Shown here: piece after piece, positions 1 through 41,776 of the stretch
Layout of the letters: each line of letters starts with the position of its first letter
Numbering within the stretch: position 1 is the first letter of the stretch
From: an uncultured Bacteroidales bacterium
GTDB lineage: Bacteria; Bacteroidota; Bacteroidia; Bacteroidales; Muribaculaceae
NCBI GenBank assembly: GCA_902772455.1
Contig: CACYAW010000041.1
Coordinates: 1 to 41,776, forward strand
Reading direction: 5' to 3'
DNA length: 41,776 bases
Position numbers and translations under genes: made by a program
Notes under the pieces: generated by a model
The model's database searches: none
Told to the model about the DNA's origin: nothing
The model's input: only the letters and a program-made list of their open reading frames with translations

Positions 1-762
1 AGCGTTGTCACCGGTACAGTCGGCAATCACACCAGGGTTGCGGGGGTCGTCCTCACCGATCTTGAAGACCACCTTCATCAGGTCACTGCCGATGTCGGCA
101 ATCTTGGTGAAGATACCACCGGCGATACGCAGGGCGCTGGCACCGAGGCTCTCACCAATGGCAAAGCCGATGAGACATACACCAGCCAGATGCACAGGGA
201 CAAAGAGCAGGATGACCAGCATGATGATGAGCTCGACGCACACCAGCATCACGCCAATCGACATACCCGCATTCAAGGGGATGTTGAGCAGGCGCAGCGG
301 GTCGCGGCGCAACGAAGCAAACGCCATGCGGGCGTTGGCATAGGTATTCATGCGGATACCGTAGGCAGCCACGGCATAGGAGCCGAGCATACCGATTACG
401 GTAGATAACAAAATGATAAGTACTTCACCCACCGACATGTGGCTCAAGCCACCAAAGTAGAAGGCAACCACCACGCCGATGAAGATGAACAGGATAGCCA
501 GGAAACGTCCCTGCTGCTTGAGGTAGGTTGAACAGGTCTTGTAAATCACTTCACCAATCTCACGCATAGCGGGATGAACGGGCAAACTCTTGGTCTTCAT
601 GAAATGATAGACACCGAAAAGCATTCCCAGAATGCAGACCAGGAATCCCCAATGCAGGAAACTGAGGTCATGTAGCGACTGCGGCATCACCAAATCGGCT
701 TCACTGGCACTCATGCCAAAGCTTGTGGCCAACGCCAGCAGGAGAAAAAAGAATTTCTTCAT
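1..762 (-). CDS. hppA: Membrane-bound ion-translocating pyrophosphatase, N-terminal part (runs off the window)
   Basis: Reading the minus strand from the ATG at 762 gives 254 codons with no stop before the window edge. The product begins with a hydrophobic signal-like segment (MKKFFFLLLALATSFGMSA) followed by several membrane segments. It ends in GGIFTKIADIGSDL and then GEDDPRNPGVIADCTGDN, the signature substrate-binding loop of membrane pyrophosphatases, which hydrolyse PPi in the cytoplasm and pump H+ or Na+ across the inner membrane. The family usually has 650-800 residues, so about a third is present. The residues that decide K+ dependence and ion specificity lie outside the window. No co-directional neighbour is visible; the next gene upstream (1053-1718) has its own promoter. 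The family call is firm; the transported ion is not determined. Confidence 0.93.
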   Translation of the reverse strand, partial: MKKFFFLLLALATSFGMSASEADLVMPQSLHDLSFLHWGFLVCILGMLFGVYHFMKTKSLPVHPAMREIGEVIYKTCSTYLKQQGRFLAILFIFIGVVVAFYFGGLSHMSVGEVLIILLSTVIGMLGSYAVAAYGIRMNTYANARMAFASLRRDPLRLLNIPLNAGMSIGVMLVCVELIIMLVILLFVPVHLAGVCLIGFAIGESLGASALRIAGGIFTKIADIGSDLMKVVFKIGEDDPRNPGVIADCTGDNA

Positions 763-848
763 AGATTTCTGAATAATTTATTTGTGTTTATTGTATTGTT
801 TTTGTCAACTATGGTTTTCAGGTGATTCCCTTTCTTGAAAATCGCGTG

Positions 849-856
849 CAAAGATA
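849..856 (-). promoter_or_regulatory. Putative -7 promoter element of hppA
   Basis: On the minus strand TATCTTTG fits the Bacteroidetes -7 consensus TAnnTTTG and lies about 87 bases upstream of the hppA start. No good TTTG -33 element is seen 19-21 bases further upstream, so this is a half-site call. The rest of the 763-1052 gap is AT-rich with no convincing gene. Confidence 0.4.
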
Positions 857-1052
857 CTACCATTTTTTTTAATAGGTATAATTTTATTGAAAAATAAACA
901 CTAGAGAAGCAAAAAATAATGATTGCGCGTTGCAAAAAGGGGTAAAAAAATGGCAAAAAAACCGGAATCACCATTTTTCATTGGCAAAATGATGATTCCA
1001 GAGCTAAAATTGTGGCAAATTCCCAAGTTACGATTTGTTACCGTATGGGTGA

Positions 1053-1718
1053 TTATTCAAACACATAATTAAGGAAATCATGCAATGGTTTGAGAGGTTG
1101 TAAGTCGGTGGCAACGCGTTCGACCCAATCATCGCAATCGAAGTAATCTTCGGTGATATTTTTGACCATCAAATACTCCTTCATCTTGAGGTAACGTGCC
1201 AGCGGATGGTCACTGGGGTATCCCTTGGGCATGGTCTTGAGTGATTTGGACATCCACTGGTATCGCGAAGTGATATCGGGGTGGTTGACAATGGCCAGGA
1301 ATTCCTCGGGCTCGGCATCGATGAGGCCCCTTAATTGTTCCAGGATAGCCTTCTCGGGCCACCAGATGCCCCCGCACAGCATCATCTCCTCTACACCAAA
1401 GTGGACGTAGTAGCTCGACTGCACCGTGTGACGCCCACCCTTGCCGATGACGCCCGAAAAATAGGTTTTGTAGGGGCTTTTATCATGGGAAAAACGGATA
1501 TCACGGTAAATGCGGTAAACGCAGTCTTTGACTGCCAGACCACGTACATCGGGGAAATACTCGGCAACGAGAGCGATGAGGCGCTCCATGTCCTGTTCCC
1601 ATGCCCCGCGCAGGGCATCGTACTGCGGCTTGCGCTCTTTAAACCATGTGCGGTCGTTATTTACTGCCAGCTGACGCAAGAACGCCAGCACCTGAGGAAT
1701 ATTGCTTGCTGATCTCAT
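1053..1718 (-). CDS. DUF2461 domain-containing protein (TIGR02453 family)
   Basis: The 221-residue product matches the DUF2461 family over essentially its whole length. It has the family's N-terminal block (FLRQLAVNNDRTWFKERKPQ, about residues 13-32), the central motif YRIYRDIRFSHDKSPYKT (about residues 68-85), and the later YVHFG and GGIWWPE blocks. Family members are soluble cytoplasmic proteins of roughly 220 residues with no established biochemical role, so no reaction is proposed. The start at 1718 fits a promoter at 1742-1773, giving a short leader. The gene is monocistronic, between hppA and the divergently transcribed protease at 1972. Length and motifs look intact. Confidence 0.9.
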   Translation of the reverse strand: MRSASNIPQVLAFLRQLAVNNDRTWFKERKPQYDALRGAWEQDMERLIALVAEYFPDVRGLAVKDCVYRIYRDIRFSHDKSPYKTYFSGVIGKGGRHTVQSSYYVHFGVEEMMLCGGIWWPEKAILEQLRGLIDAEPEEFLAIVNHPDITSRYQWMSKSLKTMPKGYPSDHPLARYLKMKEYLMVKNITEDYFDCDDWVERVATDLQPLKPLHDFLNYVFE

Positions 1719-1741
1719 TTTATAGATTCTGTTTAGTGTCG

Positions 1742-1773
1742 CAAAGATAGTCCATTTTGGCTACATCAGCAAA
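1742..1773 (-). promoter_or_regulatory. Bacteroidetes-type promoter of the DUF2461 gene
   Basis: On the minus strand TTTG (1770-1773) is separated by 20 bases from TATCTTTG (1742-1749), matching the TTTG/TAnnTTTG consensus and spacing. It points at the ATG at 1718. Confidence 0.65.
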
Positions 1774-1853
1774 TCATTTCAACTCACTTTCCCACGCTCA
1801 TGGCGAAAAGACGATTTCTTACAAAATAAAGATTTTTTAAAAAAATATTGATT

Positions 1854-1861
1854 TATATTTG
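1854..1861 (+). promoter_or_regulatory. Putative -7 element of the large C10 protease gene
   Basis: TATATTTG matches TAnnTTTG. The expected -33 position is only T-rich (around 1833-1838). The leader to the ATG at 1972 would be about 100 bases, similar to the long leaders inferred for other protease genes in this window. Confidence 0.5.
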
Positions 1862-1971
1862 CACAAAATGCGACAATCAATTACCTTTGGGGCGGTTTTA
1901 TAATTTATTTATTAGACGACAGCTTTATTTTTCAATGACCTTATACTAATAAACTACTAAACAAAAGGCTT

Positions 1972-4900
1972 ATGAAGAAAATCATGTTTTTCCTGACAGC
2001 CGCCATTATGGCGATGTCCTTAACAGCCGCACCTGTAGACCAGAACACGGCTCAAATGAAAGCAAAGAATTTCTTAACCAACGAATTCTATGCAGGTAAA
2101 TTTATGTCGCCAGCAGCGCTTAATCCCGTGCTGCTCAAGGCAGAGATGGGTAATGTGAAATTTGATCAACCCGTCTATTACATTTACAACACTTCAACTA
2201 CCTTCATTGTCGTGGCCGGTGATGACCGTGCCGAAGAGATCCTGATGGTAGGCGACCGTCCCTTGAAGGACGTCAACAACCTGCCTTTGGGTATGCGTGA
2301 CCTGCTGGGCCAGTACAAGGACCAGATCATGTACCTGCAAGAGCATCCGGGCATGGGGTCCAAACTGCTGCTCAGCCCACAGAATGCACCGAAGCTGCGC
2401 GCCGGCACCTACGGCCCGCTGCTGACCTGCAACTGGGACCAGCAGGCTCCCTATTGGAACCAGTGTAAGTTCGGCAGCTATCAGTGTCTGACGGGGTGCC
2501 CCGCCACGTCGGCATCGATGGTGTTCTACTTCTGGAAATATCCAACAGATCCAACCCCCGTTGTTCCTGGTTACAAGTCAACCATCAGCACGGGAAGCTA
2601 TAGCTCGAAGAGCTACACCCACTCGGCCCTGCCCTCGACCACCTTTGACTGGGCCAACATGCTTGACGACTACACCGGCAGCTACACGACTGCCCAGGGT
2701 AACGCTGTTGCCACCCTGATGCACTATGTGGGTCAGGCCGAGCACATGGGTTATGGTACCGATGGTAGCGGTGTGAGTGTTGACAGTGTGAGCAACATCC
2801 GCAACGCTTTCACCTTCTTCGGCTACGATTCAAGCACCACCCGCTTTGTCAAGAAGACCAGCGCCTATAGTGGTGGTTCCACGCTCTACACCGATGCACA
2901 GTGGGCTGCTATGATTCAGGAAGAGATGGCCGCTGGCCGTCCCATCGTGTTCTGCGCCGTTAGCTCCAACGCCGGCGGACACGCCTTCAACGTTGACGGT
3001 TACAACAGCAGCACCAACAAGTACCACATCAACTTCGGTTGGAGTGGCGACGGCAACGCCTGGTGCTCGCTGAACTCCTTCGGCTACAGCAGCTACAACT
3101 TCAACGTATATCAGCAGATGGTAATCGGTATCCAGCCGCCCAGCGGCTCGACCGCTACTCCCACGCTGAGCGTTAGCCCCAGCTCGCTGAGCTTCAGCAC
3201 CACAGCTGGCCAGACCGTGACCAAGACCTTCACCGTGACCGGTACCAACCTGACCGGCAATGTGACGCTGACCAAGAGCGACGCTAATGGCGTTTACACC
3301 ATTTCGCCGACCACCATCAGCGCCAGTGCTGCAGCCAGTGGTGCTACCGTTACCGTGACCTACAACCCCACGGCAGCCGGCACCCAATCAGGCACCATCA
3401 CTGTTGCAAGCAGCGGTGCTACCAGCAAGACCGTTTCGCTGAGCGGCACGGCCACCGCAGCCACCCTGGAGACCTATACTCCCGTGATGAGCGCCGCCAA
3501 CAGCAGCTACATCACCACCAACAGCTTCCGCGCTAACTGGACCGACCAGACTCCTACCGCTAACGTGTCCAGCTATACCCTGCAGGTGAACGAGAAGGGT
3601 AGCACTCCCGCCACCAGCCAGCTGGCAAACATCGACCTGAGCGGTGTGACCCAGGTCACCAACTCCGACGGCTATCTGACCGACGTGGCCAGCAGCATCT
3701 CCAGCTATCTGGGCACCGGATGGACCGCATCGACCTATGTATATGCCAACACGGGTATGCTCATCACTGGCGGCAACCTGGTATCGCCCACCTATAGCCT
3801 GAGCGGCTACAGCAATGTGACCGTTAAGGTAACAGCCTACTCCTACTACTCGAGCTACTATGGCAACGCCACCTTGAGCGTGGGCACCGGCAGCCAGACC
3901 AAGACCCAGGCCTTGACCGACAACAGCACCACCTATACCTTCGTGCTGAATTGCGCTTCGAGCGACAAGGTGACCATCGGCTCGACGAGCAACTACATCA
4001 GTGTAAGCAAGATTGAAATCTATGCCGGCGACGCTACTTCAGTTAACATGTTGAAGGCCAGCGAGACCGGTGGCGAGACCAGCCGCACCATCACGGGTAT
4101 CACCAACAAGTACTACACCGTGAACAACCTGAAGGCTGGCGGCACCTTTGTATATACGGGTATCACCAACAAGTACTACACCGTGAACAACCTGAAGGCT
4201 GGCGGCACCTTTGTATATAAGGTGAAAGCCATCTACACCGACGGTACCGAGAGCGCTTGGAGTAACGAACAGGAAGTTACCCTGAACGAGGAAGTTGTTG
4301 CAACTCCCACCCTCACTGTAACTCCCGCATCGTTGAGCATGACCGCCTACACGGGCGAGACAGCTACCGCCACCTTCAAGGTAACGGGTACTGACCTGAC
4401 CGGCAACGTGACCTTGACCAAGAGCGGTTCGAGCGTCTTCAGCATCACTCCCACCACAATCACGGCAGCCAATGCCGCTAACGGTGTGAACGTGACTGTG
4501 ACCTATGCTCCTACCGCAACGGGCACCCAGACAGGTACCATCACCATTGCCAGCTCGGGCGCCGAGAGCAAGACCGTCACCCTGACTGGTACTGCCACCA
4601 CCGCTCCCATCACGACCTACACTCCCGTGATGAGCGCCGCCAACAGCAGCTATATCACCACCAACAGCTTCCGTGCTGACTGGACCGACCAGACCGCAAG
4701 CGCCAACGTGGCCAGCTACACCCTGGAGGTGAACGGCCAGGGCGGCTCAACGCCTTCGACTCCCGTCACCCTGCTGGGCACCATCGACGGCAGCAACTAC
4801 ACCGGCAGCTACAAGACCATCACGCTGAGCTCGCCTTGGGGCGGCACCAATGTGAAGGGTGGTAACAGCGCCGTTTACTTCACCAAGAGCGGCAAGATCA

Positions 4901-6582
4901 CCTTCACGATTCCTTCGGGCTACACCAACGCCACCTTCAGCGTGAAGGTTACCACTTCGAACAACTCTTATGGTACCGGCAACGTCACCGTCAAGTCCAC
5001 CAACACCTCGGCTGCGGGCCATACCTTCGCCAAGAACGAGACCTACACCTGGACTGTTACGGGTAGCACAGGCGACGTGATCACCTTGACCACAACCGAT
5101 ACCAGCTACTCGCCCGACATGACGATGATTCAGGTTTATGCAGGCAACACCAACCTCAACGCCACCGAGACCGGCGACGCTACTGCCCGCACAATCACCG
5201 GCATCACCAACAAGTACTACACGGTTACCGGCCTGACGACAGCCGCCACCTATACTTATAAGGTGAAGGCCATCTACACCGACGGCAGCGAGAGCGCTTG
5301 GAGTAACGAGCAGAGCGTCACCCTCAAGGATGAAGAGCCCGCCGCTACCCCGACCCTGACGGTAACTCCCGCCAGCCTGAGCATGACGGCCAACGTGGGT
5401 GCCACCAAGACGGCCACCTTCAAGGTAACCGGTGCCGACCTGACCGGCAATGTAACCCTGAGCCTGAGCGGTGCCAGCGTCTTCAGCATCTCGCCGACGA
5501 CCATCACCGCTGCTAATGCCGCCAATGGCGTGAACGTGACCGTAACCTACGCTCCCACCGCCTACGGCACACAGACTGCTACCGTTACCGTTGCCAGCTC
5601 GGGCGCTGCCAGCAAGACTGTTGCCCTGACCGGTAATGCCACCATCAACAAGGCTAACCCCGTACTGAATGCAGCCACCAACATCAGCAGCACCAGCTTC
5701 ACAGCCAACTGGACGCACGATGTCGACGCATCAGTTGTTTCGAGCTACACCTTGTATGGTACGCTCACTGCACAGCCTGGCGGTGATGAGCCCAGCGACG
5801 CTACCCTGCTGGGTACCATCGACGGCAGCAACTACACCGGCAGCTATGCAACCGTCACGCTGACCTCGCCGTGGAGCGGTACCAACGTGAAGGGTGGCAA
5901 CGGTGCCGTTTACACCAAGAACAGCACTTCGGGCTGGTGGTGGAACAGCACGACGACCTATGGTTACATCTACTTCACCATCCCGTCGGGCTACAGCAAT
6001 GCTACCTTCACTGTCATGATCACTACCGCCAACACCAGCTATGGTAGCGGCAACATCACCGTGAAGTCGGCCAAGACCTCGGCCGTTGGCCACAGCTTCT
6101 CCAATGGTGAGACTTATGCATGGACGGTAACCGGCAGCGCTGGCGATGTCATCTCGATCTACTCGACCGACAGCAGCTACTCGCCCGACATGGCAATGAT
6201 TCAGGTATATGCCGGAACCGCTTCGTTCAATGCTACCGCAACCGGTGACAACACCGACTTTGTGATCACCGACATCGACGCCGGTTCGACAGGCATCACC
6301 CTGAACAACCTCGTAGAGGGTGGCACTTACTCCTACTACCTCGTTGCCAACTATGTTGACGGCACCACCGCTACCAGCAACACTCAGGAGGTAACGCTTG
6401 TCAGCCTGAATGCAGGAAGCCAGACCGGTCTCTACAACCTTGTCACCGACGGCGACGAGATTGAATCGGTAACCTATGTGAACCTGAAGGGTATGCAGAG
6501 CAATGATCCTTGGGACGGTATCAACATTGTGGTAACCCGCTACCGCAACGGTGTAACCAAGACCACCAAGGTACGCTATTAA
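1972..6582 (+). CDS. Giant secreted C10 (streptopain-like) cysteine protease with Ig/FnIII-type repeats and a T9SS-like tail
   Basis: 1536 residues. Order: signal peptide (about 1-20); Spi-like prodomain (about 21-140, with the VVAGDDRAEEIL block); papain-fold C10 catalytic domain (about 150-390) with nucleophile Cys176 in CLTGCPATS and His337 in GGHAFNVDGY, followed by NFGWSG. Three rounds then follow of an Ig-like domain (starting near 397, 776 and 1124) plus an FnIII-like domain apparently interrupted by a beta-rich insert (500-774, 880-1120, 1227-1477). The last 60 residues (NLKGMQ, then GINIVVTRYRNG) resemble a T9SS sorting tail. C10 peptidases are secreted endopeptidases made as zymogens; substrates are unknown here. 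Codon use is strongly biased to GCC, ACC, AAC and CTG, which suggests high expression. It has a 63-bp exact tandem duplication (4093-4218). The catalytic domain is closest to the 28732 paralogue. The catalytic call is firm; the tail call is by resemblance. Confidence 0.93.
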   Translation: MKKIMFFLTAAIMAMSLTAAPVDQNTAQMKAKNFLTNEFYAGKFMSPAALNPVLLKAEMGNVKFDQPVYYIYNTSTTFIVVAGDDRAEEILMVGDRPLKDVNNLPLGMRDLLGQYKDQIMYLQEHPGMGSKLLLSPQNAPKLRAGTYGPLLTCNWDQQAPYWNQCKFGSYQCLTGCPATSASMVFYFWKYPTDPTPVVPGYKSTISTGSYSSKSYTHSALPSTTFDWANMLDDYTGSYTTAQGNAVATLMHYVGQAEHMGYGTDGSGVSVDSVSNIRNAFTFFGYDSSTTRFVKKTSAYSGGSTLYTDAQWAAMIQEEMAAGRPIVFCAVSSNAGGHAFNVDGYNSSTNKYHINFGWSGDGNAWCSLNSFGYSSYNFNVYQQMVIGIQPPSGSTATPTLSVSPSSLSFSTTAGQTVTKTFTVTGTNLTGNVTLTKSDANGVYTISPTTISASAAASGATVTVTYNPTAAGTQSGTITVASSGATSKTVSLSGTATAATLETYTPVMSAANSSYITTNSFRANWTDQTPTANVSSYTLQVNEKGSTPATSQLANIDLSGVTQVTNSDGYLTDVASSISSYLGTGWTASTYVYANTGMLITGGNLVSPTYSLSGYSNVTVKVTAYSYYSSYYGNATLSVGTGSQTKTQALTDNSTTYTFVLNCASSDKVTIGSTSNYISVSKIEIYAGDATSVNMLKASETGGETSRTITGITNKYYTVNNLKAGGTFVYTGITNKYYTVNNLKAGGTFVYKVKAIYTDGTESAWSNEQEVTLNEEVVATPTLTVTPASLSMTAYTGETATATFKVTGTDLTGNVTLTKSGSSVFSITPTTITAANAANGVNVTVTYAPTATGTQTGTITIASSGAESKTVTLTGTATTAPITTYTPVMSAANSSYITTNSFRADWTDQTASANVASYTLEVNGQGGSTPSTPVTLLGTIDGSNYTGSYKTITLSSPWGGTNVKGGNSAVYFTKSGKITFTIPSGYTNATFSVKVTTSNNSYGTGNVTVKSTNTSAAGHTFAKNETYTWTVTGSTGDVITLTTTDTSYSPDMTMIQVYAGNTNLNATETGDATARTITGITNKYYTVTGLTTAATYTYKVKAIYTDGSESAWSNEQSVTLKDEEPAATPTLTVTPASLSMTANVGATKTATFKVTGADLTGNVTLSLSGASVFSISPTTITAANAANGVNVTVTYAPTAYGTQTATVTVASSGAASKTVALTGNATINKANPVLNAATNISSTSFTANWTHDVDASVVSSYTLYGTLTAQPGGDEPSDATLLGTIDGSNYTGSYATVTLTSPWSGTNVKGGNGAVYTKNSTSGWWWNSTTTYGYIYFTIPSGYSNATFTVMITTANTSYGSGNITVKSAKTSAVGHSFSNGETYAWTVTGSAGDVISIYSTDSSYSPDMAMIQVYAGTASFNATATGDNTDFVITDIDAGSTGITLNNLVEGGTYSYYLVANYVDGTTATSNTQEVTLVSLNAGSQTGLYNLVTDGDEIESVTYVNLKGMQSNDPWDGINIVVTRYRNGVTKTTKVRY
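4093..4218 (+). repeat. Exact 63-bp in-frame tandem duplication inside the large C10 protease
   Basis: Positions 4093-4155 and 4156-4218 are identical and encode the same 21 residues twice (TGITNKYYTVNNLKAGGTFV followed by Y). The segment is the second half of an FnIII-like domain; the paralogues and the other domains of this protein have it once. Identity at the DNA level points to a recent event or an assembly artefact. Confidence 0.95.
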
Positions 6583-6630
6583 GCCGAATCCATTATCGGA
6601 TAGGATTTACCGATAATCATCACTAAACGT

Positions 6631-6666
6631 GAGGGCGCTGCCAGTTGGGTAGCGCCCTCATTTTTG
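6631..6666 (+). terminator. Rho-independent terminator after the large C10 protease
   Basis: GAGGGCGCT (6631-6639) pairs with AGCGCCCTC (6651-6659) and is followed by A and a T run. A second hairpin just upstream (ATTATCGG 6592-6599 with CCGATAAT 6610-6617) lies right after the stop codon. Confidence 0.85.
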
Positions 6667-6716
6667 CCATTTTAATGAAATTTCTTACCATGATGCCCAC
6701 AAAAACCAAGAAAACT

Positions 6717-6747
6717 TTTGGAGTTTTAAAAGTTTTCTGTACTTTTG
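6717..6747 (+). promoter_or_regulatory. Promoter of the TetR/efflux operon
   Basis: TTTG (6717-6720), 19 bases, TACTTTTG (6740-6747): a full match to the Bacteroidetes consensus. It lies downstream of an in-frame ATG at 6645, so translation must start later, at 6786. That leaves a leader of about 30 bases where a TetR operator would be expected. Confidence 0.75.
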
Positions 6748-6785
6748 CGCCCACAAACAGATATATATCATTACTACGCATCAAC

Positions 6786-7400
6786 ATGGATACAAGAGAA
6801 CGTATTGTGACTGAATGCAGCCAGATGCTGATGAGTGTGGGTCCCACATCCATGACTATGGACGATGTGGCTCGCGCCTGCGGCATCTCGAAACGCACTC
6901 TCTATGAGACCTTTCCCGACAAGCGGACACTGATCGGGGAGTGCATACGCCATGAGCACGAGGTGAAGAACGCCGCAATGAAAGAAATTTTCTGCACATC
7001 GTCCAACTGCTTTGAGGCGATGTACCGGGTTTATCAACGTGCCCGCAAGATGTACAAGGCGACATCGGTGGCGTTCATTAACGATATCAAGCGCCTGTAC
7101 CCCGACATCTTTGAGAAGCATGTCGAGAACGAGAAAACCGTGATCAGCGGCATCGCATCAGTACTGCGGCAGGCCCAGGACGAGGGCCTGGTCATCAAGC
7201 GCATCAATCCTGAAATTGCAGCTTACCTGTTTTCCCAATCTATGCGCGTGCTTCACGAGAACCCCAACGGAGCCAAATACGGCTTCAAGGAGGAGGACAT
7301 GTTCGAGCACGTGTTCATCAGCTTCCTGCGGGGTGTGGCCACCATCAAGGGCATTGAGATGATAGAGTATCTCGAGAAACAACAAGTTGAAAATCAATAA
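6786..7400 (+). CDS. TetR/AcrR-family transcriptional regulator
   Basis: 204 residues from the ATG at 6786. The open frame extends upstream to 6645, but the promoter at 6717-6747 excludes that start, and MDTRERIVTEC is a normal TetR N-terminus. The helix-turn-helix is at about residues 24-45 (MDDVARACGISKRTLYETF), followed by DKRTLIGECI. The C-terminal part is the variable ligand-binding and dimerisation region. TetR repressors next to RND pumps usually repress their own operon and release on binding a pump substrate. Here the gene is first in the operon, 14 bases ahead of the TolC-like gene, so autoregulation is likely (inference). Ligand unknown. Confidence 0.9.
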   Translation: MDTRERIVTECSQMLMSVGPTSMTMDDVARACGISKRTLYETFPDKRTLIGECIRHEHEVKNAAMKEIFCTSSNCFEAMYRVYQRARKMYKATSVAFINDIKRLYPDIFEKHVENEKTVISGIASVLRQAQDEGLVIKRINPEIAAYLFSQSMRVLHENPNGAKYGFKEEDMFEHVFISFLRGVATIKGIEMIEYLEKQQVENQ

Positions 7401-7414
7401 AACTACCAAATACA

Positions 7415-8755
7415 ATGTTCAACAAGAAACTTTTCTACATTATTGTATTAATGTTACTAGGCGGTGTGATGAGCGCTCAGGCACAGCTGACGCTTTCACT
7501 CGACGAGTGCATCCGCATCGCCCTGAATGAGAATCCCAGCATCAAGGTGCAGGAGATGGAAATCACCCGTGTGGATTACAGCCGCAAGGAGGTCTTGGGA
7601 CAGTTGCTGCCTAGCATCAACCTGGTGGGACAGTACCAACGCAACCTGTCGTTGCAGACCATGTATATGGACACCGATGCCGGTACGATGGCCATTAAGA
7701 TGGGTAGCGATAATACCCATGCTGGTGGTTTCCAGGCATCGATTCCCCTGGTAGTGCCCCAACTGTGGAAATCCATCAAGCTGAACGAAAATCAGATTCT
7801 GCAGAATGTGGAGAAGGCCCGCGCCAACAAGTTGTCGCTGGTCAACCAGGTGGAAAAGACCTATTACGCCCTGTTGCTCGCCCAAGACAGCAAGCGCGTC
7901 ATTGAAGAGAATCACGCGACGGCAAAACTGAACGCCGACATTTTCCAGAAAAAATATGAACTGGGCGCCGCATCAGAGTATGATGTCCTGCGCGCCAATG
8001 TTGCCGTGAGCAATCTGGAACCGGCGATTATGGAAGCCGAGAATTCCATCGTTGCCCTGATGCTCCAACTCAAGGTGCTCATGGGTATGGACGTGCGCAC
8101 CGATATTGCCCCGAGTCAACAGCTGAGCGACTTCAGAGGTGAGATGTATGAGCGCGTGTTGAGCAACACCCTGGGCAGCGACACCACACTGGCCAACAAC
8201 ACCAACCTCAAGGCTATGGACCTGCAGACCGATTACTTGAAGAAGGTGCTCGATGTGCAGAAGATGTCTTGGTACCCCACCCTGACCGGTAGTGCCAGCC
8301 TGATGTGGCACTCGATGAATAACGGCAGCCCGTTCTCGGGCTTGCGATGGAGCCGCGCCTCTAACGTTGGTCTGGCCATCGCATTCCCCATCTTCCAGGG
8401 CGGCCAGCGCTACTACAAGCAGAAACAGGCCGAGATCGCCGTCGAGGAGATGAAGTTTCAACGTGAGAACCTGGAACGCAGCCTGCACATGCAAGTTGCC
8501 ACCCAAAACGATGCCATCGCCAAGAACCTCAAGCAAATCGAGAGCAACGAGGATGGCGTCCATATGGCAGAGAAGGCCAATGACATCATGCAACAGAGTT
8601 TCAAGATCGGTGCTGCCTCGTTCATCCAGCTGCGCGACACCGAGGATGCCCTGATGGCAGCCCGCCTGGCCTATTACCAGGCCATCTACAACTACCTGGT
8701 TGCTGAGAGCGACCTGGAATATGTGCTGGGCAACACACACTATGTCAGGAATTGA
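7415..8755 (+). CDS. TolC-family outer membrane efflux protein
   Basis: 446 residues with a signal peptide (about 1-23, ending MSAQAQ). The TolC/OEP pattern begins at LSLDECIRIALNENPSIKVQ and repeats in the second half (long coiled-coil helices at about 125-220 and 340-440, ending YNYLVAESDLEYVLG). Such proteins form the trimeric outer-membrane and periplasmic exit duct for an RND or ABC pump. It lies in the order TetR-TolC-MFP-RND and precedes the adaptor gene at 8824. Its stop codon (TGA, 8753-8755) is itself the first three bases of a heptamer repeat array. The length is normal for the family. Confidence 0.93.
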   Translation: MFNKKLFYIIVLMLLGGVMSAQAQLTLSLDECIRIALNENPSIKVQEMEITRVDYSRKEVLGQLLPSINLVGQYQRNLSLQTMYMDTDAGTMAIKMGSDNTHAGGFQASIPLVVPQLWKSIKLNENQILQNVEKARANKLSLVNQVEKTYYALLLAQDSKRVIEENHATAKLNADIFQKKYELGAASEYDVLRANVAVSNLEPAIMEAENSIVALMLQLKVLMGMDVRTDIAPSQQLSDFRGEMYERVLSNTLGSDTTLANNTNLKAMDLQTDYLKKVLDVQKMSWYPTLTGSASLMWHSMNNGSPFSGLRWSRASNVGLAIAFPIFQGGQRYYKQKQAEIAVEEMKFQRENLERSLHMQVATQNDAIAKNLKQIESNEDGVHMAEKANDIMQQSFKIGAASFIQLRDTEDALMAARLAYYQAIYNYLVAESDLEYVLGNTHYVRN

Positions 8756-8794
8756 TTAGTGATTAGTGATTAGAGATTAGTGATTAATGAATTA
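8753..8794 (+). repeat. Heptameric tandem repeat (TGATTAG type), six units
   Basis: TGATTAG, TGATTAG, TGATTAG, AGATTAG, TGATTAA, TGAATTA run head to tail from the TolC stop codon into the gap before the adaptor gene. The phase is strictly 7 bases. See also 9874-9887 and 34735-34849. Confidence 0.85.
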
Positions 8795-8823
8795 GGAATT
8801 TAACAATAAACTATCATAAAGAG

Positions 8824-9837
8824 ATGAAGACAAAGAGATTCTTACCGATTATGATGCTCGTGCTGGCACTGGCATCATGCTCAAGCAAAGAGGGCAAGGG
8901 AGTCACCCAAGTCAAAGAGGAACTGCCTATTGTCGAGGTAACTACCATTGGTGCCGAAGCCGTTAGGCAAACAAGCGAGTACACAGGTACCGTAGAGGCT
9001 TTTAAGACCAACAACATCTCGTCGAACAGCGGTTCACGCATCAAACGCATCCTGGTTGATGTGGGTTCACGCGTGGCCCGCGGTCAGCGCTTGGTCATCC
9101 TTGATGACGTGAACATTGCCCAGCAACAAATCGCATTGGCCAACCTCAAACGTGAGCTGGACCGTGCCCGCGAACTGGTGAAAATCGGTGGAGGCACACA
9201 GCAGGCTGTTGACCAGCTGCAGGCACAATACGATGCTAGTGCACGTGCCATCCGTACCATGCAGGAGAACACCGTGCTCACCTCGCCCGTGAGCGGTGTG
9301 GTTACTGCCAAGAACTATGACGCCGGCGATCTGCCCGCAGGACTGCCCATCCTCACCATCGAGCAGCAGCAGCCCCTCAAGGTCATCGTCAACGTCAACG
9401 AGAGCGAATACCCCAAGGTGAAAAAAGGTATGCCTGTGACCGTAAAGTTTGACACTTATGGTGACGAAATCTTCAACGGCCAAGTTTACCTGATACACCC
9501 CACTGTTGATGCCACAAGCCGCACCTTCCAGGTCGAGGTGGCCATCACTAACCGTGGTGACAAAGTGCGTACCGGCATGTTTGCCCGTGTGGGCTTCAAC
9601 TATGGCACCTCTCACAGCGTTGTCGTTCCTGACCGCGCCGTGCAGAAACAGGTGGGCTCGGGCGTGCGCTATGTCTGGGTTTACCAGGGCGGTGAAGTCG
9701 AGTTGCGCGAGGTCGAACTGGGCCAGCGCCTGGAGGACCGCTACGAAATCAAGGGCGGACTGACAGCTGGCACCCAAGTGGTTATCGCCGGTGCATCACG
9801 CCTGCAGGATGGAGCAAAAGTTCAACTCAAGAAGTAA
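8824..9837 (+). CDS. RND efflux periplasmic adaptor (membrane-fusion lipoprotein)
   Basis: 337 residues. The N-terminus is a lipoprotein signal with a lipobox ending at Cys19 (ALASC), so the protein is probably lipid-anchored. The HlyD/AcrA pattern follows: a first lipoyl half (IKRILVDVGSRVARGQRLVI, about 64-83), a short helical hairpin (about 95-145, with QQAVDQLQAQYDA), and a second lipoyl half (LTSPVSGVVTAKNYDAGD). Then come the beta-barrel (about 185-265) and the membrane-proximal domain to the end. It bridges the inner-membrane RND pump (9953) to the TolC-like duct (7415). It is the third gene of the operon, with repeat arrays in both flanking gaps. Confidence 0.93.
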   Translation: MKTKRFLPIMMLVLALASCSSKEGKGVTQVKEELPIVEVTTIGAEAVRQTSEYTGTVEAFKTNNISSNSGSRIKRILVDVGSRVARGQRLVILDDVNIAQQQIALANLKRELDRARELVKIGGGTQQAVDQLQAQYDASARAIRTMQENTVLTSPVSGVVTAKNYDAGDLPAGLPILTIEQQQPLKVIVNVNESEYPKVKKGMPVTVKFDTYGDEIFNGQVYLIHPTVDATSRTFQVEVAITNRGDKVRTGMFARVGFNYGTSHSVVVPDRAVQKQVGSGVRYVWVYQGGEVELREVELGQRLEDRYEIKGGLTAGTQVVIAGASRLQDGAKVQLKK

Positions 9838-9868
9838 ATCAAGTTTCGCGTGTCGCAATACTTGAAGT

Positions 9869-9890
9869 ATAGGGTTTAGAGTTTAGAGAT
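9869..9890 (+). repeat. Short heptamer repeat (GTTTAGA x2)
   Basis: GTTTAGA at 9874-9880 and 9881-9887, preceded by AGG and followed by GATTT, in the gap between adaptor and pump genes. The same GTTTAGA pair occurs at 34749-34762. Confidence 0.6.
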
Positions 9891-9952
9891 TTTTACCGTA
9901 AACCAACCATCAAGTTTGTGCGACTAGAGAAACTTAAACAATAGATTCAATT

Positions 9953-11980
9953 ATGAGTTTATATTCCAGTTCAGTAAAACGACCGGTAACCACGATCCTC
10001 ATATTCGTGGCACTGATTGTGCTGGGTCTGTTCTCGCTCCGCAGCCTGCCCATCGACCTGTTCCCCGACGTGGAGACCAACACCATCATGGTGATGACCA
10101 GTTATGCGGGAACCAGTGCGTCGGATATCGAGCAGAACGTGACCCGCCCGCTTGAGAATGCCCTCAACTCGGTAGAGCACCTCAAACACATCACGTCCAA
10201 CAGCCGTGAGAACATCTCGATTGTGACCCTGGAGTTTGAATACGGTTATGATATCGAAGCGTTGACCAACGACGTGCGCGACAAACTCGACATGGTGTCG
10301 AGCATGTTGCCCGACGATGCCAACACGCCCATCATCTTCAAGTTCAGCAGCGACATGATCCCCATCGTGCTGCTGTCGGTGCAGGCAGGTCAAAGTATGC
10401 CCGGCTTGTACAAGATTCTCGACGAGAACGTCGCCAACCCGTTGGCGCGTGTCGATGGTGTGGGTTCGGTATCCATCGCCGGTGCCCCCAAGCGCGAGAT
10501 CCACATCTATCTGGATCCCCTGCGCATGGAGGCCTACAACCTGAGTGTCGAAACCGTGGCTGCCCTGGTCGGTGCCGAGAACCGCAATATCCCTGGCGGT
10601 ACCTTCGACATCGGTAACGAGACCTACCCCCTGCGTGTGCAGGGTGAGTTCAGCGACCCGCAGCAGATGGGTGCCATGGTTGTGGGCATGTCGCCCACCG
10701 GTGGTGTTGTCCACCTGAGTGACGTGGCCCGCATCGACGATTCGCTCGAGGAGCGTGCCCAAGAGAGCTACAACAACGGCCAGAAGGGTGCGATGATCAT
10801 CGTACAGAAGCAGTCGGGTGCCAACTCGGTGCAGATTTCGGAGAAAATCGCCAAGGAGTTGCCCAAAATCCAGAAGAACCTGCCCAGCGACATCAAGTTG
10901 GGTTATATCGTCGATACTAGCGACAACATCCGCAGCACCATTTCCTCGCTGGTCGAGACCGTGCTGTTCGCACTGTTGTTCGTCGGCATTGTGGTGTTTG
11001 TGTTCCTGGGCCGCTGGCGTGCTACCGTCATTGTGCTGGTTACCATCCCCATTTCGCTGATTGCCTCGTTCATCTACCTGTATGCCACCGGCAACTCGTT
11101 GAATATCGTATCCCTGTCGGCCTTGTCCATCGCCATCGGTATGGTGGTCGATGACGCCATTGTGGTGCTCGAGAACGTGACGACCCACATCGAACGCGGT
11201 TCGGCGCCTATGCAAGCTGCTGTGAACGGTACTAACGAGGTGGCCCTCTCGGTAATGGCATCGACGCTGACACTGATTGCCGTGTTCTTCCCGTTGACCA
11301 TGGTTAAGGGTATGACCGGTGTGCTGTTCAAACAGCTGGGTTGGATGGTAACCATCATGATGGTGCTGTCGCTCATCTGCGCCTTGATGCTTACCCCCAT
11401 GCTGTGTAGCCGTCTGTTGAGGCTCAATGTGGGTGACACCAAGATCTTCCAAAAGGTGTATGGCCCCATCCTGAAGGTGCTCAACAAAATCGACGACTTC
11501 TATGCTAAGGTGCTGGACAAGTGCGTTGCTCACCGCTGGATTACCGCAGCAACCGCACTAGGTGTGTTTGTGTTCTCCATCTTCCTGATGAAGTTTGTCG
11601 GCACCGAGTTCTTCCCCACCAATGACAACGGCCGCCTGGGTGTCTCGCTGGAGTTGCCCATCGGTTCGCGCGTTGACCTGGCCAAGGACGTCAGCCAGCG
11701 CATCTACAAGGAATGGACCGAGAAATATCCCGAGATCCAGTCCTTCAACTACACCGTGGGCCAGGCAAGCAGTGACAACACCTACGCCTCGATGCAGAGC
11801 AACGGTTCACACATCATCTCGATGAACATCATGCTCAACAAGTCCAACGAGCGCAAGCGCGGCATCACCGAGATTGCCGGCATGATGCGTGAAGACCTCA
11901 AGAACTACCCCGAGAGCGATGGTAAACGTGGGTGGTGGCCGTGGTGGCGGCATGAGTGGCCAGAACACGCTGAACTATGA
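9953..11980 (+). CDS. RND (HAE1/AcrB-type) multidrug efflux pump, 5' part; frame broken near 11915-11930
   Basis: This frame encodes the first two thirds of an AcrB-like pump: TM1 (about residues 11-30), periplasmic porter domain, TM cluster from about 325, the TM4 proton-relay motif GMVVDDAIVVLENV (about 396-409), and TM5-6. Up to about residue 658 it reads as normal RND protein (EDLKNYPESD). It then runs off frame into a Trp-rich artefactual end. The correct reading resumes in another frame (11889-13058). Together they span 3106 bases, about 1035 codons, which is the usual RND length with a net shift of +1 (or -2). The fourth gene of the efflux operon. Either a real inactivating mutation or a sequence error in a GGT-rich stretch. 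Confidence 0.9.
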   Translation: MSLYSSSVKRPVTTILIFVALIVLGLFSLRSLPIDLFPDVETNTIMVMTSYAGTSASDIEQNVTRPLENALNSVEHLKHITSNSRENISIVTLEFEYGYDIEALTNDVRDKLDMVSSMLPDDANTPIIFKFSSDMIPIVLLSVQAGQSMPGLYKILDENVANPLARVDGVGSVSIAGAPKREIHIYLDPLRMEAYNLSVETVAALVGAENRNIPGGTFDIGNETYPLRVQGEFSDPQQMGAMVVGMSPTGGVVHLSDVARIDDSLEERAQESYNNGQKGAMIIVQKQSGANSVQISEKIAKELPKIQKNLPSDIKLGYIVDTSDNIRSTISSLVETVLFALLFVGIVVFVFLGRWRATVIVLVTIPISLIASFIYLYATGNSLNIVSLSALSIAIGMVVDDAIVVLENVTTHIERGSAPMQAAVNGTNEVALSVMASTLTLIAVFFPLTMVKGMTGVLFKQLGWMVTIMMVLSLICALMLTPMLCSRLLRLNVGDTKIFQKVYGPILKVLNKIDDFYAKVLDKCVAHRWITAATALGVFVFSIFLMKFVGTEFFPTNDNGRLGVSLELPIGSRVDLAKDVSQRIYKEWTEKYPEIQSFNYTVGQASSDNTYASMQSNGSHIISMNIMLNKSNERKRGITEIAGMMREDLKNYPESDGKRGWWPWWRHEWPEHAEL

Positions 11981-13058
11981 GATTTACGGCTATGACTTCA
12001 CCAAGACCGACAGCGTGGCCCAACGCCTGAAACGCATCCTCGAGAAAGTGCCCGGTACTGCCGATATCAACATCAGCCGTAGCGACTACCAGCCCGAGTA
12101 CCATGTGAACTTTGACCGCGAGAAGTTGGCGCTCTACGGCCTGAACCTGAGCACCGCTGCCACTGCCCTGCGCAACCGCATCAACGGTACGACGGCAAGC
12201 TACTTCCGCGAGGATGGTATGGAGTATGACATCAAGGTGATGTATGATCCCGAGCACCGCCGCAGCATCAGCGACATCGAGAACATCATGCTCTATAACG
12301 CAATGGGAACTGGCGTTCGCCTCAAGGAGGTGGGCACCGTAGAAGAGCAGTTCTATCCTCCCACCATCGAGCGCAAGGATCGCGAGCGCATCATCACCGT
12401 ATCGACCGTTGTCCAGGACCGTGCCATGAGTGAGATCATCGCCGACGCCCAGCCGCTCATCGACAAGATGGACAAGCCCGGCGACGTGATGATCCAGCTG
12501 AGCGGTAGCTATGAGGACCAGCAAGACTCGTTTGGCGACCTTGCGGTATTGGGTCTGCTCATCATCCTGCTCGTTTACATCGTGATGGCCAGCCAGTTTG
12601 AATCGTTCACCTATCCTGGCATCATCATGACCTCGATTCTGTTCGCCTTCTCGGGTATCGTGATTATCCTGCTGCTGACGCACACCAACCTGAACATCAT
12701 GTCGATGATTGGTGGTATCATGCTGATCGGTATTGTAGTGAAAAACGGTATCGTGCTCATCGACTACATCAACCTGAACCGCGAGCGCGGCATGAGCATC
12801 CGCCGTGCCGTAATCAACGGTGGCCACTCGCGTCTGCGTCCTGTGCTCATGACGTCGTTGACCACCATCCTGGGTATGGTGCCCATGGCTGTGGGTACCG
12901 GTGTGGGTAGTGAGATGTGGCGCCCGATGGGTACCGCCGTGATCGGTGGTTTGGCCATGTCAACGCTGATGACCCTGCTGTTCGTGCCCACGATGTACAC
13001 CATCTTCGCACTGACCGGCATCCGCCGCACCCGCAAGAAACTTCACGACAAAAAATAG
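11889..13058 (+). CDS. RND multidrug efflux pump, 3' part (continuation of the 9953 gene after the frameshift)
   Basis: The genuine RND sequence in this frame begins near 11922 (VNVGGGRGGGMSG) and continues to the end of the pump. It covers the second porter subdomain, TM8-12 and the TM10 relay lysine in GIVVKNGIVLIDYIN. The ATG at 11889 lies in the out-of-frame overlap and is not a believable natural start, so this is a fragment rather than a separate gene. Conservation to the last residues argues that any inactivation is recent. It is followed 15 bases later by the PG0541-type gene. Confidence 0.88.
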   Translation: MKTSRTTPRAMVNVGGGRGGGMSGQNTLNYEIYGYDFTKTDSVAQRLKRILEKVPGTADINISRSDYQPEYHVNFDREKLALYGLNLSTAATALRNRINGTTASYFREDGMEYDIKVMYDPEHRRSISDIENIMLYNAMGTGVRLKEVGTVEEQFYPPTIERKDRERIITVSTVVQDRAMSEIIADAQPLIDKMDKPGDVMIQLSGSYEDQQDSFGDLAVLGLLIILLVYIVMASQFESFTYPGIIMTSILFAFSGIVIILLLTHTNLNIMSMIGGIMLIGIVVKNGIVLIDYINLNRERGMSIRRAVINGGHSRLRPVLMTSLTTILGMVPMAVGTGVGSEMWRPMGTAVIGGLAMSTLMTLLFVPTMYTIFALTGIRRTRKKLHDKK

Positions 13059-13073
13059 AAACTAAAAAAGAAT

Positions 13074-13367
13074 ATGAAAGCGATATTTATAGCCTTTGAC
13101 GAGGCATACTACGACCGCATTGTCGATATGCTGCATCTGCTCAACTGCCGCGGATTCACTGGCTGGCGCGAGGTGCAGGGACGTGGCAGCAAGACGGGAG
13201 AGCCGCACTATGCGACCCACGCCTGGCCCTCGATAGCCTCGGCCATCCTGACCGTTGTGGACGACCGCCGCGTTGACACTGTTCTTGACGAGTTACACAA
13301 GATGGACCTGGCGACCCCCAAACTGGGCCTGCGCGCCTTTGTCCTTCCCGTGGAACGCACTATCTGA
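13074..13367 (+). CDS. PG0541-family transporter-associated protein
   Basis: 97 residues, starting MKAIFIAFDEAYYDRIVDML, with a GRGSKTGEPHYATHAWP segment at about 43-59. Length and sequence match the small PII-like proteins found directly after RND pump genes in Bacteroidetes (named after P. gingivalis PG0541). No enzymatic motif is seen. It probably binds or modulates the pump from the cytoplasm, which is an inference from gene order and fold resemblance. It is the last gene of the efflux operon and is followed by a strong hairpin. Confidence 0.8.
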   Translation: MKAIFIAFDEAYYDRIVDMLHLLNCRGFTGWREVQGRGSKTGEPHYATHAWPSIASAILTVVDDRRVDTVLDELHKMDLATPKLGLRAFVLPVERTI

Positions 13368-13387
13368 TGCATCGCCATCACTTTTAT

Positions 13388-13429
13388 ATGGTCAAGGCTT
13401 GCCGCATGAAAGTGGCAAGCCTTGACCAT
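13388..13429. terminator. Strong stem-loop between convergent genes, likely bidirectional terminator
   Basis: A perfect 16-bp stem (13388-13403 with 13414-13429) and a 10-base loop lie between the end of the efflux operon and the end of the convergent ATPase gene. The T tail is poor on both strands, so termination is inferred from stem strength and position. Confidence 0.65.
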
Positions 13430-13447
13430 TATAGTACCATCATGTCA

Positions 13448-14791
13448 TTATAGCAATGGTGTAAAATAAACAGGCAAGCAAATTGTTGGCCCATCCTTGC
13501 GATAGTCTTTTGTATAAAGAAGGATGCGTTCAGCCACACGTGATGCATATTTTTCGCAAAAGGCATCAAGCGATTTGTGTGAATTATATCCTGATGATTT
13601 AACTTCAATCGGTGTGAGTTTACTGCCTTTTGATAACAAGAAATCAACCTCATAATAATGATTACTGGGCGAAGGGAATGTGTGATAATAGAGTTCATAG
13701 CCTGAAGTACGCAGCATTTGTGCCACTACATTCTCAAAAACATAACCCATATTAGCAGGCAACTTATCTGATAGCAATTTTTGGTATATCGTATTATCGG
13801 TAAACCCTTTATCCCAAAATGCCAGTGTCACAAACAACCCGGTATCGGCCAGATACATCTTGTAACGGGTCCTGTCGGCCGTGAGTGCCAGGCCAACATT
13901 GGGGTCCGAAGAATGATAAGCAATATTGACAATCATGCTCTCGTGTAGCACTGCCAACAACTCCTGCATCGAAGCCTGCTTGATATTCTCAATCACCGTC
14001 GATGGCTGGAATCTTGATATTTGGCGGCTCAAAGACGACGGAATAGCCCAAAACAATGCCCTCAACTTATCGGAAGCGTCGAGCTTATGCAAATCATCGG
14101 CATATAAGTTGAGGATGCGACGTTTCATTCGGTCAACCTGCATCAAGTTATTGCTGTCGATAAATATATCAACGGCTTGGGGCATTCCTCCGACGAGCAT
14201 ATAAAGCCTAAAATCCCTCATCAGCCGTCGGTGAGCCTCATCTCCCAAGCGCCCAGGATTGACCATGAACTGCTGCAATAGCGGTATCGTTACCTCATCC
14301 CCTAAAGCCCATAAAAATTCCTCAAAATCCATTGGGAACATTTGGAGTCGGTCTTCCTCACTGGGAATGACAATGTCCTGCACATTGCGTTTCAGGCTAA
14401 TGAGTGAACCAGTCTCGATATAATCATAACGCCCGTCTTGAACCAAATACTTAATCGCTTGACGAACTTTGGGTTTTAATTGCACTTCATCAAAGATAAT
14501 CACCGATCTACGCTCATATAATGTAGTACGGAACAACAACTGCAACCGTATAAAAAAATAATTGAGATCGGAAAGATGATTATCCAACAAAGAATCAACC
14601 TCAGGTGACAGGTCGGCAAAGTCAATCATGATATATGAATCGTACTCTTGCTGGGCAAATTGACGTACCAACGTGGACTTGCCTACACGCCTCGCACCTT
14701 CAACCAACAATGCGCTTTTGCCTCCAGATTCAGCCTTCCATTGCTGCATCTTTTGGTAGCTTTTCCGTTTGAAAAGTTGTTTAGACATCAC
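13448..14791 (-). CDS. AAA-family ATPase with DUF4143 domain
   Basis: 447 residues. The N-terminal AAA_14-type P-loop domain has Walker A GARRVGKST (32-40) and Walker B SVIIFDEVQ (near 97-105), with a sensor-like ETGS motif soon after. The C-terminal DUF4143 region ends in a restriction-nuclease-like segment (EVDFLLSKG, then TPIEVKSSG), an E-V-D and E-V-K pattern. The family is widespread, often in many copies per genome in Bacteroidetes, and its function is not established. The start is MMSK at 14791, or the second Met three bases later. The gene and its flanks look AT-richer than the neighbouring operons, and it sits alone and antisense to its surroundings, which hints at acquisition. Three 33-bp repeats lie just upstream of its promoter. 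Confidence 0.92.
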   Translation of the reverse strand: MMSKQLFKRKSYQKMQQWKAESGGKSALLVEGARRVGKSTLVRQFAQQEYDSYIMIDFADLSPEVDSLLDNHLSDLNYFFIRLQLLFRTTLYERRSVIIFDEVQLKPKVRQAIKYLVQDGRYDYIETGSLISLKRNVQDIVIPSEEDRLQMFPMDFEEFLWALGDEVTIPLLQQFMVNPGRLGDEAHRRLMRDFRLYMLVGGMPQAVDIFIDSNNLMQVDRMKRRILNLYADDLHKLDASDKLRALFWAIPSSLSRQISRFQPSTVIENIKQASMQELLAVLHESMIVNIAYHSSDPNVGLALTADRTRYKMYLADTGLFVTLAFWDKGFTDNTIYQKLLSDKLPANMGYVFENVVAQMLRTSGYELYYHTFPSPSNHYYEVDFLLSKGSKLTPIEVKSSGYNSHKSLDAFCEKYASRVAERILLYTKDYRKDGPTICLPVYFTPLL

Positions 14792-14811
14792 TAAAAAAAT
14801 TATTGTCGCTA

Positions 14812-14843
14812 CAAAATTACTGATAATTATCTAATTACGCAAG
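14812..14843 (-). promoter_or_regulatory. Putative promoter of the DUF4143 ATPase gene
   Basis: On the minus strand CTTG (14840-14843) sits 20 bases from TAATTTTG (14812-14819), a full -7 match with one mismatch in the -33 box. The 33-bp repeats begin three bases further upstream. Confidence 0.5.
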
Positions 14844-14845
14844 AA

Positions 14846-14932
14846 ATATCTGCTGAACGCAAAATATTTTTCGCTAGAAATACCGCTGAGCGCAAAATGA
14901 TTTCTCACCAAAATACCGCTGAACGCAAAATG
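14846..14932. repeat. Three 33-bp-period repeats upstream of the ATPase gene
   Basis: The core GCTGAACGCAAAAT (GCTGAGCGCAAAAT in the middle copy) recurs at 14852, 14885 and 14918, exactly 33 bases apart, with a preceding ATAYC in each. The intervening 13-14 bases are only partly alike. The array abuts the -33 side of the ATPase promoter, like an operator or iteron array. Confidence 0.85.
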
Positions 14933-15062
14933 TTGAGCCCTATTTCCAATCAGTCATCACCTTGTAATCAGGTATGGTTTTGATATTGCAACTCAATCAT
15001 GTCACATTAACTATGCATCACGGGCCTCATGACAATGGTCAAGAGAAAAAACGCTCACATAA

Positions 15063-15094
15063 TTTGTGCATTTCCTGATTGATGACTACTTTTG
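15063..15094 (+). promoter_or_regulatory. Promoter of the putative porin gene
   Basis: TTTG (15063-15066), 20 bases, TACTTTTG (15087-15094): a consensus match. Transcription would begin near 15100, so the in-frame GTG at 15066 cannot be the start and the ATG at 15111 is preferred. Confidence 0.75.
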
Positions 15095-15110
15095 CGCAAT
15101 CTTACATCTA

Positions 15111-17117
15111 ATGAAGAGGGGATTTGTCATATTAATTGTATTACTGGCTGCTGCGGCAATGAATGTCGCGGTAGCGCAGTTTACCCAGGAGCGATCCAGC
15201 AAACCCGCTAAGAGCAAGAAGCAGCGGGTGGAGCCATCGGTGGCATGGAGTGTGAGCGAACCGTTGGGACTGCACTATCCCTCGACCATCGACACCATCC
15301 ACCTGGATTATCACCGCACGATGATTCCGTCGATGGTGAGCGACGCTTGGCTGACAACGGGTAACTATGGAGCACCGGGTCAAGACCAGATCTTCTTTGA
15401 CCGGCCTTTAACGAGCGAGTTCTTCTTTGAGGATGCTATCGTAGCATGGTTGCATGACACGGGCAAAATGCGTTTCTATAACACACGCATCCCCATGACG
15501 CTGCTCAGCCACTCGACCGGCGGCGACAAGTACAGCAACCTGGACCGCACCAAGCTGGAATTCTCGGGCAATGTGAACCGCAAGTCCCAAGTGGGAGGCG
15601 CCATCGATTACATCTACTCCAAGGGTTCCTACGACATGCAGGCCGACAAGGACTTTACCTGGCGCCTGTTCGGGTCACGCATGGGTGACCGCTACGAGAT
15701 GCAGACTTACTTCAACCACTACAACTACACCACCAAGGAGAGCGGCGGCATCACCGATGACCGTTACATCACCGATCCCGCCGAGGTGCAAGGTGGTGAA
15801 AGCCGCGTGGACAACAAGAGCATCCCCACCCTGTTGACCGCAGCACACAATCATCTTGAAGGCAGTCAGCTGTATCTGAATCAAAGATACAAAGTGGGAT
15901 TTTACCGCTATCGCCGCGACAGCGTCACCGACACCATCATCGACCGCACCTATGTGCCTGTGACGAGCTTCATCTGGACGCTGGATTTCAAGCACGGCAA
16001 GCACCAGTTCCTGAACACTGCCGGTCAGGAAGACGCCTCGTTCTTTGACCACACCTATCTGACCTTAGGCGGCACCGACGAGACCACCCGATACTGGCGG
16101 TTGCGCAACACCGTCGGCGTGTCGATGCTCGAGGGCTTTAACAAATATGCCAAGTTTGGATTTGCCGTGTATGGCACTCACGAGGTGAGGCGCTTTACTC
16201 AAATCACTGATAGCGTGACTGGTACCGAGCTGGCCCAAGGGATGGAAGTGTTGCCTGTCTCTGTTCCCCACAAGGTGACCCAGAACGTGATGTGGCTGGG
16301 CGGCCAGTTAACCAAGCAGCAAGGTTCGCTGTTGCGCTACAACGCCACGGCACAATTCGGTGTGTTGGGCGACGTGGCCGGTGAGGTCGATGTCACAGGC
16401 GACGTGACTACCCGTTTCAAGATGCTGGGCGACTCGGTGAGCATCAAGGGCTATGGCTACTTCAAGAACCTCGCCGTCCCCTATCTGCTCAAGAATTTCA
16501 TATCTAACCACTATGCGTGGGACAACAGTTTTTCCAAGACCAAACGGGTGCGTGTGGGTGGAGAACTGGACATCCCGTTCACATGGACGAACGTGAATGT
16601 GGGCTACGAGACCTTGACCGATTACATCTACTGGAATACCGATGGCCTGCCTGCCCAGCATGGCGGAGCCATTCACGTGTTGAGCGCCCGCTGGCATCAG
16701 GGCCTGCACTTCAAGGCCTTCAACTGGGATAACAGCGTGACCTTGCAGACGAGCAGCAACGAGCAGGTGCTGCCGTTACCCAAATTTGCGGTTTACAGCA
16801 ACCTGTACGCCACCTTTGTCATTGCCCATGTGCTGCACGTGCAGATGGGTGTTGACGGCAACTTCTACACCAAGTACTACGCTCCCGCCTACAACCCTGC
16901 AACGATGACCTTCCACGGGCAGCAAGAGATGAAATGTGGCGGGTTCCCAATCGTCAATCTGTATGCCAACTTCAAGATGAAGCAGGCACGTTTCTTTGTC
17001 GCGTGGACCCACTTCAACCAGAAGATACACAGTGGCGATGCTTATTTTACCACGCCGCATTACCCGCTCAACCCTGCAAGATTGCAATTGGGCGTGTCGG
17101 TGAACTTCGTCAACTAA
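15111..17117 (+). CDS. Putative porin (Porin_10-type outer membrane beta-barrel)
   Basis: 668 residues from the ATG at 15111, which begins a good signal peptide (MKRGFVILIVLLAAAAMNVA, cleaved near AVAQ). An upstream GTG at 15066 falls inside the promoter and is rejected. The mature protein shows the Bacteroidetes putative-porin pattern: an early IDTIHLDYHRTMIPSM block, GNYGAPGQDQIFFDRP (about 85-100), then many alternating amphipathic strands rich in aromatic residues, ending ARLQLGVSVNFVN with a strand-like C-terminus. It is expected to be an outer-membrane beta-barrel; the solute is unknown. Monocistronic, convergent with the protease at 17276. Confidence 0.8.
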   Translation: MKRGFVILIVLLAAAAMNVAVAQFTQERSSKPAKSKKQRVEPSVAWSVSEPLGLHYPSTIDTIHLDYHRTMIPSMVSDAWLTTGNYGAPGQDQIFFDRPLTSEFFFEDAIVAWLHDTGKMRFYNTRIPMTLLSHSTGGDKYSNLDRTKLEFSGNVNRKSQVGGAIDYIYSKGSYDMQADKDFTWRLFGSRMGDRYEMQTYFNHYNYTTKESGGITDDRYITDPAEVQGGESRVDNKSIPTLLTAAHNHLEGSQLYLNQRYKVGFYRYRRDSVTDTIIDRTYVPVTSFIWTLDFKHGKHQFLNTAGQEDASFFDHTYLTLGGTDETTRYWRLRNTVGVSMLEGFNKYAKFGFAVYGTHEVRRFTQITDSVTGTELAQGMEVLPVSVPHKVTQNVMWLGGQLTKQQGSLLRYNATAQFGVLGDVAGEVDVTGDVTTRFKMLGDSVSIKGYGYFKNLAVPYLLKNFISNHYAWDNSFSKTKRVRVGGELDIPFTWTNVNVGYETLTDYIYWNTDGLPAQHGGAIHVLSARWHQGLHFKAFNWDNSVTLQTSSNEQVLPLPKFAVYSNLYATFVIAHVLHVQMGVDGNFYTKYYAPAYNPATMTFHGQQEMKCGGFPIVNLYANFKMKQARFFVAWTHFNQKIHSGDAYFTTPHYPLNPARLQLGVSVNFVN

Positions 17118-17204
17118 ACCAGAGGTCTTTTCAGACGGTTTTTATGTGATGTGACACCAACGGCCCTGTATGGACAACCCTGGGCCGGGTGGAGCGAATA
17201 ATGA

Positions 17205-17243
17205 CTAGCGGTTGATTTACCCTTTCGGCAAATCAACCGCTAG
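17205..17243. terminator. Stem-loop between convergent porin and C10 protease genes
   Basis: A perfect 14-bp stem (17205-17218 with 17230-17243) and an 11-base loop. It lies in the 158-base gap between two converging genes and may serve both. A smaller CGGCCC/GGGCCG hairpin (17161-17187) precedes it. Confidence 0.65.
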
Positions 17244-17275
17244 ACAATTATACAGGACGGTTCAGGAAGCAGGAT

Positions 17276-20200
17276 TTACTTGATGACCAATTTAATGGAT
17301 TTCTCTCTGATTCTCACGACATAAACACCGCTAGCGTTAACAAAGAACTCGTTGCGGCCAGTCTGAAGGTTGACAGCCTTTGCTCGGCCCGAGATGTCAC
17401 TGATATATGTGCTCTGCTCCACAGGGCTCTCAATGATAATGTTATGTCCGTCGGCATAAACCCTGGTTTTCGCCGTAAGCTCATTCACGTCTGTTGACTG
17501 GACGAGAGGCATATTATTCCCTTGGATGTCGCTATTTACCGTATTGTACTGATCGATTGCGGTTCCATGTAACCTAATGTTAACCGGCCTAGCCGAACCC
17601 AAAGACAGTTCGATTGATATTACAGCTTCATGCTCACCCACACAATCAGGATTATAAGTCACGGTTACATAGGTAGTAGATGGAACATTAGACACGTCAA
17701 TCGTCTTAGGTGTGATGTCAAAACAGTCATCTCCTGTCAATGTTAAGACGAGCCGTTTAAAAAAGATCGGTTCAATTGGCGGGAAAATGGGAATGATTGG
17801 GTCAGTAGGAATGATGAACCAGTCTTTGTTACGCGATGCACCTTCTCCGTCAAAAGGAATGATTGTCCTATTCCAGCCTAATCCGTTGTTAACAGCATCG
17901 AATGACGAACCATCGTTGCCGCCTTCGCCATCCAGACGTGCTGCACCATCACCATCCACTCTACTAATCATGACAGAACCATTGGGGGCGGAGAAAGTGA
18001 CTCTAAAGGTCTGGGTGACAGGTGTACCCACTTGGGTCTCAAATGACATATTTGAAGACGAAGCAAAAATGTAACCATCTGATTTAATGCCCGTTCCACT
18101 TACTGGGATGCTCACTGTTTCGGCGCCATCACTCTTGATTTCAAGTGTTGCCGATTTGTAGCCAGCCGTCATCGGATAGAAATACACAGTGACTAAAACG
18201 CCTTTAGCAGCCTCTTCAGGAGTGATGGTGTATTTCGACAACGCAAACGAGTTAGTACGATCTCGCTTATAGCTCAATTCGATATTGCCGACCAGGTCGG
18301 TTCCCGTTACCAGGATAGTGCGGGATCCTTCATAACCCGTATAGGTCGGATCGATTGCCACAGAGGTGACATCGGTAGTGATTTCGGGCTTTACCGCAGT
18401 ACCGCTCAAGTACACGGTCTTGGCATCGGCACCGCCTCCGCTGATGGTCACGCTGGCGTTGCTTGTGCCGCCTTCTGTCGGGCTGTAGGTCACAGTAACG
18501 GTGGCGCCACTGTTCGCAACTCTCCAGCTGATGGCCGTCTTGTCGATGGAGTAGATTGTTCCTCCATCATTCAGTGTTAACGTCAGATTGCCGGTCAGAC
18601 CAGTGCCTTTGACAGTAAAGGTCTTGGTAATCGTATCTCCAACATTAGCGCTGAAAGACAACGAGTCTGGGGATACAATAATCTCGGGCTTGACCGCAGT
18701 ACCGGACAAGTCTATAGTCTTAGCGTCGGCACCACCGCCACTGATGGTCACGCTGGCATTGCTCGTGCCTTCTTCCATCGGGCTGTAGGTCACTGTAACG
18801 GTAGAACCAATCATCGCATTAAGCTTGTTGATCCTCGTCTTGTTGATGGAATAGACCGATCCTCCATTATTCAATGTTAACGTCAAAGCGTCTGTCAAGT
18901 CAGAGCCTTTGACAGTAAAGGTCTTGGTAACCGTTTCACCAACGATGGCGTTGAATGACAGCGAAGCTGGGGATACTGTGATTTCGGGCTTTACCGCAGT
19001 GCCTTTCAGGCTCACGGTCTTACTGTCGGCGCCACCGCCGCTGATGGTCACACTGGCACTGGTCTCACCAATCTCTGTCGGGCTAAAGGTCACCGTTACT
19101 GTGGCACTATTGGTTGCGGCACTCTTGGTGATGCTCGTCTTGTCGATTGAGTAGATACCGCTATCGTCATTCAGTTTTACCGAGAGGTTGCCTGTCAAGT
19201 TTGTGCCTGTGACGGTAAAGGTTTCGGTATCCGTCTCACCAATATTAGCGTAAAACGACAACGAGGCCGGGGATACAGTAATCTGGGGCTTGGTCGCAGT
19301 GCCGCTCAAGGTCACGGTCTTGGCTTGGGCACCCCCGCCGCTGATGGTCACGCTGGCGCTGGTCTCACCAACCTCCGTCGGGCTATAGGTCACCGCTACT
19401 GTGGCACCATTGGTTGCGGCACTCTTGGTAATGCTCGTCTTGTCGATTTTGTAGATGGTTCCTCCGTTGTTCAGCTTCACTGTCAGGTTACCCGTTAAGG
19501 CATAGCCTTTGACGTTGATCGTCGCCGTCTTGGTCTCGCCGGTCATGGCGGAGAAAGATATCGAAGTGGGATCCACTTCAATTTCAGAGACTTGAGGCTT
19601 TATACCAATGATCATCTGCTGGTTTGTGTTAAACTGATAACTTGACGGGTTAAATGCATTGAGTGCAAAATAGCCGTTACAGTAACCACCCCATCCCCAA
19701 TTGATGTGGTATTTATTATTCGAGGCGTTATATCCATCGATATTAAAAGCATGGCCAGAAGTCATATCACCACTCCAACCAGCATAGACAATGGGACGGC
19801 CGGCACTAAGTTCTGCCTGGATTTTGGAAGCCCACTGCGCATTAGTGAAATTAGCTTTATAGACAATCTGTGCGTTATGGTCATAACCAAACAATTTGGC
19901 TGTTGCAAGAATGTCCGAGACAGATGCTCCGCTGCCATTAGGGTCGTAATCCATCTTCTCGGCCTGTCCCACATATCGCATTAGTTTAGCAACCGCATTA
20001 CCCTGGGCAGACGAGTAACCGTTACTATAGGAGGCGAGCATATTAGCCCAGTCAAACGTCGTTGAACTAAGCGCTGGAAGCGAAATTTTGTTTGTCCAGG
20101 TCGTGTAGGCGGGAAGGCTGGGCACTGCGGCCGTTGGATGCTTCCAGTAATACATCACCTGGCAAAGCGAAGTGCAAGAGCATCCCGTCACGCAGTGGCT

Positions 20201-20710
20201 GCCATTATAGACGGGAGTCTGATTGTAGAACGGAGCACGTTGAGCCCAGTTGGCCTTGAGCAGCGGCGACACACTTGAAGCAGTTAGCATCGGCGCATTC
20301 AACGACGGCGTCTCTACCACCAGTCCCGGGTGCTCCAGCAAGTAGTCGATCTGCTCCTTGTAGCAGTCAAGCATGTACTGCATTGCACAGGGGATATCGT
20401 TCATGTCAAGGTCAGTATCACCGTAGCCCAGGATTTGCTCGGCACGGTCATCTCCCGCAATAATCACAAAACCGTTACCAGAGTTGTAGATGTAATAAGC
20501 ATTGAGCGTCACATTAACGCTACTCGCTTCGGCATGAAACAACTGCAAGCCGCTCCCGCCCGAGGATGGAACCGAAGTTGGGTCGACACCCGAGGACCCC
20601 GTCAGGAAGTCCAAAGCCAAAGAATGCGCCGCCGACGCATCCACTGGCAGGGCCCACGCTTGAACTGCAGCAAGCACGAGAGCCATCAATAATAATGTAA
20701 CTTTTTTCAT
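17276..20710 (-). CDS. Secreted C10 cysteine protease with four 100-residue Ig-like repeats and a T9SS-like tail
   Basis: 1144 residues from the ATG at 20710. An in-frame ATG at 20737 is possible, but MKKVTLLLMALVLAAVQAWA is a better signal peptide start. Spi-like prodomain (about 21-140, with IIAGDDRAEQILGYGD), then the C10 catalytic domain: nucleophile Cys177 in CVTGCSCTSLC, His320 in SGHAFNIDGY, then HINWGWGG. Four near-perfect 100-residue Ig-like repeats follow (DNA period exactly 300 bp), then a diverged fifth, a less similar domain, and a sorting-like tail ending SGVYVVRIREKSIKLVIK. It lacks the split FnIII region and dockerin of the plus-strand paralogues. Secretion by T9SS is inferred from the tail. 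The active-site loop is unusually Cys-rich. Its codons look less biased than those of the 1972 gene. Confidence 0.92.
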   Translation of the reverse strand: MKKVTLLLMALVLAAVQAWALPVDASAAHSLALDFLTGSSGVDPTSVPSSGGSGLQLFHAEASSVNVTLNAYYIYNSGNGFVIIAGDDRAEQILGYGDTDLDMNDIPCAMQYMLDCYKEQIDYLLEHPGLVVETPSLNAPMLTASSVSPLLKANWAQRAPFYNQTPVYNGSHCVTGCSCTSLCQVMYYWKHPTAAVPSLPAYTTWTNKISLPALSSTTFDWANMLASYSNGYSSAQGNAVAKLMRYVGQAEKMDYDPNGSGASVSDILATAKLFGYDHNAQIVYKANFTNAQWASKIQAELSAGRPIVYAGWSGDMTSGHAFNIDGYNASNNKYHINWGWGGYCNGYFALNAFNPSSYQFNTNQQMIIGIKPQVSEIEVDPTSISFSAMTGETKTATINVKGYALTGNLTVKLNNGGTIYKIDKTSITKSAATNGATVAVTYSPTEVGETSASVTISGGGAQAKTVTLSGTATKPQITVSPASLSFYANIGETDTETFTVTGTNLTGNLSVKLNDDSGIYSIDKTSITKSAATNSATVTVTFSPTEIGETSASVTISGGGADSKTVSLKGTAVKPEITVSPASLSFNAIVGETVTKTFTVKGSDLTDALTLTLNNGGSVYSINKTRINKLNAMIGSTVTVTYSPMEEGTSNASVTISGGGADAKTIDLSGTAVKPEIIVSPDSLSFSANVGDTITKTFTVKGTGLTGNLTLTLNDGGTIYSIDKTAISWRVANSGATVTVTYSPTEGGTSNASVTISGGGADAKTVYLSGTAVKPEITTDVTSVAIDPTYTGYEGSRTILVTGTDLVGNIELSYKRDRTNSFALSKYTITPEEAAKGVLVTVYFYPMTAGYKSATLEIKSDGAETVSIPVSGTGIKSDGYIFASSSNMSFETQVGTPVTQTFRVTFSAPNGSVMISRVDGDGAARLDGEGGNDGSSFDAVNNGLGWNRTIIPFDGEGASRNKDWFIIPTDPIIPIFPPIEPIFFKRLVLTLTGDDCFDITPKTIDVSNVPSTTYVTVTYNPDCVGEHEAVISIELSLGSARPVNIRLHGTAIDQYNTVNSDIQGNNMPLVQSTDVNELTAKTRVYADGHNIIIESPVEQSTYISDISGRAKAVNLQTGRNEFFVNASGVYVVRIREKSIKLVIK
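18390..19590 (-). repeat. Four tandem 300-bp repeats encoding Ig-like domains
   Basis: Equivalent positions recur at 18611, 18911, 19211 and 19511, an exact 300-base period without indels. Each unit encodes a 100-residue domain of the pattern PEITVSPASLSF ... VTYSP ... SVTISGGGADAKT ... LSGTAVK. The units differ by point changes, so they are older than the 63-bp duplication in the 1972 gene. Confidence 0.88.
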
Positions 20711-20853
20711 ATTCTTATTTTTTGAGTTTTGCGCCATGGGGCGCGGTTAATAACAATCGCTCCTGACTTAAAAACCTAATCCTGATTCAAGGGCATTTTT
20801 TTTGCTCGATCATTCTTTTTTCCCACGTCAAGGCATATGGTCTTGTCTTTTTG

Positions 20854-20861
20854 CAAACTTA
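20854..20861 (-). promoter_or_regulatory. Putative -7 element of the minus-strand C10 protease
   Basis: On the minus strand TAAGTTTG fits TAnnTTTG. The -33 region (near 20884) reads TTTAG, a weak match. The leader to 20710 would be about 140 bases. Confidence 0.5.
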
Positions 20862-20909
20862 ACCATCACTGGTGCTAAGGACACTAAAAAAAGAGCCGTT
20901 TTTTCAAAA

Positions 20910-20951
20910 GTGTAAAATTTTTTTACACAAGATTGTCAATTTTTTTTACAC
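20910..20951. promoter_or_regulatory. GTGTAAA/TTTACAC palindrome between divergent protease genes
   Basis: GTGTAAA (20910-20916) is inverted as TTTACAC (20922-20928), and TTTACAC recurs at 20945-20951. It lies in the 478-base gap between the divergent C10 genes at 20710 (minus) and 21189 (plus), just upstream of the minus-strand promoter. A shared operator is possible. I see no gene in this gap. Confidence 0.45.
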
Positions 20952-21109
20952 TCATCCTCCCTCGGCACTGTTTAATCGCTTTTTTGCCCGGCCAAAGTGC
21001 ACCCGAAATATGTTTGACACCATTTTCAGTATTATGGTTATAGATTACGGCTTTTTGGCTGTTATATCAAAAAAAACGAAGAATTGTATTTTTATTATCT
21101 AATTTATTG

Positions 21110-21117
21110 TAACTTAG
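21110..21117 (+). promoter_or_regulatory. Weak -7-like element upstream of the 21189 protease
   Basis: TAACTTAG resembles TAnnTTTG with one mismatch, about 70 bases before the ATG. No clear -33 box at proper spacing. Confidence 0.3.
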
Positions 21118-21188
21118 CACCGTGAAATCACTTCAAGGATATTAATTTTATTATTTTTAATTACTTTATAACCATTAACTAGTTATTT

Positions 21189-23201
21189 ATGAGAAAGTTA
21201 CTAACTCTAGCCGCCATTTTGTTCGCGGCATCGTCGCTCATGGCTGGCAATGTTGATTTATCAACTGCCCAGACCAAAGCCGCCAATTTTCTTAAATCCA
21301 AGGCACCCCAAGGCCGCCTGATGACCTCGCCCCCCACTGTAAAGTGGACCCACGAGGTAAAGAACTCAAGCAAAGCCTCTCTGGCCGCTTACTACATCGT
21401 GAACACCGACAAGGGTTACGCCATCGTTGCCGGTGATGACCGTGCCCGTGAAATCCTTGCCTACGGCAACGGTACCCTTACCGACCTGAACGACCTGCCC
21501 GATGCCATGCAGCTCTACCTTAACAAGTTCCAGAAACAGATTGAGTACCTCCAGGCTCATCCCGGCCTGAAGGTTCAAAAGGCTGTCAATCGTGGTGGCG
21601 TGTCAGTTCAGCCTCTGCTCAAGACCGCTTGGTCTCAGGGCAAGCCTTATAATATGTACTGCCCTAAAGTGGGTCGCGACTACTGCAAGGTGGGCTGCTC
21701 GGCTCTCTCGCTGGCCCAGGTAATGAGGTATTGGGAGTATCCCGCCGGTTCTCCCGCTCTGCCCGGCTACACCGGTGAGGAGTTCGGTATCACGGTTCCT
21801 GCTCTGCCCGAATACACGTTTGACTGGGACAACATGTGGGATACCTACGAAGGTTATACTTCGGAGTCGGCTATTGACCGCATACCTGAAGTGAACAAGA
21901 ACGCCATTACCTATTTCCTGCGCTATGTGGGTCAGGCCGAGACGATGGACTATGGCACAAATATGAGTGGTGCCGAATACCCCGAGATTATGCAGGCCAT
22001 CCGCACCTTCGGTTATGACGAGGGTGTCCACATCGAGATGAAGTGGGATTATGATGACGGTACCGTTAATTATACCGAGGAGGAATGGGGCGAACTGATC
22101 CAGTCTGAACTCATTGCAGGCCGTCCCCTGGTATATTGCGCATTCGACACCTCGGGTGAAGGCGAGAACATGACTCTCTTGGGCCACGCTTTCAATGTTG
22201 ACGGCTACGATGCCGAGAATGATATGTATCACGTGAACTTCGGTATGGCTTCAACACTGAACGCTTACTATGCCCTCGATGCTTTCCAGATTGACTATGT
22301 GACGGTTTATGACTTCTTCCCCTTGCTGTTCGCAGGTCTGCAGCCCCCCGGTCTCTCGACCGATCCCCGCATCCTGGTTGACAAGCAGAACGTGAATATG
22401 GCATGCTATGCCGGTGAAACCGTTACCGACACCATCACCGTTAAGGGTCAATACCTGACCGAAGGCATTGCTGTAGCCCTCAACGATGAGAACGGCGCCT
22501 TCTCGATCGATGTGAATTCCATCGCTCTTGACCAGGTAGGTAACGCCAAGATTATTGTAACCTACGCACCCCAGGCTGTTGGCACCCACAACGCCACGAT
22601 TACCCTGACGAGTGAAGGCGCCGACACTAAGGTCGTTACCCTGAAGGGTACCGCCACCAATGCGCCTCTTGTTGTCTATGATCCCGTGATGCTCCCCGCC
22701 AACGAGGACTACATCAGGCTGACCTCGTTCCGTGCCGACTGGACCGACCAGACTGCTCCCGAAAACGTTGCCAGCTACACCCTTGAGGTGAAGCAAAAGC
22801 CCACCAGCGGCCTGATTGCCGAAGCCGACTGGAGCGAGGTTCCCTCATCGGGCAGTGCTGCCAACTACATGCCCGAGGGTTGGACCTACAATGGCAGTGT
22901 TTATCTTGAAGGTGGCTACATCTCGATTTCAAGCACCTACAGCATCTTCTCTCCTGAGCTTGATCTCACGGGCTTTGACAAGGTAACCGTTGTCGTCAGG
23001 GCTAAGAACGAATATTCCTGGACCAACTCTGCCATCTCGGTTAAAACCAGCGTTGATAGCAAATATGCTGAGTTTACAACTGACTTTGCCGATTACACCT
23101 TTGTATTGAATTGTGGTGGCAGTGAGAAGATTGAGATTTATTCCGAGCTCTACTATCCCAATATTCAAAGCGTTAAGGGCCGAGGGCACCTTCCTGTATA
23201 A
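21189..23201 (+). CDS. C10 cysteine protease, degenerating: frame broken before its C-terminal FnIII half and dockerin
   Basis: 670 residues in this frame. Signal peptide (1-19), Spi-like prodomain with AIVAGDDRAREILAYG, C10 catalytic domain with Cys170 (CKVGCSALS) and His333 (LGHAFNVDGY), an Ig-like domain (about 388-490), the first half of an FnIII-like domain (SFRADWTDQTAPENVASYTL, about 505-524) and its beta-rich insert (about 541-660). The paralogues then read KIYAGD and continue for about 40 residues before the second FnIII half. Here NIQSVK is followed directly by the later part in another frame, so a deletion of roughly 120 bases plus a frame change lies near 23175-23185. The conserved GWSG/GWGG after the catalytic His is NFGMAS here, losing a Trp that every other paralogue keeps. 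Probably inactive or decaying, though the catalytic pair remains. Confidence 0.85.
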   Translation: MRKLLTLAAILFAASSLMAGNVDLSTAQTKAANFLKSKAPQGRLMTSPPTVKWTHEVKNSSKASLAAYYIVNTDKGYAIVAGDDRAREILAYGNGTLTDLNDLPDAMQLYLNKFQKQIEYLQAHPGLKVQKAVNRGGVSVQPLLKTAWSQGKPYNMYCPKVGRDYCKVGCSALSLAQVMRYWEYPAGSPALPGYTGEEFGITVPALPEYTFDWDNMWDTYEGYTSESAIDRIPEVNKNAITYFLRYVGQAETMDYGTNMSGAEYPEIMQAIRTFGYDEGVHIEMKWDYDDGTVNYTEEEWGELIQSELIAGRPLVYCAFDTSGEGENMTLLGHAFNVDGYDAENDMYHVNFGMASTLNAYYALDAFQIDYVTVYDFFPLLFAGLQPPGLSTDPRILVDKQNVNMACYAGETVTDTITVKGQYLTEGIAVALNDENGAFSIDVNSIALDQVGNAKIIVTYAPQAVGTHNATITLTSEGADTKVVTLKGTATNAPLVVYDPVMLPANEDYIRLTSFRADWTDQTAPENVASYTLEVKQKPTSGLIAEADWSEVPSSGSAANYMPEGWTYNGSVYLEGGYISISSTYSIFSPELDLTGFDKVTVVVRAKNEYSWTNSAISVKTSVDSKYAEFTTDFADYTFVLNCGGSEKIEIYSELYYPNIQSVKGRGHLPV

Positions 23202-23472
23202 GGTTAAGGCCATCTACACAGACAACACCGAGAGCGCATGGAGCAACACCCAGATGGTAACCCTGTTTGATAACGGTCCTGCTCCTCACGAGTATGCTGC
23301 AGGTGACGTGAACCACGACAAGGAGGTCAACATTGTTGACGTGACCGCATTGGTTGACTACCTGCTGGGTAACGGCGAAATCTGCCTCACTTGCGCTGAT
23401 GTGGACGGCGACGAAGATGTCAACATTGCCGACGTGACCGCACTCATCGATAGACTGCTGGGCGGCAATTGA
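23113..23472 (+). pseudogene. Detached C-terminal remnant of the 21189 protease (FnIII end plus dockerin)
   Basis: The meaningful sequence starts near 23179 with AEGTFLYKVKAIYTDNTESA, the second half of the FnIII-like domain. A two-repeat dockerin-like module follows (GDVNHDKEVNIVDVTALVDY and DVDGDEDVNIADVTALIDRL). It is in a different frame from 21189-23201 and has no signal peptide or plausible start of its own; the ATG at 23113 lies in the overlap. It is almost identical in design to the intact tail of the next gene. A strong terminator follows at 23506. Confidence 0.85.
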
Positions 23473-23505
23473 TTCTTATAGAAGAATCTGACTTAACTCT
23501 ACAAG

Positions 23506-23543
23506 CTCCAATGCGCCATCCTGGATGGCCATTGGAGTTTTTT
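23506..23543 (+). terminator. Rho-independent terminator after the 21189 protease
   Basis: CTCCAATG (23506-23513) pairs with CATTGGAG (23530-23537). The inner CCAT/ATGG pairing extends the stem. It is followed by a run of six T. Confidence 0.85.
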
Positions 23544-23555
23544 CATGTCCAGGAC

Positions 23556-23586
23556 TTTGTTTGTTCTAGGGGAATGACTACCTTTG
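23556..23586 (+). promoter_or_regulatory. Promoter of the 23638-26041 protease pair
   Basis: TTTG (23556-23559), 19 bases, TACCTTTG (23579-23586): consensus match directly after the preceding terminator. Leader of about 45 bases. Confidence 0.75.
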
Positions 23587-23637
23587 CAGCAGGTGTCACC
23601 ATAACTGATATTACCTATTAACATAAATACATACCAC

Positions 23638-26001
23638 ATGAGAAAGATTCTATTACTTGCCGCATTGTTGATCACTGCGGTACACGGCTGGGCTACAGCC
23701 ATCAACCAGAAGACAGCCCTTTCACAAGCAGAGCAGTTCCTGCAGCGCCAAACATTGACCGGACACAGTCAAGGCGGCGGGACCTTGCGTCTGTCTCACA
23801 TCGAGAACAGTTCCTTGAAAGGCGACACACCGGTATATTACATCTTTGAGAACGGGAACGGCTTCATTATTGTCGCGGGAGACGACCGGGCACAGTCGAT
23901 TCTGGCCTACGGCGATGGATCTCTTGGCGACATGAAGAACCTGCCAGCCAACATGCGCTACTGGTTATCCTGCTACAAACAGCAACTGGAATACCTGCTT
24001 GAAAACCCCGACATCCACCCCACACTGCGCATGCCACAACGTGCCGGCACAACAGTAACCCCGCTTATCAGTGCTAACTGGAGCCAGGCTGCGCCTTACT
24101 GGAACGAGTGCCCGGTCTTTGGCACCGACACTTGCTACACGGGATGCCCGGCCACCTCGTTATCGATGGTATTCCACTACTGGAAATACCCCAAACAGCA
24201 GACGCCCGCCGTACCGTCCCACACGATTCCGACCTATGGGGTGGTGCTGCCCGAACTGGTACCCACCGTATTTGACTGGGACAATATGCTCGATGATTAC
24301 ACGCAAGGCTACACTGATGTCCAAGCCAGCGCTGTGGCCCACCTGATGCGTTACATCGGCCAAGTCGAGCACATGGATTACACCATCAGCGGCAGCGGTG
24401 CTTACGGCAACGACGTTCTGAGGGCAGTCAAGTTCTTTGAATATGACCAGAATGCCCAACTCCTTTTCAAGACCGATGAACTAGGTTATGCCAACTATAA
24501 CGACAGCCAGTGGGGCGCACTCATCCAAACCGAACTGAATGCCGGGCGTCCCATCGTGTACATGGCCTATGACAACCTGACGGGCAGCGGCCACGCCTTC
24601 AATGTTGACGGCTATGACGCCGATGACAACACTTACCACATCAATTGGGGCTGGAACGGCAGGGGAAACGGCTATTTCGCCTTGAATGCCTTCTCTTACC
24701 AGGGATACACCTTTGGCACAGGGCAACAGATGGTTGTCGGCATCCAGCCTCCCGAGGGTTTTCAGGAGCCCCGCTTGCAGGCCTATTCCACAACCGTCAA
24801 TATGCAGGCCTACATCGGAAAGCCGTCCAGCACCACCATTAACTTCAAGGGCACTAACCTGACCGATGATGTGACCCTGACGCTCAACGATCCAGACGGC
24901 GTGTTCGCCCTCGATGCAAGTACCATTTCCCAAGAAGTGGCCGAGGCTGGAGTTGAACTCACCGTGACCTATACTCCCCAAGCCGTAGGTGCCAGCACCG
25001 CGACATTGACCTGCACCAGCCAGGGAGCCAACATCTTGACCATCACCCTCAATGGCGATGCCCCGCTTGAAGTATATGCTCCCGTCCTGCAACCTGCCCA
25101 AGAGCGATACATCACCTTGACCTCGTTCCGTGCCGACTGGACTGACGAGACACCCGGGCAGAACGTGGACAGCTACACCCTTGAGGTTGAAGCAAAGCCC
25201 GACTACCTGCTGCTTGAGGAAGCCGACTTCAGCGACCTGCCCAAGATGTCTCCCACCAACCAAGCCTCTCATGCCACCGACTACCTTCCCGCAGGCTGGT
25301 CGTTCACGGGTAGCGAGTTCAATCTGGAAGGCGGTTGCGTCATGCCCCGCCGAGGCAGCGTCATCACCACCGATGCCCTCTCGTTGAGTGGCTATGACAA
25401 AGTGACCGTTGTCGTTACAGCACGCAGTTATGGTTCGTGGGGCGACCCGTCAGAGCTGACCATCTCGACCAGTCAAGCCAGCCAGACGCTTGAATTGCCT
25501 TTCTCCTACTCTGCCCAGACCGTTGTGCTCGATTGTGCCGAGGGAGGTCAAATCCAGTTCAAGGCCGGCTATTACCCCATGATCCAGAAGATCGAGATCT
25601 ATGCTGGCGATGCCAGTGCTCTCAACAACCTCAAAGCCAATGAGAGCGGCAACGAGAACTACCGTCTTATCACCGGCATCACAGGCAAGTCCTATCTGGT
25701 TACAGACCTCGCGGCAGGGGGCACGTTCTTCTACCGCGTCAAGGCCTTATATTCCGACGGCACCCAGAGCGACTGGAGCGAAAAAGAAATCGTCACCCTG
25801 GTTGAAGGCCAAAGCCACCCCTTCCAAGCTGGGGATGTGAACCATGACGAAGACGTCAACATTGCTGACGTGACCGCGTTGATCGACTACCTGCTGGGTA
25901 ACGGCGACATCTGCCTCACTTGCGCTAATGTGGATGGCGACGATGGCGTCAACATTGCCGACGTCACTACACTGATTGACCAGTTGCTTGCAGGCAAATG
26001 A
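23638..26001 (+). CDS. Secreted C10 cysteine protease with split FnIII-like region and C-terminal dockerin
   Basis: 787 residues. Signal peptide (about 1-20), Spi-like prodomain (IIVAGDDRAQSILAYGDG), C10 catalytic domain with Cys170 (CYTGCPATS) and His319 (SGHAFNVDGY) followed by HINWGWNG. Ig-like domain at about 379-477; first FnIII half at about 478-520 (TSFRADWTDETPG); beta-rich insert at about 521-662 that begins LLLEEADFSDLP; second FnIII half at about 663-725 (ITGKSYLVTDLAAGGTFFYR). Dockerin-like pair at about 730-787, with two DVNxD/DVDGD calcium loops and a CLTC linker between them. All catalytic-site features are intact. A probable operon with 26041, which follows after 39 bases. No Shine-Dalgarno is visible. 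Substrate and dockerin partner are unknown. Confidence 0.93.
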   Translation: MRKILLLAALLITAVHGWATAINQKTALSQAEQFLQRQTLTGHSQGGGTLRLSHIENSSLKGDTPVYYIFENGNGFIIVAGDDRAQSILAYGDGSLGDMKNLPANMRYWLSCYKQQLEYLLENPDIHPTLRMPQRAGTTVTPLISANWSQAAPYWNECPVFGTDTCYTGCPATSLSMVFHYWKYPKQQTPAVPSHTIPTYGVVLPELVPTVFDWDNMLDDYTQGYTDVQASAVAHLMRYIGQVEHMDYTISGSGAYGNDVLRAVKFFEYDQNAQLLFKTDELGYANYNDSQWGALIQTELNAGRPIVYMAYDNLTGSGHAFNVDGYDADDNTYHINWGWNGRGNGYFALNAFSYQGYTFGTGQQMVVGIQPPEGFQEPRLQAYSTTVNMQAYIGKPSSTTINFKGTNLTDDVTLTLNDPDGVFALDASTISQEVAEAGVELTVTYTPQAVGASTATLTCTSQGANILTITLNGDAPLEVYAPVLQPAQERYITLTSFRADWTDETPGQNVDSYTLEVEAKPDYLLLEEADFSDLPKMSPTNQASHATDYLPAGWSFTGSEFNLEGGCVMPRRGSVITTDALSLSGYDKVTVVVTARSYGSWGDPSELTISTSQASQTLELPFSYSAQTVVLDCAEGGQIQFKAGYYPMIQKIEIYAGDASALNNLKANESGNENYRLITGITGKSYLVTDLAAGGTFFYRVKALYSDGTQSDWSEKEIVTLVEGQSHPFQAGDVNHDEDVNIADVTALIDYLLGNGDICLTCANVDGDDGVNIADVTTLIDQLLAGK

Positions 26002-26040
26002 TGCAATAAAATATTATAAGATCATCAAAATGAAGGAATT

Positions 26041-28437
26041 ATGAAAAGAATCTCTTTTTTGTTAGCCCTAGTGTCCACTGCCCTGCTGGGCATGGCTGCT
26101 CCTGTCGATCTGGCCACTGCCAGGACAACCGCCCTGCAGTTTGTCCAGACCCACAGCAAGAGCCACACCTTGAGCAGGCCGTCCTCCGCCGACTTGCGGC
26201 TGTTGCATGCCGAAGCCAATTCGAGCCTCATGGGGCAGACGGCCTATTACATTTTCAACACAGGGGAAGCTGGCTTTGTCATTGTCTCGGGTGATGACCG
26301 TGCCCAGGCCATCCTTGCCCATGGCGACCATGCGCTGGACATGGGGAACCTGCCCCAAAACATGAAATTCTGGCTGAGCACCTACAAACGGCAATTGGAA
26401 TTCCTGCAGGCTCATCCCGAACTGATCGTGGAGGCGCCCGTGCGCGGCAATACCGACATGCCTACGATTCCGCCGCTGCTCCGCGCCAATTGGGACCAGC
26501 TGGAACCTTACAACCTGCATTGTCCGACCCTGGACGGTGAGTTGTGTGTGACGGGCTGCCCCGCGACCTCGTTGTCGATGGTGCTTTATCACTGGAAATA
26601 CCCAACTCAACCCATTCCTGCCGTGGATGGCTACATCAACATGACCGGTGGTTTCCAGGTACCTGCCCTGCCCTCGACCACCCTGGACTGGGACAACATG
26701 CTGGACAACTATGAAGGCGTGGATTACACCCCCGAACAGGCCGAAGCGGTGGCCTGGCTAATGCGCTATGTGGGACAGGTGGAACGCATGAACTACAGTC
26801 CCGAGGGCAGCGGTGCCCAGGCTGACGACATCCTGCGCGCCGTCAGGTTCTTCGGGTATGACGAGACCGCCCATGTGGCCACCAAATCGCTGGCCGACTA
26901 CTTCGGCAACGAGACCGAACTGATCAGTGATGAGGACTGGGCTGTCATGCTGCAGAACGAACTGATGGCGGGCCGTCCTGTGGTTTATTGCGCCTTTGAC
27001 TACTCATCCACTTATGGCTGGAGCGGCCATGCCTTTAATGTTGACGGCTATACCCCCGCCACCAACACCTATCATGTGAATTGGGGCTGGAGTGGCATCG
27101 GTAACGGTGACTTTGCCCTGAATGCCTTCAACTATGGCCGATACTCCTTCAGCATCGAGCAGCAGATGGTTATGGGCATCCAGCCACCTGCCACAACTCC
27201 CACACTGCGGGTTTCGCCACTGCAATTGGACATGGAGGCCTATGTCGACCAGAGCACAACAGCCACATTTAACGTCAAGGGACTGCTGCTTGTTGATGAC
27301 GTGACGCTGACGCTCGACGACGGGAATGGAGCCTTTTCACTGGATGCCAGCGACATTGGCATGAACGATGCCCTTGACGGGGTAACTGTCACCGTGACCT
27401 ATTCGCCTCTGGCCAGCGGCACACACACGGCAACCGTGACCCTGAGCAGCCCCGAAGCCGATGACGTGACCGTCACGCTCAATGGAACCGCCCAGCTGGA
27501 AACCTTCGTCCCCACGGTCCTTCCCGCCGACAGCGCTCACATCGGGTTGACACAATTCCGTGCCGACTGGACCGACCTGACGGCTTCGAAATATGTCTCG
27601 AGCTACACCCTTGAGGTAAATACCAAACCCGGCACCATGCTCCTTGACCAGGCTGACTGGAGCAGCCTGCAAGAGGGCAGCACCAACTTTGCCGACAATC
27701 CCGACGCATTGCTTCCCGAAGGCTGGACCTTTAGCGGCAACGGATTGTGGTGTGAAGCGGGAGCCGTCTCCATCAATAACAAAAGCTCCATCATCTCCCC
27801 CGCACATGACCTGGCGGGATATGAGAAAATGACCGTTGTCGTTGCCGCCAAATCGTCCACAGCGATGAGCAGCTCCAAATTCACGGTTTCCACCAGTCTC
27901 GACAGCAAGGAAATTGCCGTCACCGAGAGTTCATCGTTTGTGCAGTGTGTGGCCGTGCTCAATTGTGACGAATTGGACCAGGTGACCATTGCCGGCAAGA
28001 CCAGTTTCCCTCAATTCCAGAGCATTAAGGTATATGCCGGAGAATTAGACGAGCCGCAACTGAGAGCCGTTTTGGAAAACGGCGATGAGAACTACAGGCT
28101 GATTACCGGCATCACCGACAAGTACTATACCGTTACTGACCTGGCAGCAGGAGGTATGTTCTATTACCGGGTAAAGGCCTTGTATATCGACGGCAGCAGC
28201 AGCCCATGGAGCAAGAGCAAAAGCATCATCCTGCAGGATAACGGCGGCGTGTGCCACACGGCTGGAGACATGGATCACGACGGGAATGTCAACATTGCTG
28301 ACGTGACCGCCCTCATCGATTATCTGCTGAATGACAATGGCGAAGTATGCCCAGTTTGTGCCGACGTCAACGGCGACAATGTTATCAACATCGGTGACGT
28401 TACCGACCTGATCGACCTGTTGCTGTCGGGCAACTGA
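26041..28437 (+). CDS. Secreted C10 cysteine protease with split FnIII-like region and C-terminal dockerin
   Basis: 798 residues, second gene of the pair starting at 23638; an AAGGA stands just before the ATG. Signal peptide (1-19, LLGMAAPVD), prodomain (VIVSGDDRAQAILAHGDH), C10 catalytic domain with Cys173 (CVTGCPATS) and His330 (SGHAFNVDGY) followed by HVNWGWSG. Ig-like domain at about 383-485; FnIII first half at about 487-530; beta-rich insert at about 531-672 (MLLDQADWSSLQ onward); FnIII second half at about 673-735. Dockerin pair at about 741-798 (GDMDHDGNVNIADVTALIDY and DVNGDNVINIGDVTDLIDLL) with a CPVC linker. The 23638 and 26041 products have the same design but differ throughout, so the duplication is not recent. 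A terminator follows at 28467. Confidence 0.93.
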   Translation: MKRISFLLALVSTALLGMAAPVDLATARTTALQFVQTHSKSHTLSRPSSADLRLLHAEANSSLMGQTAYYIFNTGEAGFVIVSGDDRAQAILAHGDHALDMGNLPQNMKFWLSTYKRQLEFLQAHPELIVEAPVRGNTDMPTIPPLLRANWDQLEPYNLHCPTLDGELCVTGCPATSLSMVLYHWKYPTQPIPAVDGYINMTGGFQVPALPSTTLDWDNMLDNYEGVDYTPEQAEAVAWLMRYVGQVERMNYSPEGSGAQADDILRAVRFFGYDETAHVATKSLADYFGNETELISDEDWAVMLQNELMAGRPVVYCAFDYSSTYGWSGHAFNVDGYTPATNTYHVNWGWSGIGNGDFALNAFNYGRYSFSIEQQMVMGIQPPATTPTLRVSPLQLDMEAYVDQSTTATFNVKGLLLVDDVTLTLDDGNGAFSLDASDIGMNDALDGVTVTVTYSPLASGTHTATVTLSSPEADDVTVTLNGTAQLETFVPTVLPADSAHIGLTQFRADWTDLTASKYVSSYTLEVNTKPGTMLLDQADWSSLQEGSTNFADNPDALLPEGWTFSGNGLWCEAGAVSINNKSSIISPAHDLAGYEKMTVVVAAKSSTAMSSSKFTVSTSLDSKEIAVTESSSFVQCVAVLNCDELDQVTIAGKTSFPQFQSIKVYAGELDEPQLRAVLENGDENYRLITGITDKYYTVTDLAAGGMFYYRVKALYIDGSSSPWSKSKSIILQDNGGVCHTAGDMDHDGNVNIADVTALIDYLLNDNGEVCPVCADVNGDNVINIGDVTDLIDLLLSGN

Positions 28438-28466
28438 CCCTGTTATCACTCACACTAACCATCATG

Positions 28467-28508
28467 TAGAGCCAGGAGCGAATCACAGAACCGCACCTGG
28501 CTCTATTT
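28467..28508 (+). terminator. Terminator after the 26041 protease
   Basis: TAGAGCCAGG (28467-28476) pairs with CCTGGCTCTA (28496-28505), followed by TTT. The loop is 19 bases. Confidence 0.7.
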
Positions 28509-28581
28509 CATGTAACAAAAACTGCATTTTTATTATTTCAGCCTTCTTCGTTGTTTTTTAACGCAAATAAATCATAAAAAA

Positions 28582-28614
28582 TTTGTCGTTATTATCATTT
28601 TTGGTGTAAATTTG
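28582..28614 (+). promoter_or_regulatory. Promoter of the 28732 protease
   Basis: TTTG (28582-28585), 21 bases, TAAATTTG (28607-28614): consensus match. The leader is about 110 bases, long like that inferred for the 1972 gene. Confidence 0.75.
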
Positions 28615-28731
28615 CAACTCTATTACTGAATGCCATCGTTGAGCGATGCAAAAAGTAAAGGTCAATTCACATTAGCTACTGAAGCATTTTTAACTTAACT
28701 AAATATTCATCAATTAATTAACCTGGTTTTT

Positions 28732-31158
28732 ATGAGAAGAATCTTATTGTGTGCCGCAGTGTTGTGTGCGGCGATCGGGCTGTCGGCAGCTCCTGTTGAC
28801 ATGAGAACAGCCCAAAGCAAAGCTCAAGCTTTTGTACAGCAAAAATTGTATGGTGGCAGACTGTGTGCGCCCATCTCGGGAGAGATGAAGCTCGTTCATG
28901 CCGAAATGAACTCCAAGATGCTGGACCGTGCCGTCTATTACATCTTCAATTCCCAGAATGGCTATGTCATCGTGTCAGGTGATGACCGCGCCGAGGAAAT
29001 CCTGGGTTATGGTGACCATCCCCTGGACATCAACACCATTCCCTGCAACATGAAGGCCTGGCTGGCCACCTACAAGGTACAGCTCGAGTACCTGCAGGCC
29101 CATGAGGGATTGCAGGTCGAGGCTCCGTCAATGAAGGCCCCCATGCGCCAAATCTCCAGCGTTGAACCGCTGCTGACTGCGCTGTGGGATCAGGAGGCTC
29201 CTTACTGGAACATGTGCAAAATCAATGGCAACCAGTGCTTGACGGGATGCCCCGCCACCTCGGCAGCAATGGTGTTCCATTACTGGAAATATCCCGACTT
29301 TGAAACTCCTGAGGTTCCTGCCTATCGTTGTGCATTGAGCACCTCGTACTGGGGCGGTTCCACCATGGTGAATGTGCCTGCACTTCCTCCTGTAACCTTC
29401 GACTGGGAGAATATGCTTGATCGCTACACCAGTGGCTATAACACTGCCCAGGCTAATGCAGTTGCCACCCTGATGCGCTACATCGGCCAGGCCGAGCACA
29501 TGGAATATGGTACCAGCGCTGCTGGTGGCAGTGGTGTTCACGTCGACAGTGTGAGCCTGATTGCCGATGCCTTCAAGTTCTTTGGCTATGACGAGGAGAC
29601 CGTTCGCGTGGTCAAGAAGACCAGTGCCTACAGCGGTGGCACCACTCTGTACACTGATGCCGAGTGGGCTGACATCATTCAAGAAGAGCTCAGCGAGGGA
29701 CGCCCCATCGTGTTCTGTGCTGTTGCCGGCGGTTTCTTTGGTGGTGGTCATGCCTTCAACGTTGACGGTTATGACAGCAGCTCCAACAAGTACCACATCA
29801 ACTTTGGCTGGAGTGGTGACGAGAACAACTACTATGCTCTGAACGCCTTCAATGGCGGCGGCTCAGTCTTCAACCAGTACCAGCAGATGGTCATCGGCAT
29901 CCAGCCGCCTCTGACCACGCCGCGCCTCAAGACCGACAAGAGCGAGATTTCTCTGTCATGCTACAAGAACGAGACCGCTACCGATCAGTTCACCTTGAAG
30001 GGCCGCAATCTGGAAGATAAAGCCACCCTGACCCTCATTGACGAGAACGGCGTGTTCAGCATCAACGAGACCTCTGTTGCTCCCGCCGAGGACAACACAA
30101 TCAATCAGAGAGTCATCGTAACCTATGCTCCCAAGGCCGAAGGCGAATATACCGCCACTATCGTGGTCAGCACACCTGGTGTCGAGGACTTTGAGATCAC
30201 CCTGAAGGGCACCTCAGTTTATGAGCTGTACCGCCCTGTCATGCTGTCCGCTAACGAGGAGGCCATCACCGCTACCTCGTTCCTTGCCGAGTGGACCGAT
30301 GAGACTCCCGCCGAGAACGTTGCCAGCTACACGCTGCAGGTTGATGCCAAGCCCGATGTGGTTCTGCTCACCCAAGGTGACTGGAGCGATGTTCCCCAGG
30401 ATGATACCAACCATGCTTCGGACGCCAACAACTATATGCCCGAAGGCTGGACCTTCACCGGCACTAAATTCTATCTGGACGGCGGTTTCATTTCACCGAA
30501 CCGCAACTCGGTCATCACCGTCAACACCGACTATGCCGGCTATCGCAAAGTGAGCGTTCTCATCAATGCCAAGGCCTATACCAAGGGATCCAACACTACC
30601 CTGACAGTATCCTCAGACATTGATTCCAAGACTATTACATTGGCTAAAGAAGTAGCTACCTATCTCGTCGTTCTTGATATGGGTGATAATCCCGTCGTAA
30701 AATTCACGGCAGGTACCTATCCCGAGATCCAGAGCATCAAGATCTATGGTGGCGAAATCACCGATCCCGAGCCCTTCACCCTGAGGGGTGCCAACGAGAC
30801 CGGCGATGCCATGAATCGCTTGATCGAAGGCATCACGCCCGACAAGTTCTACACCGTGACCGGTCTGCTGCCCGCCACTTCCTATCTGTATCGCGTGAAA
30901 GCCATCTACGTGAACGGCACCGAGAGCATGTGGAGCAACTACAAGGAAGTGATGCTCAAGGAAGGCCTGGATGTCCTCGTTGGTGATGCCGATCGCAACG
31001 GCGTTGTGAACATCGAAGACGTGACCGCTATCGTGGATTATATCCTCACCGGCACTGGCGACATCGACTTGACCGCCTCTGACGTGAACGGTAACGGACT
31101 TGTCAACATTGAGGACGTGACCGACCTGGTTGACTACCTGCTCAGAGGTGAGTGGTAA
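28732..31158 (+). CDS. Secreted C10 cysteine protease with split FnIII-like region and C-terminal dockerin
   Basis: 808 residues. Signal peptide (1-19), prodomain with VIVSGDDRAEEILGYGDH, C10 catalytic domain with Cys173 (CLTGCPATS) and His340 (GGGHAFNVDGY) then HINFGWSG. The catalytic part is the closest relative in this window of the 1972 giant protease; both have KKTSAYSGG, then TLYTDA, and RPIVFCAV. Ig-like domain at about 393-498; FnIII first half at about 499-542; beta-rich insert at about 543-682; FnIII second half at about 683-745. Dockerin pair at about 750-808 (GDADRNGVVNIEDVTAIVDY and DVNGNGLVNIEDVTDLVDYL); unlike the other three, its linker has no CxxC. Own promoter and terminator, so a separate transcription unit. 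All active-site features present. Confidence 0.93.
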   Translation: MRRILLCAAVLCAAIGLSAAPVDMRTAQSKAQAFVQQKLYGGRLCAPISGEMKLVHAEMNSKMLDRAVYYIFNSQNGYVIVSGDDRAEEILGYGDHPLDINTIPCNMKAWLATYKVQLEYLQAHEGLQVEAPSMKAPMRQISSVEPLLTALWDQEAPYWNMCKINGNQCLTGCPATSAAMVFHYWKYPDFETPEVPAYRCALSTSYWGGSTMVNVPALPPVTFDWENMLDRYTSGYNTAQANAVATLMRYIGQAEHMEYGTSAAGGSGVHVDSVSLIADAFKFFGYDEETVRVVKKTSAYSGGTTLYTDAEWADIIQEELSEGRPIVFCAVAGGFFGGGHAFNVDGYDSSSNKYHINFGWSGDENNYYALNAFNGGGSVFNQYQQMVIGIQPPLTTPRLKTDKSEISLSCYKNETATDQFTLKGRNLEDKATLTLIDENGVFSINETSVAPAEDNTINQRVIVTYAPKAEGEYTATIVVSTPGVEDFEITLKGTSVYELYRPVMLSANEEAITATSFLAEWTDETPAENVASYTLQVDAKPDVVLLTQGDWSDVPQDDTNHASDANNYMPEGWTFTGTKFYLDGGFISPNRNSVITVNTDYAGYRKVSVLINAKAYTKGSNTTLTVSSDIDSKTITLAKEVATYLVVLDMGDNPVVKFTAGTYPEIQSIKIYGGEITDPEPFTLRGANETGDAMNRLIEGITPDKFYTVTGLLPATSYLYRVKAIYVNGTESMWSNYKEVMLKEGLDVLVGDADRNGVVNIEDVTAIVDYILTGTGDIDLTASDVNGNGLVNIEDVTDLVDYLLRGEW

Positions 31159-31190
31159 TCGACTCAAGGTAAATAACCTAGACATCTTTC

Positions 31191-31223
31191 AAGGGCTGGC
31201 AGATTGCCGGCCCTTGATTTTTT
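31191..31223 (+). terminator. Rho-independent terminator ending the protease cluster
   Basis: AAGGGCTGGC (31191-31200) pairs with GCCGGCCCTT (31206-31215, one G-U) and is followed by GATTTTTT. The rest of the 31159-31456 gap holds imperfect AGGAACTGG repeats (31256-31300) and the next promoter, with no gene seen. Confidence 0.85.
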
Positions 31224-31398
31224 ACAAACCAGTGGCTTGCACGATTAACGGGCGAGAGGAACTGGACGGGCGGAAGGAACTGGAGATGCTGGAACTAGAG
31301 CGGTGTGTTAACGTGGAGAATTATTGTTAAAAATGGAGGGGGCGATGTAACTTTCGGGGCTTGGAAAAGTCTAAAAGATAAAAAAAATCGGTTTTTAT

Positions 31399-31429
31399 TT
31401 TGCGATGTGCCTGATTTGCACTAATTTTG
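31399..31429 (+). promoter_or_regulatory. Promoter of the 31457-34059 operon
   Basis: TTTG (31399-31402), 19 bases, TAATTTTG (31422-31429): consensus match, about 28 bases before the ATG at 31457. Confidence 0.75.
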
Positions 31430-31456
31430 CAGATTGAAACCGAATAAACAAGAACG

Positions 31457-31768
31457 ATGAAGCGGACACTGTACATATTGCTTTGCCTGGTGGCGATGGG
31501 TGGCATGAAGGCCATTGCGCTGCCTGACAACTTTATGCCTCAACGCATCGAGAACGTTGCTACAGGTCCTGCCGCCCAGGGTTCAGAGGGTCACATCGTC
31601 TTTATTGCCGGCAGCAGCGATGCCACTTTTAACGTTTACTCCATCACCGGTCAGCTTGTCAAGGTGGTGCGTGTGAGCGCCGACCAGCGTGCCAGTATCG
31701 ATTTCCCTAAGGGATTCTATATTGTGAAATGCAGCAATCAGTGGTCCCGCAAGGTGGTGGTGAGATAA
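31457..31768 (+). CDS. Small secreted protein consisting of signal peptide plus T9SS-like C-terminal domain
   Basis: 103 residues. The N-terminus (MKRTLYILLCLVAMGGMKAI) is a signal peptide. After a short linker, residues 48-103 resemble a T9SS type A sorting domain: FNVYSITGQLVKVV, then a turn, then FPKGFYIVKCSNQWSRKVVV at the end. The final strand-turn-strand and basic terminus are like the tail of the 17276 protease (GVYVVRIREKSIKLVIK). There is no room for a functional cargo domain. The gene starts an operon: cardiolipin synthase begins 7 bases after its stop, then ispE. Function unknown; it could be a competitor, adaptor or decoy for the sorting machinery, or a worn-down remnant of a larger secreted protein. 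Confidence 0.7.
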   Translation: MKRTLYILLCLVAMGGMKAIALPDNFMPQRIENVATGPAAQGSEGHIVFIAGSSDATFNVYSITGQLVKVVRVSADQRASIDFPKGFYIVKCSNQWSRKVVVR

Positions 31769-31775
31769 TGAGAAA

Positions 31776-33224
31776 ATGTTTCTCGCCGAGCTGTTCCCAT
31801 ATGCTAACGTAGTCTATGACATCCTGACGGTGCTATATGCGCTCACCGTGATAGCGGTGATTGTTGTAGTACTGAGCGAGAACCGCAACCCTGTCAAGTC
31901 GATGGCATGGGTGCTGGTGTTGTTGCTATTGCCCGTACTGGGACTGGCCATATACCTGACATTCGGGCGCAGCCTCAAGGGTATGAGGCTGATTTCCCGT
32001 TCAGACCTGCGCGAGTTGCGTCGTCTGAACGACTATAGCTACGACAGCGAACTGGAACAGGGGCTGACCGACAGCTCCAAGCAGATTATCTCGCTGGTGA
32101 ACAAATTGGCCGGTCCACACCTGTTCACAGGCAACGGCATCGACATGTTCACCACAGGACAGGAGAAATTCACCGCCCTGTTGCGTGACATCGAGGCCGC
32201 ACAGGATTATGTGCATGTGCAGTATTTCATCATCGAGAACGATGAAGTGGGTTCTCAGCTCATCGACGCGCTCAAGCGCAAGGCGCAAGAGGGTGTACAG
32301 GTAAGGGTTCTCTATGACTACGTGGGCTCGTTCTACATGCGTCCCCGTGTGCTCAAGGAGATGCGCCACGCCGGCATCGAGGTGCACCCCTTCTTGGAGG
32401 TGACTCCCGCCAATGTGGCCTTCCGCATCAACTGGCGCAACCACCGCAAGGTTGTCGTCATCGACGGTAAGGTGGGCTACGTGGGCGGCATGAACATCGC
32501 CAAGCGCTATGTGACAGGCGACAAGAAATGGAAGGCCTGGCGCGACACCCATCTGCGCATCGCCGGCGAGGCGGTGGCAGCAATGGAATACTCGTTTGCC
32601 ATCGACTGGAACTACACCACGCGCAAATTGATCACATTGCCCACGATGCACTATGAAACGCCACCTGCCACTCCCGACTACATGGTGCAGATGCTGGGCA
32701 GCGGACCCACCAGCCGCTGGAACAATATCTCATTCGTGTTCCAGCGCGCCATCTCGCTGGCCACCAAACGAGTTTACATCCAGACCCCCTATTTCCTGCC
32801 CAGCGAGGCCTTGCTCAAGACATTGCAGAGCGCAGCCCTGTCGGGGGTTGACGTTAGGCTGATGATACCACGCCGGCCCGACTCGTGGATGCTGCGTCTG
32901 GCCACGGGTTCCTACATCAAGCAATGTCTGTTGTCGGGCATGAAAATCTACTATTATGAGCCCACGGTGATGCACGCCAAGGTGGTTATCACCGATGACG
33001 AGTTTGTCACCACCGGCTCGACCAACTTCGATTTCCGTAGCTTTGAGCACAACTTTGAGTTCAACGCCCTGATATACAGCAAGGAATTCAACCAAAAGAT
33101 GTGTGCCACCTTTGAGGCCGATATGAACAAGTGTTCGCGCGTGAGCATGGGCAAATGGAAAAAACGCCCGCTCATGCAAAAGGCACTGGAGTCTGTCATC
33201 CGCCTCTTCAGTCCCATCCTGTAA
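31776..33224 (+). CDS. cls: Cardiolipin synthase (phospholipase D superfamily)
   Basis: 482 residues. Two N-terminal membrane segments (about 9-32 and 43-62) are followed by two PLD domains with complete HKD motifs: HRKVVVID (near 223) and HAKVVITD (near 400). Each is followed by the usual G-G/S-N element (GGMNIAKRY, GSTNFDFRSF). Bacterial Cls joins two phosphatidylglycerol molecules to cardiolipin plus glycerol at the inner membrane. Length and layout are normal for ClsA-type enzymes. It is translationally close to the preceding small secreted protein (7 bases) and to ispE (10 bases downstream), so the three are probably co-transcribed. Confidence 0.93.
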   Translation: MFLAELFPYANVVYDILTVLYALTVIAVIVVVLSENRNPVKSMAWVLVLLLLPVLGLAIYLTFGRSLKGMRLISRSDLRELRRLNDYSYDSELEQGLTDSSKQIISLVNKLAGPHLFTGNGIDMFTTGQEKFTALLRDIEAAQDYVHVQYFIIENDEVGSQLIDALKRKAQEGVQVRVLYDYVGSFYMRPRVLKEMRHAGIEVHPFLEVTPANVAFRINWRNHRKVVVIDGKVGYVGGMNIAKRYVTGDKKWKAWRDTHLRIAGEAVAAMEYSFAIDWNYTTRKLITLPTMHYETPPATPDYMVQMLGSGPTSRWNNISFVFQRAISLATKRVYIQTPYFLPSEALLKTLQSAALSGVDVRLMIPRRPDSWMLRLATGSYIKQCLLSGMKIYYYEPTVMHAKVVITDDEFVTTGSTNFDFRSFEHNFEFNALIYSKEFNQKMCATFEADMNKCSRVSMGKWKKRPLMQKALESVIRLFSPIL

Positions 33225-33234
33225 CGACAATCAC

Positions 33235-34059
33235 ATGATCAGTTTTCCCAACGCAAAAATCAACCTAGGTCTCAACATTGTAGAACGTCGCCCCGATGGC
33301 TACCACAATATCGAGACCGTGTTTTATCCCATTCCCCTCACCGATGTGCTGGAGATCGTGCCTGCCGCTGACGGCACCGACACCACCCTCACCTGCTATG
33401 GCAACCCTGTGGACTGCCCTCCCGAGAAGAACCTGGTGATGAAGGCCTACCGCCTGATGCAGGAGAGATACCATGTGCCTGCCGTGTCGATTCACCTCTA
33501 CAAGCACATCCCTGACGGCGCCGGTCTGGGAGGGGGATCGAGCGATGCCGCCCACACGCTTGTGATGCTCAACAAGATGTTTAAGCTAGAACTGAGTGAC
33601 GAGGATCTGGCTGGCATGGCTGTCCAACTGGGAGCCGATTGCGCTTTCTTCATCTATAACCGCCCCATGATTGCCACTGGAATAGGTGATGTGCTCTCGC
33701 CTGTTGACGTTAACCTGCAGGGAATGACCCTGCTGCTTGTCAAACCGCCGGTGGGAGTTGACACCCGCACGGCCTATAGCCGGGTCAAGCCACAGGAGCC
33801 TCTCATGCCCCTGACCGATATCATTTCGCGCCCATTGCCAAGCTGGGACGGCCTGCTGGTCAACGACTTTGAGCCCAGCGTGTTTGCCGCATTGCCTCAA
33901 TTATGGCTCATCAAGGCGCGCCTTCTTGATGCCGGTGCCCAATATGCTGCGATGTCAGGGTCAGGATCAACGGTTTTCGGCATTTTTGATAATGACAAAC
34001 TGGCAGAAAGCATTGCTGACACATTTGCCGATTGTGCCACCTTTGTCCTCCAACTGTGA
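33235..34059 (+). CDS. ispE: 4-diphosphocytidyl-2-C-methyl-D-erythritol kinase
   Basis: 274 residues, a GHMP kinase. N-terminal AKINLGLNIVERRPDGYHNI (about 7-26) carries the conserved Lys and the DGYH motif. The ATP-binding glycine-rich loop GAGLGGGSSDAA is at about 95-106, and the C-terminal MSGSGSTVFGIF is near 240-251. It phosphorylates CDP-methylerythritol in the MEP isoprenoid pathway in the cytoplasm. All three GHMP motifs are present. It starts 10 bases after cls and is the last gene of that operon. Pairing with cls is probably positional rather than pathway-linked. Confidence 0.94.
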   Translation: MISFPNAKINLGLNIVERRPDGYHNIETVFYPIPLTDVLEIVPAADGTDTTLTCYGNPVDCPPEKNLVMKAYRLMQERYHVPAVSIHLYKHIPDGAGLGGGSSDAAHTLVMLNKMFKLELSDEDLAGMAVQLGADCAFFIYNRPMIATGIGDVLSPVDVNLQGMTLLLVKPPVGVDTRTAYSRVKPQEPLMPLTDIISRPLPSWDGLLVNDFEPSVFAALPQLWLIKARLLDAGAQYAAMSGSGSTVFGIFDNDKLAESIADTFADCATFVLQL

Positions 34060-34126
34060 GAAGGGAGGCTTGGAGTGGTTTTTGCTAGATTTGGTGAGGT
34101 AATACGAATTTTAACACAACAACGAT

Positions 34127-34699
34127 ATGTCAAAAAAGAACAAGAAAAACCAAAACGACGAAGCGAAGGCCGCTCAGGAAGAAATCCTTAACGAGGAGAA
34201 CACCGAGCAGCAGCAAAAACAGGTAAACGAGGAAGAACCCACACCCGAAGACAAGATTGCCCAACTGGAAGAACAGCTGGAGCATGAGAAGAAGGAATAC
34301 CTCTTCCTGATGGCTGATTTTGAGAACTTCCGTCGCCGCACCGCCAAGGAGAAAGCCGACCTGATCAAGAACGGTACTGAGGGGGCTATGCGCGATCTGT
34401 TGCCCGTCGTTGACGACCTGGAACGCGCGCTCGACGCCATCAACAAGGGTGGCGACCTGGACAGCTTGAAGGAAGGTGTTGACTTGATTTACAATAAATT
34501 TGTGAAATACCTGCAGAGCCAGCATGTCACTGCCATCGACTCGACAGGTAAGGACTTTGATACCGACGTTCACGAGGCCGTGACGATGTTCCCCGCTCCC
34601 GATCCAACAATGAAGGGCAAGGTCATCGACACAACCATCAAGGGTTACATGATCAACGATAAGGTGCTGCGCCACGCTAAAGTGGTCGTGGGAAGCTGA
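34127..34699 (+). CDS. grpE: GrpE nucleotide exchange factor
   Basis: 190 residues. A charged, low-complexity N-terminal region (about 1-60) leads into a long coiled coil (LEEQLEHEKKEYLFLMADFE, about 48-67). Then follow the GrpE signature FENFRRRTAKEK (about 66-77) and the beta-domain ending VIDTTIKGYMINDKVLRHAK. GrpE releases ADP from DnaK. Paired with dnaJ, 153 bases downstream; dnaK is not in the window. A possible -7 element TAGATTTG (34086-34093) precedes the gene but has no matching -33 box. The length is normal. Confidence 0.95.
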   Translation: MSKKNKKNQNDEAKAAQEEILNEENTEQQQKQVNEEEPTPEDKIAQLEEQLEHEKKEYLFLMADFENFRRRTAKEKADLIKNGTEGAMRDLLPVVDDLERALDAINKGGDLDSLKEGVDLIYNKFVKYLQSQHVTAIDSTGKDFDTDVHEAVTMFPAPDPTMKGKVIDTTIKGYMINDKVLRHAKVVVGS

Positions 34700-34703
34700 T
34701 AAT

Positions 34704-34732
34704 CAAAGACTAAAGTTGAACTTTAGTCTTTG
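34704..34732 (+). terminator. Long perfect hairpin just after grpE
   Basis: A 13-bp stem (34704-34716 with 34720-34732) closes a 3-base loop. No T run follows, so it may act as an attenuator or RNA-processing/stability element between grpE and dnaJ rather than a full terminator. The arms contain CTAAAG-like sequence related to the heptamer repeats that follow. Confidence 0.55.
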
Positions 34733-34734
34733 AG

Positions 34735-34849
34735 GTCTAGAGTCTAGGGTTTAGAGTTTAGAGATGTTTCACCACAACACTAACAACTAAAAACTAAGGA
34801 CTAAAAACTAAGGACTAAGGACTAGAAACTAAGGACTAGAAACTAACGA
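34735..34849 (+). repeat. Heptamer tandem repeats filling the grpE-dnaJ gap
   Basis: Two arrays. At 34735-34762 there are four heptamers: GTCTAGA, GTCTAGG, GTTTAGA, GTTTAGA. At 34787-34849 there are nine heptamers of the form CTARRRA or close: CTAAAAA, CTAAGGA, CTAAAAA, CTAAGGA, CTAAGGA, CTAGAAA, CTAAGGA, CTAGAAA, CTAACGA. The phase is strictly 7. The second array stops three bases before the dnaJ ATG, occupying the whole ribosome-binding region. Confidence 0.9.
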
Positions 34850-34852
34850 TAT

Positions 34853-36028
34853 ATGGCTCAAAAGAGAGATTACTATGAGGTGCTGGGAGTGGACAAGAAT
34901 GCCACTGCCGATGACTTGAAGAAGGCCTACCGCAAGTTGGCCATCCTGTACCACCCAGACAAGCAACAAGGCAAGAGCGATGCTGAGAAAAAAGCTGCCG
35001 AAGAGAAATTCAAGGAGGCAGCCGAAGCCTATAACGTGCTCAGCGATCCCGACAAGCGCGCCCGCTATGACCAGTTTGGCTTTGCTGGCGAGCAGATGGG
35101 TGGCGGCGGCTATGGTGGCGGCATGTCGATGGAAGATATCCTGCGTCAGTTCGGCGACCTGTTTGGCGGATTCGGCGGATTTGGCGGATTCGGGGACTTC
35201 TTTGGCGGCGGAGGCGGCGGTCAGGCACAGCGTGTGAAACGCGGCAGCGACCTGCGCGTTCGTGTCAAGATGAATCTCAGCGAGATCGCCAAGGGCACTG
35301 AAAAGAAACTGCGCATACCCCGCATGAAGTCATGCGACCACTGCCACGGCACGGGAGCAAAGAACGGCACGGCCCTTGAGACCTGTCCGACGTGTGGCGG
35401 CACTGGCGTGGAAACGCGCATGCAGCGCACGATGTTCGGCACCATGCAGTCCCAGAGCGTGTGCCACACCTGTGGCGGCAGCGGCAAGCGCATTAAGGAG
35501 GCTTGCCCGCACTGCAGCGGCAAGGGGCTCTTACGCAAGGAAGAGGTGGTGAGCATCAGCATCCCCGCCGGCGTGTCCGACGGCATGACATTGCGCATGG
35601 CCCGTCAAGGTAATGACGCCCCTGGTGGCGGCATTCCCGGCGACCTGCTCGTGGTGATTGAAGAAGTGCGCGACGCCCAGCTCACTCGTGACGGCAATGA
35701 CTTGATTTACAACCTGATGCTTGACATTCCCACAGCCGTGCTGGGAGGCAAGGTCGAAGTGCCCACCGTTGACGGCAAGGCACGTGTGACCATCAAGCCG
35801 GGCACACAGCCAGGCAGCATCCTGCGCCTGCGCGGCAAGGGACTTCCCTCGCCGGAACGCTACGGCACGGGCGACCTGCTCATCAATGTCATGGTTTATA
35901 TGCCCGAGAAGTTGAACGAGAAGGAGAAAGAGGCCATGGCCATCCTGCAAAACAGTGGCGAGCACGTCAAGCCCAGCGAGGGCGACAAGAGCCGCATCTT
36001 CTCCCGTCTGCGCCACATCTTTGATTAA
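34853..36028 (+). CDS. dnaJ: Chaperone protein DnaJ
   Basis: 391 residues with the full type I layout. J domain (about 4-75) with the catalytic HPD in [12 protein letters not shown]; Gly/Phe-rich region (about 80-122, [15 protein letters not shown]). Cysteine-rich zinc-binding domain with four CxxCxGxG motifs ([32 protein letters not shown], about 163-230); then the two C-terminal substrate-binding domains. It stimulates DnaK ATPase and delivers unfolded proteins. The start codon at 34853 directly follows the heptamer array; no Shine-Dalgarno is present. Downstream of grpE. Confidence 0.96.
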
Positions 36029-36041
36029 AAACCAATGGAAT

Positions 36042-36087
36042 AACTAGATTTTCTTGCATCTATAGAAGATCTAGTTTATCTAGTTTA
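36042..36087 (+). terminator. Possible terminator after dnaJ
   Basis: AACTAGAT (36042-36049) pairs with ATCTAGTT (36069-36076); a further TCTAGTTT follows. The stem is AT-rich and modest. Confidence 0.4.
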
Positions 36088-36123
36088 ATAGAAGTCCACT
36101 ATCAACTGATAAATCAAGACCAA

Positions 36124-37041
36124 ATGGCTAACCGACGACACGACCACCGCGTACCGCGCAATGACGACAAGGCCATTGTCCGCGAAGTAAAGCAACCGGC
36201 CAAGCTGCTTGACTTTGTCATGCAGACGCTTGACGGCATCAGCCGCAACAAGGCCAAATCCATCCTTGCCCATGGCGGCATTACCGTTGATGGACAGGTT
36301 CAATCGCATGTGGATTATCCGCTGGATCCCGGATGCGTGGTCCAGATACGCCGTCATGCACGTCCCTCCTCGGCCAACAACTCCCACTACCGCATCGTCT
36401 ATGAAGACCAGTGGCTGGTGGTTGTGGACAAGCAGCAAGGAGTGCTGTCGATGCCCGTGGGTGCCGGCAGCCTGAACATGAAGACGTTGCTAGACCGCCA
36501 TTTTGCCGAGACACGTCAGCGTTGCACCGCTCATGTGGTGCACCGCCTGGATGCCCGCACATCAGGCCTTATGGTCTATGCCAAGAGCAATGACGTGAAG
36601 ATGCAGATGACTGCCGACTGGCACAGCACCGTCATCGACCGCCGCTATGTCGCCGTGGTCGAGGGCGTGATGGAAGAGCCTGAAGGCAGAATCGAAAGCT
36701 GGCTGCACGACACCGAAAGCATGATGGTGGTGAGCAGTCCGGTTGATGATGGCGGCAAGTGGGCCGCTACCGAGTGGGAACTCGTTGAACAGGCCGAGCA
36801 ACGCTCATTGCTCTTCCTGCACCTGATTACAGGACGGAAAAACCAAATCCGCGTCCACATGGCAGACATCGGACATCCCGTTGTGGGCGATGGAAAATAC
36901 GGCCACCAGGATGATCCTGGCAGCCGCATGTGCCTGCACGCCTTCAGATTGGCATTCTATCACCCGGTGACGGGCGAACCCTTATTCTTCGAAACCCCTA
37001 TTCCACACTTCTTTGGCACGGCACTCCATGCCAGGTTCTGA
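36124..37041 (+). CDS. RluA-family 23S/tRNA pseudouridine synthase
   Basis: 305 residues. N-terminal S4-like RNA-binding domain (about 20-80, LLDFVMQTLDGISRNKAKSI and GGITVDGQV) and the catalytic domain with the RluA motif HRLDARTSG (about 140-148), whose Asp143 is the expected nucleophile. The later RKNQIRVHMADIGHPVVGD block (about 239-257) is also present. Enzymes of this family isomerise uridine in rRNA or tRNA. Which of RluA, RluC or RluD it corresponds to cannot be told from sequence alone. It follows dnaJ by 95 bases and converges with the TPR gene (16-base gap). Confidence 0.92.
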   Translation: MANRRHDHRVPRNDDKAIVREVKQPAKLLDFVMQTLDGISRNKAKSILAHGGITVDGQVQSHVDYPLDPGCVVQIRRHARPSSANNSHYRIVYEDQWLVVVDKQQGVLSMPVGAGSLNMKTLLDRHFAETRQRCTAHVVHRLDARTSGLMVYAKSNDVKMQMTADWHSTVIDRRYVAVVEGVMEEPEGRIESWLHDTESMMVVSSPVDDGGKWAATEWELVEQAEQRSLLFLHLITGRKNQIRVHMADIGHPVVGDGKYGHQDDPGSRMCLHAFRLAFYHPVTGEPLFFETPIPHFFGTALHARF

Positions 37042-37057
37042 CGTGTGGGCAGCACTG

Positions 37058-38743
37058 CTAGAACGGCAGGTCCTTTGAGCCTGCGTGATTTCCTGTGTCG
37101 GTCAGGGGGTTATCATCTGACTCAACATGCTCGCCGCGCTGTTTGCGCAGCTTCTTGATGTAGGCCAATTCATTGATGGCATAGTCAGCGTTTTCTTCCT
37201 CATCAAGCATTCTTGTGAAGATTTCCTCAGCCTTATCGAGTTGATTGAAGTCAATGTAGGCATATCCACGCCTGCGCCTGAGGAAATTAATCAAGTCCCT
37301 GATGTTCTCGGGCAACTCATCGTCCTCGCCAAAATTACGCTTCACCTCGTTCATCACGCCCTCGGTGTAGCTGAACAGCCTGAGGTCCTTGCTGTTGGCC
37401 ATCATATTGACCAATTCCATCGTGTGACGGATATTGCCATCGCTGGCCATGAGATCGAGGTAATAGAAAGCCTGTTTATACAGTCCCAGCTCGTTGTAGC
37501 AGAATCCCAGTTTGTACGCTGTTTCCATGAAGAGGTGCTTTCCCTCGGGACCCATCTCAAAGAAGTCGCAGCGGTAGCTGTTGAACACGTTCTCCAGATA
37601 CAGTATCGCCTCATAGTAGCGTCCGCTGTTGAATGCCTGCACACCCCAGTACATGTTGTAGGCCACGTCGGCGACCCTGACTTGGCCCAGCAGCAGCTGG
37701 TCTTCGGTCAGGCTGTCTTTCTCGCCGTTGTGTGCCTTGAGCTGTGCGTCGCTCCACATATACTCAAACTCCTGCTGGCGCTTCTTGTCATCGCAGCGGT
37801 CCAGAGCAATGAGCATGGTCACGCTGCGCGGCTGCCGGCTCTCGTTGCTCAACGAGTTCATTCGGCTGGCATTGCGCGGCACCTGGGTGACGGTCACGCG
37901 CGTGTAGATGCTGTTGGTGTCATCGCCCTCGGCAGTGAGTGTGATGGTCAACATGCGCGGCTGCTCGTCCAAGCCCTGCTTGTAGTGCAGATCCAACACG
38001 GCATAGTCGCGCACGAACCTTGCCTGCTGGCCGTCGCCCTCAATCAGCGCATGGCGCAGGTTGAAGAGACGGATGGCCTCATCGTCCTCCAGACGACGCT
38101 GTCCGTCAACGGTGTTCACGGTCATGAACAGCAACGTGGACTGCGGCAGCGGCATGACAGTCTGAAGCATCTGCCACAAGGGCAACGGTCCAACGCCAAC
38201 AGCAAAGCTGGCAGCGCTGCTGTCGAGCTGGTGCTTCATCTCCAGGCGCCGCAGCAAGAACATCTCGCGCTGGTGCTTGTAGAGCTCGCTCTCCAGGTCC
38301 AGCGTGTCGTTGTCCTTAGCAACAGAGACAGCCTCGTCAAAATCGCGGTTCCACTCACGCTGAAAATGGAATGCCGCCTTGAGTTCATGGACGAAATCCT
38401 CGCTGCTCACCTTGTTGTTGAAGAATGACATGTGAACATCCACCTGGTTTGATTCATGGTCCACCGAATAGCTGTACTTGAAAAGGATGTTGCTGTTGTT
38501 GCGCTCGTTGCACTTGGCACGCACCAGATCTAGTTGACTCATCGGCACGGTAGCCATGGAGGGGTAAGTCACCTCCACGCAATCGTCCTGCTTGCGGATG
38601 GCGGCGACAAAACGGGCAGCCTGAAACTCGAAGTTATAGACTACTGCATTATCCTCTTTTTCAATATTATACTGGCAGCTATAATCCTTGAGGAACTTTT
38701 CAAAGTCGGCTGTTACTGAGTTTTTTTTATTCCTGATGCGCAT
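37058..38743 (-). CDS. Tetratricopeptide-repeat protein of unknown function
   Basis: 561 residues from the ATG at 38743 (MRIRNKKNSVTADFEKFLKD). An in-frame start at 38845 would run through the hairpin-repeat region and adds non-conserved-looking sequence, so it is rejected. No signal peptide is seen, suggesting a cytoplasmic protein. The first 350 residues are charged with no recognised motif. From about 370 there are TPR-like helical pairs (GVQAFNSGRYYEAILYLENV, then KLGFCYNELGLYKQAFYYLD), and later YAYIDFNQLDKAEEIFTRML. Probably a protein-interaction scaffold (inference). Convergent with the pseudouridine synthase gene and downstream of the 38964 gene on the same strand, separated by tandem hairpin repeats. 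Confidence 0.8.
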   Translation of the reverse strand: MRIRNKKNSVTADFEKFLKDYSCQYNIEKEDNAVVYNFEFQAARFVAAIRKQDDCVEVTYPSMATVPMSQLDLVRAKCNERNNSNILFKYSYSVDHESNQVDVHMSFFNNKVSSEDFVHELKAAFHFQREWNRDFDEAVSVAKDNDTLDLESELYKHQREMFLLRRLEMKHQLDSSAASFAVGVGPLPLWQMLQTVMPLPQSTLLFMTVNTVDGQRRLEDDEAIRLFNLRHALIEGDGQQARFVRDYAVLDLHYKQGLDEQPRMLTITLTAEGDDTNSIYTRVTVTQVPRNASRMNSLSNESRQPRSVTMLIALDRCDDKKRQQEFEYMWSDAQLKAHNGEKDSLTEDQLLLGQVRVADVAYNMYWGVQAFNSGRYYEAILYLENVFNSYRCDFFEMGPEGKHLFMETAYKLGFCYNELGLYKQAFYYLDLMASDGNIRHTMELVNMMANSKDLRLFSYTEGVMNEVKRNFGEDDELPENIRDLINFLRRRRGYAYIDFNQLDKAEEIFTRMLDEEENADYAINELAYIKKLRKQRGEHVESDDNPLTDTGNHAGSKDLPF

Positions 38744-38835
38744 AATGATAGATGTGTTTATCGGGCCTTCTATAAATTCTAAATCATATAAAGTAGTCCC
38801 TTGAACGGGATAAAATGTACAAAAACACTGCAATA

Positions 38836-38975
38836 ATCGTGCCAACCGAATGACATGATGCTCGCATCAATGGCTGAGGTGCAGCCGATAAAATATAATT
38901 ATCGTGCCAACCGAATGACATGATGCTCGCATCAATGGCTGAGGTGCAGCCGGTAATATCCAACTATCGTGCCAA
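38836..38975 (-). repeat. 65-bp tandem repeat with two hairpins per unit, overlapping a stop codon
   Basis: The 52-base core 38836-38887 is repeated exactly at 38901-38952. The 13-base AT-rich spacers (38888-38900, 38953-38965) differ. A third copy starts in phase at 38966 (ATCGTGCCAA), which is the end of the 38964-39806 coding region (its Leu-Ala-Arg-stop), then diverges. Read on the minus strand each unit holds GGCTG-CACCT-CAGCC and TGATGC-GA-GCATCA hairpins. Confidence 0.92.
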
Positions 38976-39806
38976 GGTGGGGAAGGTGCCGCCAAAATAT
39001 CGGCGCTGCAGGCCCAAATAGGTTGCCGTGTCCAATTTCACCTGTTCATGCCAGCGGTTGAGGCTGTCACATAGTCCATGACGGTTCTTAGCAACCATCC
39101 ATGACTGAAACTGTGACAGGCTGATTGCCACCGAGCGGTCCAGGTTGTGCAGGCGTGTCGCCATCGCCCTGGCGATGGAACGGTTGACCACGGCATAACG
39201 GATTTCGCCCGACGATACCATCATCATCAGTTGCTCGGGGCCGTAAAGTTCATCCACGTGGACGTAAATCGTGTCACCGATTTCACGGCTCAGGCTGGCG
39301 ATGCGTCCCACCATGGGCGATCCCTTGACCACCCACACGGTGTCGCCGGCAAGATCCAGTTGCGAATGGATGGCCTGGCTGCCACGACGTTGCACGAGCA
39401 CCTGCTGATCGATGTAGATGGGCTCGGTAAAGGCAAACTTGGAGGTGTCACCTGCCGTCATGGGGAACTGTGCCACCAACACGTCGTAACGTCCATCGTC
39501 CAATCCCGCAAGCGCCTTTTCCAGAGTCACCACGGGATGGAACTTCATGGGGCAGCCCACACTGTCGGCGATGATGCGCAAGAGGTCATAGTTATAGCCT
39601 CCCAATGTGTCATCATAGGTATAGTAGGTCACTGGCGAGTACTCGATAGCGATGTCGAGGGTGTCGCCTCCGCTGGGGCTATCGTCAGGATCCACGACAG
39701 GCTTGTCGCACATACTCAAGGCGACCATGAAGCCCACGACCATAGCCAACAGAATCACATAGAGTGTTATTTGTCCCCGTTTAGCGGGATGAAGTTGTCT
39801 CATCAT
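38964..39806 (-). CDS. Family 3 solute-binding-like protein (SBP_bac_3), membrane anchored
   Basis: 280 residues. The N-terminus has a basic start and one hydrophobic segment (about 14-33). It ends LSMC, which could be a lipobox with an unusual Met at -1, or a simple anchor. From about residue 49 it matches the bacterial extracellular solute-binding fold (PF00497): LDIAIEYSPVTYYTYDDTLG, then YNYDLLRIIADSVG, a YDVLVAQFPMT block, and FAFTEPIYIDQQVLVQRRGS. No permease or ATPase gene lies nearby and no lytic transglycosylase domain follows, so it may be a stand-alone sensor or an MltF-like N domain. Twelve bases downstream of the DUF5672 gene, same operon. Its stop codon lies at the edge of the 65-bp repeat array. 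Confidence 0.8.
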   Translation of the reverse strand: MMRQLHPAKRGQITLYVILLAMVVGFMVALSMCDKPVVDPDDSPSGGDTLDIAIEYSPVTYYTYDDTLGGYNYDLLRIIADSVGCPMKFHPVVTLEKALAGLDDGRYDVLVAQFPMTAGDTSKFAFTEPIYIDQQVLVQRRGSQAIHSQLDLAGDTVWVVKGSPMVGRIASLSREIGDTIYVHVDELYGPEQLMMMVSSGEIRYAVVNRSIARAMATRLHNLDRSVAISLSQFQSWMVAKNRHGLCDSLNRWHEQVKLDTATYLGLQRRYFGGTFPTLAR

Positions 39807-39818
39807 GAGTTGTCTGGA

Positions 39819-40658
39819 TTACAGTCCGTTGATGTGTTGTTTCCAAAAGGCGCGGTTGCGGCGGCGTGCAAACGCATGGGTGGCCATCGGCAACTGACCT
39901 CCAGTGAGGCGCATCGCCATCGCAGGGTGGGACTCTACCGAGAAGTGAACGGCTTCCTGATAAGGGGCCACCCGCAATGTGCCGGGGCTCAGTTCATTGA
40001 CGCGCACCGACCACACCACGTCCTCAAAGTTCTCGCTCGTGCTGGCATCGGCCGCTGCCCGGGACAAGTCCTCGGCCAGCTTGATGGAAGCATCGTGCAG
40101 ATGCCGGGTGTGACGCAGGGAACAACCGCCATTGCCCACCCGATATTTCAAATTGATAGGGTGACAAGTCGAGTGACGCCTGCCCATGACCCGACGCATC
40201 ATGTAGATTGCCCGACGGGGCAAGTTCCACCCGCTCACGTCACCAACGGCGGGCAACCACGGAGCACCGATGTAGTCATAACCCCTCTTGCACCAGTCGT
40301 CCAGCTCTTCCCTGAAGACATAGACGTCAGTCTGGTGGATAAAGACGTAGCGGGAGTCCAGGAAGCGGCGATACAGGTCGGTAGAGAGCATCAGGCGGTT
40401 ATAGCCTTCACGCCCCGCAAAGTAACTGTCGTCAAAGGCCTCGACACGGTATCGCGGCGCACCCCCGATGAGTTCTGGCAGTGGTGACAGGTCCAGACTG
40501 TGAGGTTTGATAATGGCTATATCGTGGCCGTCCAGCACCTTGAAGCACTGCCGCAGCGCCAGCAATTCGGTCTCGTCCAAATTGAGGGTATAGATGGGAA
40601 TAACGACTGTTACCAGCCGCTTTTCCTCCATGTCGATATGGTGCTTGTCGTTGTCCAT
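39819..40658 (-). CDS. DUF5672 domain-containing protein (glycosyltransferase-like)
   Basis: 279 residues. VTVVIPIYTLNLDETELLAL opens a Rossmann-like domain. The motifs FIHQTDVYVF (a DxD-like spot), CKRGYDYIGAPWLP and RVGNGGCSLR are typical of DUF5672 proteins, which resemble glycosyltransferases and often occur with polysaccharide genes. No surface-glycan genes are seen here. The annotated ATG at 40658 would leave only about 8 bases of leader after the promoter at 40672-40703; an alternative ATG at 40631 (MEEKRLVTVV) would give about 35 bases and is worth considering. First gene of an operon with 38964. Activity not established. Confidence 0.82.
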   Translation of the reverse strand: MDNDKHHIDMEEKRLVTVVIPIYTLNLDETELLALRQCFKVLDGHDIAIIKPHSLDLSPLPELIGGAPRYRVEAFDDSYFAGREGYNRLMLSTDLYRRFLDSRYVFIHQTDVYVFREELDDWCKRGYDYIGAPWLPAVGDVSGWNLPRRAIYMMRRVMGRRHSTCHPINLKYRVGNGGCSLRHTRHLHDASIKLAEDLSRAAADASTSENFEDVVWSVRVNELSPGTLRVAPYQEAVHFSVESHPAMAMRLTGGQLPMATHAFARRRNRAFWKQHINGL

Positions 40659-40671
40659 CGTATTGCATCAG

Positions 40672-40703
40672 CAAAATTAGCACAAAATGCTGGATTCGGC
40701 AAG
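40672..40703 (-). promoter_or_regulatory. Putative promoter of the DUF5672 operon
   Basis: On the minus strand CTTG (40700-40703) lies 20 bases from TAATTTTG (40672-40679). The -7 box is a full match; the -33 box has one mismatch. It overlaps a hairpin (TGCTGGAT 40688-40695 with ATCCAGCA 40707-40714). Confidence 0.5.
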
Positions 40704-40713
40704 TGCATCCAGC

Positions 40714-40755
40714 AAAATACCGCCAGTCTTCGGTAGAGATGAAGAACTGGCGGTA
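40714..40755 (-). terminator. Rho-independent terminator of the aminotransferase gene
   Basis: On the minus strand TACCGCCAGT (from 40746-40755) pairs with ACTGGCGGTA (from 40718-40727), with an additional inner CTTC/GAAG pair, and is followed by TTTT (40714-40717 complement). Confidence 0.8.
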
Positions 40756-40785
40756 ATGATATTGATTGTAGCGGGAAGTCGCGAC

Positions 40786-41776
40786 TTAGCGGGCGTTGTA
40801 GGCCTCGAGAGCCTTCTCGAGCACTACCAGGGCACGCTTCAGGTCGTCGATCTTGAGCACGTAGGCCATGCGCACCTCGTTCTTGCCCAGACCTTTGGTG
40901 GCATAGAAACCGCTGGCAGGCGCCATCATCACGGTCTCGCCCTCGTAGTTGAATTCCTCAAGACACCAGCGGCAGAAGTCGTCGATATCCTCGACCGGCA
41001 GACGGCTCACGGTGTAGAAGGCACCCATGGGCATCGGGCAGAAGACGCCGGGAATCTTGTTCAGGCCCTCGACCAGACAATTGCGGCGAGCGATGTACTC
41101 GTCATAAACGCCCTTGTGATAGGCTTGGGGAGCATCGAGCGATGCCTCGGCGACGATCTGACCAATCAGGGGAGGACTCAGACGGGCCTGAGCCAGCTTC
41201 ATGGCAGCTGCGCGCACTTCCTTGTTGCGGGTGATGAAGGCACCGATGCGGATACCGCACTCGCTGTAGCGCTTCGACACACTGTCGATCATGATGACGT
41301 TGTTCTCAATGCCCTCGAGGTGCATGGCGCTGGTATAAGGCGCATCGCTGTAGATGAACTCGCGGTAAACCTCGTCGGCAAACAGGAACAGATCATATTT
41401 CTTGACCAGGTCACGCAGGCGCATCAGCTCCTCGCGGCTGTACAGGGTACCGGTGGGGTTGTTGGGGTTACAGATCATGATGGCGCGGGTGCGCTCGTTG
41501 ATGACCTTTTCAAACTCCTCGACGGGAGGCAATGCGAAACCATCCTCGATGTGGGTGGTAATGGTGCGGACTACGGCACCGGTCTCGCAGGCAAAGCCCA
41601 TGTAGTTGGCATAGGCAGGCTCGGGAATGATGATCTCGTCACCAGGATTCAGGCATACCATGAAGGCCATCTGCACAGCCTCGCTGCCACCGCAGGTAAC
41701 GATGATATCGTCAACGCTCAGGTCGATGTTGTAGCGCTTGTAGTAACCTACCAGTTTCTCCACATAACTGGGAATA
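40786..41776 (-). CDS. PLP-dependent aminotransferase class I/II, C-terminal part (N-terminus outside window)
   Basis: The frame is open to the window edge (IPSYVEKLVGYYKR at the edge), so the GTG at 41763 is not the true start; about 330 of the usual 390-400 residues are present. Fold-type I features: TCGGSEAVQMAF (PLP phosphate loop), NPNNPTG (cofactor- and substrate-binding Asn), FADEVYREFIY (Asp pairing with the pyridine N), SVSKRYSECGIRIG with the Schiff-base Lys, and the later NEVRMAYVLK carrying the substrate-carboxylate Arg. It transfers amino groups between amino acids and 2-oxoacids. Substrate (aspartate, aromatic or other) cannot be assigned here. Own terminator downstream. Confidence 0.93.
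   Translation of the reverse strand, partial: IPSYVEKLVGYYKRYNIDLSVDDIIVTCGGSEAVQMAFMVCLNPGDEIIIPEPAYANYMGFACETGAVVRTITTHIEDGFALPPVEEFEKVINERTRAIMICNPNNPTGTLYSREELMRLRDLVKKYDLFLFADEVYREFIYSDAPYTSAMHLEGIENNVIMIDSVSKRYSECGIRIGAFITRNKEVRAAAMKLAQARLSPPLIGQIVAEASLDAPQAYHKGVYDEYIARRNCLVEGLNKIPGVFCPMPMGAFYTVSRLPVEDIDDFCRWCLEEFNYEGETVMMAPASGFYATKGLGKNEVRMAYVLKIDDLKRALVVLEKALEAYNAR

Follow-up and report, generated by a model that had tools for sequence, protein, structure and literature searches.

C10 proteases with dockerin or T9SS-like tails in an uncultured Muribaculaceae bacterium point to a candidate protease-rich, cellulosome-like surface assembly

Why should a single contig carry six protease genes of one family that end in two different kinds of tail, and what might these tails say about the destination of the proteases? 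The question is raised by a stretch of 41,776 nucleotides (hereafter, the window) from an uncultured Bacteroidales bacterium, a gut bacterium, probably of rumen origin. The window is one contig of a draft genome of 3.15 Mb that is 87% complete. The initial annotation, made from the sequence alone, suggested that six secreted C10 cysteine proteases had been equipped for two surface fates, either T9SS-mediated attachment or release, or docking onto an unknown partner. All six open reading frames (ORFs) are present at the coordinates it gave, and the features relevant to its proposal are the following.

1972..6582, plus strand: C10 protease 1, 1536 aa; PF01640 E 7.4e-42, PF13734 E 1.1e-12; hydrophobic N-terminus, I69 prodomain, C10 domain (2434-3063), repeated Ig-like domains, tail without a profile match
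6355..6579, plus strand: tail of protease 1, T9SS-like by resemblance only (class A6)
17276..20737, minus strand: C10 protease 2, 1153 aa; PF01640 E 1.1e-53; hydrophobic N-terminus, I69 prodomain, C10 domain (19667-20248), choice-of-anchor D repeats (NF012200 E 1.8e-34), T9SS-like tail
17279..17503, minus strand: T9SS type A-like tail of protease 2; TIGR04183 E 3.5e-4, 20.5 bits against a cut-off of 23
21189..23201, plus strand: C10 protease 3, broken; PF01640 E 1.1e-38; NFGM replaces NxGW; frame stops before the dockerin
23113..23472, plus strand: ORF with the dockerin pair belonging to protease 3 (dockerin 23299-23460, 40.5 bits)
23638..26001, plus strand: C10 protease 4, 787 aa; PF01640 E 2.1e-49; C10 domain 24079-24678
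25828-25989, plus strand: dockerin pair of protease 4; PF00404 23.8 bits against a cut-off of 22.9
26041..28437, plus strand: C10 protease 5, 798 aa; PF01640 E 1.1e-46; C10 domain 26491-27108
28261-28422, plus strand: dockerin pair of protease 5; PF00404 27.7 bits
28732..31158, plus strand: C10 protease 6, 808 aa; PF01640 E 7.5e-44; C10 domain 29185-29835
30982-31143, plus strand: dockerin pair of protease 6; PF00404 26.8 bits
31457..31768, plus strand: 103-aa ORF with a hydrophobic N-terminus and little beyond a T9SS type A tail; TIGR04183 E 4.6e-7, 29.7 bits, above the cut-off of 23

We looked for catalytic domains that profile searches would place outside C10, and all six fell inside, exceeding the cut-off of PF01640 (Peptidase_C10) with E-values from 1.1e-38 to 1.1e-53. 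All six likewise exceed the cut-off of PF13734 (Spi/I69), in agreement with the proposed Spi-like prodomain, and the Ig-like domains expected after the catalytic domain were recovered as choice-of-anchor D, ASH and CFAP65-type matches, some of them weak. Signal peptides were called by eye together with a hydrophobicity rule. The motifs GC-x-[AC]-T, GHAFN and NxGW, which we take to be the Cys, His and NxGW active-site motifs of C10, are kept in five of the six proteins, but the 21189 protein deviates from the Cys/His catalytic domain ascribed to it, having GCSAL and NFGM in place of the usual motifs. An AlphaFold2 model of protease 5 (mean pLDDT 80.8, alignment of 33 rows) found the SpeB zymogen as its best PDB match (1dki, E 3.0e-18), along with prointerpain A (3bb7, E 7.6e-17), and the modeled structure thus agrees with the predicted zymogen fold. 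Judged by their profile matches, the six genes encode C10 (streptopain-type) zymogens, with protease activity predicted.

The tails fall into two classes, as had been noticed, but their labels are not equally firm. Among the four consecutive genes thought to end in dockerins, those at 23638, 26041 and 28732 exceed the cut-off of PF00404 (Dockerin_1), while the frame at 21189 does not contain the domain; its dockerin sits in another frame (ORF 23113-23472) and is also over the PF00404 cut-off. No dockerin was found by profile search in proteases 1 and 2. With 4fl4 in first place (E 1.6e-9), 23 PDB sequences matched a profile of ten dockerin tails at E ≤ 0.01; most are enzymes of cellulosomes, scaffoldin adaptors or named dockerins, and two are named serine protease. 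The window's dockerin tails are therefore, by sequence, type I dockerin pairs, for which cohesin binding is predicted. The T9SS label is firm neither for the minus-strand protease at 17276 nor for the one at 1972, so that, of the two tail types measured against their profiles, the dockerin tails pass in three of the proteases whereas the T9SS-like tails do not. The protease 1 tail matched nothing in Pfam at E ≤ 0.1 and nothing in NCBIfam (limit E ≤ 10, with HMMER filters removing most matches above 0.1). Among 23 ORFs with a match to its class, A6, the match stands at the C-terminus in 22, and 12 of these are the profile's own seeds. When tails of the 1972 and 17276 types were compared, profile against profile, with clearer T9SS tails, the probabilities were low (20.7% and 23.2%), and AlphaFold2, given the C-terminal 118 residues of protease 2 without an alignment, reached a pLDDT of 32.

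A search of the full genome for more copies, suggested earlier as a check, returned 33 C10 matches, more than chance would give and the most among the 61 genomes searched; the range is 2-33 within the genus and 0-9 in 24 genomes of other families. Two of the 33 matches share the same letters and belong to one gene cut by contig ends, giving about 32 C10 genes. The 33 ORFs comprise 23 or 24 with a dockerin pair (two counts differ), two with a degenerate pair (L037), two with a T9SS-like tail (both in the window), four that are broken or odd and two cut by a contig end. A tree of 31 C10 domains, from which two partial rows were excluded, was compared with tail type as had also been proposed, and the tails do not follow the catalytic tree: tail labels are unclustered, with strict-pattern labels that put some dockerin rows under 'other', and the two T9SS-tailed window proteases are not sisters. 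Protease 1 belongs to a clade of five (support 100/99) in which the other four are dockerin-tailed. The claim that members of a single protease family differ in their C-terminal tail, which is of two kinds, is upheld.

How unevenly the two kinds are used became apparent among relatives. A scan of named genomes yielded 525 relatives, with 72 loci kept. Their titles name uncultured Bacteroidales labeled Prevotellaceae, Muribaculaceae, Porphyromonadaceae or Prevotella, several mention ruminant guts (water buffalo, goat, sheep, roe deer), and the RUG names among them presumably stand for rumen. Of 179 C10 ORFs with a complete C-terminus, 166 end in a dockerin, six in a T9SS-like tail and seven in neither (27 more are open), a ratio that leans towards dockerin since the locus set was fetched with dockerin-tailed queries. 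A dockerin is the usual ending of C10 proteases here, and a T9SS-like tail is exceptional.

The exceptions include tail swaps. Over residues 1-734, the dockerin-tailed C10 protease of locus L104 has 99.3% identity with that of L113 and 99.2% with that of L115, both of which have a T9SS-like tail; beyond this point the sequences diverge. The DNA of L115 matches that of L104 for 4181 bp (99.45% identity), the similarity stopping at the tail junction, and no further DNA match was found in the compared flanks. A third T9SS-tailed assembly, L109, is 92.8% identical to L104, and L093, L094 and L108 are dockerin versions like L104. The T9SS-like tail of L115 had no match to an NCBIfam T9SS profile. 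On these alignments the tails are exchangeable cassettes, and the swaps appear precise and recent. We also considered an assembly chimera, which is unlikely, since the T9SS-like version occurs in three separate assemblies (L109, L113, L115) and the dockerin version in four.

Dockerin tagging is not peculiar to proteases. The host genome has at least 152 dockerin matches at E ≤ 1, some in the same ORF, among the 150 of 249 candidates that were scored. In a 0.5-Mb sample, made up of the host regions where dockerins, C10 or cohesins had turned up, there are 96 dockerin ORFs, 24 of which are C10. Scanning 61 of the non-C10 dockerin ORFs gave PF00404 matches in 57. Among the 25 families listed of the 52 found in them, LRR is the commonest model (13), followed by M6 peptidases (7), FGE-sulfatase (5), S8 peptidases (4), alpha-amylase (3) and CotH (3); no family named for cellulase is among these 25.

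T9SS-like tails are fewer. Our own profile A4 found 41 in the host genome at E ≤ 0.01, some of them A4 seeds, so that dockerin matches outnumber them about 4:1 (at least 152 versus 41), and Pfam PF18962 gave ten matches at E ≤ 1, one of them over the cut-off. For the genus, the label T9SS depends for the most part on our own profiles, with only nine of 20 A4 tails matching TIGR04183 at E ≤ 0.1. The translocon gene SprA, the T9SS component that we looked for, is present in the host (SprA_N, E 5.6e-185).

What could the dockerins bind? The partner had been described as unknown, and it is no longer wholly so: cohesin-like modules in the same genome and genus are candidate dockerin partners, with binding predicted. 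PF00963 (Cohesin) exceeds its cut-off at two places in the host genome, one of which was also found by a whole-protein scan, and lies just under it at a third. A profile built from PF00963-type matches recovered 76 modules in 40 ORFs of the sampled loci. Profile A2, built from 30 cohesin-like modules with rows from 11 of the sampled genomes, found ten modules in the host genome, up to three per protein, which is few by comparison with about 150 dockerins. The similarity of the modules to solved cohesins is weak (best 5n5p, E 0.057). PF00963 was absent from whole-protein scans of host proteins of 2136 and 2471 aa (E ≤ 0.1), as well as from an 8-cohesin protein of genome G039 and a 6-module protein of G011 (E ≤ 0.01).

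The architecture of the cohesin-bearing proteins is suggestive of scaffolds. In the host, the putative scaffold C33 has the order COH-DOC-COH-tail (ORF of 619 aa, 609 from the first ATG) and is adjoined by a COH-DOC gene, a pairing that recurs in five other genomes of the genus (G002, G018, G024, G031 and G035). The C33 tail resembles that of protease 2 and has no T9SS profile match. The picture is clearer in G039, a genome from another family, which encodes 8-cohesin and 5-cohesin proteins with T9SS tails over both the Pfam and NCBI cut-offs, the latter protein also matching PF00963 at 9e-16; the same genome encodes a C10-dockerin protein. In an enlarged set of 42 cohesin ORFs, 21 have a T9SS-like tail (16 of these being seeds of our own tail profiles), 14 a dockerin end and five neither, two being open. 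A third set of 20 tails, from 19 cohesin-like ORFs with a stop plus the 8-cohesin G039 protein, gave TIGR04183 matches for 15 at E ≤ 0.1, and eight, from seven genomes in six families, exceed NCBI's cut-off.

If the two modules are partners, they might be expected in the same genomes. Dockerin matches are present in all 37 genomes of the genus (16 to at least 88 per genome, with at most 87 candidates scored), and so are A2 cohesin-like modules (1-15). Three genomes from other genera of the same family have 0, 0 and 1 dockerin. Among 24 genomes from other families, G039 has 37 dockerins and the other 23 have 0-1, and A2 modules were found in G039 (24) and G057 (3). This first test of co-occurrence outside the genus was weak (1/1 versus 1/23, p = 0.083). 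PF00963 itself, found in 27 of 61 genomes at E ≤ 0.001, also occurs in dockerin-less genomes such as G040 and G052, which speaks against partnership. Across the order, 246 genomes besides the host gave a dockerin match in 67, a cohesin-like match in 22 and both in 18, an association (18/67 versus 4/179) with p = 3e-8 when kinship is ignored. Several of the genomes with both have the dockerin within the cohesin ORF or next to it. No A2 cohesin was found in seven of the 12 genomes outside the genus that have at least ten dockerin matches.

In several of these dockerin-rich genomes (G130, G131 and G232) the dockerin matches listed mostly begin at profile position 8-11 and may represent another kind of pair.

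The dockerin sequences also appear to be branded by genome. The consensus is VNIADVTxLID in the host, TSADIT/VTxxYN in G011 and VNVSDVSALIN in G015. From 175 aligned dockerin rows, 153 were kept after removal of duplicates and rows with at least eight gaps. Of 42 rows, 33 had their nearest neighbor within their own genome (3.2 expected), a figure inflated by the choice of rows from top-scoring matches and by G015 rows and part of the G024 rows coming from gene clusters. A pattern for dockerin recognition residues gave almost no matches. Such branding is what a genome-specific partner would produce.

Taken with the architectures above, we consider it fairly probable that scaffolds exported by T9SS carry a protease-rich, cellulosome-like assembly on the surface of the host; we infer binding, location, activity and outer-membrane passage from sequence. 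The C10 proteases would be made as exported zymogens with a Spi prodomain and would cross the inner membrane. Most of them, ending in a type I dockerin pair, would dock in a calcium-dependent manner onto the cohesin-like modules of scaffolds and adaptors, and the assembly would be kept at the cell surface by those scaffolds that have T9SS-type tails. A few proteases, including two from the window, would rely on a T9SS-like tail of their own and reach the surface unaided by a scaffold. Dockerin proteins might get through the outer membrane attached to a scaffold that T9SS exports, or they might take some other path, and which way dockerin-tagged proteins pass is the question that our analysis raises. 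As for the two surface fates, the two tail classes on one family agree with that proposal, but the swapping of dockerin and T9SS-like tails between near-identical proteases does not; the 'two fates' may amount to a single destination, the cell surface, with two ways of getting there.

This idea can be taken further. Tentatively, and with the odds against it, cohesin-dockerin pairing could be a general second route of surface display in Bacteroidales. T9SS would then export only the scaffolds, and the dockerin would be a swappable, genome-branded alternative to the T9SS tail, about four times commoner. Dockerin proteins, many of which are proteases here, would ride out on scaffolds or be caught outside.

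Alternatively, the dockerin pair might itself be a sorting or anchoring signal that replaces the T9SS tail and needs no cohesin. Its position would suit such a role, as the dockerin is C-terminal in 81 of the 96 host ORFs, at most 13 residues from the end, and in the swapped proteases it takes the place of the T9SS-like tail at an identical junction. The surplus of host dockerins over both T9SS-like tails and cohesin-like modules (about 150 versus 41 and 10) would also be accommodated. However, in six of the 96 ORFs the dockerin is N-terminal, directly after the hydrophobic leader, where a binding module may sit but a sorting signal should not, making a purely C-terminal signal less likely. 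Furthermore, 18 cohesin-bearing ORFs have an internal dockerin and finish in a T9SS-like tail, and the stronger cohesin-like matches (E ≤ 1e-6), found in 18 of the 246 genomes, are confined to genomes with at least one dockerin match. We therefore regard this explanation as unlikely.

Somewhat more doubtful still is that the dockerin proteases stay in the periplasm or are freely released, the pair being a calcium-stabilized cap or a leftover module. These proteases do lack a T9SS-like tail, we know of no outer-membrane route for them, and the two degenerate C10 tails of the host (L037) are what a leftover might look like. Yet the dockerin sequence is kept and genome-branded across unrelated proteins, and its presence follows that of cohesin-like modules. 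Least probable of all are two separate fates, with T9SS-tailed proteases on the cell's own surface and dockerin-tailed ones on another organism or substrate, a division that the two tail classes within one family would allow but that sits poorly with candidate partners in the same genome, whose relatives carry T9SS tails, and with near-identical proteases bearing either tail.

Cellulosome-like protease assemblies of the kind that we favor for the host already have precedents, to judge from the accessible part of one study (PMC8542988), in Cloacimonadota and, as cited there, Planctomycetes. For Ca. Stygibacter (Cloacimonadota), that text proposes a cellulosome-like complex with a tandem-cohesin scaffoldin bearing a C-terminal attachment domain. 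As in the host, signal-peptide enzymes there, including S8 and C25 peptidases, have C-terminal dockerins, and a non-cellulosic use was proposed. The differences are the phylum and the scale, with four cargo enzymes (GH18, GH57, S8 and C25) and one scaffoldin of 3,755 aa described in the same part. In the host, C10 is the main protease cargo seen, there are about 150 dockerin matches and tail swaps, and the scaffolds are small (COH-DOC-COH-tail plus COH-DOC adaptors). The planctosome of freshwater Planctomycetes, known here by its citation in PMC8542988, is described as a cellulosome-like structure for polypeptide degradation; it shares the polypeptide use and again belongs to another phylum.

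With clostridial and Ruminococcus cellulosomes the host has in common the type I dockerin sequence and the cohesin-dockerin logic, as set out in the available portions of PMC12484212 and PMC3573020. The same portions describe accessory peptidases, namely an S8 protease with a double dockerin and a papain-like NlpC/P60-type module with an X-dockerin dyad. The host differs from the cellulosomes so described in being a T9SS-bearing Bacteroidales member with protease- and LRR-rich cargo and a putative T9SS-type anchoring. Neither Bacteroidota nor Bacteroidetes is mentioned in the review PMC12484212.

Closer to the host, C10 (streptopain) homologues are reported among the T9SS-sorted proteins of Bacteroidales S24-7 in the available text of PMC4936053, although dockerin and cohesin are absent from its main text. 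A link of C10 or streptopain with dockerins was not found in the open-licence literature searched, nor was a T9SS-tailed cohesin scaffold in Bacteroidales among the open-licence literature matches listed, as far as their accessible text goes. Dockerin domains have been reported in rumen Bacteroidetes bins (PMC6071333, PMC7480376, in the excerpts available). According to excerpts from the second of these, peptidase domains are the commonest catalytic companion of dockerins in the whole consortium, and the role of dockerins in Bacteroidetes PULs is not yet defined. These reports differ from ours in that the text examined (PMC6071333, PMC7480376) has no C10 family, T9SS-tailed scaffold or tail swap. 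If our reading is true, the dockerins of rumen Bacteroidetes gain both a partner and a job, and a cellulosome-like system in a Gram-negative gut lineage would have protein breakdown, not cellulose, as a main business. Proteases that are nearly identical up to their tails amount to a natural experiment on T9SS tails versus dockerins.

Exchange of C-terminal tails may extend beyond proteases, judging from sequence, because a dockerin pair closes one of two apparent paralogues encoded by the genome of the window, and a T9SS-like tail closes its counterpart:

L049, 4905-11315, + strand: giant protein of 2136 aa, cohesin-like N-terminal module
L051, 3034-10449, - strand: giant protein of 2471 aa, cohesin-like N-terminal module

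Near-identical C10 proteases with a dockerin tail (locus L104) and a T9SS-like tail (L115) come from two separately published MAGs. The two loci share 4.2 kb (positions 2003-6183) at 99.45% identity, and no further matching sequence was found within the flanks compared. At the sequence level, this stretch would be consistent with either recent transfer or recombination.

Just 3′ of the protease array in the window lies a small ORF, which reads as either a remnant or a tail cassette:

31457-31768, + strand: 103-aa ORF, a hydrophobic N-terminus and a T9SS type A tail with little else (TIGR04183, 29.7 bits, above the cut-off of 23 bits)

Like protease 3 of the array (21189..23201, + strand), C10 genes at four further loci (L041, L042, L100 and L116) have lost their frame at the tail or upstream of it, through either mutation or misassembly of similar repeats. 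A frame is also split elsewhere in the window, by either a true break or an assembly error:

9953-11980 and 11889-13058, + strand: overlapping ORFs in different frames, named RND-type efflux pump-like solely from their translation, read by eye

Several Bacteroidales genomes outside the window's genus (G130, G131, G232 and others) are rich in dockerin-like matches; among the matches listed, most start at profile position 8-11. The A2 profile, representing 30 cohesin-like modules, detected no A2-type cohesin in them. Perhaps these matches represent another calcium-binding pair.

One further locus of the window's genome combines C10 proteases with dockerins:

L035, 4025-10940: C10 protease genes alternating with dockerin-bearing genes

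The products of the latter carry an N-terminal dockerin and an FGE-sulfatase-like (SUMF1-like) C-terminal part.
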